In this document: positions 1-64,000 of the stretch, piece after piece
Layout of the letters: each line of letters begins with the position of its first letter
Numbering within the stretch: the stretch's first letter is position 1
DNA from: Trebouxia sp. TZW2008
Taxonomy: Eukaryota; Chlorophyta; Trebouxiophyceae; Trebouxiales; Trebouxiaceae
Length of the DNA stretch: 64,000 bases
Assembly: GCA_002118135.1 (NCBI GenBank)
Contig: BDIU01000051.1
Coordinates: 124,001-188,000, forward strand
Direction of reading: 5' to 3'
Notes under the pieces: model-generated
The model's input: only the letters and a program-made list of their open reading frames with translations
What the model was told of the DNA's origin: nothing
Databases searched by the model: none
Position numbers and translations under genes: made by a program

Positions 1-284
1 CAGCAGCACACTGCTTGAGGGATGCATTATATTAAAGTGCACATACCTCTGCAACCATGCAAGCAGCGCAGGAATAGCTATAAAGTTTTGTATGCCTCAC
101 ACAACAAACTGCAGGCAGCTGTGTTTGATGCTAGCAGCTCTACTAGCCTCATGAGAAATGTGATTAACTTTCACTGCCAAATGAATAACATCATGCGCCA
201 AGAGCTCTTTTTGGACATAGAACATCAGAGCTTGCTTTGCTTGTTTGTTGCTTGGTTGTGCAACAATCAGCGTGCTCTGTGCAG

Positions 285-551
285 GACAGAGACCATCTGC
301 AGTTTGTGTGTAAGCTGAAGGACTTCGTGCCAGACAAGCAAGACATGCTTGACAGCATTCCCGTGGCACTGGAGAAGGCTGGTCTGACGGTAAAAGAGGT
401 CAACATTACTGAGGCTGAACATGCACTTGAACGAGATTACTTCAAGAACACAAAGCTTGTTGACCTCGCTACTGGGCAGCAGTCAACTGCTGATTTGCAT
501 CCTTCAACTGGCTCAGTGACACCTGGCAGTCCGAGAGCTGAGGCCCAGTGA
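285..551 (+). CDS. C-terminal exon of an unknown protein (5' part outside window)
   Basis: The open frame follows a good splice acceptor (GTGCAG ending at 284; a second AG lies at 302) and runs about 88 codons to a TGA ending at 551. It begins DRDHLQFVCKLKDF and continues with an acidic and basic stretch that looks like helix. The last 25 residues are Ser/Thr/Pro-rich and probably disordered. I do not recognise the family. No Met precedes it in a way that would make it a complete gene, so I read it as the terminal exon of a gene entering from the left edge. The entry phase would be 0. Confidence 0.5.
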   Translation, partial: DRDHLQFVCKLKDFVPDKQDMLDSIPVALEKAGLTVKEVNITEAEHALERDYFKNTKLVDLATGQQSTADLHPSTGSVTPGSPRAEAQ

Positions 552-1049
552 AAGCAAAGAAAGTTGTTGCCGCTAGGGGTCATGACGGGAGCCTCTGTCT
601 ACTGAGGCAGCCCTGGATTGCCAGTGAAATCCAGTGATAGTTCTTCTGTCTAGCAAAAAGATTTTGAAGCAAATTGTGTTTGTCGAACTGTGACAGCCTG
701 AAGTTGAACATCCTGCCCTTCTGATGCTGGATCACTTCTGCTCATAGACTCTGAGGCTTCCGTCATAATGCTCAGCAGTACGTACAGACTTTCCTTTTTT
801 TCTTGTCTTGATTCTCTTGCATTCTAACAGCATTTAAGTCAGGCAGATGTCCCCTTGCTGCTCCTCATCATCTGGCCGAAAGCATGTCAGACATGTCCTG
901 CCATATGGCATGGTATGCCATGCATGCGCAAGACTTGTAGTTGTATTATTGTTACAGCAGTCCTCTGACGATTCATACTCAGCAGAGCGTGCGCCTCTCA
1001 TGATTACACGCCATGCACGCACAGCGCTGCATGTAGTGATGTCGAGTAC
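552..1049. other. Intergenic stretch between two convergent 3' ends
   Basis: About 500 bp between the stop of the left-edge gene (+) and the stop of the EF-hand-like gene (-). It presumably holds both 3' UTRs. I see no coding frame, repeat or RNA gene in it. Confidence 0.4.
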
Positions 1050-3107
1050 CTAGTCATAGTCAGGCGTGGGAGGATTCAAGCAGTGCGCAAACGCAACATA
1101 GTTGATCATGTCGCCTGGCGGGTACTCATCATCCAGAAACTTCTCAATCAAGACATCAATGTCAGGCTGCTTCAGCGAAGTGAAGCCCATCTTCACACCC
1201 AGGCCTTGCTTGAACTGAGGCACTGTCACATGATTGACCATGTGACAGCTGTTCTTGTCATGGGCAGCATCATCGAAGAAAGGCTTCACCTGCATTGTAA
1301 TGTAAAATTTGCTGCATACACCATTCACTATACAGGACAGAAAGTGTGTATGGTGTGTCAAAAGGGTTGAGCATAACGTAGACTTAGGAGATGAATTTTG
1401 CACCAGAAGACGTGCATGAAGGTAGGCTTGCACACCTTGTGATGCAGTAGCAGGATCTGTAGCAGTAGCATTTATGCACACGTAGCGCTGGTGCAGTGTG
1501 TATCAAGCACTCGTCTGTCACAATGCAAGGCATCAGCACCCATGCAGAAGTTGCAGGAGCAACAATAAGCAAGACGCAACACAGCAGCATGCTCTGTGCT
1601 ATAATGCTGCTTGCTGCGACTGAGTCAAGGGCTGTACCACAATGCCTTTGGGGATGAAGTCAGGGCATGCCTAACATGACAACACGTCAAGAACAGGTCA
1701 GGTATGGCCAGCAAGGGCATGACTGATAACAGCTTTCATGACAGCAATCCCAGGCTGTTTCTACTTACAGAAGCGCCCTTCATGGCACCTGACATCACCG
1801 AATTTCCATTTTCTGTATGTGCTTTCTTACATGCGAGGTCAGTGCATGGTTGGCATGACAGAATGTAAAGCGCATGACAGGCATGATCAGAAAAGGCGTA
1901 ATGTGGGAGGGCAGGACTTTTGCCGCACACACTTGGAACCTTTGCTGTAATGCGTGAGCAGTCACTGTGTGTTGTCATGAGAGGGCAGGGCTGTACCATG
2001 ATGCCCTTGATGGTGCACTCCTCGCGCAACTTGCCCATGACATTATCTAGCAGAGCCTCCCTTTCTGGAGACAACTGCTTGCTGCTAAAATCATAGCGTG
2101 TCTTGTCCAACAGCTCATATGGCTCTGCTGGCACTTCCTTCAAAGGATCCTTCTCCAACTCGTTCTCTGTGAAGACTACAACACGCAAACAGTGCATCAA
2201 CAATACTGTGCCATGCTAAGATCCTTGTTCCAGATCAGCAATTGGGCAAACAGCACATAAATTGACCATGCATGCACGGCACTGGCCAAGAGCTGCGCCT
2301 GCCGTTAAAACAATTGTTGGTACAGCCATTTCTGACTGTGCAGAACTAGAAATGCATTCATGAATTGAGCAGAAGATGTGGTGATGGTAGGCAACAAAGC
2401 AGAGACCTGTGGCAAGACAGACTTGTGCAACCCTCAAACGAGCTTACACGCACACACACAAAGACCTTGACAGCCGCAGTCACTTGCAAGTTGCTTGCAG
2501 AGGACAATCCTTTGCTGCAACATGCTGTTTTGCTGAAGTACCTGTGTTGATGTCTTCACAGAAGCGCCTGTAGTCCACCTTTGACAGCCGGTCTGTCTCG
2601 GGTGTCTTGTATGCATCTGCAAGCCTGCAATCAGACTGTCTAGAGTCACTACCATGGCATTGTTGCAGCATGTATGTCTTGGCTGATGTCAGATACTTAC
2701 GCTTGTAGCTGTGCAGCTGTCAACTGCTTGTCCAGTCCAGCCATACTCATCCCTGACAGAAACTGGTTCTCAAATATGAAGCCACTTCGCAGCTGCAGAG
2801 TCCATTGTTGAGTATGAGCATCTTTGCTTTGTTGTAACAACGCTCGTGGCAGCGCCAAAAGGTCAGGGTCTGCTGAAACCAGAAGGCCAGGGCAAGGTTT
2901 GTTTACCTTGTCAAAGTCAACAAAGAACTCCTTGAGCCTGATTCGATTCTTGTACACAACCTTCTTGATCTGCACACAGCTTACAGAGCTCAGCAATGTT
3001 CGGCATGGCTGGCTTGGGGTGGGTGTCGTTCATCCTGCACTTTGCAAGGCTCGCACCTTGACTTCTGCCACTTCGAAGATGCTAGGCGACACGACAGGGC
3101 CTACCAT
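1050..3107 (-). CDS. EF-hand-like protein, 235 aa, six exons
   Basis: Six exons fit in phase: 3107-3057, 2969-2907, 2792-2701, 2624-2542, 2175-1997 and 1289-1050 (708 nt). The protein starts MVGPVVSPSIFEVAEVK. It then has repeated helix-loop-helix-like segments: LKEFFVDFDKLRSGFI near residue 30, LSKVDYRRFCEDI near 80 and INYVAFAHCL near the C-terminus. The spacing resembles tandem degenerate EF-hands in which the calcium-coordinating Asp/Glu positions are only partly kept, so Ca2+ binding is doubtful. Similar proteins occur in algae and protists and are often linked to cilia; that link is inference. The 5' end faces the LIFEGUARD gene and shares its promoter region. A fused PH or kinase domain is absent. 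Family assignment is moderate, exon structure fairly firm. Confidence 0.7.
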
Positions 3108-3334
3108 TATGCCTGCTTGCACCAGTGGCAGGATTGACTGTCCGGTCAACAATCTCGTCCGCAACCAGGAGCGGCACAGCACCAAGGTCAAGACTCAAAA
3201 GGCTGTGGCGCTGAGAAATCTGAACGCAGGGCTTTGCACGCACATTCGTACATGCATGTGTATGCACGAAGCTCAGCTTCGTGCTGTCCGTGAACGCCTC
3301 TGCCGCGACACTCATTTGGCAAGCATCAGTCAAA
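3108..3334. promoter_or_regulatory. Candidate shared promoter of two divergent genes
   Basis: Only about 230 bp separate the predicted start codons of the EF-hand-like gene (minus strand, ATG at 3107) and the LIFEGUARD gene (plus strand, ATG at 3335). Both 5' UTRs and both core promoters must lie here or overlap the first exons. I see no clear TATA box. This is placement evidence only. Confidence 0.35.
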
Positions 3335-5137
3335 ATGCAGAGATCGTCCTCTGCGAGCAGCGGCGAGGTGCTACTGCCCAACAAGCAAGATGCGTCGGGT
3401 GCGAGCACCAGCCAGGCTCAGGTATGTATGCTGCTCCGGCGTTCAGCTACCTATGTCGTTGGAGGTCGGAATGCGCCTTGTTCCTCACAGCACTAGTTTC
3501 ATACTTTATTCCTGCATACAGACCTTCCGGGATCCGGAGTCCCTGGAGGATGTTCCTCTGGTGCCCGGCATGAACAAACTTGACAACATGCTACGCTGGG
3601 GCTTTATCAAGAAGGTCTATGGCATAATCTCAGCCCAGATGGTCTTGACAGTCATCGTCGCCAGCGCCATCATCTTCAACGAGCCTGTGCAGCATTTCGT
3701 CACAAACTCCGCCCCATTTCAGATCAGTGTGTTTCTGTTGTCATTTTTAGGTATGTCAGTAATTTACGTGCATTCTTGACTTCCCCTGTCTGGATTTGTA
3801 CCTTGCTGCCTAACCACTGTTCTGCTCTTTCAGGTCTGATACCATTGTACTTTTACCAAAGGAAGCACCCTGTGAATTTGGTGTTGCTGGGAGTCTGGGT
3901 AAGTTCGGTTCCATCATACACTTGCTGCCAATCGCATAGGCCATCTTTGCTGCATTGCTTCATTTGCAGAACCTTGTATCTGCGTTTGCGCGTTTCCAAT
4001 GTAATCATTGCTAATAATCATTACCCATCACAAAAGCTTTGATGTGGTCCGCAGACAGCCTTGCTCTCAGTCAGCATTGGCACAACTTGCACATTTTACC
4101 AACCTCTAGTGGTTCTGGAAGCTCTTGCGCTCACTGCAGCCATTGTCGTGTCTCTCACTGCCTACACCTTCAATGCTGCTCGCAAAGGGGCAAACTTCAG
4201 GTGAACATTGCAGCTCATGTAGCGCATTGCTGCAGTTGTACCAGCCACAGCGCTACACAATTGATCTGCATTCTTTGGCAAGATAGTGTCATTACTGGAA
4301 ACATGCTTTTCAGCCCCTAGTGGCAACTCTGTCACTTGCTCTTCCTCTGTTATGCATGCTGTCGGGTTGCATACAGTGCTGCTTGCTAGCCCGCGTTTTC
4401 TCAGCTCTCAAACGGATGCATTTTGTGCTTCAGTGTCCTTCATGCCATGCTTTGCAACCCAAATCAAGTCATGCAATGCTGCCTTCTGATTCAAGCTGTT
4501 CTGGGCAAGCTAATGCATATGGCAGTGTCACCCAGATTCTGACCGCTTTCTTGTGATGCAGTTTCCTGGGCCCAATGCTGTTTGGTTGCTTGATGGCGCT
4601 GCTGGTCTGGAGTGTGTTCCAGATTTTCTTCCCACCAGGGCCTGTGCAGAACACCATTTTCTCCCTTCTGGGGTCCATCCTTTTCAGCGCTTACATTGTG
4701 TATGACACAGACAACCTGATCCAGCGTAAGTATAGGCTGATGGCATCACTCTCTGCATGCATGGGCTTTGATGAACATTGTGCGTCAGCTGCGTGGCGAT
4801 GCTGTGATCAAAGATGCCATTGGCAATGTCAGCAAACATATGCAGCATGCTGTTTCTGCTGCCTGTCAATTGTTTCATGGATGCGCGTTGGAGTTGGTTG
4901 TGTCATGGCAACAGTGCAGGCAAAGCATGCAGACCTAGTTGCATTGCTGCTGATCGGGCCAGCACGTCTTCCTGCATAGCTCAGCTGCAAATCAATTCAT
5001 CAGGCCAGCAGCTGAACGCTTTTGTGACTGCAGGTTTTGACCTTGATCAATACATCTGGGCTTCAGTCACTCTTTACCTGGATATCATCAATCTATTTCT
5101 GAAGATTCTGCAGTTGCTCAACGGCAGGCGCGATTGA
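3335..5137 (+). CDS. LFG: LIFEGUARD / TMBIM (Bax inhibitor-1 superfamily) membrane protein, 264 aa
   Basis: Six exons join in phase: 3335-3421, 3522-3750, 3834-3898, 4055-4200, 4562-4725 and 5034-5137 (795 nt, 264 aa, close to the family's usual 230-260). A short hydrophilic Ser-rich N-terminus is followed by seven hydrophobic segments. The order and spacing match the LIFEGUARD branch: WGFIKKVYGIISAQM before helix 1, SAYIVYDTDNLIQR, then LYLDIINLFLKILQLL at the end. The acidic residues in YDTD and LYLD are the ones conserved in the superfamily as a pH-sensitive Ca2+ leak gate. Family members sit in ER, Golgi or plasma membrane and modulate Ca2+ release and cell-death sensitivity. An in-frame GTG upstream (3281) is less likely as a start. 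Introns are short and end TGCAG or TTCAG. It is divergent from the EF-hand-like gene. Confidence 0.9.
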
Positions 5138-5944
5138 AAGACCATTTGCTTGCAGACATTGGACGTTGGAACAGTCTGTACTATTGCTTGTGTTGTGAAG
5201 CACGCAGGGTTGAGAAGGTCTTCATTGTCAAACAACATTGCTGAAGAGTAGACAACTTCCTTGATTTTGCTCAGCTGTGCATGCAGTGTAGCTGCATCTC
5301 GATTTCCATGTGCTGCATCTATTTATGTGTCACATACTCCATGCTTTTGTGCTAGTGTTGAAGTTTGAATTCTAGATGCACTGAAGCTATTGTCAAGCAT
5401 TGTCACAATACATGTGCCATCACGGTAGCTACTATAAGCATGATCACAAGTTGTGAACAGACAGAGGATGTTACGGATGCCAAGAATGCAGATGTTGGAA
5501 GCCTGTTCAATGTGACTCACGCTTACGTAGCTCAAGGACGAAGAGCTTGCACACACAACAGATGACAAATGTGAGGCCAGATTTCTGCCGCCGTGAAGTC
5601 GCAATGTCAGCTGACTTGTGCTTGACAAGCCACACAGAGTCGCGACTATCATCACGTGCTGGGCATTTCCAGATCTTGTGAACTTGCTGTTGCCGTGACG
5701 CTGAAGCTTGACTTGGCCGAGGGCATTGACCTGTCATTGACAGGTAGCGCAGTGCAGATCTGCTGACCGGCATGTTGTCTTCTTATAGTGTGATAGGTGA
5801 GCTCCACCTCAACGCACGTCCGCTCTGGGGCCCCATCTGCCTCCCATCTGGCAATCAGTAAGGCAGATCGTGCTTTGACGCAGATCTGGCCAGATAGCCG
5901 GTCAACGCCTGTGCACGCCTCTGTCATAGCAGCTAAGCAACAGC
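5138..5944. other. Intergenic: LIFEGUARD 3' region and MFS promoter
   Basis: About 800 bp without a convincing coding frame. The open frames on either strand are short and lack splice context. No repeats were noticed. Confidence 0.35.
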
Positions 5945-8086
5945 ATGCAGTCAGACCCAAAGCTTCGTCCAGAAGCGTCTTTTCCCTCAACAGCATCAAG
6001 TAGCAGCAGACGCGATGATCAAGCCTCGGAAAAGCTACATTGGACTGCCATTGTCAAGACACGCCTTCTGCTATTTGGCCAAGCCATCAGACCCCACTGG
6101 TTTCAGTTTCTGCTTCTGGCAATCCTCTCAGGCAATATTGGGGCAGTGTACGCCATCACAGATTTCTGCCAAGCCTACATGGCTGGAACTTACTCATACA
6201 ACATCTATTACGAGAGCTCCTACACAGTCAGCACCTCGTTTCTAGTCAGCTTTGGAGCTGTGAAGGCAGTTTGCAACCTGATTGTGGGCTTGTTGGCAGA
6301 TCGCATCGGCAGAAGGTTCATGCATGCAGTTGGATGGGGCTTTGGCATTCTATTGCCTGTCATGATCATAGCAGGCAAAAACTGGCCAACTATGGTGGCT
6401 GCTGATGTGTTTTTGGGAGTTCAACAAGGACTGAGTTGGACCAGTGCTGTCTTCATGCTGATAGACTACGCGACCCGCAGAAATGCTGGAGTGGGTGTGG
6501 GTGTAAGTAAGTATTTCTGCATCCTTGTGTGCCTACCATAGTTTTGCACCACTTTTGACTTGCCTCAAAAAACCTTGTCTCATGCCTTGCTTGCCTGAGA
6601 ACACAAGATGTCCATTGTCTGCCTTTTGTCATGCCTCATAATGCATAGTGTCATAATGCTTTCTGCAAGGCATAGATCCATAGCAGCGCTGTTGATCTGC
6701 TAGACAGGTGTTGTCTGGTGCATTGTCTGGCTGAGAACCCCCCTGCATCTTCTCACAGAACAGTTGCATGCACAAGTTGTCATGATGTTCATTATGATGT
6801 TTCAGCTGGAAGTGCAGCAACATCACATGCTCATGTACATCACTGCTGTCAGGCACTACATCAGGATATGTGAGGCGCAGTACAGCGCTGCACGTCTTTG
6901 TAGCACTGCAGCAACCACATGGCTGCTTTTGTGTATCAGTACTGACAAGCATGCTGCATCAGCACATGTCAATCTGCTGTCTTAGAAACCCGACAAGGGC
7001 CCATACAGCCAATGTACATGCAATCGTCATGTTGTGTAACTTTCTCAATGTGACTGCTGGCTGTGAGATGTGACATGTGTCATTTGATCATGTGTAGGTG
7101 AGACCATGGGCTATAGCATGCAAGCCTTGTTTGCTGTTGTTGCTGGGGCTATGATCAACGAAACCACCAACAACTACCAGAAAGCGCCATTCTACCTTGT
7201 CTTGGGATTGATGGTCTTAGGCCTTCTCATCAGCTTGCTCCTGCTCAAAGACACAACTGCCTTGGCAGCTGCTGAGACACTGCGCTATGAGCAAGCAGCC
7301 CGTGACAAAGCGGCTGTTGAAGGGGAAGCTGAGAGGGCAGCTGCTGCAGAAGCTGGTGCGGCATCTGCAGAGGGCGGGAAAGCAGCTGCAGAAGGCGGCA
7401 AAACAGCAGCTCAGCGTGATGTGCTACAGCTTGTCAAACCAGATTCCCCAATTCAGACCTTCTTCCGCACATCTTTCAGAAAGCCCAGCACAATCGTGAT
7501 ATGCATTGCTGGGTGCATGACAAACACCATGACAGGCTTAGCATGGGGACTGTTTTTGAAATGGATGGCAGCCGGCGAAGCAGGCCATTGGCATGCGTTT
7601 AGTAAGCATGCGGCCGCTAGGGTCCTGCTTGCATACTCTCTCACCAAGGGTTTGTGCCAATTCATGACAGGGTTGACAAGTGATATCATAGGGCGCAAGG
7701 GTATCATAGTAGCTGGTTTGTGGACCTGTTGTGGTGCTTTGACAATACTCTCAGTGTGTGGAACCTACATCAGTGCATATTCAGCTCTTCATGGCAGCTT
7801 CCTGGCAGGTGCTGTGCTGCTAGGATTTGGCACTGGTCTGATGTACCCTAACCTCTTGGCGGCAATTAGTGATCACACTTCACCAAGAAGCCGGCCGGCT
7901 GCCTTGGGCACTTACAGATTTTGGCGGGACTTAGGTTATGCTGTTGGCGGACTTGCTGGTGGGGGTTTACGTAATGCCACAGGCAGTTTTGCTGAAACTA
8001 TGGGGATTGTTGCTGGCTGTGTGTTTGCGGTCGGCCTCCTTGTGCTGTTTGTCTACAAGGAGAGAATGGTACCACTCAATGTATAA
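5945..8086 (+). CDS. Major facilitator superfamily transporter, 514 aa
   Basis: Two exons, 5945-6500 and 7098-8086, joined in phase 1 by a GT-AG intron of about 600 bp (1545 nt). The hydrophilic N-terminus is followed by six membrane segments. After a long charged, Ala/Gly-rich central loop with imperfect repeats (around residues 245-290) come six more. The MFS signature motif A is seen as GLLADRIGRR between helices 2 and 3, with a second version, GLTSDIIGRKG, in the C-terminal half. VGVGETMGYSMQA spans the exon junction. The substrate cannot be read from sequence; the layout is generic for drug/H+ or metabolite exchangers of algae and bacteria. It converges on the RETICULATA-related gene. 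The single long intron is unusual beside the exon-rich neighbours and carries a dispersed repeat. Confidence 0.85.
6972..7016 (+). repeat. Partial copy of a dispersed element
   Basis: The stretch starting CTGTCTTAGAAACCCGACA and ending CATACAGCCAATG closely matches one at 52547-52590, with roughly 33 of 39 positions alike. A related sequence lies inverted at about 60690-60770. It sits inside the MFS intron. It resembles the conserved tail of a SINE or LINE, but that is inference. Confidence 0.45.
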
Positions 8087-9251
8087 TATGGTGGTCATGA
8101 GCACACTGCCCTCAGTGCCAAATGACCTCTGCTGTTCAGCTTTGTGATGGCTCCAATTTTTGACTTAGACGCAATAGCTGCAACGGTGATTTTGTTGCAG
8201 ACAACTTTCTCGCAGCTCTATATGCCTCAAGCTGCCTGTGCATGGTGTTATAGTAATACAGCTAGAACGAGTAGGTGCAGAGTAATAGCAACTCCACATG
8301 CAGGGCAGCATGATTACGCGTTCAAGCCGGAAGGCGCTTCCAAAATCAGAACGTCTCTTTTTTCTCGTGGCTCACACTGACTGCTGTCTGTTATGTTAGC
8401 ATGTTATTTCGAAAAAAAATGCTGTATGGGTATGTTTTTCAGGTCAGAATCAGTCTGCCTGTTGTCAGAAGATTGTGACAGGAACCGACGTCGTTGCTCA
8501 CAACGAGTCATGTCTTGCTTCATTTGAACCAGACTCCTTGTATCTTTGGCAAACGCGGGCGCGAGTGATGCTTCATGCTGTTTGAGTGCATGTTTCTGTA
8601 GCTATTTACATGCTTAAATGGTCAATAAAAATGACGCAACTCATTGGCAGCATGCAAAGGATGGTGCCAACAGTGATGCTACCTTACCCAAGGAAACAAA
8701 GCCAGCCAGAGTCGAATCGGTCCAGGCTACTGACCAATTACAGTCTCCTTGAGCGGAGTAGCATCCAATGTGAGGGAATGACACAAATGTTGAAATTTAG
8801 ACATGAGCACTTCTGTTGCTCCCACACTTGATGCACCCTTTTCCAGAAAGCATTGCAGTCACACCAAGCTGTCAGTGTGCAGCCTTTCAACTGCCAAGCA
8901 CTTACTTTCAAGGTAATGTATCTAGCTACTGCTGTCTGATGGTACACTGCTGCAAGTATCGCAGCCACACGTCCTAAATTGCTTGTCTCAAGCTGCACCA
9001 ACGAAACTCATCTTCCCGACTCAACAATGTTCATGATTATTTGGACAACACCGAGCACGCTTTAGTATTGACGCTCACAATTGCCTTTCACAGTTGCCTC
9101 TCACAACTGCCTCTCATAAGCAAAAAATATTAGCAAGAAGTACCCAGCAAGGGCTCTCCAGAGCACCACTTGTCATTAGGTGCCAAGCAAATTGGTCACC
9201 CACACAGTGGTGCCGGTATGTAGCCACCAGGTTGGTCACCCTCAAAGGGTG
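8087..9251. other. Intergenic between convergent MFS and RETICULATA-related genes
   Basis: 1.16 kb holding the two 3' UTRs. Short frames on both strands are not supported by splice sites or recognisable proteins. No clear repeats. Confidence 0.35.
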
Positions 9252-12200
9252 TCATTGTATGCCAATGAACTTGGCGTACTGCACCCATTGTGCTCCTCCC
9301 CAGAATGTGTTGCCAAAGCGAAGAATGAAGATCAGTCCGGACTTCAGTGCAGGATTCCTAACATACATGTCCTGCGGACAGACACGCGGTCATTCAGGCT
9401 GAGCTTGCAACCAGAGCGGAGACAATTTATAATCATCTCTCTTTAGATTGGGGATGATCTGATCTCATCGCTTGAGACAAGATAAACACAGATTTCATTA
9501 CTCTCAATCGCCAAGATGAGGATGATAACAATGCTTGCATGCATAGATGCTGTTAAGCAGGGGTCACAGATGCTACCTGTACCTTGGATGAAATCAGCAA
9601 CCTGAAAGCAGGTTGCCGTTGCAGTGTGGCTCCATCTTGAGACTGTCGTTTGTGCAACAAACAGTGCCCAACTGCTGTGAGCAAAAGTCTGCATGGTCTG
9701 TAGCATGATATAGTGTATGGCAAGGTGCATAATATAGACCGCAGCTGAAATGATGCTGACTTGGCTGACTTGAACACTTGATTGACACTTTCCTGTAGTC
9801 AGGTCCAGAACAAGCTGGCCTGGTAGGACAGGCTTTGGCCCTTTCACACCTAGCATTTGTGCTGTGCATTGTGCACACTAGTGCATTCAATGCGGATTTT
9901 TACTGTTGTTATGTTTGCATGGAACGCGCACCAGTGCCCGCTCCTCAAAGCCATTGACCAGCTGATATCTGACATTGGTGCTGGAAGCCACAAATCCGCC
10001 CCACGCTATGCTGTTGTCCAGGACTGGTGCCAGCTCCTTGTCCTCTTCTTCTCCTGCTTTCTTGACCTGCTGAGGCTGCTTTGCCTTGGACCTCTCTACC
10101 TGCAAAGTTTGTCCAAACATTACAATTTGATTTTGAATGTGAAACTGACTGTTTTTTGTGATGTCTAGCACTGGGACCAGCTCCTTGTGCTCTTCTTCTC
10201 CTGCTGTCTTACCCTGCTGAGGCTGCTTTGCTTTGGACGTTTCCACCTGCAAGTATCATTGAATAATGTAAATTCTGCTGACTTCAGCTCAAAAAGTCAG
10301 ACTTCAAATGCACAATCTTTGCTGTTGCCCAGCACTGACGTTAGCTCCTTGTCTGCTTCTCCTCTTGCTGCTGTGACCTGATGAGGCTGCTTGGCTTTGG
10401 ACTTCTCCGTCTGAAATCAATATATTGCAAAGCGCTGATCATGCTTAGTCACAAGCTAGCCTGGCAAGACAGGACTTGAGCCACACATGAACAGCACCTA
10501 TGCTAGATTGCAAAACTCATTTATGCTCAGTTTGAGTATCAGCATTCAGTGGCATGTTGCTGCGGCCCAGGATGAGTTGTTGCATCAGTGCCAATGACAT
10601 GCAAGCCGAGTGCTTTGTGAGCATGATTTGCTGGATGCATGCTATGCTCTTGAGGGCCTTGTGCTCTGGCTCCATTCATCATGCAGCTACATACCATTGC
10701 AAGGTCTGCAAAGACAGGTGAGGCTGTCTATCGTCAGGACAGAGGCAGCCATGCAGCTGAGTCCTGTCAGAAATCAGTCCATGCAGGTTGCGCAAGTGAT
10801 CAAGTTGTGCATGAACTGGTGGGTGGTACACAATGCAAATGGCTTACCAGGTATTTGGTGAGGCTGTGGCCAAACATGCTTGCCACAAAGCTGACAACAA
10901 AGAATTGGGCTCCTCTGTAAGCGATTGTGGCTGCTCTTTGCGCTGAGTTGTAGTCTCCCACCTGCACATTCAGCAGATGCAGGTATTGCTTGCAGGATTT
11001 TCCACATCCCAGCTACATGCCAGACCAGCATTAACATGTGGAGGTAGGCTTTTCATGCACTCCCTGACATGTTCAGCTGAAGTTGACAACATATTTGTGG
11101 GCTCCTCTGTAAGCTATTGTTGCTGCTCTTTGCGCTGAAATGTAGTCTCCAACCTGCACATTCAGCAAGTGCAGGTGTTGCTGCCAAGGGTCTCACACAT
11201 CTCAGCTGTTTCAAAGGAACGCAGGACATGACTGACTCCACGTATAGGTGCGAGCCTTGTGTAACTGAGTTTCAAACATTAGTGTGCATGCTTGCTGAGC
11301 CCTGACTTGCCGGACACCCTGACCCGGACAGCCTGACCCTTGTAGCCACGCTATACAATGCAGCAACATCTGCTTGTTGATGGATGATTTTCCCAATCAA
11401 GTTGTGTCAGCATGTCAGTGCAATGCGTATGCTTCCTGCAACAGCTGTGCCGGATCCATCAGGCAGTGATGAGCTTGGCAACACACCTGATACCTGCCAC
11501 AGCGCCCTGATGTGGGTTACAGGCAGGGAGCAGCCAGGGCAGCACAGCATAGCACAGCACAGCACAGCACAGCACAGCACAGCACAGCACAGCACAGCAC
11601 AGCATGATACAGCACACAATGATACAGCACAGCATGACATGCACAGCACAGCGTAGCACTAATTTGCCCTAGGACTTACTTGCAGAGCATGTCCAGGCAG
11701 TGCATTGATATAGCGTGCAAAGCTTGTATTGGCTTGTGGCGAGAAGGACCTTGTGGGTGATAGCAGCCACACCACAGCAAAGTCTCCAATCAGTTCCAAT
11801 GCCATGTCTGACAGCACAAAATCAAACTCCTGCAGCACCACATTCGCTTATGATACACAGCTCATCACTGGCGTGAAGTCTACACTGCTGCAATACTGCA
11901 GTCACTCATGACACACGACTCATCAATGACGCAAAGTCAGACTTCCTGCAGGACAGCATACAATTGAGACAGAAGGCCTGGACCATGGCGTGTGCATCAT
12001 GCACACAGTCACTGAATGTGCCATGGAAGCAAAATTGATTGCTGGCTTGCATACATCAGATACCTTCCTGTTGAGTTGCATCAACAACCTCACTATTCAA
12101 TGATTGACAAAATTAGATCGAGAATTGGGGCCATGTGGCAACCTCACTCATCAAATGCTGCAAACACACCTGAGCCTGTTGAAGCTGCTGCAACAGCAGC

Positions 12201-13247
12201 ACACAGTGGAGAACAACAACTCAGAAACAGTTCAGGCAGAAGAAGTATTGCTTGCACCTTCCAGAATTTGTCTTTCCTACTGCTCTTCTCTGCTGACCAC
12301 TTGGCTGCCAGCCCGATGGCTTCTTCTATTGCCAGTACCATCAGAAATCTTGGATTGCCCAACATGCGACTCCTTAGGCCAGGCCAAACTTTGCAAAGGC
12401 TGCCGAATATAGGTACAGACACCAGTTTGAGCCAGAGATTTACGTCTGAGACAAACAGAGCGCCTCTAGCCAAAGCAGCCTGCAATGTTGTTGCCTCTGG
12501 TTGCAAGCTGTTAACACAACAGAAAGCAGGGCATAGCTTCATGACGGGCTTTGAGCAATGTGGATGTACTGGTCATACTGGTCCAGAAAGTCACTCAGTA
12601 TGGCTGTCTAATGTAGGGCAAGTACACTAGAAGCAACTGTAGTGTAATGCTAACAGCAGCTTTAAAAGCACATGTGCTGTTTGCACGCCCAGCACAACAT
12701 ACCCGTCAAGGTTTGCAGTAGTGCAAGAAAATCAACAGATACAGATGCTGTTCAGACACACCTGCATGTCTGCTGGAAGGTCGCGAGAAGTGCTGCCTGC
12801 CTGCAACATCAAGCGCGGACGTAAGCCTTACATGAGCTACAAAGAGCTTTTGGCGCAACGCAGCAGCTGATGGTGAACCTTGGCTAGGATGCTCTCAATC
12901 TCCTCTGCCGAGTTGTTTTCTGAATCGTCATCGCCCTCAGCGACTGCTTTTGTGTTATGACTTACTGGTGGCAAATCACCGCCCGAGCTGTCTAATGCAG
13001 GAGACGCGCTGGCGGAGGCATTGGGACGCAAGCGGTCAGGTTCGGCAGGGCCAGTACGCTGGCTTTGCCGTCCACGATGCATCGAGCTGGCCTTGCGCTC
13101 TGTTCCCGAGCGCTCAGGCGGAATGTGACGATCACTGCTGGCTGCGCATGAAACCCGACGGCGCATATTGAGAGATTCATGTCGGTGCCCATTTTGGCAT
13201 CGATTGGTTGCAAGGCATCGGCGCCCAATACCGTCGACCAGCGACAT
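9252..13247 (-). CDS. RER: RETICULATA-related (DUF3411) plastid membrane protein, about 393 aa
   Basis: Exons on the minus strand: 13247-about 12879, 12800-12762, 12479-12258, 11829-11680, 10961-10848, 10099-9932 and 9371-9252; all but the first donor are firm in phase 0. The first exon is Arg/Ser/Ala-rich and looks like a transit peptide. The core then follows the family order: DLPADMQAALARG, MLGNPRFLMVLAIEEAIG, EFDFVLSDMALELIGDF with hydrophobic VVWLLSPT, then GHSLTKYL, SIAWGGFVASSTNVRYQLVN and GNTFWGGAQWVQY before the stop. These proteins are plastid envelope membrane proteins of plants and algae linked to leaf and chloroplast development and amino-acid homeostasis. Introns before exons 5 and 6 hold decayed copies of those exons. 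The donor of exon 1 (GTTCAC) is weak, so residues 110-125 are uncertain. Confidence 0.85.
10163..10410 (-). repeat. Two decayed copies of the RETICULATA-related exon 6 head
   Basis: Copies start at 10410 and 10246, upstream in transcription of the intact exon at 10099 (spacing 164 and 147 bp). Each has an acceptor (TTTCAG, TTGCAG) and reads a version of KAKQPQQVKKAGEEEDKEL for about 28 codons. Neither continues into the conserved SIAWGG part, and no donor follows where the linker ends. The middle copy has acquired a GGTAAGAC donor-like site inside. They are therefore probably intronic, although a cryptic mini-exon from the middle copy is possible. Confidence 0.75.
11073..11153 (-). repeat. 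Decayed copy of RETICULATA-related exon 5
   Basis: After a TGTGCAG acceptor it reads VGDYISAQRAATIAYRGAH, almost identical to the intact exon at 10961-10848 (VGDYNSAQRAATIAYRGAQ). It then diverges and meets a TGA. It lies 192 bp upstream of the intact copy in transcription, and the membrane-spanning second half of the exon is lost. Confidence 0.8.
11541..11658. repeat. Pentanucleotide microsatellite (AGCAC)n
   Basis: A near-perfect run of AGCAC units at 11551-11602 decays on the right into AGCATGATAC-type variants. It lies in the RETICULATA-related intron just beyond exon 4. Open frames through it on both strands are by-products of the 5-bp period. Confidence 0.9.
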
Positions 13248-14135
13248 TGCGCAGTGGTCAGCACAATGAGCGTAAGTGAGCTCTGATCCGAGATCGGGGT
13301 GGCAGATGCTGTGAATCAGCAGGACGCTTGATGCAGCTCTCCGATCAAATTGTCCGCCGTCCGTCCGCTGCTGCGCCAGACGCACACACACTCGGACACC
13401 CGCACTGCGCATTGCACGAGGTACGAGCATGCAAGCTCTCGGATACAGGTATCTGTAGCCTATGATTCTTCCTCGCGACGAGCTCGTGTTGACATCGTTG
13501 ACCATCGGTCGTGAGGTGTTTTCGGTGACCTAAAACACTATAGCCGGCGTTGGTGCTTTTGCCTGAACCAGCTGAAACCAGCTGTCTCCTGCCACAGAGT
13601 GGTCGCTCTTGGCATACAAAGCTGATTCATGCAATCGTTAAACTGCTGAGGTATATTGACTGGACTCGCACAAGCTGATATGGTCCTCATCCAGCTCAGG
13701 CTCAACTCCTCCTGGCAGTCGCGAACTTCTGCATGCCTCGCAGTATGGTTTGACGACGGACCCCGCCCGGGGTGAGCGTTCGTTTAAGCAATGCAGCAGC
13801 CCCTGCAGAGGCGGTCCACCGCATGTCAGGATGGGGATCAGTTCGCTGACGACTTGCTTCAGCTGTTAGGTGCTGGCAACCCCTCACATTCACCAACTCT
13901 GGTGAGTTGTTCCAAAACAAGTGCACCACTTTACATTCCATGAAGCTGTTGTGGAACGGATTAGTCCTATTCAAGCCTGTCCCTTGCTATAACCTGAAAG
14001 TTGTGTGAGTATTGACCAGTTGCCTGTTCTCCTGCAGGGTGATGGCATAAACCAGTCCCTGTTTTCAGGTGAGGAACAAAGAAAGCCTTGCAAGTTGTTT
14101 CACTTTTCGAAACGCTTTGCTGAGGCAGACCCTGA
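13248..14135. other. Region between divergent RETICULATA-related and bZIP genes
   Basis: This holds both promoters and probably the first exon(s) of the bZIP gene, which I could not fix. Frames on both strands are GC-richer than average, but none has a recognisable product. Confidence 0.3.
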
Positions 14136-17100
14136 CCTGCCTGGCATCCTGCAGGCCAAAGGCAGCCATCTTTACCCTTACAAGTCCCAAGCTGGCCGGG
14201 AAGCAAGACTGCAGGAGGGGTCACAGGGCCGCCAATTGAGACAGGGGCGACCCTGCCTTTCAGAGACTCCTGCCGCTCCAACACTTTCCCTCAGCAGCGG
14301 CCTGTTGCCATTGGAACATCACGCAGCGTCACTAGCGGAGCAAGACAAGCACAATCAGCCTTGGCACAGCCAGACACCCACCCCAGCTCTGCCCCCCAAC
14401 CCTCCATTCCGGCCCTAGACGCTGTCCACATGCACCATCAGCTACCATCTGCAGCCCACACAGGCGCCCAGTCACCTCACGCCATGCAAGCTGCAGCACA
14501 GCTGACAAGCGGCGAACACGGGGTGGCACCCCACAGACCACCCGTAAGCATCTTGCTGACCCCACGCCATAGCGCTGGTCAAACAGGCTCCCCGCATTTG
14601 CACACTGCTGCATCGCCCTTCCAGCACTTCACACTGACAGGTATCAACTCAGCGGGACCGCTGCCTCTGTCGCAAGATTTAGCAGCCCTGTCACAGCCAC
14701 TCAACGGCCTGACATCCACCTCTGGCGGCATGCAACCAAGCTTCAACCCCCTGGCTGACACCTCTCAGCAAGACCATGCTGCCACCTCAGACACAGATCA
14801 GCCAGAAAGTCCTGCAACTCAACCCCAACCTGAGCATGAAACAGACAAGCAGCAGCAGCAGCACCAGCACCAGCACCAGCGTGTGAAGCATTCCTCGTCC
14901 AGCAGTGATGTCAAGGCCGCAATGCCTAGCCTCCCGACCACCCACCCAACCCGGTCGTTGCAAGCTCAAGCCTTACAGTTTGTGCCAGATGGTGGAGCCC
15001 GTGAGATCAAGAGTGAAGGGTATGATGGCTTAGCAGGGGAGGATGACTCTGCCCATACCTGGGCAAACACCAAGCGCATCAGGTGCTCATTACACGCTCA
15101 TACATTGTCTGACAGCATGCAGCAACTGCGCATTGAAACCGCTTTATCTCAATTTTCTCAACCTCTGATTTTCCTCTCCATTTACCTTCTGCTGGCATCA
15201 CAGTGTAGGTATCACAAAGCAGTTGTTGGAAACCTGTCAAGCTGATCACAGGAGTGCCATGTATGGAGCCGGCGACACAGTTATAGATGACATGCCAGTC
15301 ATGCCTATGGAAGACAACAAGGACCACTGTCGACATCAACATCATGGTCAACTTCACAAAAAAGGGGTTGAAATATGTCATGCTGATCATACGGGAGCTG
15401 GTGATACGGTCACAGGTGACATGCCAGCCATGCCCATGAAGAACAAGGGCTACTGTTGACAACGTCACAGTCAACTTTACAAAACAGGCGTTGAAACACG
15501 TCATGCTGATCATAGGGGACCTGGTGATACAGTCACAGGTGACATGTCAGCCATACCCAACAAGAAGAACAAGGACTACTGTTGACAACATCATAGTCAT
15601 CTTCACAAAACAGGGGTCTGAAACACGTCCTGCTTATCACAGGGGACCTGGTAATACAGTCATGGGTGATATGCCAGCCATGCCTATGAAGAAGAACAAG
15701 GACTAATGTTGACAACCTTGCAGTCCACCTTCACAAACAGGGGTCTGAAACACGTCATGCTGATCACAGGGGACCTGGTGATACAGTCACATGTGACATG
15801 CCAGCCATGCCTATGGAGAAGAACAAGGACCATTGTCAACCACAACATCACGGTCAACTTGATAAAACAGGCGTTTGAAACATGTCTTGTTGATCACAGG
15901 GCCCCTGGTGATACAGTCACATGTGACATGCCAGCCATGCCTTTGAAGAAGGTCAAAGCTGGGCATGATGGTCACGGCCACAAGGGGCAGCCTGTCTCTG
16001 AGGCGGAGCGGCGCAAGATACGCAGGTACAGTGATACATCAAACATACCAACAAACATGCACTAGTTGGGCTGAAAGGCCTTGCCAGGTACGTAAAGTCA
16101 CCAAGCGGCTGTCTATGAGCAACCTAGTCTGTTCACAAGCTGAACCACTTGAAAGCGGGTACAGCAATCTTTCTTCATAAAAACTGCTTTGGTTACCAAA
16201 GTTACTGTCTTTTGGTTAGATTGTCCTTGCTGCAAGGTACCACACTCAGAATGCAGTGATCGACTCCCGACTGCACTGTACTTGTATCGAGAATGTGCTT
16301 GCATCAAGTATCCTTACTAGGAGAAAAAGTGTACTTGCAAGACAGCATTTGCAGGACAACATGTGTAGCACAACTTTGTCCTATGCTCAAACTGATGCAC
16401 ATTATTGTCTTATGCATGATCAATGTTACAATTTGGTTGCTGCACAGGCATTTGCCGGGCTGCCAATCCAATTGCATGGGAAGTATTCTGTGGTGTTGCC
16501 TCAGTTGTCTTTCGCAAGCCTGCAACTTGACATTCAGTCGCATGTTTGTCCTGCTTGTTTGATGCTGATTCAATTTGGTCGACAGATGCAGCCTTGGGCT
16601 GTTTGCAGGCAATAGCTGTACACGCCCTGCCTATACTGAGTCCATTGCCTTGCAGACTTAACCTTGACAGTCAAAGCATGTAAAGCTGTTGCTTGTAAAC
16701 AGCCCAAGGCTGCAGCTATTGACCAATTCGAGTCAGCATCACAAAAACAGGACAAACATACAGCTTTTAATTGTCAGTGACTGTACTGAAAGGCAGTGCA
16801 GTCAGTACAGTCAGAGCATGTAAAGCTTTTGCCTGCAAACGGTTCAAGGCTGCACCTGTTGACCAGTTTGAGCCAACATCACAGGACAGGGCAAAAGTAT
16901 AGCTTCTTTTCGTCAAGGGAATGTTCTAAAAAGCAATGCAGTCAGTACAGTCAGAGCATGTACAGCTTTTGCTTGTGGACAGTGCAAGGCTGCACCTCTT
17001 GACCAGATTGGCAGCTCTGCCACATTGAGCCTTTCGCAAACTGGCTGTTGCAGCCATGTTCCAGTCTCACTAGGAAGTGAACTGTCAGATGTTAATGATG

Positions 17101-19558
17101 CAGCGTTTGCGTCGTCACTACATCATGAGCTCATCCATGACAGATCAAGTCAGTCATGCCAAGTCTATAAAGCGACAAGTATCAGTGCAGGTCCATCTGA
17201 TTCGCACTGACTTCTTGCTGGTGATAATTGCAAACAAGGCAGTTTCAAGCACCAGCAATTGTCTCATGACATGTGGTCATGCTGCTTGAAATTTCTGTCA
17301 TGCGTGCAGGCGAGTCACAAATCGTGAGTCAGCAAAGCGTATCAGGGACAAACGGGATGAGCAGATGGCCCAGATGAGTGAGCAGGTACAAATTTCTTCA
17401 CATACTGCATATTGCATACTGCATGTGCTTGAACATGGCACATTGTTGTGTGTACTGTCAGATTGTTTGTGGGTCTCAAATTTTGCCTCAAAGCGGATGA
17501 TGTCCTGCTGATTTGCTACACCTGGAGAACACGGCTTTTGAAGTGGATCCTTTGCGTTTTTAAAATATCAGCTTGTTGCACGGCACAGCGTGAATGCCTC
17601 GTTAGGATGCCATCACTCACTATGTATGACATTTGCAAGCTCTTGCTGTTGTGGGAATACATTCTTCATCAACAGATGCTTGACCATAACTTCAGGGGTG
17701 TACTCCATCTGCAAGGCAGTAGCCAAACAAATTCTGTTTGCTTTCTTGCATCTGCTGCTGTATGTTTTGCCATGATGCCCTGCATCATTCACAGAAAATT
17801 TGCGCTGGGCGCAAGGGCCATGTACCAACAACATTGACATCAATCAAAGCTACGCTGACAGGGGAAAGAGTACTCATGCTTACGGTGCGGTAATTGGGCC
17901 GTACAAACCACACATGCTACAAAACGTATCTGATAATGACCTGGTCAATGTCATTGGGAAGCAATCAATGCATCCTGACTTTAGTCGTGGTTATGAGTAA
18001 GGACAAGCTGGAGGTTTGCTTTCTTGGTAGCCAAAGCAGTAGTAGATAGACATGAATTTGCTATTACAGGTGGCTCAGCTGGAGGCTCACAACGCTGCAC
18101 TGGTGAAACATATGCACAGCATCAAGACCTGCTGCAGCCAGCTAACTTTGCAGCTGAAGGACTTGCAGCACACCATGCTTCTGACTTGTCTTAGCTGTGC
18201 ATAACAAAAGTCTCTGAATTTGCTGCAGGTGGCTCAACTGAAAGCTCACAAGGCTGCCCTGGTGAACCACGTGCACAGCATCAAGACCTGCTGCGTAAAA
18301 GTCTCAATGCAAGGTTATTCTTCAGGGGAAACAAACCAAGAAAAACACATGTTTGGCAGCTGAAAATGTGCAAGACAAAACCCAAAAACCAAGATGAAAA
18401 TATGCTCTTCATTTTGCAGGTGGCTCAGCTGGAGGCTCACAAGGCAGCCCTGGTGGACCATATGCACAGCATGGAGACCTGCTGCGGCCAGCTCACCTCA
18501 CAGCTGAAGGACTTGAAGCAGAAGTGGTGTGCCACCTGCGTGGAAAATGTAAAGCTGTACAGGAAGATCTTTGAGCTTCGCAAGGCCCTCAATCCAGGTC
18601 AGCCTTGTGGTTGTTGCTTTTGACATCATATGTCAACTGTTTCAAGCCATCTGGTATGGATTTTGGTTTGGGTTATTTCACATGACAAGCTGTACAGGAA
18701 GCTCTTTGAGCTCTGCAAGGTCCTCAACCCAGGTCAACCTCAGTTGTCCTTGCACAGTGTTATTGTTTGTGAATTCCAACATGGAACACATTAACAAATA
18801 TGTTTTATTGTACAGTCAGCTTGCACGTCATAGTCTGTGCACAGGCTAAAGTTTGTGCTTGGCATTGGCAGTGAACAGCATGTTGCATCAGTCCATCTTC
18901 AAACTGTCTATGCATGCTTTCCATGTCAAGCCTTATTCTGTGCGCAGACAGCATGTGTTGCCTACGTTCAGAGGGCTTCTGCATGTAATCAACCCTAGTC
19001 ATCAAACTGCCTGCACACAGCATCTCTGGCTTACGTCGAGACTGCTGCATGGTGTTGATATTGGGCACCGCCTTGCATGGGGTCAGAATGTCTGACCTCG
19101 TGCAATGCAACGCTGGAGCTGCTCCTGCAGGCACAGCAGACTGAATTTTGTGGTTTTGAAATTGATCTTTACCTGACATGTGGGAGCATCTCACATTCAC
19201 GTCCAGACCGTTTGCGCAGGCACAGCAGACTGCCAAATGACAAGCAGGCTGACTATTGTTCTGGGAATGGACAACGGAAGTTGTTTGTAATGCCGTCAGC
19301 TAGTTTTGGCTTGATACCCAGCTGCATATGCAAGCACAGCAGACTAATCTCGACATCGTGTTGTCCTCACTCATCATACTACTCATGACATCAGCATTTG
19401 CCGCTTATGTTCATATTGCTCCTGCAGGCACAGCAGATTCCCAACTGGCAAGCAGGCTGGCTCTGGAGGATGAGCTAGCCTCAAAGGCAACCACTGCTGC
19501 TGTTCCTGTCATTGACGGCAGCACAGACGTTGCTGACACCCGGCTTGTCCCTCAATAG
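14136..19558 (+). CDS. bZIP transcription factor 1 (5' end and exon 2 boundary unresolved)
   Basis: A long open frame (14136-15082) encodes a Ser/Pro/Gln/His-rich activation-type region with a QQQQHQHQHQ run and ends in ANTKRIR at a donor. A short exon ending at 16025 (start near 15942) gives SEAERRKIRR. Exon 17310-17385 gives RVTNRESAKRIRDKRDEQ. This is a classical basic region, with the invariant N-x7-R as NRESAKRIR. Exon 18420-18597 gives the coiled coil (VAQLEAHKAALVDHM, then LKDLKQKW). Exon 19428-19558 ends the protein at TAG. The last three junctions agree in phase. bZIP proteins bind DNA as dimers in the nucleus. The zipper is irregular for Leu heptads. Introns carry a 130-bp minisatellite and decayed copies of the zipper and last exons. 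The first exon and the join at 15082 were not solved. Confidence 0.8.
15241..15960 (+). repeat. Minisatellite of about 130 bp, six units, in a bZIP1 intron
   Basis: Units begin with GCTGATCACAGGGGACCTGG-like sequence at about 15241, 15382, 15505, 15632, 15759 and 15889 (spacing 141, 123, 127, 127, 130). Each contains GTGACATGCCAGCCATGCC followed by Lys/Asn codons, the same sequence that opens the exon ending at 16025. The array therefore repeats the intron end plus the exon start, and the last unit runs into the intact exon. Confidence 0.85.
16555..17010. repeat. Tandem and inverted repeats in a bZIP1 intron
   Basis: Three direct copies of a unit of about 140 bp (starting near 16666, 16808 and 16955; shared GTCAGAGCATGTAAAGCTTTT and AAGGCTGCACCTGTTGACCA). 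An inverted copy at about 16561-16622 faces 16680-16741 to form a long stem. No coding frame is supported. Confidence 0.75.
18070..18300 (+). repeat. Two decayed copies of the bZIP1 zipper exon
   Basis: Copies start after AG acceptors at 18070 and 18229; the intact exon starts at 18420. The first reads VAQLEAHNAALVKHMHS and stays open about 44 codons before a stop. The second reads VAQLKAHKAALVNHVHS and breaks after about 22. A copy of the exon's 3' end (LYRKLFELCKVLNP plus donor GTCAAC) lies downstream, ending at 18732, 135 bp after the real donor. Confidence 0.85.
19131..19360 (+). repeat. Three decayed heads of the bZIP1 last exon
   Basis: GCACAGCAGACT-type starts after AG lie at 19131, 19220 and 19335; the intact last exon starts at 19428 (spacing 89, 115, 93). 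Only the last is followed by the open frame LALEDELASKATTAAVP. Confidence 0.75.
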
Positions 19559-20828
19559 AGTAATCTGCCTCAAGGTGTGTGTTCTGAAGGCACGTGTTCT
19601 GGTGAAGACACATTGCTGGCTCCAGAGGCGCATTGCTGACCTGCAAAGATAGCTGAGTGTGCATGCTTGCATGGTTTCCTGCCGTTGTTTGCCTATGCTT
19701 GAGAGCAACTGCAGCTGTGTCCAGCAAGTTGCCTTCAGCCTTCACTGCACGCTGCATGACAAAGGTTTCGCTGATGGCCAGTGTGAATACTCACGCAATT
19801 TTGTTGATGGCCAGTGTGGTTATTCATGCAATATAATTTGCAGGTCTATCAGCGGGCTTTGCAGCAATGCATAAGCCTCCTCACCATTGCTGTGAGCTGA
19901 AAGCCTGCAGCAAAGCGGTGTGGTGCGTTGCCTTGAGTGGTCTTGGTGGTTGTGTGTGACCCAGGTACAATCCTGCTGGAAATCTCCAGACTCGAGTGTG
20001 CCGGTGTGGTGCTTTCATTAAGTAGTGTCTTTGAGATTTAGTTTGATTGCTGATCTATGCTATGCTGCAGATGTGTCAGTCTGTCATAGTTTTGACTGGT
20101 TGCATGCATGAAGGCCCGAGCAGCATCTTTTCCCTAGCAGTGCATATGTATGCACTTAGTGTTTGCAAGCCATTCATTGGTCAGGTGTGGCGGTTTGGTG
20201 CTTTTTTATGCTTTGTTCAGCAGCCGAAAACCTGCAGTATGGGCAGACCCTCCTTTCTAAGCTGCGACCCTTCGTGAGTGTGCGTGAATGACTAGGCAAC
20301 CGCTTAAGCACGGCTTGCCAAGCTGTGCGGCTTTAGCGGTGCTCTGTGTTGTTGGAAGCCTGATATTGGGAATTGTGTATTATGTATTGCTGCAATTTTA
20401 GTTGTGATAGCTGTAGCGAACTGTAAGTAGTATTAAAGGTGAAGCGAGCACAGCATTTGCTACCAGATGTCATGTCCGCTGAATGCGTGATGCATTTTTG
20501 GTGTGCACAGGCGTCTTGCAGTGCTGCATGCAAGTCTTAAAGATTCTGCTTGCGACTGACTCAGCAATATGCAGACAGCGCTTGGCCAAACCATAGTAGA
20601 GCCTGGCAGAATCAATGCAAAAGCGTCTGCCTTCCAAGAACAAAGACGCTGTGCGTCGACATGCGCAGTCAAAGTCAACGCTACAATGGAAAATTGAGGC
20701 TGTCAAGCAGCATGACCCAAATGACACATCTTGTTCAGAACCCGAAGTGCCTCAAGACATTCGAGCACCTCATTCCCCCTACACATACCAGCACAGATCT
20801 GCGCGAGTCGCCTGATCGCACAGCTAAA
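19559..20828. other. Intergenic: bZIP1 3' region and ABM-like gene promoter
   Basis: 1.27 kb. A short duplicated GATGGCCAGTGTG motif occurs at about 19773-19820. No supported gene; the open frames near 20550-20820 overlap the presumed 5' UTR of the next gene. Confidence 0.35.
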
Positions 20829-21602
20829 ATGTCTAGACTGTCACTTGCATTCGTCACACTGGCCCTGGTCTGTGCCGCATCGGCCTCAGCTCAGCGTGCA
20901 GAGATCAGCGGCATGCAGCTGCAAGATCTTGAGCAGCTAGCCGGCTTCACATCTTTCGAGGTGAGTGTCTTTCAATGCTTTTTCTCGTGCGACCGTGTCA
21001 GCGAAGTTGCTTGCGCAATACCGGTGTCGCGACATGTCATCCGCGCTTGCACGCCTTACCTGATCATCTACACGTGCGTTCGCGTGTTGCCGACCCTTGG
21101 CCCCTTATGACGACGGGCTACTCCCGCAGAGTCACCTTGAGTCGCTCTTGACACGCGAAGAGGAGAGACCCGCGAACGTACTGATCAAGTACCTGGTCCC
21201 TCCTCCGGTGCAGAAGGAGTTCATCCAGGTGTTCAAGGAAGTCAAAGATGGTGAGCTCGTCTGTTTCTGCGCCTTTCGCGATTTCTACAGCGTTTTCAAA
21301 TCGCCAAACATACTGCGGACTTTGCTGACCTCTACGGCTGGTCTGTCCACTGCCCTACGAGTATTCGTCCCTTGATCCTGAGACTGCGTGTGCTTGCAGA
21401 GACTGTCAAGGAGGAGGGCAACAAGGACTACTATCTGCTGAAGCCAATCACCGATAACGTCAGCTACTACGTCTTTGGCCGCTGGGAGTCAGCTGAAGCC
21501 TATGCAGACCACTTGAAATCTGACCACACCAAGAAGATCATTGAGTTTGACTACAAGAAGGGCGTTGTGTTCACCATTCAGCCTTTGCTGGTGGTGGACT
21601 AA
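20829..21602 (+). CDS. Small secreted ABM-like (dimeric alpha/beta barrel) protein, 151 aa
   Basis: Three exons fit in phase: 20829-20960, 21130-21250 and 21400-21602 (456 nt). Residues 1-21 form a clear signal peptide (Arg near the start, core LAFVTLALVCAASASA, likely cleavage before QRAE). The mature part has a strand-helix-strand pattern typical of antibiotic-biosynthesis-monooxygenase-type folds: KDYYLLKPI, then YYVFGRWESAEAYADHLKS, then FTIQPLLVVD at the end. The W-S-A-E-A-Y-x-x-H-L element is the part most like the ABM family. Such proteins are often cofactor-free monooxygenases or isomerase-like stress proteins, but no active site can be named here. The ATG chosen gives the signal peptide. 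Family assignment is inference from pattern. Confidence 0.7.
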
Positions 21603-22100
21603 GCTATTCACTTGTGAGTAGGTGGATTGAAAGTGAGCGATGTCTCAGCGCCACATGTCTAGCATTGATTTGAGCATCAGAAACAATTTTGACAGGCCCT
21701 GCTCACATGGCTTTTGGGTTGCAGCATGATTTTGGTCTGAATTGTTAGCATTGACCACACTTAGCAGGATGAGCTAAATCTGGTTTTGTCTCAACGTGAC
21801 TGCCCCATTCTGAATGCAGTGTCTGTTTCTGCCGTCATCATCACATTATACTAGACTTGCCTTTCAAGTCTACATAGTTGATTTCAGCTCTTGCCTGGCA
21901 CTGAATACCTGTCTGTCTCTTAGCATCAGCGCTCTTCAAGCGCAGTTTCAGACTATTGATCTTGCTATTGTTTTCTCTTCAGCAGCCACATGGATATGTC
22001 AACTAGGTCAAGATGGCAGGATGCTTCCCACTTCATTTGACACTGTAAGCTGCGCATGCAATGGTCACAACATGTCAACAACGATGCTGTTTCAAAGGCA
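21603..22100. other. Intergenic between convergent ABM-like and coiled-coil genes
   Basis: About 500 bp holding two 3' UTRs. No supported frame or repeat. Confidence 0.35.
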
Positions 22101-25100
22101 TCAAGCCACTGCTGGCTGAGTTGTGCTTGTAGGCTGATTGCCTGTATATGTGTCAGATAAGGCACTTGCATGCATTTGACTCTCAGCAGCATTTGCTGCA
22201 ACACCATTGCTGATGCCTTCTGCACTTGACTCAGGCTCTCGGCCCTTGTAAAATGCTTCTTTTGTATGTTCTGCATCAGTCTGCAATGCTGTTAGGCTCC
22301 CTGCACCATCAGCAGATGCATTTCCTGCTGCGACTTGGTCAGCTTCTGCCTCACGCTTCTCAGCCTCGAAACTTGCATGTCGTGTGTCAGCCTGCAGATC
22401 TGCACCACCCAAATCTGATGCCTTCTGAGCCAGACTCATGTCTGCAACCTGTGCTTCTCTGTCCCATTCATTCAAATCAGCTCCTGAAGCCTGTGCATCA
22501 CCATTCATTCGTGCTACATGCTCTGTTGTCTCAAACCCACCATCTGGCGCTTCAACAGCTGAAGCTTCTTTCTCATCATTGACTGGAGGCTTGATGCTGG
22601 TAGACGCAGTGATCTTGTGCAACAGTTGCACAAGGGGGCCATGCTGTACATGCTGCACTGCTGCTGTTGCTGCTGCTGCTGCTGTGTCTTCATCTGCTGC
22701 TGCTGATGCTGCTGATGTTGCTGCTGCTGATTGCTGCACAGCGTGCAAGTTCTGTGCAAGATCTGCAAGGCTGTTGGTGTCATCCAGCGGGTCCAGCAGC
22801 TTCTCTGTTCCATTGCCTGCAAGCAGAGCAGACATTTGAGGACAGGGCATTTCGCTGCCAGCAGGTTGCAAGTGACCTGGCTGCTGCCTTCACTATTTCC
22901 AGTTCTGATGCAATGCTCAGCTGAATTCAGGTGCAGAAGCAGCTGATCAATCCGGCAGACATGAACTTGTCAGCAATTGCTGTCGACATGCAGAACAGGC
23001 TGCCAAGATGCCCAGCAGTGTGCAGCATGTCATGATGAGAACCCCCAAGGGATGCTTTCACCTGCTGCAAGCTAGTGTGACAGCAAGGCAGTTGTCATTA
23101 TGCGTATTAGGCTGGCAAGATGCTCAGCGCCGTGCAACCCAAATCCCAGCAACTTGGCATAAACTGCAAGGTATGCTGAGCACTGTTTGCATGCCAAAGG
23201 GTAGCATATGAAGCTGCTCAAGAAAGACACAGCCAAACAGCGCTTACTTGTCTCGTCCTGCAAGCCATCGAGGTCAAAGCTGCCTGAGCCAATGGGGCTG
23301 CAGCCCCTATCCTGCATCTGATGGTACTTCAACCTGTATTTGCAACACAAGGAATCAGGGCACACTGTGATATGCACCAGGCAACGATGAGCATGATCTG
23401 AAGTGGGCTGCAGCCCCTGTCTTGCAACTGATGGTACTTCAACCTGTTGTTGAAACACATGGAGTCAGGACGCACTGTGATATGCACCAGACAACGATGA
23501 GCGTGATCTGAAATGGGCTGCAGCCCCTGTCGTGCATCTGATGGTTCTTCAACCTGCCATTCCAGCATACGAAGTCAGAGCACACCCTCAAACGCAGCAA
23601 GTAACGACCAGCATGATCTGAATGAAAGCAGCATCACATTGCGCCTGATGTCAGAGGTTGCTGACCTGCGCTCTGTCTTGGGGGTGTGAGCAGACAAGCC
23701 CCAGGGGGTGCGGCTGGGGTCAGCAGTCTTGAACCTGCTGGAGCTCCTGAGGCTCTGCTGCCACTCCCTCTTTGGCTTCTTCTTCTGCTCATCCCCTGCA
23801 GCATGCAAATCAGACTTCTCAGATCTATGATGACAAAAGCAGCTATAGGCAAGTTGCAATCACAACAGCAAACTGTCGATTTTGTGTTTATGAACTATAA
23901 ACATTTGAAGTGTGTACGGCCTGCCTGTAGCTGGTTGGATCTGCACAGAACAGGCAGACTGTAATTGCAACAGCTGGTGGCCATACAGCAGACAAGGACC
24001 TCTGTACGCCATGCGTCTTCATATGCTCGTGATGCTATGACTTACTTGGGCAGCGGCCGGTGCTACAGCGCATCAAACGCAGGTGATTCTGCATGCATAT
24101 CACTGCAGCTCAAAACCCAACACAGGAGCCTGTGTTTTGCTCCAACTGAGTCAACACACCATGCTCAACAGCTGCTCATTAGTTCACGAGGCTTGCCCCA
24201 AATACCGAGTTCGCTCAGATGCGCCTGGCAGCCTTTCTCCTTCCTGCTGCTCCAGGGTCTGTCCCAATCACAAACAAGATGTTTTGATCCTACTCACCCA
24301 ATGTTTTCGACTGCTCGAGGGCTAGACAGAGCTCTCATATGAATTCGATGCCTTACCTGAGGCTGTACCGACACTGCTCTGACTGGTTTCAGCCTGGATG
24401 TGGCCACTGCTGGCCTCTGGGGACAGGCCGTCAGGTGAAGGGGAGCTGCCCATTGCCTCTGAAGGGGAGCTGCCTTTTGCATGCCCTTCAGCCTTGCCCA
24501 CTGATGGAGGCTCCAAAGACCCCTTGATGTCTGTGAACTGCAGTCAGACACACTTTTTTGATACTCCTGGACAGGCCATCAGGTACAGGGGAGCTGCCGA
24601 ATGCCTCTGAAGGGGAGCTGCCTTTCGCCTGCCCTTCAGGCTTGCCTGGTGGAGGCTCCAAGGAATCTCTGATGTCTTTGAACTGTAGTCAGATACACTT
24701 TGTTGATACAGTGACTTCTCTTTGCAACGACTGCTTTGGCTCCCAAGAACAATGTCCTTATATCATGTGTTGTCCTTGCATCAAAGAGAGGCCTTACACT
24801 GGGTGTCCTTGCAAAGAGAACTTACTGTACTCCTTTCATCTACATGAAGTGCACTCAGACATACAACGCAAAATGGCTGTTGTAAGCTTGACCTTGTGTG
24901 CTATTGATGTACGGCACCATGAGTCAAATTGAAGGCTGCTGTGGATTTGCACCTCATACAGCTGAAAAAACCTTTCACAGCAACAGACATTGCTGTATCA
25001 ACGACGTGACAGCACCAGCATGTCCAAGTGGGGTTGGAAGAAGGTAGAGTGACAAGGGGGAGGAGATGATGGGAGCGTGGGGGTTGGGAAAGAGCATGAG

Positions 25101-28100
25101 CATACCCAGAACTTCTTGGAGGCAACTTCCTCCTCGTAGATGCGCTTCTTCTCGGCTTCATCCTCAGCTTCTTTGGCCGCGGCTTGCTGCTGCATGCGTA
25201 GGAAAGCCGGCGTGCGCTGTTCCTCCTGCTCCACAGCTGCCTTGTACATCTGCACTCCAGAACAAGACAATTCCTGATGATTTGTTTTACAAACCGTCTC
25301 CAGTTCATGCTGTGCACGCGCAGGAAGGAAGGGTGCGCTGCTCCTCCTGCTCCACAGCTGCCTTGTACATCTGCACTCCAGAACAAGACAATTCCTGATG
25401 GTGTGATTTACAAAGCGTCTCCAGTTCATGCTGTGCACGATCAGGAAGGAAGGGTGCGCTGCTCCTCCTGCTATGCTGCTGCCTTGTACATCTGTATTGG
25501 AAGAGGGATAGTATCAGATGGCTACTGCAAACATTTAGTTTTGAGACGCTGTATCCCAGTTGGTTAGGGCATGGGCAGACAGGCTGTGCTGCTGCATGTG
25601 CCGGAAGGACGGCGTGCGCTGCTCCTCCTGCTCCACTGCTGCCTTGTACATCTGCGCACGTGCAACACATTCTGTTGGTGACCATAGTCGCAGCAGTCGG
25701 GTTGCTGTTTGAATGTACACAAGCAGTCAAATGTGCTGTTCCCTGTGCTGCACTGCTGCCTGGTGCATCTGCATACATGCTAAGATCATACCTGATTGCA
25801 ACTGTGAGCATGTTTCGGTAATGAATTGTGTGCGATATGCACTGTGAATGTGCAAGAAGGCTGGCGTGTGCTGCTCTCCCTGCTCCGCTGCTGCCTTGTA
25901 CATCTGTACACATCATGTGAAATTGTGGTGAAGCACTTTCTGAGGATCGACGAGACTGTGATAGCCTCAAAAGCTGTCTGGAGTATATGCTGTGCAGGGT
26001 CAAGCAGGCCCGCGCACATAACTCCTCCTGCTTCACAGCTGCCTTATACATCTGTGCACCAAAAGTGAATATGTAACAGCCGACTGAAACAGGGTCTGAG
26101 AAATGATGAGACCTTATCACCACAGGCTGTTCAGGATACGTCCTGTTGTATATCTGCCCATGTTGAGCATTTGCGGATAGTCCTCAAGTCATATCAGCCT
26201 AACGAGCTGCTTGCATGCAACATCAGGAGTCACATGTGCTGATTCTCCTGCTCCATACTGACCTCGTACATCTGCACATACAATGTGTGCTAATGCTTGC
26301 CAAGCCGCTGCAGCTTCTACGGCAGCACACCTGGCAGCTGCCTTGGCAGGTGTGAGGGAGGCATTAGACGAGGCCAGACCTCACCTGATTGGTTTCATGC
26401 TTGAAATCATGCCTCCTGTGTAACCTTTAGTTAAAGCGCTGCAGTGGTGACAATATAGCAGGCTTGTGGTAGCACACGTTTGAGCCGTGCGTCACCTGAT
26501 TGGTTTCATGCATGAACTGGTGCCTCTTCTGTGACTTTTCTTCCCGGCGAGCAGCCGCTGCTTCAACAGCAGCGCGCCTGGCAGCTGCCTTGGCTGCTGC
26601 TTGAGCCTCCCGTTGCTCTGCTTCTGCATCCTGCAGCATGCCACCTAGGTTTGCTTGTGTACTACACGAGCATAGACCCATGCAGTCTATGCAATCTATC
26701 CATGCTGCCTATGCTGAATTTGTAAGTCACTGCATTTGCATACTTCTGCAAGCCTCCAGGACTGAAGTAGAATGGCTTGCATCTTCTGTTCAAAGCATTC
26801 TCCTATGCTCACTGCGCATGTGACCTCCTGGCGACTACATAACAATTTCCACACCCATAAGGCTTTTCAGACACATAGTGCAACAACAGAACAACCTTCA
26901 CTTGTAACGTCAACAAGTCACTGCATTGCTTGCCTGTTTGGCCCTCTCAGCTTGTGCCCGCTGCTGAGCCAGGGCTTCCTTCTCTAGAGTGAGTTGGCGC
27001 ACTCTGTCTAAGTCATCTGCTCTGGGCAAACTGACCTCCACCTGAGAACACAATCAACGGCTGTTGTGCCACTGCAATTTGCAACACCAACTAATTGCTC
27101 AATCTGGCTGCAGTTATTTTGCTCAAGTGCTGTCTTCTTCAGTGTGAGCTTGCATACCCTCTCCAGATTATCTGCTCTGGGCAAAGTGACCTCCACCTGA
27201 GAACACAATCAGCGGCTGATGTGCCGCTGCTGTTCATTGCGCTAAGTAAATGCTCAACCTGACTGCTGTGATCATGCCCAAGTGCTTGCTGAATGTGACT
27301 GCTGTGGTCAGGTTTTCTGCTCTGGGCAAGCTCACCTCCACCTGCCAGTTCAAACCACAGATGGTGTGCCACTGATCATGAGGCTCATTGACTACTGTTG
27401 TTATGCACAATGCATTGCTGCCTGCAAGATTTCCTGTTGTGGGCTTGGCCAGCAGTTGAGCAGATATGAGGGTCAGCACGCATTCTGTCTTGTTCTACGT
27501 CGATTCTTGGACAGCACACACTCACATTCAAGACAAGCTGACCTGGGGAGACAGGACACCAAACAATGCATTAGAACGCATCATCATCAGCAATGCTGAA
27601 CAGCCTCCAGCCATAACTTGCCGCCTGACAATAACTCTTGTCCTGTCCAGCGCTCAATGATATGCTCAGGCACGCTATCAGCACAGCATACATTGAGCTG
27701 TGTGTGGTTGAGGAACAGACCTCTTTGCGCATTGGGGCAGCTATGCTTGCATTTTTGTAAGACAAACCCCAGCCCTGCTCACGCTGTTTTGCCTGCTCAG
27801 GATCCAGTGCAGAAGCTTGCCGCCTCAACCCTGGAATTGCATCAAGGCTAACACTGCTTACTGTAGGCAGCTGCTCCTTACGTGTTTTCTGCCTGCGCTG
27901 TGCCTGCTGTGCAGGGATGGTCTCCTTGCTAGCTTCGTTTGCAAGCTGTGGCAAAGTTGTGCTGCCTTTGTTGGTTGTTGTTTGTGATGAGGCTGACCCA
28001 TTCACAATGTTCTTGCGAGCTGTTGTGATGGTGAGCCCACGCCGTTTAGGCACTTTACTGCCAGATATCTCCTGGCCTGTACAAAGGTTCAAACTTAATG

Positions 28101-28378
28101 AAGATAGTTGTGCCAGGTGTAACAGCTGCTTGGAGGCTGGGCCGTACTGCACAGCAACTACGACCGTGCCATTGAGCACCTGAGGAGCTGTCAGGCGAGC
28201 CTTCCTGCGAAACATCCTGGGTGCCAAGGTCATCTTGAATGACCTGCCTACCCAGCATACCAAGGCTGAACTGTATTTCATCAGTTGCTTCCGGCAGGGA
28301 GCTTGCTTCATCAACAACAGCGCGAATGAGCTCGCCGTCAGGCTGCTGCACCAAAGAGCTCTGTCGATATGCTTGCAT
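22101..28378 (-). CDS. Coiled-coil protein of unknown function, 684 aa, nine exons
   Basis: Nine exons close exactly in phase (2055 nt): 28378-28180, 28076-27721, 27041-26934, 26630-26496, 25249-25106, 24537-24357, 23795-23666, 23333-23248 and 22816-22101. Residues about 1-185 are polar with basic clusters (KVPKRRGLTI, AQQAQRRQKTRKEQ). About 186-315 are a strong alpha-helical coiled coil rich in Ala, Glu, Gln and Arg (LTLEKEALAQQRAQAERAKQ; MYKAAVEQEEQRTPAF; EAEKKRIYEEEVASKKF). Then come Ser/Pro-rich linkers and an acidic, Ala-rich, probably disordered C-terminus with a CAG/GCT repeat coding Ala (22660-22735). I recognise no enzyme motif; a cytoskeletal or scaffold role is only a guess. Exon 3 uses a GC donor (AG|GCAAGC). 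Five of its introns contain arrays of decayed exon edges. Confidence 0.75.
23334..23553 (-). repeat. Two decayed heads of coiled-coil gene exon 8
   Basis: Copies start at 23553 and 23443; the intact exon starts at 23333 (both spacings 110 bp). Each has an AG acceptor and the motif DRGCSP or its equivalent (GGGGCTGCAGCCC). Neither copy reaches the GSGSFDLDG part. Confidence 0.8.
24575..24690 (-). repeat. Decayed copy of coiled-coil gene exon 6
   Basis: It reads SLEPPPGKPEGQAKGSSPSE, against SLEPPSVGKAEGHAKGSSPS in the intact exon (24537-24357). It breaks after about 35 codons. It lies about 140 bp upstream of the intact exon in transcription. Confidence 0.75.
25250..26271 (-). repeat. Array of eight decayed heads of exon 5 (MYKAAVEQEEQ)
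   Basis: Copies start at about 25370, 25491, 25651, 25769, 25903, 26051, 26153 and 26271, upstream in transcription of the intact exon starting at 25249. Spacing is 102-160 bp. Every copy begins right after an AG, and most start ATGTACAAGGCAGC. Several keep 12-20 sense codons (for example the copy at 25651 reads MYKAAVEQEEQRTPSF). The copy at 25491 has a stop at codon 7. No copy has the exon's donor. Confidence 0.9.
26285..26385 (-). repeat. Decayed tail of coiled-coil gene exon 4
   Basis: A copy of the exon end (HETNQ followed by donor GTGAGG) ends at 26385, 111 bp downstream in transcription of the real donor at 26496. An adjacent piece of the KAAARRAAVEAAAA coding repeat is also present. 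Confidence 0.7.
27100..27341 (-). repeat. Two decayed heads of coiled-coil gene exon 3
   Basis: Copies start at 27341 (VEVSLPRAENL) and 27196 (VEVTLPRADNLERVCKLTLK). The intact exon starts at 27041 (VEVSLPRADDLDRVRQLTLE). Spacing is 145 and 155 bp. The second copy stays open well into the coiled coil but lacks a matching donor. Confidence 0.85.
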
Positions 28379-28879
28379 GCTGTCTGTGGCTTTCAGCCGC
28401 AGTCGACAACCTCTCAGGCTGTATGACTGCTGCCGACTGTCGAGGAGCGTCTAAAAGTACGCAGCATGCTAAGTAGACCTTCACGGACACCCTTTCAACA
28501 TCATTGTGGTCAATTTACAATGAAAGTGTCGGCAAGGAAATCTGGCAAAAGGTCTGGGAGTCATTCCCGGAATGACCAAAGCAAGCTGTGTGCATCTGCC
28601 TTTAATGACTCAGCGCATGCTTGCAATGTAGTTTTGAACACATTGTACTCATCTTTGCTGTATTGGTTGCGGCCATGCATTCCGCTTGTGACTGTGGACC
28701 TAAGTCACTCAGCAGTTTCAGGGCATGCGCAGTAACGTCAGCTGTAGTGCATAATCTTTCGCCATATCATGTCAGGCAATTGACTTACGTAGCAGTGTAA
28801 GCATGCCTGCATAAACAAGTTTTGTCGCTTGCAAGACTGAATCTCAGCCTGCATCTGCACCCAGCTGCTTGTCATCGAC
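28379..28879. other. Region upstream of the coiled-coil gene
   Basis: 500 bp. A plus frame from the ATG at 28520 (MKVSARKSGKRSG) runs to 28735 but has no recognisable product. Probably promoter and 5' UTR of the minus-strand gene. Confidence 0.3.
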
Positions 28880-29870
28880 TGAGTCACGTGGGCAATACGG
28901 GTACGCAGGCTACTTGAGCGCACGGCTAAGAAGCTCCTGCCTCGGCGCCTTCTGTACACTCACTTGGCCGCGAAAAAGGGTGGTCATGAAAACGCGTTTG
29001 CCAATCGAGACGCTGATTATTGCGCGTTTTGTGGTTGTCATTTTGGCACAATCCAAAATCAGTTTGCAAAGAACTCAAATGCGAATCTTGTCACGTGCAC
29101 CGGGTAGTCATCCTTGTTGGTTTCGGAGCATGAAAACCTGTACAAAGGCTCGCACGGTAAACCGCTTATGACACACTGTAAGTGCCGTTCCGGGACGAAG
29201 ATCACCACCGGAAGCTTGATGTCCTGAGACCTCGTCTTGCGATGACCTGGCACCCGTAAGCTTTGTGAGACATCCGCAAATGTTTTGACGAGGCCGACTC
29301 TCCCCTCACCGCTGACATCCTGCTTGTCAAGTGCACTCTTGGCGCAAATCAGCTTGACTCAACCTTGTCAATTGTGTCGAAGGAAGCCCGTCCTTTGATA
29401 TATACCTCGATTGCTGCGCAAGTCGCACAGTGGCAGCACGAAACGGGCTTTGTCTCCGCCGTGCACCTTTGCTGCACAAGGGGAACAAAGTCGAGTTTGA
29501 ACGAGGTTTAGACGCCCCGCATACGCAGACCAAGCAGCAGAGACCGCGATTAATGGTGTGAAGACATCGGTCCAAGATCAACTGGAATGTTTCACGCCGG
29601 AGGTTTACAGTGCGCCTACTGGGTGAGCTCGTGGCACAGCACTCCGCTGCCCTTAGTCTCAAGCTTTCTCGAGTTCCGCAAGTGGTGTGCCAAACGGTGC
29701 CTGACATTGTGCTTTCTTCAGACATCTGCGCTGGCACCAAACAAGTGAGAAACTGAGAGCGGCTCCCAGCCTCCGACGTTCTTGAACGCACTGATGCATC
29801 AGCAGTGTTGCGCCTCAAATATGCCCCCCGTAAGGCTTGCATGCTAATGCAGATACCTTGTTCACCCTTG
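28880..29870 (+). pseudogene. Decayed intronless gene, unknown protein
   Basis: Coding-like text runs along the plus strand for about 1 kb but switches frame several times and meets in-frame stops, with no splice sites at the breaks. Successive pieces include YCAFCGCHFGTIQNQFAKN, a TAG, GSHGKPLMTHCKCRSGTK, a shift, DDLAPVSFVRHPQMF, a shift, DSTLSIVSKEARPLIYTSIA, a shift, AETAINGVKTSVQDQLECF, a shift, LSRVPQVVCQTVPDIVLSS and DASAVLRLKYAPRKACMLM. The CxxC and CxC groups suggest a metal site. I do not recognise the family. Lack of introns in an intron-rich neighbourhood suggests viral, transposon or retrocopy origin. The 171-codon minus-strand frame at 29327-29842 is its antisense. Confidence 0.45.
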
Positions 29871-29985
29871 TTCCGAACCGACTGACCATGCTTGACTTAG
29901 TTGCAGCCTGATTTCAGTCACCACTCAGATAGTCACCATACGCACGCCTTCTAGGATCTCAACACATGTGGTGATCACTGGCAGC

Positions 29986-32900
29986 ATGCCAGGGCAAGAA
30001 TCACCTTCTCCATCAACATCTTCTGACACAAAGGTACAGACTCTCTCTGACATCAACTGTCTGCAATCCAATGGCATTGATATACACTGAGCTCAGTGGC
30101 ATACACCCATTACAGTAAGTTCTCTGTGTAAGCACATTGTATGTCAGGACAGTCTCAACGAAAGGACAATGCATTTGGTAGCCAATTACTGCATCCTGAC
30201 TGCAGTGGCACCTCTTGAGGAAAGACAGTCTGATATAAGGACAATTTTCTTTGGAACCAATGCAGTTGCCACAAAAAGAACAGACTGTACCCTATTTGCT
30301 ATACAGGGATCCCCACTGTGCCCTTCCTCTGACAGCCAACCCACATCAGGCAGAACATCAGAGGTCTTTCAACATGCTGCAGCAAGCAAGACAGACGAGA
30401 GCACCTCGTTGAGCCAGGTGCTTTCTTTGAAGCAACACCCCTTCAGTCAAGGCTGCATTCATCAGAGACACACGCATCTTTTGGCAAGAGATGTCTTGCC
30501 ATCACATATCTTCTGCAAGAGTGGTTCTGCAGCTGTAGCATGATTGCTGCTATACATGTTGCTGCAGTGTTTGTTGCATTCTGCCAGTGATAGTCACATG
30601 TGTCTTGCCTGTTGACGTTCCTCATGGTCGGTAGTGGTGAGCAGGCGATGACGAGTGAGCGACGCATCAGCGTTCCATACAGCAATCAGGACTGCATCCA
30701 AATACACTGTGGTCATCATGCAGCACATGCATTGCAGCATAGTGACTACAGCAATTAAAATTGTCTGCCATCCCATGTTTGCAAGCCAGACTTATGAATC
30801 ACAGACTGATTTTGTGCGCGTTTTAGAGTTTAATCACCTCACATGGCTCCATGATTGTCCCTAACATAGTATGTATGGACCCTAACAAGGTCAATGACCT
30901 TTATAAATCCCTCAGAAAGGCAAAAGCGATTGTTTGATTGCCTGACAACCTTCCTGCAGGCTGGACAAGAGGGTCCTCATGTGGTGCCACGGAAAGCAGG
31001 GCGACCAATCAGCTACACTGGAGACATCAACAGCCCAACCTTGACCTGCTCTGAGCGTTCCAGGATCAAACGCAGAATTGTTAATCGGGAGGCTGCCCGG
31101 CGCCTGCGGGAACGCAAGCAGGGCAGTTTTGACGATGCACAGATCAGGGTAGGCTACCTTGAACTTTTCTGTGTGGATTTCATTCCCTCAGCAACAAGCA
31201 TGGTAATACTGTTACTCATTGCCGCTGCAACATTAAGCATGGTATAGTGGCTGCTCTTTGTAAGGACATTCAATGTGAGGACATTCTCAGTGTCTGGAGA
31301 ATGCATTCAGGTAACCAATTACTGCATTCTGACTGCAGTGGCACTCCTGAGTAAGAACAATTCAATATAAGGACAATTTTCTTGGGAGTCAAAGCAGTCG
31401 TTACACAGCAAATTCACCGTGTCACTGTTGCTCATTACTGCTGCAACACCAAGCATGGTATTGTTCTTCCATAAAGCAGCCCAAAGCGTCACCACTCCCT
31501 TTGCAGCTTGTGCAGCATAACCCTCCTTCTATGCATTCCCAGCACAAAGTCATCCCTTCTTGGCAGCATCAAGTCAACAGTTATGAGCAAAGGCCACTCA
31601 GCAGAGTCACCTGCGAGCTTGCTGACAAACGGGCTCAGCACTCAGCACATAGCACTCGGCAAACCCTTATTAACTTGCACATCTTGTGGATGCGGCAATG
31701 AGCATTGAAGGGATGACATTTCTGTGTGTATATTACAGAGCAGACTTGCTTGCAAAGGCTTGACCCCAATCTGTTGTGATCTTGTGTTGTTCTGCATGCA
31801 GGTTGCAAAGCCAATTGCTTTCCAAGGACCTGACCTCAAGCTGTTGTGGTCTTGCTTCGTTCTGCATGCAGCTTCCCATGATCAATCTGTCGCATTTCGG
31901 TGAACGCAAAACGCCTGCTCTCAGATGTTGTGGCCACAGGTTGCAGAGCGTACAGAGAGCAGCCAGAAGCTGGCTTGTGTTCTCCAAGAGAGAAAGGCGC
32001 AGCAGGACTTGCTGCAGTGTCGGCTTCATGAAGCTCAGACTGACTGGAGCAAGGTGGTCACACACCAAAGAGCTGGCTGCTAATCTGTTGTGACTTTGCA
32101 GTGTTGTGCATGCAGGTTGCAGAGCATACAAAGAGCAGCCAGAAGCTGGCATGCATGTGACTTTGCCAGAGAAGAAGGCGCAGCAAGACTTGCTGCAGCG
32201 TCAACTGCATGAAGCTCAGACAGAATGGAGCGACGTTGTAGCATCCCAAAGGCCTGACTGCTAATCTATTGTGATCTTCCCATCTTCCGCATGCAGGTTG
32301 CAGAGCGCACAGAGAGCAGCCAGAAGCTGGCATGCGTCCTGCAAGAGAGGAAGGCGCAGCAGGACTTGCTGCAGTGTCAACTTCATGAAGCTCAGAATGA
32401 ATGGACTGAGGTGGTAGCTGACTACATGCAGCTTCAGACTGACGTGCAGAGCATGCGCCGCTCTTTGGAGGTATGCAATGCACTGCCTTGGCCATGTTCT
32501 AAAGGAATTATAGAGGCGGTCGTCATGGTCTTAATGCACTGCCTTGGCCATGTTCTAAAGTAGTTACAGAAGCAGTCGTCATGGTCTTCATGCACTGCCT
32601 TTGCCATGTTTCAAAGCAGTTACAAAGGCAGTTGTAATGGTCTTCACAGTGATGATGATGCCAACTTTCATCATCAGCAGCATCATTGTCATTATTATGC
32701 TAGACTGCACATGGGCGCACAGGTGCTGGGTGGATGTGGCTCAGGTTCAGTCTTCCATGGCTGTCTCCTAGTGCATTGGCATTGCTGACTATATTGCTTG
32801 CCTGACACTTATGCTGATGCACATGCTTGTCAGGCACTGACTGTAGTCATCATTGCCCACGTACAAGGAGACAGTCATGAAGAGGCGGATCTGGAGTTGT

Positions 32901-35900
32901 CTTGCATCGCTTGATGTCTGTATTTGTGGCTCGTCATCAACACACTGTGTTGTAGTTGACTGCACCATTATCTACCTTCAGACAGCCTGTAGACAAAGAG
33001 CATGCGCATGCAGACCCACTCGTAACAAAAGCTAGGTTGTTGATTGCGCCATGACGTGTCGCCAGACAGCCTTTCAGGCAAAGAGCAAAGGTACGCAATC
33101 CCACTTGTGACAAAAGCTAGGTTGACTGTACCATAACAGTTACTCGCTCCAATGTACAAGGAGACTGACATGCCGCGACAGGATCTGGAGCCATGGCGCA
33201 TCGCTTGATGTCTAAAATTGTGACTCATCAACAACACACCATTGCTGAGCCATAGACAGCCTTGCGGCCCAGAGCATGAGCATGCAGAGCCAATTGTGCC
33301 AAAAGCTAGGTTGACTGCCCCACAACATTCACCCACTCCAGCGTACTAAGCGAGACAGGACCTGGAGCCATTGCGCATTGCTTTGTGCCTGTAGGCGCGA
33401 CTCGTCAACAATACACCATGTTGAAGTTGTCGACTGCGCCACAGTCTACTGCCAAACATGCATGCAGAGCTATTTGTGACAAACAATGTATTGTTGGCTG
33501 CATTGTAACTTCTAGACAGCCTTTGGGCAAAGGACATGTGCATGCAGACTCATCAGTGAGAGCTGCCGGCAATGGAAGCTTGGTGTAATGATTCCACCTG
33601 TCAATGCCTGCTTCGGGCACCATACAAAGTGTCTTAGCACCAAACCTTACTCAGAGGTTGTACTTCAGCCAAAATGTATCGACTGGCTCCCAATCTGCAT
33701 TGTCCTTACAGCAGAAGTGTCAAATACTGGGCATATGCATATGATTATACATGGGTGTCCTCAGCAGAGGGAAAGAGTGTATCAGCCTGCAACGAGTAAC
33801 ATCTGCCCCTCGACAGAGGTCTTGACTTGCCCAAGCATGTCAGATGACTTCAAGGTGGAATTATGGCTCTGCAGATGTGACTCTGCGTCTTGACAGGACG
33901 TCTTGACTTGCATGGGCAACTCAGTACCTTCATCACGGGGGAACTGAATCCCTGCAAGCTGGTACAGTCTTTTGTCCTCATAAGTACATCCAGTAGACCC
34001 AATTTATGGACTTTCTTGCCGTTAGAGCAATGCAATCGGGAATGCTTACTGCACACAAAGCTCAGCATGAACAGCCTGATGATACTTTTTTGCAAAGACC
34101 TGTTGTTGCAATATAGATCAGTCTGTGTATGCTTGAGAAAGGGAGGCAGGTTCCCTTGGTTGGCAGGCCAGTTCAACAGTCTCCTAAAGCCACTTTCAAA
34201 GGAGCTTGCCAGCACAATCTGCCTTTCCCAGTAGCCAGCTGCAGTCCATCCTTGTGAGTCAAGTCAGACTTCTGTTGCATTGCAGATGACCCTTATCATG
34301 CTTGAGAAAGACAGGCAAGGTTCCCAACCCCCCTTGGTTGGCAGGCCAGTGCAAGAGTCTCCCAAAGCCACTATCAGAGGAGCTTGCCCGCAGAGTCTTC
34401 TTATTCAAGTGGCCACATGCAGTCCATTTCTGTGTGTGAGCTCAGATCTTTGTTGCATTTCAGAAGAGTCTGATTATGCTGGAGAAGGGGAGGCAAGGTG
34501 TCCAATCCCCTTGATTGGCAGGCCAGTGCAAGAGTCTCCCTCAAAAGCCACGTTCAAAGTAGCTTACTGGCAGAGTCTGCTTTTACAGTAGCCAGCTATA
34601 GTCCATACTTATGTGTCAACTCAGACCTTTGTTGCATTGCAGATGAGCCTCATCATGCTGGACAAGGGGAGGCAAGTTAGTCACCCCCCCTTAGTCGGCA
34701 GGCCAGTGCAAGAGTCCCCCAAAGGCCACTTTCAAAGCAGCTTGCCAGCAGAGTCTTCTTACTCCAGTGGCCACCTGCAGTCCAGTTTCGTGTGCCAAGT
34801 CAGCCTTTGTTGCATTGCAGATGAGCCTCATCATGCTGGAGAAGAGAAAGCGAGGCGTCCAGCGCGCTTTGGTCGGCAGACCCTTGTTGGGCTCTAGAAG
34901 AAACACATCATGCTTGCGTACAAATTTCATTTGTTCTACATGGTGCATGAGCCTGATCCTGCTTGAGTACAGATGAGTCTGATTATGCTGGAGAAGGGGA
35001 GGCAAGGTTCCCAACCCCCCTTGGTCGGCAGGCCAGTGCAAGAGTGTCCCAAGAGCCACTTTCAAAGAAGCTTGCCCACAGAGTCTTCTTACTCCAGTGG
35101 CCACCTGCAGTCCATGCTCACTCCCAGCCAAAGTTCTGCATACGACACAAGGTAAGCTGAGGCTTATGCTTACTCACAGCCTGATATCTCTGCAATCCAT
35201 TTGCACGCATGTCATTCAGATCAGCGATTGAGTACTGTCGACCCTCATCACACAGCCTGATCAATTGCTGGCATAACCATGACAAGCTACAGTCCATGCT
35301 CACTCCCAAACCCACTGCGCAACATCAGGTAGGCTCAAGATTCTGCACAGTGCAGCAACTTAGGAATGTGTAGAGTAAGCTCCCGAGCGCCTTGCGTAGT
35401 TGACTGATGTGATGCAGCATTGGTAGTCATGCCCTGCAGAGTTTTGGCATCTTGCAATATTAATCTGTACCATGTATCATGCAATGTCACATTGGCAGTT
35501 GCATATTTGCTTGTTGACATGAGACAAGCCTTGCTGCATTAGGTGAGCCCTGCCTCCAGATTTCAAATGCAGCAGGACTTGTCTCATGTCAACAAGCAAA
35601 TGTGCAGCAGCGTTGCTGGGTTCAGACTGATACAATCAGTCAACCCATGCATGTGAGCAGCAATGAAAAAGCTTCACACCAAATAAGCACAAAGACACCG
35701 TGAACTTGGTCCGATGAGTGACTGTAGGCAGTCCGGCCTGACTAGATAAGACTGATGAGACAGGACAAAAAGACAGGACACATCACAGACCCCTGTCGCT
35801 CATGCTAGAATGTGTCGCATATTGCTCATTGTCATGATGATGCTGATTCCATTCACCTTATCAGTATGCTTGAATGACATGGTGTAGACAATCATTTGTG

Positions 35901-36072
35901 CGTGTGTAGGGAGACTGTGGGTGCACAGTGGGGGAGTCCTGTGGCAAGCCAAGCTTTGCAAAACCCCATGGACTCCTTAGGGCCTGCCTCCTCAAGCCAT
36001 ACTTGCTTTCCAGAACCGGCGAATGCACAAGTCACTCTCAGGGATTACTTGCTTCACCAGACTTGCCAATAA
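29986..36072 (+). CDS. bZIP transcription factor 2
   Basis: Exons fit in phase 0: 29986-30033 (MPGQESPSPSTSSDTK), 30307-30417 (Ser/Gln-rich), 30960-31148 and 32297-32470. The terminal exon, 35910-36072, ends RDYLLHQTCQ then TAA. Exon 3 holds KAGRPISYTGDI and then the basic region SRIKRRIVNREAARRLRERK, with N-x7-R as NREAARRLR. Exon 4 gives the coiled coil (VAERTESSQKLACVLQERKA, EAQNEWTEVVADYMQLQTDV). At least one more exon must supply the phase change before the last exon. The tandem mini-exon candidates at 34285-35000 (SLIMLEKGRQ) are the likely source. Same domain order as bZIP1, but the proteins are not close copies. The gene is 6 kb long because of repeat-filled introns. Confidence 0.75.
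31802..32280 (+). repeat. Three decayed heads of the bZIP2 zipper exon
   Basis: Starts follow AG at 31802 (strongly decayed), 31940 and 32116; the intact exon starts at 32297 (spacing 138, 176, 181). The 31940 copy reads VAERTESSQKLACVLQERKA and stays open for about 45 codons. The 32116 copy reads VAEHTKSSQKLACM and then stops. Confidence 0.85.
32479..32645 (+). repeat. Tandem repeat of about 70 bp, three units
   Basis: Repeated GCACTGCCTTGGCCATGTTC, each unit ending GTCGTCATGGTCTT-like, directly after the donor of bZIP2 exon 4. The first unit begins within a few bases of that donor. Confidence 0.75.
32850..33560. repeat. Degenerate tandem repeat in a bZIP2 intron
   Basis: Three to four diverged units of roughly 160-260 bp. 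They share TACAAGGAGAC, GGATCTGGAG, ACTCGTCAACAA and CAGACAGCCTTT elements near 32860, 33155, 33340 and 33500. No coding frame. Confidence 0.55.
34090..35130 (+). repeat. Tandem array of a mini-exon candidate (SLIMLEK), about six units
   Basis: Units of about 175-185 bp. Most have a GCATTGCAG or TTTCAG-type acceptor, a short sense stretch like ATGAGCCTCATCATGCTGGA GAAG, then GGCAAG or GGCAAGTTAGT that can act as a donor. They continue with a conserved GGCAGGCCAGTGCAAGAGTC tail. Units begin near 34285, 34463, 34642, 34821 and 34974, with a decayed one near 34130. The 10-12 residue peptide has the Leu/Met spacing of a zipper extension. Confidence 0.7.
35499..35608. repeat. Inverted repeat, 41-43 bp arms, about 25 bp loop
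   Basis: The left arm TTTGCTTGTTGACATGAGAC (extending to 35540) is matched by its reverse complement GTCTCATGTCAACAAGCAAA near 35580-35602, with only about two mismatches across the arms. It would form a strong hairpin in the bZIP2 pre-mRNA. Confidence 0.85.
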
Positions 36073-39000
36073 AGTGTTGTCAGGTGCGTGACATGCAGAT
36101 CTGCTTGGCTGCCTTTTGATGTTTTGTTTCTTGTGATGCATGGACATGCAAAACTCGCAGCCTGCCGTTGACGACTTGGATCAGGACATCAAACATGTTT
36201 GACCACTTGGGCATCATTGCTGCGTCTCATGGGCAGCACTGCTTCGTCATATAAGCATACATAGCTAGCTGTGGCAAGCTTACGAACTTTCACCTTGGAT
36301 ACAAGGTCCATTGCAGCTTGCAGCATTACTTCAGCAGAATCGGTTTCATTGCTCAGCAGCTGACTTTTCCATGCAGGAATCTGTTGAGAAGACTCGCACA
36401 ACGGCACTCTTGTCATCTATTCAGAGCTACACTCAACTGTGACAGGCTTCTGAGTCCTGAGGAGCATTCTCCTGCAGCGTGAAAGCCTAAGGGCTTTACG
36501 CTGGAATAGCCCTTTACCTTCCAAGATCATCAGCAGCAGCGATAGCAACCGAGCTTAGGCAGATGCTAATGATGATGCTGCGCAGCGCAGACAGCTGGAA
36601 AGCTGTGATGCGCGCGCCTATATATGCAGATACACCGATTCTAGGCGCATGATATGCAGCATGGGCAGCTGAAAAAGCTGTGTTGTGTGGGCATATACAT
36701 GCAGACACACTGACCCACTTGCTAGTAGGCAGGCTTACTGGAATGTGGCAACATCTACTGTCAAGCCAATGTCAGTCCAATCTTGTGCAGCATTCAAACG
36801 CTGAGACACAACGGTCAGCAATATGGGCAAGATCCATTGGCATTTGGGTTCACTCACTGTCAGATGAATGCTACTCAAGAAGACATACATGAAGAGCCAG
36901 CATTCACTTTGTCCAGAGATCTGCTGTCTAACTCTGATCCTTCACTACGTTTGTCAGTTGGATGATGCTCATGCCAATCACTCAGAGGCAGCATTCGAGT
37001 TGTCCAGACACGATTTTCTAGCTCTGATGGATGTTCTGCTCATGCGAACATCCACAAAGAGGCGGCAGTCACTTTGTCCAGGCGTCACTTTCTTGCTCTG
37101 ATGCTTACGCTATCATCACATGTGCCAGACAGCTGATTCCAGGTACAACAGCACACACTGTATATGTACAGCAGCGCTCGCTCGCTCATTCATTATTTCG
37201 TTACAGGTCTGTCCTGATGGCTGGCTACCCTGCAGCAGCTTCTGCAGAAGCTTGTGCTGCAGTTTCTGGGTCAGCTTGTTGGTCTCGCCCCTGCGATACT
37301 TATGTATCTATAGTCCCACTTCCCCTGATGCCCCACTTTGGCTTTAAACCCCTTTGGATGTGGTGTCATGAATTTGCCAGGAATTCTCAACAGAATGGGC
37401 AAGCGCAAACAACCCAAGCGCTACTTTGGAAATTAGGTGGCAGTGGTTTTGTGTGAGGCCTGAACATTGTATAGCTCTGTTCTTTACCAATTGATGTTTG
37501 CTCAGCATATAGGCACGCAAGACGCAACCCTGTCGCTTTGATAGCTGTTGCAGTCCTTTTCTGTTTGGGTGTACTTGTTTTTGGTTTGGGAGACTCTACA
37601 AGGAATATAATTCGGTGAATGTATTATGGAGATATCATCACTGGGAACATGACATTGGGAATTGTTGCTTCTGGGTGTTGTGAAAATTGAACAATTTTGT
37701 GCAGCTCTTTTTACACCTGCACTGCTGCCTTTGTGTTTGCGGCAATATAGTATAGCATAGAATCACTATACCATGCGATGCGGACAAGTGAGTTCAGGCT
37801 ATGTACTCTCTTGTGTGCATGTTTAGAATCAAGGCTATAATAGTATAGTGATAGAACTGAATGGGGCTCAGCTCACAGAGTGTATGGCAGCTTCCCTTAT
37901 TAGGCGGGCCTGCAAGACACTTTGTCAGCTGCATACATAGGGATCCTGCTTGCATGTCGGGATAAACTGGGTATACACTGGGTCTTGAATCTGAAAGGGG
38001 GGTTCTGAATGTATCAGCTTAAGTAATCTGCAACCTGGGACAAGGTTGTTCTGTTAAGAAGTATCAGCAGGATTTTCAGATGAATTTGCAGCTTGGAATG
38101 AAAGGTGTTTGAAAAGTCAAAGGTTAGCAACTTAGCAGCTCATGCTTTAGGCATTGCTTGAATTTTGGCCTCAGCTTGTTCATGGCAGTAAAAGTAGCTC
38201 CAACAAGTGTATATCGCTTAGTGTTAAGACTTGTTGGGCCATGTATATAGCGCTTGTCCAAGCTCTTGGCAGCTGCAGTGAACCTGGAAAGTTGGTGAAA
38301 GAAATTGATGTAATGAGTAGACCGGTTGACAGTCGACCTGTCAACTCGGAAGTTCAACCTGCTTGTTGAGTGTAATGAAAGTATCATAAGCACGGTCATT
38401 GCATTGCATGCAAGATTCAGCAGATGATTCTCAGTAGCGCAGAACTGAGCCAAGTAGACCTTGCTGCGTCCTTAACACCGATGCGTTGAATGCGACACCT
38501 TTCAACCCGCTTGCAGCCACTCAACAAGCTGCATTGCAGGTAGGCCTGCGTAAATGATTTGCCACCTTGCACCAAACACATGGCTTGCTGAGCCCTTGCC
38601 ACAACTGCTCTTGATGTGAGATCATGCAAGTGAAGTCTGGGAATGCTCTGCGCAAAGGCGAATGCCAATTTGCAAGCAATGGAAGGCTGCGGCAGTTGGT
38701 GCGCTATTTGCCTCAGAGTCTGCAGATGCATGCAAGAAGCCATGTTTGGCAAAACTGTACAGCTCAAGCTTACAGGTCAGATTGCTATACAAGATCTAGA
38801 TAGACTGCTGTATCACACTGTCTGACCGACAAGACTGCGCATGCACGGACAGCAGCTTGTTTGGAGTAAGACCTAGTGCACTGACGATGTGTAGCACGCA
38901 AAGACTCACAGCACCTTGACTGTCTAGGAACAAGGCAGCAGACACATAGCAGATTCTCTTCACAGAGACCCTCAAACATGGGCATTGTCTGATACATCAC

Positions 39001-39351
39001 AACCTCTTACATCTCAACATGCTCTGGCCACTGAGAACAGTTAGAAGTCAATCGCTACGCAAAACATTTTGGGTGTCCATGCCCAGTGCTGCGTCAAGTA
39101 GAGCGATGTCAGCTGCTATACTGTACAGAGAAAGCAGCTGAATGAGCTTGTTACTCATTGCAATCTGGGTGTCCACAAGTGCTGTGCTGAGCAGAGTGAC
39201 ATCAGCTCCTATATTGGCAGAGAAAGGAATCCAGTGAGCTTGCGACTCATTGCAATTTGGTGTTCATTCCAACTGCTGCACTACACAATGCTCTGATAGC
39301 CACTCTGTCAAATAGTGTTACATACACAGATTTGTCGTGGGCAATCACTGG
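36073..39351. other. 3.3 kb without a firm gene
   Basis: A minus-strand frame at 36416-36189 after an AG acceptor (starting PAWKSQLLSNETDSAE) and an upstream hydrophobic frame ending LSSVAIAAADDLGR at 36517 could be two exons, but their phases do not join. At 36890-37110 a unit of about 90 bp occurs three times, with variants of LSRDLLSNSD/LSRHDFLALMD. At 37200-37456 a plus frame (EFARNSQQNGQ near its end) follows an acceptor. A minus frame covers 38767-38417. At 39000-39290 a unit of about 100 bp occurs two to three times (CTCATTGCAATCTGGGTGTC). None is convincing alone; the repeats look like decayed exon edges. Confidence 0.4.
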
Positions 39352-42300
39352 TCACCCTGAAGCTGCAGCAGAAGCCGAGGCGCTGCCGCCAGAAGCCGCA
39401 GCAGCAGCTGAGGCACTGCCGCCGCTGTGGTGGAAGTTGCCATAGCTGTCACCGTAGTAACCTCTGCCGTAGTAATCGTTGTAGTTGCTGCCATAGCCAT
39501 GATCATAGTCATCTGCACAATCGACAATGCTTTCAGTGTTCTTCAGTGTTCATCTCAGAGCATTGTGCCTTGTTCAGAGATCATTTCACCATGAGCACAA
39601 GCTTGCTGCAATCATCCAGAATGCCATGAAAGCGACGTTGACGCAGGCTCAGATGCTGTCAGACGCTGTGGCAAGCAGCAAAACATAGCAAGCGCTTCAT
39701 GAAGAGGTGACAGCCAGGAGCAAGGCTTGCACCAAAGCTGCAGCTATAGAACAAACGCGGTCTAGATGATAGGTGGCACAAAAGAAGCAGCATTCAGGCT
39801 GATGCCAAAAGAGTGCATACCTGAGGTGGCAGCTGCTGCAGCAGCAGACACACTTGAGTGCCCAAAGTAGCCATCATACCCGCCTGCAAAGATTACAAAC
39901 GCATTTGAGTTGGTGCAGGGGGTGTGTTCAGCAAAGATGATCAATCATGGAGCAAACACAGAAGCCTTGTCTGTCTTTCATTGCTTCCACAGTGCAGATA
40001 TGACTGATGATGCACAGCTAGGCACATCTGTGGGACAAATTGTGTCTGCAACCAGCCTAATGCTGAACAACAGGCAGCAGCAGCAGCAGCAGGAAGCATC
40101 GGTCTGGTGCAAGCAGAGGGACAGAAGCAGATCTGCCCAAACATGAAGCTCACAAGCTCAGTGCTTAACGGCATCAGCAGTAGCAAGCCTGAAACTTTGC
40201 AACCCATGCAACGCATGGCATCTTCAGGCAGGTATGACAGTGTATGTGTCATACCTGAAGAAGCAGCAGAAGCAGCTGCAGAAGCATCTCCACCACTGGC
40301 AGAAGCAGCAGCCGATGCGGCAGATCTGTCATGGTAGTTGCGGTATCTGTAGTAAACGTAGCCTAGAAGGCGCCTGCCTGAAGCTGCAGCAGAAGCTGAG
40401 GCACTGCCGCCTGAAGCTGCAGCAGCAGCTGAGGCACTGCCGCCACTGTGGTGGAAGTTGCCATAGCTGTCGCCGTAGTAACCTCTGCCATAGTAGTGGT
40501 TGTAGTTGCTGCCATAGCCGTGGTCGTAGTCATCTGCGCACCAGCAGGACTTCTGTATGCCATGTACTCTACACACATGCTGCAGAGACATGCAAATGCA
40601 ACAATCACATGTGAGCGTGTATGATGCGTGATGAAACAGAGTAGCCAAAAGCAAACTCCTGTACAATGAAGTGCGGCCAGCAGCATATCAAGTGCCAAGG
40701 TGCTCTTGGTCAGATGATAGAGATGGAGCAAGCAATAAGCAGACTGCGTTGCCACAACAAAAGCATACTGTCAAGACAGCTTCAGCATGTGTCACACATA
40801 TTGGCCCAACAAGATTTTGAATCCAGTTGCCACATTCCGTTCTGTGCGCACAGCGTCTGTCAGCAATTCAAGCATCATCGCAAACATGTGGGCACATCTT
40901 TGCCAGCAACAGTAAGATCTTCTTGCCAACATCAAAAGCACGTCAGAGGTGGTATAGACAACAGAAGGTGTACCTGAGGTGGCAGCTGCTGCAGCAGCTG
41001 ATACGCTTGAGTGTCCAAAGTAGCCATCATACCCGCCTGCACATCACAAACCTTTTGCAGCATGCCACACATGATTCCAAACAGGTGCAGCAAACACTGC
41101 GCAGGTACAGGAATTTCCACAGTCACTGGTGTCAACGGCGAGAACCTGGTGACACAGGACTGCATTGTGTATGTGCAATGCTAGAAGACCATTGAGCAGG
41201 CAGATGCGGGTCAATTAATTGGATAGGAATGGCCAAAGGTGACTCACAAGTATGCTCTGCAAATGATAAAGCTGCTTTGACAGACTATATGCTATCGCTT
41301 TTAACTCTTGTTGCAAAGCTTGAGTTTGCGCAAATGCACCATAGGAAAACAACATCATCTGGTCAACAGCATGCACATGCACCTGAGGTTCAGTGCTTGA
41401 GTCAGCACCTGCTGTAGCAAGAGCATAAGCTAGTACCTGAGGAAGCAGCTGATGCAGCTGCAGAAGCATCTCCACCACTGGCAGAAGCAGCAGCTGACGC
41501 GGCAGATCTGTCGTGGTAGTTGCGGTATCTGTAGTAGACGTAGCCTAGCAGGCGCCTGCCTGAAGCTGCAGCAGAAGCCGAGGCACTGCCGCCTGAAGCT
41601 GCAGCAGCAGCTGATGCGCTGCCTCCGCTGTGGTGGAAGTTGCCATAGCTGTCGCCGTAGTAACCTCTGCCGTAGTCATGGTTGTAGTTGTGGCCATAGC
41701 CATGGTCGTAGTCATCTGCACACCCACAGATTGTCACAACATGTGCTCCAAGTTGCTGAGTGCATGCTGTGCAATGGCGAGTAGCTGCAATGCAGCTGAA
41801 CGGTGTGGCCAGCGACACAGACGCACACTGTTGCTGGAATGATGAAGAGTTGCTGCTAAGCAGTCATTGTGAGCAGTGACGGGTCCTGGGCATAACAGCA
41901 GCAGACAAGCATGCACAGCATGAGCCAGCAGACAGTCTGGCACTGAAAGGAGTCAAAGTACCTGAGGTTGCCGCAGAAGCAGCGGCAGAGACGCTGGAGC
42001 TCCCAAAGTAGCCATCATACCCGCCTGGAAAGCACAGGGAACTGTCAGTGATATGCAGAGCACATGATTGCACAGACTCAGGGCCAGGTATGTGCATATG
42101 CCGCGCACATACATCAAGCAGGCCACTGACAGCTTTGGGAAGAGTCGTGTATGAGTGCAGCACTTTTGGCCGTCATATGCCATGCAGGCAATCGTGTGCA
42201 TTGCAGCAGTGCTTGAGTCAAACCTAGCAATGCTCTGCCGCAACAGCCAAGCTTTGCAGCATGCATGCATCAGGCACTGTCAATCCCAGCATGCATGCAT

Positions 42301-42851
42301 CAGGCATTGTCCAGCACGTCCATGAGCACACAAAGGTGGAAGAAAGCAACTCCTTAAAGTAGCACCGGTCACGCAGGTGTGCACGGGAGCAAGCACATTG
42401 AGAGGGACTAGGCATAGCGAGTGATCAAGGCAGTCGGCAGACCGTACCTGAAGAAGCTGCGGCTGCTGCAGCAGAAGCACTACCACCACTGGCTGAAGCA
42501 GCAGCTGACGCTGCCGCTGAGTCGTGGTAGTTGCGGTACCGGTAGTATACGTAGTGGCCAAGTAGCTGTCGCTTGCCGGCGCTCTTACTCGCACCTGCAG
42601 CGTCACAGCATTTGGGAGCCGATCGAAAGAAGCATGTGCACGCCTGGCAGACACAAGGACATCAAGTCTCTGCTGAGCCCGTGGGCAGGCCAGTAGGCGG
42701 AACACGTTCAGGCTGTTGCGCCTTCATCCGACAGAGTCACTGTGCAGTGTGCAGACGTCATAGCAGAACTTGCCTGAGTCGGACTGTAGCTCACGAGCCG
42801 CGCTGGCGAGACCGCACGATAGCAAGACCAGTAGACAGCCTTGAGATTCAT
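39352..42851 (-). CDS. Tyr/Gly/Ser/Ala-rich repeat protein, probably secreted
   Basis: Seven repeat exons, all entering and leaving in phase 1: 42594-42448, 42024-41962, 41715-41437, 41036-40974, 40533-40255, 39883-39821 and 39512-39352 (stop). They alternate two modules. Module A is DDYDHGYGSNYNHYYGRGYY, then GDSYGNFHHSGG, Ser/Ala blocks, LLGYVYYRYRNYHD and more Ser/Ala. Module B is GGYDGYFGHSSVSAAA. The composition recalls silk, glycine-rich wall or adhesive proteins. The first exon is uncertain. From ATG 42851 with donor after 42770 the phase fits but no signal peptide appears. The other frame of the same DNA reads GCLLVLLSCGLASAARELQ, an ideal signal peptide. With a GC donor (AG|GCAAGT after 42774) it also fits, but its ATG must come from further upstream. 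Confidence 0.75.
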
Positions 42852-42862
42852 TGACGACCCGG

Positions 42863-43451
42863 CCCCTTTCACTGCAGCAGCTGCGGTTGCGGGTCCTTTG
42901 AGGTGGATCACCGACAGGCAGCCGCGACAGCAAAGGCAGTGGTGCAGGCAAATTTGCTTGCAGGCGTCGGAGCTTGTGCTGTTTGGCTTGCAGCTTTGCG
43001 GCTCTTGTAGCCTTCATGTTTCCGACAGCCGTTGCAGTCCTTTCTAACGGCTGCTCGCCCCTTCACGGAGCAGTTGCGCGCTCGGCGCAGCCGCAAGCGA
43101 CTCATGATCGAAGGCATCAGAAGCCTTACATGCTGCAAGAAGTTGCTTCATGGACTTATCCAAGATGACAAGCAATCACATGGTCCAACTCCCTGAAAGA
43201 GGTTGCCTGCGACAGCTGTCAAGGTCTGAGCGACTCGGAGTTGCAGATGTCTGTAGCGCTGCGACCACTGTGCATGAGCCCATGGACTGCTTAGCCCTGC
43301 CTGCCTCTCGCATTTGCTGACAGCCAAGACCGCATCATGGCATTGCTTGCTAAGGACTGCACTTGACAGATGCGTTGACTTAGTGCTGCGCAGCATGCTG
43401 AAAGTGCATGAGCATGGTCGCAATGATCTACTTTGAACACGCTCCGATTAC
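42863..43451. other. Spacer between the Tyr/Gly-rich gene and APE2
   Basis: About 590 bp downstream of the APE2 stop and upstream of the Tyr/Gly-rich gene; both are on the minus strand. Open minus frames (for example an Arg/Lys-rich one near 43138-42950) could be a 5' exon of the Tyr/Gly-rich gene, but I cannot support it. Confidence 0.3.
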
Positions 43452-46400
43452 TCAATCCTTTTTTTGCAAAGGGTCTGCCCACTTGAAGGTTTTGCACTGA
43501 CCCTCTTCCCCTGCTGCTGGTGGCCGCGCACACATGTAAAAATGGCGCCCTGTACAGCAGTGCCAAATCACAACTTGCAAGAGCTGCAGATGTGAGAAGA
43601 TCCTTCCAGGACGTTCAGGGACTCATTGGGCTGATCAAGGAGTCAGTTGCACGAGAGGTTCTGTCCAGACTGTGCCGCATACATAAAGCTTGTAGCCACT
43701 GCTCAATTGCAGCAAAACAGTAGCCGCTAGACCAAGCAAGCTATCAAACTTTGTGCTGTATCTGCACTGTGCCGCTTCTGACAGACTGGCATGGAGGGAA
43801 ATCAATCGCATCTGTGCGATGCCTAGCTGCTGGGTTCCAGACCTGCCTAGCAAGCGATACATGCAAGCTACAAGTCAGCACAGTGGACAAGCTCACCTCT
43901 ATTTGGCCCGCTCTTATTGACACGCTTCTTGATACAGGGTTCTTGATGCCCTTTGCACAGCGGAGCTTGCCCCAAAGCAACAGGCCTGTCTGGAGAGAGG
44001 TCTTGACCCTGTTCTGAAGGCTCTTGGCCTTCATTGACAGACCCTACATGTGATCAGCCAGAATGATCAAACTGTGTTGATGCATGAGTTGTTACTATTG
44101 AGACTTCATTGACTGGAAGCACACACAGAAGCACACAAAAGCAGCAGAAAGGTCCATGTCATGACCTGTCTTGTAGCTCTCTTTGTAGCATGCATAGATA
44201 AGCAATGCAGCTGCAGGCGTAACAGCATCTCAGACTTGATGATGATCTTTGGTCAGGAAGAAACAATGACTCCCTCATGTCAGCACAGGACCAAACTGGT
44301 TGGAGAAAGTTGATAGCTCCAGTTCTTACCTAGCTGGGCCTGCTGAGCCTGTCTAACTTGCAGTTTGAACGACTTCGTGAAACAAACTGGTGACTCCCCA
44401 CCATTGGCTTTGCATGCAGAGCGCATGCTATACACATTGCAAGCCGTACCACCAGCAGCAGTACCAGATAAGCTCTGCTCTTGCTCTGCCAGATGAGGCA
44501 CTGCTCGCACAGAGCTGATCACTTCATGACAACCTGGCATTGGATGCAGAGACCATGCTGTGTACAATGTTCTAAAGCTTACCGCCAGCAGTCGCATAAG
44601 CCAAGCTCTGCTCTTGCTCTGCAAGATGAGGCGCTGCTCACACAGAGCTGATCACTTCATGACAACCTGGCATTGGATGCAGAGGCCATGCTGTGTACAA
44701 CGTTCTAAACCTTACCGTCAGCAGTAGTATCAGACAAGCTCTGCTCATGCTCTGCGTGTTGAGGCACTGCTTGCTGTGTCTGTGCTCCTTTGGCGCCAGT
44801 TAGAAAGCCTGTTATGCTGCTCTGACCTTGTTGCTTTGCTGGCGACTTGACAGATGCTTTGTGAGGCGCCGATGGAGCAGCTGTGCCAGTAGCCCCTTGC
44901 TCAGCTTTTTTGGCTTGAGGCTGCTGCTGCACCGCCCTGCCTGCAGCATTCCTTGGACATTCCAGCACATTTGAAGCAGAAACAGTGATACTTGACAAAC
45001 ACAATGTAAGCCTCCAGAATTTGCATGATGTCACCCATTAATGTGGAGTGATGTTGCGGTGCAGTGCAGATGCAGTATAGCATGATGCCTTGTTCATGTA
45101 TTACCAATATGTTGGTGACCTGGGCTACAGCATGTGCAAGAAGAGGGTGATGCTGACAATATGTCATGAGGAAAGGTACTGATGAAATGCAGTGCAGGCT
45201 GCTGAAACACAGTATGTCTATACGCAGAAAACTTGAACATTTGACTATGCAGGGTGCAGCAGTGTCTGCGCATCATCTGTAACAACTGTTTCAAGGTATG
45301 ATGCAGCAGGGCATGCCTGTTTGGGCCCTCTGTTGCTCTTCCTGGTCTTGCTGCTCAAGCTCCTCCATTGATCTGGGAGGCGTGTCTTCTTCTTCACGCC
45401 TGGAGCGCTTACGACCCCTGCTTGCTGTTGAGGCTGTCATCGAATGATTTAGCCAGCTTGAAATGGTGGGCTTGCCTACACAGTACCAGTGCGCAGGTCA
45501 GATTGCTTGCTGTTGATGCTGTAATGGACACGATTCCGCCAGGTTGATCTGGGAGGCATGTCCTCTTTTTCACACCTGCAGCGCTTATGACCCCTGCTTG
45601 CTGTTGGTGTTGTCACCAGATGATTCAGCCAGCTTGAGATGGTGGGCTTGCCTGCACAGCATTAGTGTGCAGGTCAGCTTGCTTGCTGTCAATGACGTGT
45701 GCAGGTGCAGTTGCTTGCTGTTGGTGGTGTCATGAAAATTTTCAGCCAGCTCAACATGGAAGGCATGTTTTCTTCTTCGCATCTGGAGCGCTTACGGCCC
45801 CTGCTTGCTGTTGAGGCCGTCATTGAATGGTTCAGCCAGCTTGAGATGGTGGGCTTGCCTGTGCTACCAGGTTGCATACAGTCTGGCACATGTGTACTGT
45901 GATGCTAGTATACACATGCAATTATGCGAATTTGACAACAAAGTCATGCTGCACACACTCAACACAGAGCTTCTGTGAACAAGCACTTCTCACCATGACG
46001 TCGCCCAGCTAATTCAAAGCTTTCAGCAGCATACAACACAACCAAGGCATTCATGCAGCTATGTGATGCACTCAGGCTGAGCAGCCTTTGCAGCCTCTGA
46101 AGCTAGCCAGTCATGTCCAAGGCAGAGCAACAGTGCAACTTACTTTGCGTCTGTGTTCCTGCAAACAGGTGGCTTGTACCATGAACTGCAGCCAGGCAGT
46201 CTGAAGCCAGTGCTTTGAGCGAGTAGTACAATGCCAACGATGCTCTGTACCTGCAAAGGTGTGGCTTGTGCTGAGAGCTGGTGCCTGGTAGTCTGAAGGC
46301 AACTTAAGCGGAGGAACATCCAGGTCTGCCCAAACAGGACAATGGTCTGAGCCCATGCACTCAGTCCACAGATCACAGCCAGTAAAGCTGTCCAGGAAGC

Positions 46401-49400
46401 CTCTGTCCTGCAGAGCACTACAAGGGATGCACCAAGTGATCTTGAGCTCGAACACATGCGGCTGACACTGGCACTTGGGTACAGGAACATCCAGGTCTGC
46501 TCAGACAGGACAATGATCTAATCCCATGCACTCAATACACAAATCACAGCCAATGAAGCTTTCTATCAGGTCCTCATCCTGAAGATCAGTCCCAGGTATC
46601 TCTCACAACAATGACAATAAGGATGTGCAAAGACTTGCTTGCAAACATGGCAAGCAGTGTACTGTTGCTGGTTTTCTGCAGCTGTTGTCAAGTGGTACAG
46701 CATTTGTAGATGAAAGTTATTTGAGCATGACATGCAAGGTCAGCATGCATGATGCAAGGTATGTGAGAGAGCGCTACTAACAGTCCATGACCTTGGTCTA
46801 GGAGAGGGGCAGATGTCACTGTGCTAGTCCTGGACTGCCCTTTCATCCAGTCATATCACCACAGTCGCTTACCTGTGCAGCACTTGATGTAGAAGGGAGC
46901 TCATCGTTTTCAGTCACAGCTGCATTGCTGACTGAAGCGCCTGCACAGTCTACTGCATCAGCAACTAAGACGCTGCTGGATTCTGCTGCAGGGCTGCTGT
47001 TTACAGCCCTGTCCGCAGCTGTGGGGCCAGCAGCTGCGGGCTCATTCACAGCTGCGGGCTTAGTGGCTGCAGCCCTGTCCACAGCTGTGGCGCTAGTGGC
47101 TGCAGGCTGGTCCACAGCTGTGGAGCTCAGGGCTGCAGGCCGGCCAGTGGCTGCAAGAATGAAGTCCACTCTTGAGCCGTAGTTGGTTGTTCGAGCGCCA
47201 GTCTTCTGATTCCACACTGTATAGGCCCTTTCCCTGCAGAAACCTTCTTATCAAAATCTTCCACAAAGAATGCATTGCTGATTTGCAATCTGCTCACGCA
47301 GGCTCAGTTGCATGCCATGGCATTAGTTTGACAGCTGCAGAATGCTAGCTCTAAAATGCTACCTGGTGCGCTGAATGCAGCAGACAGCAGATAAGCGCCG
47401 TATGTGTGACAAGCACGCATGTGCTCATGCATACCTTGCAACGCAGACTTGACTCAAGTATGGCTGTACAATTTACAACGCTAAGCTCACAGCAGCCGCG
47501 TGAAGCACAAATGCATGGTGCCTAAGCATGCATTGAAAGTGCATCTGAAAGGAAGGAGTTTGACCACATCAGATATAACTGGGTGTCAGAAGGCCTTTGC
47601 CCAGGGCCAAAATGTCTTGAATCCCTTTGCGATCAAGGTGGTGGTTCAGGAATTACATTGACTGACATATGAAGATGCAACATGCAATGCTGAGCATACC
47701 TGATCAGCATTGAGCACTAACAGTGCGTTCCTATGCATTTGTTGACAAGTCATTGATGTGGATGTGCTTGTGGTGTGGTGTCTGTAGTAAAGGGCAAACA
47801 TCTCACACCTGTCAGGGTGAAATTTCCTGAACACGTCTGCCAGAAGCCCTTCATCTGGGGCCAAAATGTCCTGGAACCATTTGCGGTCAGGGCGGTGGTT
47901 CAGGAACTGACTGTGTGCCAAGGGTTGGGACGCTTTGTTGCACCAGTCACAGTGGTCAAGCATGTATGGAGCAATGTTAAGGTCGCCCAGCAGTATGACA
48001 GAGCGGCCTTGAGCCAACATGGCATCTATGCGGTGCCTCAGAACCTACGAGACACAGAACAAGCATGGTTATGATCATTGACATCTTCACCAGCATGTTG
48101 TATATGCTTGCTAGTGAGCACTAAGCACAATCGTCAAGCATGCCAGGGGCAATGTTGAGGTTGCCCAGCAGTATGACAGAGCAGCCTTGAGCCAACATCG
48201 CATCTATGCGGTGCCTCAACACCTGAAAGACACAGAGCAAGCATTGTCAGATTCATGCGTATGCTTGTTAGTGAGTGGCAGTCAATATGGTTGAGCATGT
48301 AAGGGGCAATATCGAGGTCGTCCAGCATAATGACAGAGCGGCCTTGAGCCAACATGGCATTCATGCGGTGCAATAGTACCTAATAAACGCAGAGTTACGT
48401 CAGGCTGTGCCTCGGCCGGTGCAAGTCATGGCATCATTGCTGGCTAGCCTAGATGTGTGGACAACGCATGCATCAACATAAAGAGACTGCATGAGATTTG
48501 TCAAGCAGCCAAGTGAGGCACATGACTGACGTACACTCATTATGCATCTAACATGTGACAACTTGCTGCAGCACCAAAGGGCAAGTTGTGCAGCATGCGT
48601 GACACTGAGCATTAAGTGGATCCTCCTGTCAATGTCAGGTCAGCAACATCTTTGGGTGCTGCAGTAGCATCAACCTCCCTGGCTTTTGGGGACTGGTTGC
48701 CTTGTTGTCTTGATAAGGCTGGCGTTTCACATAGGTTTGTCGATACCCAACAAGCTGAAGGCATGGCAACATCACCTCATACAAGGTCATCTTCATTGCG
48801 AATCGCTCATTGTCCTCATTTGTTACCGCAGGCCCGTATACGTTGAACAGCACAAAGCTGCCATGGTCTGTTATCACACATCGGCCCTGATTGTCAATCT
48901 GCTCCAGATGTTGCTTGCTGTATCTGTGTTGACAGCACAGGAAAGATGTGATAACAACAATAGTCTGATCATTGCAGCACAGGTGTGGGGCCTCAATGAA
49001 AACAGTCAATAAGGCATAGAGCAAAAAGAGTATGAAGATGTTCCAGATGCTGCTTGCGCAATTTGTGTTGGCAGCACAGAAAGCAGATGCAATGATTGCT
49101 TCTTTTAAGAAATTCGACACAACGATATTTTTGAAGTAAAGACAAGGCAGTTGGGAACCAACCACAGCATTCTGCCTGCAGCGGTATCTCTGAGTAAGGA
49201 CAATTTGTTTCATGGACAATCTTTTGGAGAGCAATGCAGTGCTGTAATGAAGAGATGCTGCAGTAAGAGATGACAGACTGTACATTCCAGCAGAGGTGCC
49301 AAGTGTGTGTGGCCTCAGTGCCAGCAGATGGTTAAGCATGGAGCATATTCAGAACGAAGATGATTGCTGCAACAGCAGGGCAAGCATGAGAAGCAGCTGC

Positions 49401-50022
49401 ACAACAAAATGCAGTCATGTGCACAACATTCTTTTGACTTCTGACTTGTGATGCACAACATACTTTGACTTCTGACTGATTCAACATTATCTGACTTGCC
49501 TGTTCCAGAAACTTTGGTCCTCAGGGAAGCAGATTTTCTGATTGCTGCCCATGGTTGATTTCAGTTGCTGCAAGGGCAGAGTGCCACACATGCCATCTTC
49601 TGCTGCAATAGGCTGTGCTGTATCTGTCTTGCAATAGGTTGCAACTCCAGCATAGCCTCCTCTGATGCGGCAGAAACTGAAATACGAGTCCCTGGGTTGC
49701 AACACAATCGCTTTGACCACCCGGCATGGCAAAGCTCAGGGAGTGTGTGAAAGGTTTCGCTGACTCACCAGCCTTTACAGATTGCCAGCTCTCTGAATTT
49801 GTCCATGTCGGCCTTGGACAGTTTTGTCTCTTGTATGCAGACTATGTCTGCAATTGAGCTCTGATCAGCCCTTTTCAACACGTTTGACAGCAGAGCAGAG
49901 TAACATACATATGTAGTTTGACATGCACCTGCTTTGAGGTATTGCAACAAGCTTCGGAGCGTCCCAAATCTTCTGTTCAAGACAGCCTTAAGGCCATTCA
50001 CATTCCAGGTTACGATCCTCAT
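43452..50022 (-). CDS. APE2: AP endonuclease 2 (exonuclease III family), 662 aa, 13 exons
   Basis: Thirteen exons close exactly in phase (1989 nt): 50022-49929, 49847-49769, 49691-49500, 48923-48776, 48044-47809, 47233-46873, 46407-46251, 46158-46144, 45475-45317, 44940-44716, 44407-44330, 44043-43897 and 43549-43452. The Mg2+-dependent nuclease core is complete: MRIVTWNVNGL, DIVCIQETKL, RCVITDHGSFVLFNVYGP, LLGDLNIAP, TNYGSRVDFIL and CMGSDHCPVWADLD. The tail has two PCNA-interaction-like motifs (KPTISSWL, QSSITGFL) and a C-terminal GRF zinc finger with LCKGHQEPC, FYMCARPP and QCKTFKW. This domain order is diagnostic of APE2, which trims 3' ends and starts ATR checkpoint signalling in the nucleus. 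An Ala-rich insertion sits inside the core. Exons 3 and 9 use GC donors. Confidence 0.93.
43670..43708 (-). repeat. Possible decayed head of APE2 exon 13
   Basis: After GAGCAG it reads GYKLYVCGT, matching the zinc-finger pattern of the intact exon (GRHFYMCAR at 43549). It lies about 155 bp upstream in transcription. Similarity is weak at DNA level. Confidence 0.4.
44445..44650 (-). repeat. Two decayed tails of APE2 exon 10
   Basis: Copies of the exon end (EQEQSLAYATAGG and EQEQSLSGTAAGG) with donors at 44583 and 44450 follow the real donor at 44716. Both spacings are 133 bp. The intact version reads EHEQSLSDTTADG. All three donors are in the same phase. Confidence 0.85.
45545..45858 (-). repeat. 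Decayed heads of APE2 exon 9
   Basis: Copies start at 45858 and 45651, with a partial one near 45760; the intact exon starts at 45475 (spacing 207 and 176). Each begins after AG with GCAAGCCCACCATCTCAAGC (KPTISSWLNH), so the PIP-like motif occurs three times in genomic DNA. The copy at 45858 stays open through SRGRKRSRCEEE. Confidence 0.85.
46440..46578 (-). repeat. Decayed copy of APE2 exon 7 with a dead catalytic motif
   Basis: It starts at 46578 after a CTTCAG acceptor, 171 bp upstream of the intact exon at 46407. It reads ESFIGCDLCIECMGLDHCPV, then TGA, then ADLDVP. The intact exon reads DSFTGCDLWTECMGSDHCPV. The Ser of the catalytic SDH motif is changed to Leu, and a stop follows. Confidence 0.85.
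48120..48379 (-). repeat. Two decayed heads of APE2 exon 5 with mutated catalytic loop
   Basis: Copies start at 48379 and 48222; the intact exon starts at 48044 (spacing 157 and 178). The intact one reads LLGDLNIAPYMLD, the first copy MLDDLDIAPYMLN and the second LLGNLNIAPGMLD. The metal-binding or catalytic Asp/Asn pair is thus altered in both, and neither reaches the exon's donor. Confidence 0.9.
49035..49085 (-). repeat. Decayed head of APE2 exon 4
   Basis: GTGCTGCCAACACAAATTGC followed by AGCAGCATCTGGAAC resembles the acceptor and start of the intact exon (GTCAACACAG, ATACAGCAAGCAACATCTGG at 48923). It lies about 150 bp upstream in transcription. Confidence 0.6.
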
Positions 50023-50640
50023 GCGGTGCCCAGAGTGGCGGTGTGCAGTGACTGCGGTGCAACGTACGTGTTTTGCAGAAGCAGCGGCCCTTGTCCCAGC
50101 CAGCTGTGGTCGATAACAGTTCGCGCGCTGAACGGCGATCATAAGCCTTTCCCGAGTACACACACATCAATGCATTTGACTTGTCTCGTGACTAAAGCGA
50201 CTCATTTATGACTAATGTCACACAACTGTTGCAGGTCTGCAACAGCGTGGGCAACACAAGGCAATGGTGTGCCACTGCCCACAGTGTGAATTTATCTTAC
50301 TGTTGTGAAAGACCAAGTGCTAGCCTTGACTGGGGCTTCAGGATCTTAAAATTACAAGTCACGCTGAGTGAAACTGACATCATGACATGTATATTTAGGT
50401 TGTTTCCCCGTTTTTGTATAAAATGCATCCATATGAGACAGCTTCTGCTATGAAATCAGTGTACCCCATGCCTGCTGCTCATCGGGCAGGCCCCTTTACC
50501 TTAGACTGCACAGCACAGCCCGTCCCACTAATCAACAGCATTGCAAGAGCAATCTGGACTTGCAGCAGTGTCAACCGTGCCTCAATTTTGCATCCGGCCT
50601 TCTGCTGCAGACAGCAGTAGCTGACCGCGTGCATCAGCTT
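50023..50640. other. APE2 promoter and upstream region
   Basis: About 600 bp upstream of the APE2 start. No supported gene; short frames only. Confidence 0.3.
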
Positions 50641-50654
50641 TGCACACTTGAGTC

Positions 50655-50888
50655 CAGAAAATCTTGGACCAGCTGAGAACAAGAGTCAGACAACGGCTGT
50701 TCAACGGCAGAGCATGGCTCGAGTCGGTGCTTTCGGCACCAAGCACAGCTGCAGAAGCCTTTGACATGCTGCAGGATTACTCGCTTGTAGAGTTCGAAAT
50801 GTTTCAGCCCGAAAGAGCCATGCACGCATGCATAGCTTTGCAGCATGTACAGGCTGGATCCAGACCGTCGTGCGGACCGTTACGTTGA
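50655..50888 (+). CDS. Weak candidate exon, unknown protein
   Basis: A plus frame after the acceptor GTCCAG begins KILDQLRTRVRQRLFNGRAW and runs about 75 codons with a helical, charged composition (TAAEAFDMLQDYSLVEFEMF). It ends at a TGA ending at 50888. No ATG or partner exon was found. It could be an exon of a gene divergent from APE2, or chance. Confidence 0.25.
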   Translation, partial: QKILDQLRTRVRQRLFNGRAWLESVLSAPSTAAEAFDMLQDYSLVEFEMFQPERAMHACIALQHVQAGSRPSCGPLR

Positions 50889-51890
50889 AGCATTGCCGCA
50901 CTGTAAGCTTTAGTTTGACAACATGGTATTACAGCACTGATCAAGCTTCATCGCAGCACGAATGTAACTACACCTTACGCCTGTGATCCTGCAGCGGGCA
51001 ATCAAGATAGGCGCACTCCCCAGAGGCCGGCGATCAGGTTTATTGACAAGCTGTGAAGGTAAAGGCGTTGAGCAGAGACGCTGGGAATTGGTCGGCTCGT
51101 CACAGTATTAATTGCCAAGTTTTGCTGAGTGTTGATGCAGCACATGCACTGTTTGGCCAACACAGCTCCTCATACTGGCTTGCAACTGCACTGCCCCAAT
51201 AGGAGCAGCTTACTGCTGTGTACAACAACCATCCTGAAGAGCTCTTGCTCATTGCAAGATGTGGGTCCACACAGCATGAAGGCGCAGTGCTTCAAATGGC
51301 AAGCATGGCAGTGATGACAAGCATAGCAGCGCTTCAAATTCTGCAATGATGATCACCTTCAACTGATCAATGCCCAAAGCTGGTATCTTCCTGAATGTGG
51401 CAGGTCTGTTGCAGCCATATATATGCCTGTGCTACATAAGTGCGACAGGTCACCACAGCCTGCCATTGTTTTGGAAACAATTCAAAGTCTGACAGGCTTG
51501 CTGCATTGCACTATATGTACATGGTAGCTATAAGACACAAGACTGACCTTCATGATGCACAGCAAACCATTCCTGCCCTTGATCACATTTGAATGCACTG
51601 CAGGTCAGGTGTGGGCTTCAAGATCTGATATTTAGCGCACACAAGGCTCTTCATAGAGTGCTCATGTCGTCAGCCTTTCACCTAACACAATTGCTATGCA
51701 CCTGCTTGGCAGATGCAGCATCAGTATCCAGCTTGCAGCCAAGGCATTCAACACCAGGTCCAAACGAAACCCAGTGCAGCAAGTCTTGGCTTGAGACGCA
51801 CCTGCTGCACACCTGCGTAAAGCAAGGTGAGCCCGCATAGCTGTTAAGCATTCATGCACGCTTTGGCAATCAAACTTTGCACAGCAGAAG
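50889..51890. other. Intergenic stretch
   Basis: About 1 kb. Nothing supported beyond short frames; base composition is like the introns nearby. Confidence 0.3.
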
Positions 51891-51894
51891 TGTG

Positions 51895-52195
51895 CAGCAT
51901 CTGACTTGGGAAAAACTCAGTCCACTGAGGCATCAGCTTTGCAAGTCTGACTGAGCTTGCAGTCCACTTGTTTCTTGCTTGTCTGAGTGTAACAGCCCAA
52001 CTGTTTCTCTGTGAGCAGGATCAGTTGTCATCAGCTTGGGAAGTCTGATTGAGCTTGCAGTCCACCTGCATGTTGCTTGTCTGAGTGTAAGGGGCCAGCT
52101 ACTTCACTGTCAAAAGGAGCAGGCATCATGAGTTTGGCAAACCTGACAGAGGTCACAGTCTGCCTCTGTCTGGCTTGCCCAAGTCATGACGCCTG
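51895..52195. repeat. Tandem repeat of about 100 bp, three units
   Basis: Units share TGACTGAGCTTGCAGTCCAC and TTGCTTGTCTGAGTGTAA, near 51935, 52035 and 52130. Confidence 0.65.
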
Positions 52196-52504
52196 AATAT
52201 GCTCACACAGCTCCAACTGGGCTGCCAAACATCACCCACCTTTGTTGCAGCAAGAGCTCTTTCTGTTGCGCTTGTAGGCTATGTGTGTAGCAGCATGCAT
52301 GTGTTGAGCATGCATGCGAGGCGAACTGGCCCTCACCATCTCCTTACAGTTACTCTGTTTGTGTCTTGCCTCATGTCGGATGGGTAGCTTTCACAGTTGC
52401 TGTTTCTGCTGTCTTTGCTGAGCTTCAGAGCGTGCTCTTCACTTGCTGAAGCACACCCTCAGCTCAAGGCAAATGAGGCAGCACAAACAGCAACAATAGT
52501 ACCT

Positions 52505-52595
52505 AAGCATTTCTCAATCAATTAATTGATCAATCAATCGATTATAATTACTGTCTGAGAGACCCAACAGGGGCCCCATACAGACAATGATCCGC
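52505..52595 (+). repeat. Copy of a dispersed element with TCAATCAA tail
   Basis: A TCAATCAATTAATTGATCAA tract runs into ACTGTCTGAGAGACCCAACA and GGGGCCCCATACAGACAATG. An inverted relative lies at 60690-60770 and a partial one at 6972-7016. The simple A/T-rich tract beside a conserved core resembles the 3' end of a non-LTR retroelement. Confidence 0.55.
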
Positions 52596-54599
52596 CAGGT
52601 AGACAGCCTGCAGGCCTTTGTGCATTTGCGTCTCAGTCACAGGAAACAGGCACTTCACTTGCCTGAGCACAAGGGATTACATGCGGCAATGGCTGCGTCC
52701 AGCGCTGCAGTAATCCCATCTTGTTCACGTAGCTGACACACGCGTACTTTGTGACTGAGCCAGCCTATCTGTGTTGCTTCACAGGCACTTGAGCGGTTCT
52801 CAGGAGGTTTGACTGTTTCAGCTGCCAGTCACACCAAATCCTGGCCTTCCTGCAGGTGCCTGTCGGTGACAAGGGCCAGCCACTTGAGCTCTCTGAACGA
52901 CGCAATCTCACGCTGCAAAGGCTGCATCCAGTGCTGTCTGAGGGGGTGTTTGTTCAAGCAGCTGAAGCGCCTGTCCCTTGTGACTGGGAGTGCCTATCTG
53001 CGCTGCATTACAAGCACTTGAGCGCTTGCTGCAGCGCCTGATTGCTCCGGCCGTTCATCACATGTCAACTTTTGTCCGTTTGCTGCAACACTGTAAGCAG
53101 TTGCTGGTCACTTCAACTACAGGCCTCTATGCATATGCTGCCCTACTGCAATCAGCTGATGGTCTCACAAACTGCAGACAGTTGTGCAATTGGCCCTCAA
53201 TTTCAAGGGACAGGAAGTTTTGCTGTCTGAACACAAGAGGCTACAGAATGCAAAGGCTGAGTCCATTGCTGTATGTGGTCCTCTTTTGTTCAGGAAGGTT
53301 GATACCCCTGCCTGGGCCAATATTATGTATTATGTCTGCAATCTTTGCATGGGCATCTGTGCTTGACCTGATGGGTCCAAATGGCATGTTGCGGCTGAAT
53401 GGAGAGGAGTGGAGGTGACCATGATCATGTGTCAAGAGTTTGGCAAGCCTGATCACTGTTGTCTCCCCTCCTCTCTACCTGGGCCGCTGTGTACCATTCT
53501 GCCCCATCAGCTGTTGGTCACACCCCTACTTGACCTTTTGTCATGTGCTGTCCTTGCAAGCCCTGCGGGTAGGTGTCGCCTGGGCGTTACTTCCTGACTT
53601 GAACAAGCGGCATCTGGCAGCCGATCTGTAGACAGCGGGCGTGACCGTGATGACATGTCAAGAGTTTGGCAAGTCTGGTCAGTGTCAATGCCGCTGTGTC
53701 CAGCTGGGCTGCTGAGCGCCATTTCTGCCCCATCAGCTGCTGGTGACCTTCTTGCATGGGCTGTTCAGTGTGTCACATCTACAGCCTCCGTGCGTCATTA
53801 CACACAGTCATTGCATAAGCATTTGTTGCTGATGTGATAGGGCAGGGGTGGCAGTTTTGCAACCTTACTGGAGAGTAGTGAAGAGGACTGTGATCACATG
53901 TCAAAAGTGTGGCAAGCCTGGTCACAGACTTCCTCACTCCTCTCCAGCTGGGCTGCTGTGCACTGCTTCTGCCCCATCAGCTGCTCACGACACCCTTGCC
54001 TGATCCTCCGTGACATGTATTTCTCTTGCAAGCTCTGTGTGCGGTGAGTGCATAGCTTTCTCCTCGGCTGCTGAGGCAGGACTGACATGTCTTCAGCCCA
54101 GCTGGAAGGCAACGGACGTGGTGTTGATCACAATCAAATGATTGTGAGGCCTGTTCACGCATGTGCTGCATGCTCTCAGGCTGCGCCATTGTCCCCGCTG
54201 CTGCTGCCGCGTCAACTGTTGGCTGATCAAATGACCTTATCGAGGTTTTGTAGCATACTGGAGTTGACCCCACGACTATTTTTGGAGAGGACCTGACTTT
54301 AAGGTCTAACCACTTCTCCATGTGGCCAAAAGTCCAAAAATGAGTACCAACATGCTATTTTCTGGACCATAGACGTACCTGCTTTACAGGCTTGCATGAT
54401 GTGTGACATCTGCAAGCTCTGGAAGTTGCCATTGCATGGGCATTGATTCCTGAATTAAGGAAATAGGACACTTCTTTCAGCTGGGCTGCTGAACCCACTT
54501 CTGCTTCATCAGATGTTGGTGGCATTCATGCCTGGGCAAGACTTGTGTATTGTGCTTGCAAGCTCTGCACGCAAGTTGTGATTAGGCCATTGCAACTCT

Positions 54600-57180
54600 A
54601 ATGGTCTTGGCCGGTTCACAGCCAGTGTCTTGCAGCTGAGTTGGCCCTTGCCACCTCATTCGTAATGGCACATATGATGCTTCCAGCAAGAGCAGCAGCA
54701 CCAACAGGACTTGGATCAACTATCCAACCCATGCACTGCAAGGCAGGGGCAAGCCTGATGTGTGTGGAGCTGCCTGTGGGACCATACAGCTAACTGCGTC
54801 CTTCCTGAGATCCAGCTACATTTCTGATTGGCAGCTTGTCCTCATGCAGACAGTCAGTAACAACTGCCCATGTGTCAAGAGCCTCAGCTTGTTGTTGCAC
54901 AAGCAGGCATACGTATGCCTTGGTTATGCTTTACTAGCTATGGTGCATGTTTGCAAGCAGGATGTCAGTGAGAAGTCATGAGGCAAAAGTATCATACCGC
55001 AGCCCAGTTTGAGACAATAAAAGTGGCCGTGACCACAAAACAAAAATTTGGCAAGCTTGATTGTGGTCTGTTTTGCATTGTCTAGATTGTGAATCGCTAT
55101 GCACGTCTTCCGTCACATCAGCTGTGAGATGTCACTCTCGCCTTGGCATTGGCTGTATGTGCTGTCTTTGCAAGCTCTGCTTGCAAGAAGTACGCTGGCG
55201 CTTGTGTTTGAACTGGCCCTGACCATCTCAGGTGCAAATGCAGGTCCACTACTTGCAGCAAGAGCGTCAGCATGCACCCTTGTACAAGCTAAAGTGTCAT
55301 TTTGATGCTGACTGGATTGTTGCAACTACGCTGCCAGCTGTTGGTGACACGTGTACAGTCTCGCCTGAACAGGAATTGTATGCTTTGTTTGCCGGCTCTG
55401 CATGAAACAAGCATTCAAGCTATTCAGTTGCTGGCATATGTGACAATCACCCGTCCTGACAGCAAATCCAGCTGGCTGTTACTATCCTGAGCTACTGTTG
55501 TTCTTTCTCATCCAACTGTTACTGCAGGTGAATTGTGACAGCCTGGGGAGACCAGCAGCAACAACAAGAGCTATCTGCATTCTGCTTGCTGGCTGAAACA
55601 TTGAGACTGTGATGACAGCAAAGGCAGCTTGCTTTTGCTGTCCTGAGGTCCTGTGATTGCTTCTGTTCCCACAGCTGCTGCAGCTTCAAATCAAACAGCT
55701 TGTAGGGGCAGGAGGATCAACAGCAACAACATGGGCTCACAAAGGCAAGATTAAGTTGCTTTTGCTGTCACACAGTCTCAACACCAGAAATGTCACCAAG
55801 TTAGATGTTCAAGGCTGGTGATTCTACAGTCAGACCAAGGCTTGGTGGCAGCAGGTAGACAGGGCTTTTAAGCCTTGACACAGCTCTGTGAACATTGAGC
55901 CTGTCTCAAAGGCTTCAAATTCTGTCCACCTGGTGTGCATAGTCGCTTGAGCCAAGCTGTTGCGAATCCGTGCAGGCTGCATATGTGAAGTCTATCACCT
56001 GCATGCTGACAAGGCTTGGTGACAACAGGCACTCAGGGCTTTGCAGCTTCAACACAGCTCTGTGAAACACGAGCCAGTCTCAGAGGTGCCATTCCCTGTG
56101 TGCCTGGTGTACATTGAGGCCTGATGCAGAACTGGCTGTTGCGCTGCATCGCATTTGTGCATGGTGTGTATGGCAAGTGTACAAGCCCGCAAGCTGACAA
56201 GGCTTGGTAACAGCAGGCATACAGGGCTTTGCTGCTGTGACACAGCTCTGTCAAACACGAGCCTGTCTCACTTATTCCACAGTCTTGTGTGCCTAGTGTG
56301 CACTGACACCTGAGCCAGCCTGGTGTCATATCAGATTTGTGCATGCCACTATCTCACAGAGCTTGCAAGACTGCAGCTCATGCATGTTGTCCTTCAGAAC
56401 TGATGGGATAGAAGTGGCACGTTTGCAGCCTGACGGGGGCGGAATGGAGGTAACTGTGATTACTTGTCAAGAGCTTGGCAAATCTGGTCGCAAATGTGCT
56501 TGCTCCTCCTCAGCTGGGCTGTCGGCCGCCACTTCTGCCCCACCAGCTGTGATTGATACCCTTGCTTGAGCTCTATAACATGTTGTGTCTGCAATCTCTG
56601 CGTGGGCATTTGTGCTCAAGCTGATGGGTCCAACTGGCATGTTGCGCCTGTGATCATGTGTCAGGAGTTTGGCAAGTCCGGTCAGTGTCAGGTTCCGTTG
56701 TGTCCAGCTGGGCCATTGAACGTTGCTTCCCATCAGCTGTTGGTGATTCCCTTGCCTGGGTTGTTGGAATGTGTGACATCTGCAAGCTCTGTGTGTAGTC
56801 GACATTTAGGCATTTGTCGCTTACATGGTGGGGCAAGACTGCCATGCTTGCGGCCTTCATGGAGAGTAGAGGGGAGCGTCATCACATGTCAAGACTTTGG
56901 CAAATCTGGTGGCGTAAGTGTCTGCTCCTCTCCAGCTGGGCCAATGTTGCTCTTCTTGCCCCATCAGCTCTGAGTGACACCCCTACCTCAGTATGACTTG
57001 TGTGCTGTGCTGGCAGTTTCCGCGCATGCGTGCAAGTATGACTGGGCCTTTGCAGCTGAGTCTTCAAGCCCTGTTCAGGTGAGACCGCAAGGAATAAACC
57101 TGAGAAGGCCTTTGCCAGCTCAGTTGCAAAGGCACGTTCACAACTTGCAGCAAGAATGGCAGCACAAACAGCATCAATAC
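54600..57180 (-). repeat. Dispersed copies of an Ala-rich coding-like segment
   Basis: Minus-strand stretches near 54700 (VGAAALAGS), 55250 (DALAASSGPAFAPEMVRA) and 57180 (AAILAASCERAFATELAKAF) are diverged copies of one sequence. A fourth near 61460 reads VGAAAIAASTEYTFAIEVVS. Which of them, if any, is a real exon is unclear. Confidence 0.5.
55820..56335. repeat. Second satellite family, unit about 190 bp
   Basis: Units with GACAAGGCTTGGTGACAACA, ACACAGCTCTGTGAAACACG and GTGTGCCTGGTGTACATTGA occur near 55825, 56008 and 56195. A diverged unit is found at about 62700-62990. Confidence 0.75.
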
Positions 57181-58284
57181 TAGTTATGCAGTCAAACTTT
57201 GCAAAGAACAGACAGAGTTGGTGCCCTGGGTTTTCCTGGTAACCCTGGGCATTCTCTCTATCATCCTTGCAAGCTATGTGTGTGGGTATTGCATCGGCAT
57301 TGCTTGTTGAACTGCTGGGGCAGTAATGGCATGTTGCGGCCCCTCTAAAGAGGAGCTGAGGTGACTGCGACCACATGCCAAGAGTCTGGCAAGCCTGGTG
57401 GCGTTGTCCTTTGTTCTCTCTTGCTGGGCCACTGAGCGCTGCTTCTGCCCCATCAGCTGTTGGTGACACTCCTACATGGGCTTTGCTGATGTGTGACAGC
57501 AAGCTGTGTGAGTAGCTATAGTATGGGCTTCATGCCAAAGTCGGGGGGTAGGAGTGGCATGTTGCAGCCCGACTACAGACAGTGGATCAGACCTTGATCA
57601 CAGATCATAAGTTTGGCAAGCCTGGTCAGCGACTGAACTGTTGTCTTCAGCTGGGCTGCTGAGTGCTTACTTCTGCCCCATCAGCTGTTGGTGATTTCCT
57701 TGCCTGAGCTTTTCACAATCAAATGCGTTGCATCTGCAAGCTTTGCGTGTCAATACTGCATGGGCAGTGGCTCCTAAAGTGAGGGGCTGGGAGAGACGTA
57801 CGGTGGCCATTGGAAGAGGAGTGAGCGCAACTGTGATCTCATGTCAAGAGTTTGGTAGAGCTGGCCGCACTGTGCTTTCGCCTCTCCAGCTGAGCTGTCA
57901 ATCAGCTATTCTGCCCCATGAGCTGTTACTCAGAAAGGGAAGGTTAAATTTACATGCTTCTGAGATACTTAACTGAGATTTGGTAAGGTGTTAGATTGGT
58001 GAGATCTGTGTGCAGTCATTGCATAGGCATTTGTTACTTGCATGGTAGGGCAGGAGTGGCATGCTTGCAGCCTTGCTGGAGAGGAAAGGAGAGGATTGTC
58101 ATCACATGTCAAAGTCTTGACAAGCATGGTGACATTCTCTGTTTCCTCTTTGGTTGAGCGTGCTGTTCCTGCCACTCATTCGTCCCAATTACTTAATTCG
58201 GACATCATAGACTCGCAATCTGCTCATAATTAAATTAAATTTTTGACAGACATCTCGCAAATGATCTAGTTCTTTCTGAGTGAT

Positions 58285-58584
58285 CTAGGCATCATCAGGC
58301 AATTGTATCGTAAGGTTTGTTGATTTTTCCCAAGATACAAACGAGGCTATCGTGGGATGATGAGTTTTGATACAGCGATCTGACTTTTCCGATTTGGGCT
58401 CGGCATAATAAATCATCCTGAGGTGCATGATTTTCAGGATGTGACCAAGTTCAACCGCAAGTTTCCAATGAGGCCATTCTTTGTGTGAAGCACCTAAAAG
58501 AGCAAAAGCTTTCCTTTTCACATCTTCCGGTAGGAGGTTAATTGCTTTGAGAACCAGAGTTTTGCAAACTAATTCATATGTCAT
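58285..58584 (-). CDS. Intronless 99-aa frame, unknown, AT-rich block
   Basis: An uninterrupted frame MTYELVCKTLVLKAINLLPE to LTIQLPDDA, TAG. Codon use is AT-richer than in neighbouring genes and there is no sign of introns. It directly follows the minus-strand endonuclease remnant. A virus or mobile-element origin fits, but I do not recognise the family. Confidence 0.4.
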   Translation of the reverse strand: MTYELVCKTLVLKAINLLPEDVKRKAFALLGASHKEWPHWKLAVELGHILKIMHLRMIYYAEPKSEKSDRCIKTHHPTIASFVSWEKSTNLTIQLPDDA

Positions 58585-58651
58585 TTCATTTTTGGAGAAG
58601 GTTCTGTTTTATACCACTGAGATGTTTTACACTGATTGTATGGATGAATTT

Positions 58652-58838
58652 TTAGTCGTCTCGTTTCTCCCACCTCACGACTATATTGTAACCCAGATCT
58701 TTTACTGTCTTCAGTCTTTTCATCGTCTTGTCACACAGCTCATCAATTGTCTTGTCACACATAAAGTTTACAAAATTGCGTGGAAATACGTCTGGATTGC
58801 CGTGTACAAATGTATGCTTTTCGAAAACGGCATACTAC
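58652..58838 (-). pseudogene. Remnant of a virus/transposon-type endonuclease domain
   Basis: After an in-frame TAG the minus strand reads YAVFEKHTFVHGNPDVFPRN, then KTIDELCDKTMKRLKTVKDL and GYNIVVRWEKRDD before a stop. This pattern (VYE-x-HG-x-x-HGNP, K-T-x-x-E-L-x-x-K-T-x-x-R, then GYNVV-x-x-WE) is that of a restriction-endonuclease-like domain found beside type B DNA polymerases of polinton-like elements, related viruses and some retroelements. The first catalytic HG and the upstream part are damaged. Naming rests on my memory of the motif. Confidence 0.5.
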
Positions 58839-58877
58839 GAAAATGTTGATGAACATTGACACTGCCAACACTGGGCT

Positions 58878-58994
58878 GATGAGATGCATCCCATGATTGC
58901 CAACAAGACCCACGGTTAGCTCTACCAAGACACCATGGATCGATTGCAGCGTATCAGAAATAACGACTGCACGGTGGTGTACATCATTTCGTGA
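58878..58994 (+). pseudogene. Second endonuclease remnant on the opposite strand
   Basis: The plus strand reads DEMHPMIANKTHG, TAG, then LYQDTMDRLQRIRNNDCTVV and a stop. This is the same domain segment as the neighbouring minus-strand remnant (KTHG-x-LYQDTMDRL-x-R matching KTIDELCDKTMKRLK), but clearly from a different copy. It has an in-frame TAG and ends early. Confidence 0.5.
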
Positions 58995-59144
58995 AGGGGG
59001 CCAAGGCAGTCACCAAACTGCAAAGACTGTGACGCAAAAAGAAGCTGTCGTGACTGCTTGAAAATGCTTTTAAGCTATGTCTGTGTCTGCTCCTGTTGAA
59101 GACTAGCCAGATCTCAAGCTGCTGCTTTGTGGGATTGGGATTTT

Positions 59145-60326
59145 TTAGGAACTTGTCATGACCTCTGACGCCTTCAGCGTTTCGAACTTTGCTTGCAATT
59201 GTGTCCACTGGTCTAGCATATGCTGATCGATCTCCTTCCTGGAGTCGAGCTGAGCTTGCCATTCTTTGTTTTTCTTGTTGGTCAAGAGGTCTTGACCTAG
59301 CTTGAGGAGTAACAAGACTGTGACCAAAACGATTAGAAAAGTAAGGAAACCAACACCGGCCTTGTGCAACTTGCTGCTGACATCCCCTCGCAAGACGCTG
59401 AAAGCCGAAAGGATTGCAGTCGACAGGGCTCCTCCAATCTGGATCACCGTCAATGAATTTTGCGACTCTTGTTGCATGTCAGTGTACTGTTTCTGCAACT
59501 GTTGTTGCTTCGTCATCAGCAGCTGCAACTGACTTGAAAATTCCTTCAACTGCTTGGCCCAAGCATCCTCGTAGCGTTGTCCCTTGGTATCGATGACCTG
59601 TAGCAAGCTTCGGTCCGTGTCCTTCAAATCCTTAGCTGCTTTGTCCGATTGGGATTTTCCAGAACTTGTCATGACCTCTGACGCCTTGAGCGTTTTGAAC
59701 TTGGCTTGCAATTGTGTCCACTAGTCTAGCATCTGCTGATCAGTCTCCTTCCTGGAGTCGAGCTGAGCTTGCAATTCTTTGGGTTTCTTGTTGGTCAAGA
59801 GGTCTTGACCTAGCTTGAGGAGTAACAAGACTGTGACCAGAACAATTAGAAATGTAAGGAAACCAGCACCGGCCTTATGCAACTTGCTGCTGACATCCCC
59901 TAGCAGGACGCTGAAAGCTGAAAGGATTGCAGTTGACAGGGCTCCTCCGATCTGGATCACCCTCAACGAATCTTGCAACTCCTGTTGCTTGGTTATGACC
60001 GGCTGCAACTGACTTGAAAATTCCTTCAACTGCTTGGCCCAAGCATCCTCGTAGCGCTGTCCCTTGGTATCGATGACCTGTAGCAAGCTTCTGTCCGTGT
60101 CCTTCAAATCCTTGACCGCGGTTTGCAGGTTGGTCTGCTTGGTCTCAAGCGCTGTGAGACGCACCTCGCTGAGTAAAACCCGGCTTCTTGAACACGTTCT
60201 GAAATATGTCCTTCGCACAGAGAAAGCACCGTGCAAAGTCCTAGGCAGAGCTGTGAATCCTACAGTGGTAGAAGTCATCGTTGGCAGGCTGAACACGCTG
60301 ATTTGACGAGTCTCTGAAAACGTCAT
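59145..60326 (-). CDS. Coiled-coil membrane protein with tandem duplication and in-frame TAG
   Basis: From ATG 60326 an intronless frame runs 201 codons to a TAG at 59723-59721. After it the same frame continues 192 codons to a stop at 59145. The two halves are about 590-bp tandem copies. Each has KDLKDTDRSLLQVIDTKGQR, the helix AWAKQLKEFSSQL, IQIGGALSTAILSAFSVL, one membrane span (FLTFLIVLVTVLLLLKLGQD) and a charged tail. Where copy 2 has HMLDQWTQLQ, copy 1 has QMLD-stop-WTQLQ: a single C to T change of CAG. A third, broken copy begins after 59145. The N-terminus is Arg/Ser/Thr-rich and could be organellar targeting. Function unknown. Either a 201-aa protein is made, or a longer one by readthrough, or the gene is dying. 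Confidence 0.6.
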
Positions 60327-60356
60327 CGATTTTTGGCTGCAAGCCTGTAGGGCCAC

Positions 60357-61000
60357 TGCGTCTTAGTCAACCCCTCAAAATGTCACGTGACGCATAGTCA
60401 GTACTTTAAGATTTTCATACCTAGGTTTCAGGTGGTAGTGATGTCACAGCACTAGCATCTTCCTTCATTACATTCCTGGCACTTCTCGAGAACATCAAAG
60501 ACAATTAAGGTGTAGTGTTGTGTTAGTGGCGTCACAGCACTAGCACCTCTCCCTCATGTCCCTAGCTATCCAGGTGCTCTGTTGACGAACGCCGAGACAA
60601 TTTATAGCATGCTTATTTCCACTGGTACTTATGATTTGCATTGATTCATTGTTGTAAATAACCCTATGGTCAGTGGTCAGTCTTGTAACTATATATATTG
60701 TCTGTTGACCCCCCTGTTGGGTCCCAACTTGGGACTCCCAAGGACAGTAAAATTAATTGATTGATTGAAGAGCCGAAGTCAGCGTTGGTGTGCAGGGCCG
60801 AGCGCAGGGCCGAGCGAAGCGAGGCGTTTTCTCGTTGTGCAAATCTGTGCATCACGTGATCGCAGTCGAACGGAATTGCCGAAAACGACGGAGCTCACAT
60901 CATGCACACAGCTTGGTCTAACTCTTCCACATATGCATTTATTGTGAGCAATATCGCGCATCTGTGGAAAAGTTAAACCCAGCTGTTGCTGACACCCTGG
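60357..61000. other. Spacer with a dispersed-repeat copy
   Basis: A direct repeat GTCACAGCACTAGCA occurs near 60443 and 60529. Otherwise there is only the element at 60690-60770. No gene supported. Confidence 0.35.
60690..60770 (-). repeat. Inverted copy of the dispersed element
   Basis: Read on the minus strand it runs TCAATCAATCAATTAATTTT ACTGTC, a short insert, GGGACCCAACAGGGG and CAGACAAT, the same order as at 52505-52595. Confidence 0.6.
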
Positions 61001-61004
61001 CAAA

Positions 61005-61340
61005 ATCACTTGTCACAAGTCTGGAGCCTATGAACTCTTGTCCTCCATCCTCAATGTCAGTGCTGCTCCTGCCCCAGCAGCTGTTGGTGGTACCCTTGTC
61101 TGAGCTGTCGTGACGTGGTTCAAACTGCAAGCTCGGCATGTAGGTGACGTGTTTGTATTTTGCCCCGAAATGATGGGGCAGGCATGGCACATTTGCGGCC
61201 CAGCTGAAGAGATGTCGAGGTGAGAGTGATCATATGTCACAGGTCTGGCAATCCGGGTGACCTTTTCCCTTCATCCTATCTAGCTGGGTCACTGAGCGCT
61301 GCTTCTGCCCCACCAGCTGTTGGTGACAATTCTCCCTGAG
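61005..61340. repeat. Further copies of the 240-bp satellite
   Basis: TTGTCACAAGTCTGG near 61010 and ATATGTCACAGGTCTGGCA near 61232, with CCCAGCAGCTGTTGGTGGTA and CCCCACCAGCTGTTGGTGAC following. These lie on the far side of the 58.2-60.4 kb insertion-like block. Confidence 0.7.
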
Positions 61341-61844
61341 CATGACTTGTCTGCATGCAAGTGTTGACTAGGCCTTTGCAATTGAGGTGTTTCTGCACCA
61401 CTTCACGGCCAGCTTCTTGCACCTGAAATGGGCTCACCACCTCTATTGCAAAGGTATATTCAGTGCTTGCAGCAATAGCAGCAGCACCAACAGCACCTGT
61501 ACCAGGTATCATTTCCACAACCCGCAAAGCATAGAGAAAGTTGGTGTGTATATGTAGCTGCTCAATAATGCAGCAAGAACAACAGCAACAGCATTGGCCT
61601 TATACTTTACATCTACATGGCATGGACAAGTATGTCTGTATGCTGCTGCTGGTGGCGCCGTTCAGATGAACATATTGATCATGACGTTTCATTCACAGCC
61701 TTATTGGCAGCTGGCTTTCACGCAAGCAGTCAGTGACAGCTGGTCAAGAGCCTCAGCTTGTGTTTGCATATATAGGCATGAGCGTTGTCTGCTTGAATTG
61801 TACAATCTGTTGTGAATGCCTGCACCCATGCACAACAGATGATA

Positions 61845-62160
61845 CGCCTCAAGCTAGCCATGCCCAAGCAGCTGTCATGGACGGCCTGCTGAAGAGCAAA
61901 CTCCAAGCAAGATCAGACGAGTCTGTGCATGCCAAGACCCTTATGTCAAGCTTGCACACACAGGCGTGCACAACAGCTGGTAAGGTATAAGCAAGACATG
62001 CCCAAGCAGGTGTCGTGGACGGCCTGCAAAAGAGCAAAACCGTGGCAAGATCAGACAAGTCTGTGCATGGCAAGGCTTTAATGTCAAGTTTGCACACACA
62101 GGCATGCAGATCAGCTGGTAAAGCATAAGCAAGCCATGCCAAAGCAGCTGTCATGGGTTA
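61845..62160 (-). repeat. Tandem repeat of about 135 bp that stays open in frame
   Basis: Two and a half units. The minus frame 62154-61849 is open throughout and repeats ACVCKLDIKALPCTDLSDLA / ACVCKLDIRVLACTDSSDLA. Because the unit is a multiple of three, the frame alone is weak evidence of coding. Confidence 0.65.
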
Positions 62161-62689
62161 CCTGATGAACAGACAACACTACGAGCAAGCTCAGCATGTG
62201 GACTGTTTGACAGCAAAAGCAGCTTAAGATTGGTTGTCTTAGCACTTTTCCTATCAGCATCCAAGCTAGTCAACTGCTGGCATCTAGGACGTTAGACTGT
62301 TGCAAAAGACAAACGTCGCCTGAGCTTGCTGTCCTGAGCTCTTTTGGTTGCTTCTTTCCCCCTGATGTTGCAGGGTCAAGCAAACAACCTGCAGCAGCAG
62401 TAGGAAAAGCAGCAACAACAAGAGCTCACAAAACAAAATCAGGTCACCTTTGCTATGAACCAGTCTCGACGTCACATACGCCATGGCATCCTTTTGCAGC
62501 TCAATTGGCCCTTGCTGTATTGATATGCAACACCACACGTGTTGCTTGCAGCAAGAGAGGCAGCATGAGCCATCCTCTCTGCTGCAGGTTGTGCATGTGG
62601 CCTGTAATCAGTTTAGCAACAGCTACATGGGTTGCTACGTGGTCAGGTCATATGCTGCAAAACAACTTGAGCCTGCAGTCATCCTGCTG

Positions 62690-62995
62690 CATGCTGACGT
62701 GGCTCAATGACACCAGGCACGTCAACATGCCTGGCTTTTGGCACAGCCTTGTGAATGTGAGCTTCTGTCAAACTCCAAAATCTTGACACGCCCATTATGC
62801 ATTGACGCCCGATGCAGCTATGGCTGTTGCGCTGCATCAGATTTGTGCATATAAGGTGTACAAGCCTGCGTGTTGATAAGGCTCTATGACACCAGACACT
62901 TAAGGATTGCAGCTTTGACGCGGATGTGTGAAACATGAGTCTGTCTGAGAAGGGGCATAGGTGTGCCTAGTATACATTGACGCCTGAGCTGGGCT
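62690..62995. repeat. Diverged unit(s) of the 190-bp satellite
   Basis: GACACCAGGCACGTCAACATG, GCCTTGTGAATGTGAGCTTC, TGACGCCCGATGCAGCTATG and a second partial unit from 62870 match the family at 55.8-56.3 kb. Confidence 0.6.
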
Positions 62996-63029
62996 CTTGT
63001 GCCGTATCCAGATTTGCCACTAGGTCACG

Positions 63030-63385
63030 CCCCTACCTGCCATCAGGGCGTCCAACCCCTGCCCCCTCTCCCACGGTAGCGCTGCCAGTGGGTCTCACCC
63101 CAACCCGCCATGGATCAGTCATTCCCCCCATTCCTGCCAATGGGTCAACCCCAAGCCCCCATTGGGTCAGCCTCCCACCCCTCCAAGTCCCTAGTGGTCC
63201 CTAGCCCTCTGTAAGCCAAACTCCAGCGCTGTCAGTATGTCAGACGCCAGCCCAGTGGGTTGATCCCCAAACCCCAGTGGGTCAGCTCCCTCCCCCCCAG
63301 CCCCCGGTGGGTCAACCCCCAACCCTTCAGTGGGGTGGCACGCAAGCCGCAATGGGTGAGCACCAAGCCTCCCCTCCCCTTTTCA
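63030..63385. repeat. C-rich degenerate minisatellite
   Basis: Repeated CCAGTGGGTCA / CCCATTGGGTCA blocks separated by C-runs (CCCCCAACCC, CCCCCCCAGCCCCC), unit roughly 25-30 bp, about ten units. On the opposite strand it is G-rich and could form quadruplexes. Confidence 0.75.
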
Positions 63386-64000
63386 ACCTGCATAAGTCCA
63401 ATGCAGCTTTTGCAGTCAGGCCATCTGATTGCTGCAGATGTCACCAGATGTCTGGCTTAGCTAGCTGACACTGCTTTGTTGGTTTTCACGTCTTGCAGGC
63501 GCAACATACGGTTCTTGATTAGGCAATGGGTGTCTTTGACAGCTGGCTGGCAGAAGCTGTATAACGGTCTATCTTGGAGAGAAAACAAATGGGCAGACTT
63601 GCCAAAGTAATGGCATCTAATATTGCTAGCCAACTTTTTCCTCCAGGCGGACTGTTGTGACATGTTTGTATTGCACTTCTACCTAGTCAGCTGTCATTGA
63701 CAACCTTGCCTGAGCAAGAGTCATGTGTTATGCTGTGAAAGTGTGATCCTGTTATTTGTGACTCTGTTCACCTGCCTGTCCCCTTGTCAATTCTGCCAAA
63801 ACTGCTAGGAGCAAAGCGCTTGACTGAACAGGAATCTTTTTTTGTGCCTCCGCGCTGTGTATGTAACGACCTAGCAGCATGATGATCTTGAGATTGCCCA
63901 AGCAGCTGGGAGTGGCGCCCATGTCTGGTCAACAGATGTGTGTTGCGCTTTCAGAGACAGAAGACAAGAAACATTGCAGCATGATGACAGTGTAAGAAAC
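63386..64000. other. Right edge, no supported gene
   Basis: Short frames only; nothing recognisable before the window ends. Confidence 0.3.

Follow-up and report, generated by a model that had tools for sequence, protein, structure and literature searches.

Internal gene duplication is reportedly ubiquitous, and the duplications within genes that Gao and Lynch considered in 2009 (cited in PMC4974935 and PMC2809761) are said to involve both exon and intron sequence. To our knowledge, that work holds no report of introns filled with neutral exon edges at the density described below. One case is described in the potato RdRp gene, where a tandem duplication over an intron-exon boundary created a new intron (PMC4974935). 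Break repair, by CST/Pol alpha fill-in and NHEJ or by polymerase-theta joining, is also described as a source of local direct copies, some of whose junctions carry templated insertions; the duplications described in helq-1 worms span sizes of about 100 bp to 10 kb, the median being close to 1 kb (PMC8355091, PMC8654963).

Sample and gene model

The sample consisted of 20 sequences (254 kb), comprising the window (the whole stretch of DNA analysed, 64 kb) and 19 other 10-kb stretches (190 kb) of the same 68.5-Mb green-alga-like genome. Splice sites and coding sequence were predicted with a self-trained model, which was trained and tested on these same 20 sequences with no hold-out, and splice-site use was taken from coding constraint, not RNA. 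BLAST significance was the criterion for a direct copy crossing a given edge. Exons scoring at least 10 were used for AG/GT retention, the order of random pairs and the substitution spectrum. Pairs with an offset of at most 650 were used for codon positions, AG/GT retention, offset and identity, the spectrum, copy-bearing introns and frame divisibility, and pairs with an offset of at most 300 for the looser null on edge excess and for the order of random pairs.

Exon-edge copies in the window

The initial annotation held that introns of six genes carry tandem copies of the edge of the neighbouring exon together with its splice site, and it listed 15 such edges. An exact AG or GT is present on the correct strand at 15/15 of these positions, and a BLAST-significant direct copy crosses the edge on the side claimed (in the sense of transcription, upstream for acceptors and downstream for donors) at 14 of the 15. 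At 19428, no copy above the BLAST threshold was found, just a short resemblance by eye. The self-trained model places 12 of the 15 edges at the identical base; it reads through at 10099 (to 10246) and calls neither the exon at 27041 nor the gene at 32297. A Markov control of one resample for each of the 20 sequences yielded 0 covered clusters; the real sequences hold 35 in the window and a further 73 in the remaining 190 kb. The existence of arrays of exon-edge copies in introns is confirmed. The arrays and genes of the window are as follows.

9932..10420, minus strand: exon 9932-10099 of the RETICULATA-related gene, copied at 10159-10252 and 10317-10407; the 147-bp unit is open
10848..11207, minus strand: exon 10848-10961 with an acceptor-edge copy at 11080-11207; surplus site scores 4.6, intact site 4.2
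15212..16025, plus strand: a unit of 127-130 bp in about five copies, of which the last holds acceptor 15900 of a predicted bZIP exon
16667..17010, plus strand: 140-bp array, intron only
18053..18597, plus strand: exon 18420-18597 of a bZIP gene, with surplus copies of its acceptor edge at 18070 and 18229
18552..18740, plus strand: donor-edge copy, 18552-18605 found again at 18687-18740
23248..23622, minus strand: exon 23248-23333 of the coiled-coil gene and two surplus copies of its acceptor edge; unit of 110 bp
24357..24709, minus strand: exon 24357-24537 with one surplus copy; unit of 145-148 bp
25106..25909, minus strand: exon 25106-25249 with four surplus acceptor-edge copies, the nearest retaining an identical 17-nt acceptor
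26381..26630, minus strand: exon 26496-26630 with a donor-edge copy at 26381-26428
26971..27374, minus strand: array at acceptor 27041
31926..32471, plus strand: second bZIP gene; 32297-32471 is the last copy, the frame being broken in copy 32117 and open in copy 31941
39356..42594, minus strand: Tyr/Gly/Ala/Ser-rich gene, exon pairs repeated 1.0-1.2 kb apart
44405..44936, minus strand: exon 44716-44936 and two surplus copies of its donor edge; unit of 130-133 bp
45368..45861, minus strand: acceptor 45475 in an array of about three copies
46251..46599, minus strand: APE2 exon 46251-46407 (GSDHCPVWADLD) with a surplus copy at 46483-46599 that has two in-frame stops
47809..48394, minus strand: APE2 exon 47809-48044 (GDLNIAP) and two surplus copies of its acceptor edge, whose sites map to positions 48223 and 48380
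48900..49089, minus strand: APE2, 48900-48948 found again at 49039-49089

The array at acceptor 15900 is absent from the earlier list. The 140-bp unit of 16667..17010 matched only its own locus in a whole-genome search, including a small inverted copy that adjoins it. Since the RETICULATA-related unit at 10099 is 147 bp, or 49 open codons, read-through is as possible as splicing, and exon 9932-10099 may extend instead to 10246. One member of the six-gene list belongs elsewhere: the Tyr/Gly-rich gene codes for a repeat protein and has recurring whole exons, the only such case among the listed genes, and is a separate phenomenon from the exon-edge copies. In APE2, alignment to solved APE2 and ExoIII-type chains shows the duplicated segment as single-copy there (two alignments shown).

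Extent, offsets and age

The expectation of numerous local duplications holds genome-wide, as 17 of the 19 other stretches bear such copies, 4 of the 17 on a single pair. With exons scoring at least 8, at least 45 bases of copies are contained in 65 of 217 predicted introns. The median length of introns with copies is 590, versus 366 without, in keeping with the claim that duplication lengthens introns, with the qualification that a longer intron also offers more room. Direct pairs (offset 60-600, at least 45 nt) number 200, against 5 inverted pairs within 1500 bp, many-copy arrays yielding many pairs. In the 117 nearest pairs, obtained with the same exon cut-off, the offset is 100-200 bp in 79 (26 of 39 in the window, 53 of 78 elsewhere), and identity exceeds 90% in one; no pair of at least 60 nt reaches 95%. 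A constant-rate process should leave many young copies, and their scarcity therefore suggests either that a burst is over or that young copies were merged by the assembly. The substitution spectrum of the copies is ordinary (transitions make up 400 of 724 polarised changes), and a repeat-induced or hypermutation origin of the divergence was rejected.

The description of the units as tandem holds in that they are direct and local, but many appear not to be head to tail: 68 arrays are near-abutting, and the 57 gapped pairs that were examined have spacers of 15-130 nt. In 45 of these 57 pairs neither flank scores z > 2.5 against the spacer, which counters purely head-to-tail duplication. On average the spacers score slightly higher than shuffled sequence (mean z of 0.6 and 0.9), so that some gapped pairs may be decayed head-to-tail pairs. 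The correlation between block length and offset in gapped pairs (rho 0.64) is discounted because the spacer-length filter forces part of it. The spacers are compatible with break-repair filler.

Order of the copies and surplus splice sites

The intact copy was said to be always the last in transcription for acceptors and the first for donors. This order is found at 14/14 of the listed edges that have copies, but at 46 of 69 of all predicted edges with copies, or 62 of 84 at other thresholds with exons scoring at least 10. With the count limited to edges whose other copy is non-exonic, the order holds at 32/33. Pairs of the observed shapes placed at random follow the order in 83% of cases, so that by hand calculation 14/14 in the window corresponds to p of roughly 0.07 and 32/33 to roughly 0.015. 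Moreover, the order is not an independent result, since a head-to-tail duplication of an edge leaves the remainder of the exon only after the last copy (acceptor) or before the first (donor). The directional rule is weak evidence and is not supported as stated, the order being mostly forced by geometry plus the frame sieve. Many of the exceptions appear to be edges at which both copies are called exons or a whole exon lies inside the unit.

Surplus AG and GT sites usually persist. In the nearest copy per edge, counting copies that are not themselves called edges, AG is kept in 24 of 27 and GT in 23 of 28, a count biased toward kept sites because a block enters it only if aligned at the dinucleotide. 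The identity-squared expectations are 18.7 and 18.8; with the intact site fixed, about 80% would be kept, i.e. 22 and 23, which speaks against a faster decay of surplus sites for silencing.

Proposed mechanism

The best explanation overall, to which we assign a probability of about 0.7, is that many small local direct duplications were sieved by reading frame and their surplus edges absorbed into introns. Very many small duplications in direct orientation would have left copies typically 100-200 bp apart, some head to tail and others 15-130 nt apart, as left by an error-prone repair that copies DNA next to a break or nick. Where a copy adds bases to an exon, it would persist mainly when the reading frame is kept; where the surplus lies in an intron or between genes, the copy would be neutral. 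When a duplicated piece spans an exon edge, the splice site still joined to the body of the exon would remain in use; the surplus edge would become intron and decay at the neutral rate, its AG or GT usually being retained for long, and introns would thereby grow. The copies, their orientation, range of offsets and locality can be read from the DNA itself, as can the pooled neutral decay; we infer both the splice site used by the cell and the repair mechanism.

The frame sieve is indicated by few cases. Offsets are divisible by three in 5 of 6 pairs within the same exon, versus 18 of 47 pairs with both copies non-exonic, and the 5/6 would fit selection on reading frame, a result that is partly circular because the gene model itself favours open in-frame repeats. 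The earlier proposal that duplications are neutral only when the surplus falls in the intron also fits these frame-preserving offsets within exons.

Edge excess: possible targeting or survival

Whether edges occur in arrays more often than chance was a question absent from the initial annotation; they do exceed chance. In most settings, copies that touch an exon outnumber the random expectation about 1.4-2 fold. An edge is contained in 36 of 51 gene-body arrays, versus 17.6 +/- 3.2 expected, and in 188 of 607 simulated two-copy head-to-tail duplications put through the same pipeline; the figures are 15/19 versus 6.8 for arrays of at least 82% identity, and, with the strongest exons, 19/30 versus 6.2 in the stretches other than the window. 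Such an excess does not arise from a uniform process alone, and this counts against the preferred explanation. Duplication could instead be directed to exon edges or exon-rich DNA, for example by nucleosomes positioned on exons or by microhomology of the acceptor TGCAG. Homology blocks that end within 12 nt inside the intron point the same way (19 of 62, versus 8-13% simulated), but the 62 blocks include several true repeated exons. In Drosophila, the differences that mark small recent duplications are described as over-represented in coding sequence and scarcer than expected within introns (PMC6380325), which favours targeting. With gapped copies allowed, a looser null still leaves an excess (38/62 =.61 versus.36, with both-exonic pairs, 4 to 16 by setting, removed from the fractions), but its size depends on the null, being 1.4-1.9 fold within the looser one, and the density of TGCAG/CTGCA is no higher in exons (8.4 per kb) than in introns (10.4). 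An exon-anchored pair should, by reasoning, stay visible up to about twice as long, because only a single copy is free to be lost. The looser null weakens the 36 versus 17.6 as evidence of targeting, longer survival of exon-anchored pairs could suffice, and targeting is rather doubtful.

A bolder reading, which we regard as unlikely, is a lineage-specific process with nucleosome-scale steps (100-200 bp) and a preference for exon edges, in a burst since stopped. It would have added to about 30% of introns and left some 100-200 intact duplicate AG/GT sites per megabase (47 kept nearest duplicate splice sites were counted in 254 kb), the spliceosome then having to choose the outermost sites unaided by silencing mutations.

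Possible alternatives: surplus copies as exons or mobile elements

The surplus copies could be real tandem exons, alternative or all included, as the whole in-frame repeated exons of the Tyr/Gly-rich gene, the intact state of most surplus AG/GT sites and the calling of some copies as small exons (e.g. 18070 and 18229) would suggest. Two copies look constrained, with change dominated by third positions: 31941-32061 of the second bZIP gene, which differs from the last copy at 1/39, 3/39 and 9/38 and may be a real exon, and 4148-4336 of another stretch, L013 (1/61, 3/60, 16/60). That some copies look constrained, and that few are young, counts against the preferred explanation. In the pooled data, however, mismatch at codon positions 1/2/3 of surplus exon parts is.176/.128/.212, with.216 in intron (45 pairs) and stops in 15 of 1156 codons; almost wholly exonic copies give.148/.121/.253 (38 pairs) and 14 of 1063. 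These counts cover pairs with at least one non-exonic copy, and pairs taken from a single array are not independent. Such a pattern of mismatches and stops is what a constrained copy paired with a neutral one predicts. The exonic part carries indels in 28 of 83 pairs and in-frame stops in 19 of 83, and the APE2 copies turn GDLNIAP into GNLNIAP and DDLDIAP. Tandem exons are therefore very unlikely as a general reading; the results support the view that pooled surplus exon edges evolve as non-coding sequence, in line with the earlier claim that a surplus edge within an intron is neutral.

Repeated insertion of introner-like or other mobile elements would account for many similar units per intron, but it merits practically no credence, as the six units searched genome-wide matched their own locus only (best candidates scored) and the units extend across the edges of the exons next to them.

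Comparison with known systems

The preferred explanation, frame-sieved local duplication with surplus edges absorbed into introns, offers a plain transposon-free path to longer introns. If splicing ignores near-identical duplicate sites without visible decay pressure, each such intron is a natural two-site competition experiment; should the 254-kb sample be typical, such introns would number in the thousands. With so many copies, and spare splice sites that are often intact, the arrays make a useful natural experiment on intron growth and splice-site choice, and the mutation signature (100-200 bp offsets, almost only direct orientation, spacers, few young copies) may be traceable to a repair pathway.

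AGGT-type intron creation, as outlined in a review (PMC3443670), is similar in its local tandem duplication and splicing out of the surplus, but its defining sign, a donor matching the acceptor of the other copy, occurs in 0/239 predicted introns, and it was rejected here. In the break-repair duplications described for helq-1 worms, the median size is well above the offsets of mostly 100-200 bp found here (PMC8355091, PMC8654963). The duplicated piece in the potato case, the 3' part of an intron plus the 5' part of the next exon, is like the acceptor cases here; in contrast to the new intron described there, the surplus edge here would be absorbed by an existing intron, in dozens of cases (PMC4974935). 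As in internal gene duplication, direct copies lie near each other within one gene, and the exon-edge copies are a known mutation class at unusual scale.

Sample and Gene Model

The window spans bases 124001-188000 of contig 50 in a 68.5-Mb, 527-contig genome, and its GC content is mostly 45–55% in 2-kb steps. Adding 19 stretches of 10 kb each, drawn from 11 other contigs, brings the sample to 254 kb. Exons and introns were predicted with a small model trained on the sampled sequences themselves, which converged on the donor (C)AG/GTRAG, the acceptor TGCAG/G and 283 exons. The model placed 12 of the 15 exon edges listed in the initial annotation (in the RETICULATA-related, two bZIP, coiled-coil and APE2 genes) at exactly the same base. 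A Pfam match was found for 13 of 16 chosen proteins (predicted, trimmed or, for APE2, hand-assembled), including Exo_endo_phos (APE2), RETICULATA-like, bZIP, DEAD_2, PAP_assoc, AP2, RNB, ABC transporter, TPR and Nucleotid_trans. The APE2 model with a single copy of the duplicated segment aligns to solved APE2 and ExoIII-type chains. The APE2 donor after the FWNR codons (49498-49499, minus strand) appears by eye to be GC (CAG/GCAAGT), which would make this a non-canonical GC-AG intron.

Extent and Form of the Local Copies

By self-comparison, 18% of the window's bases fall within 35 direct local repeat clusters. The remaining 190 kb of the sample contain another 73, spread over 17 of the 19 stretches (four of these 17 rest on a single pair); a resampled control, one per sequence, gave 0 clusters. 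Direct pairs at offsets of 60–600 number 200, versus 5 inverted pairs within 1500 bp. The initial claim that introns of six genes contain tandem units of 90–210 bp carrying the neighbouring exon's edge is confirmed and extends beyond the genes first described. All 15 listed edges are exact AG or GT sites, and for 14 of them a significant copy lies in the direction proposed. Of 117 nearest pairs, 79 are offset by 100–200 bp (26/39 within the window, 53/78 elsewhere), 14 by less and 24 by more. The description of these units as tandem holds in part, as some copies are separated by spacers. Among 57 pairs with a spacer of 15–130 nt, 45 have no flank above z 2.5 against the spacer, even at 80–89% copy identity; the remaining 12 do have such a flank, and the mean z values (0.6 and 0.9) are slightly above zero.

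Identity exceeds 90% in only 1 of the 117 nearest pairs and 95% in none, and no local direct pair of at least 60 nt within 1500 bp attains 95% identity in the whole 254-kb sample. Under a steady process, young pairs must be no fewer than old ones per unit divergence, so the absence of young duplications indicates either that activity has ended or that young copies were merged in the assembly. Six units searched across the whole genome matched at their own locus only, and the substitution spectrum of the copies is ordinary. Copies make up 12.7% of intron bases, and introns with copies are longer (median 590, n = 65) than those without (median 366, n = 152), although a longer intron also has more space for them.

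Other repeats were observed in the window. Directly upstream of the 16667 array lies an inverted copy of a portion of its unit (16542-16625, minus strand, 83%), one of few local copies in this orientation. Outside the genes of the initial annotation there are additional diverged local repeats at 34096-35118, with units of about 170 bp, and at 56397-58150, a mixed region whose offsets range from 230 to 1400 bp. A 514-bp tandem duplication (87%) at 59121-60113 lies in a predicted gene, its copies flanking a predicted intron. Exons are repeated in the following gene:

39356-42594, Tyr/Gly/Ser/Ala-rich module gene with repeated exon pairs, modules 1.0–1.2 kb apart

The repeated exons are 81–93% alike, and homology stops 3–17 nt into the introns.

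Directional Order of the Copies

It was initially proposed that the intact exon always comes last in transcription on the acceptor side and first on the donor side, revealing a sieve, in which duplications across an exon edge are neutral only when the surplus edge falls in the intron, and a strong duplication mechanism. Among 503 predicted edges, 69 bear copies, and this order is kept at 46 and broken at 23 (kept at 62/84 under other thresholds), so that "always" applies to the listed edges but not to all predicted edges with copies. Many exceptions appear to involve a unit that contains a whole exon, or an edge at which both copies are called as exons by the model. When the other copy is required to be non-exonic, the order is kept at 32 of 33 edges; however, pairs of the observed shape slid randomly over the annotated sequences under this requirement follow it in 83% of cases for both edge types. 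Consequently, the order is mostly geometry. Head-to-tail copies allow no other order, since only the last of them can be followed by the remainder of the exon; gapped copies are not bound in this way. The modest excess is explicable by selection against copies in exons, and the sieve holds in outline. Such selection may be visible in pairs inside one exon, where the offset is divisible by three in 5 of 6 (the sixth in a doubtful model) versus 18 of 47 pairs with both copies non-exonic, the former count being partly circular because the gene model favours open repeats. The 147-bp RETICULATA unit is one of the five, and the exon there may include its copy.

Decay of Surplus Copies

Copies not attached to an exon body, when pooled, decay as non-coding sequence. 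In 45 pairs spanning intron and exon, mismatch at codon positions 1, 2 and 3 is.176,.128 and.212, versus.216 in the intron part. Mismatch at position 3 is thus close to the intron rate and that at position 2 about half of it, the pattern expected when one copy is under full constraint at position 2 while its partner changes freely. The corresponding values in 38 almost wholly exonic pairs are.148,.121 and.253. Stop codons number 15 among 1156 in the first set and 14 among 1063 in the second; these decay counts are non-independent, as several pairs come from one array. The pooled pattern supports the view that surplus edges are not regular exons, with two exceptions: the copy at 31941-32061, whose changes are mostly at third positions, and part of the following feature in L013, one of the stretches sampled elsewhere.

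L013:3949-4336, duplicated whole exon of a DEAD_2 gene including its splice sites, copies 11 nt apart

Here the copy at L013:4148-4336 has changes at 1/61, 3/60 and 16/60 of codon positions 1, 2 and 3, almost all third, and one 1-nt indel breaks the frame. Among nearest copies, AG is kept at 24 of 27 surplus sites and GT at 23 of 28, at or above the neutral-decay prediction, and several score no lower than the site in use; no sign of a need to silence surplus splice sites was found in the nearest copies of the 254-kb sample.

Contact with Exon Edges and Proposed Mechanism

Contact with an exon edge is commoner than random placement predicts. Arrays in gene bodies contain an edge in 36 of 51 cases versus 17.6 ± 3.2 at random, and the excess is also seen outside the window (26/37 versus 13.0), at identity of at least 82% (15/19 versus 6.8) and with introns capped at 1200 bp (31/39 versus 16.6). 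Simulated two-copy duplications in the same pipeline contain an edge in 188 of 607 cases, with detection at 98% for both classes. A looser null, allowing gapped copies and wholly exonic sources, gives 36% versus 38/62 observed, and over twelve settings the expected share is 24–49% versus 43–88% observed. In 19 of 62 blocks the homology stops no more than 12 nt into the intron, versus 8–13% simulated, an excess that is suggestive only, as several of the 62 are true repeated exons.

Taken together, the copies are local and direct, mostly 100–200 bp apart, with pooled neutral decay and no dispersal of the tested units. Such copies probably arose when repair of a break or nick copied neighbouring DNA, after which the splice site attached to the exon body would have stayed in use. 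Pairs anchored on an exon should survive longer, which by reasoning can account for an edge excess of this size, so duplication targeted at exon edges is a rival explanation and not the favoured one.

Comparison with Known Systems

A search of titles and abstract openings, with subscription papers mostly outside its coverage, found no description of introns growing on such a scale via copies of exon edges. Intron gain under the AGGT model requires donor and acceptor to match (PMC3443670); a matching pair was found in 0 of 239 introns. Repair is known to leave small tandem duplications and patchwork insertions in mammalian cells and worms, although the helq-1 worm duplications are mostly larger than the copies in this alga (PMC8355091, PMC8654963). 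In the potato RdRp gene, a duplication likewise runs from the 3' part of an intron into the exon that follows it; in contrast to those seen here, it produced a new intron (PMC4974935). The class of mutation is known, and it is the scale that is unusual.
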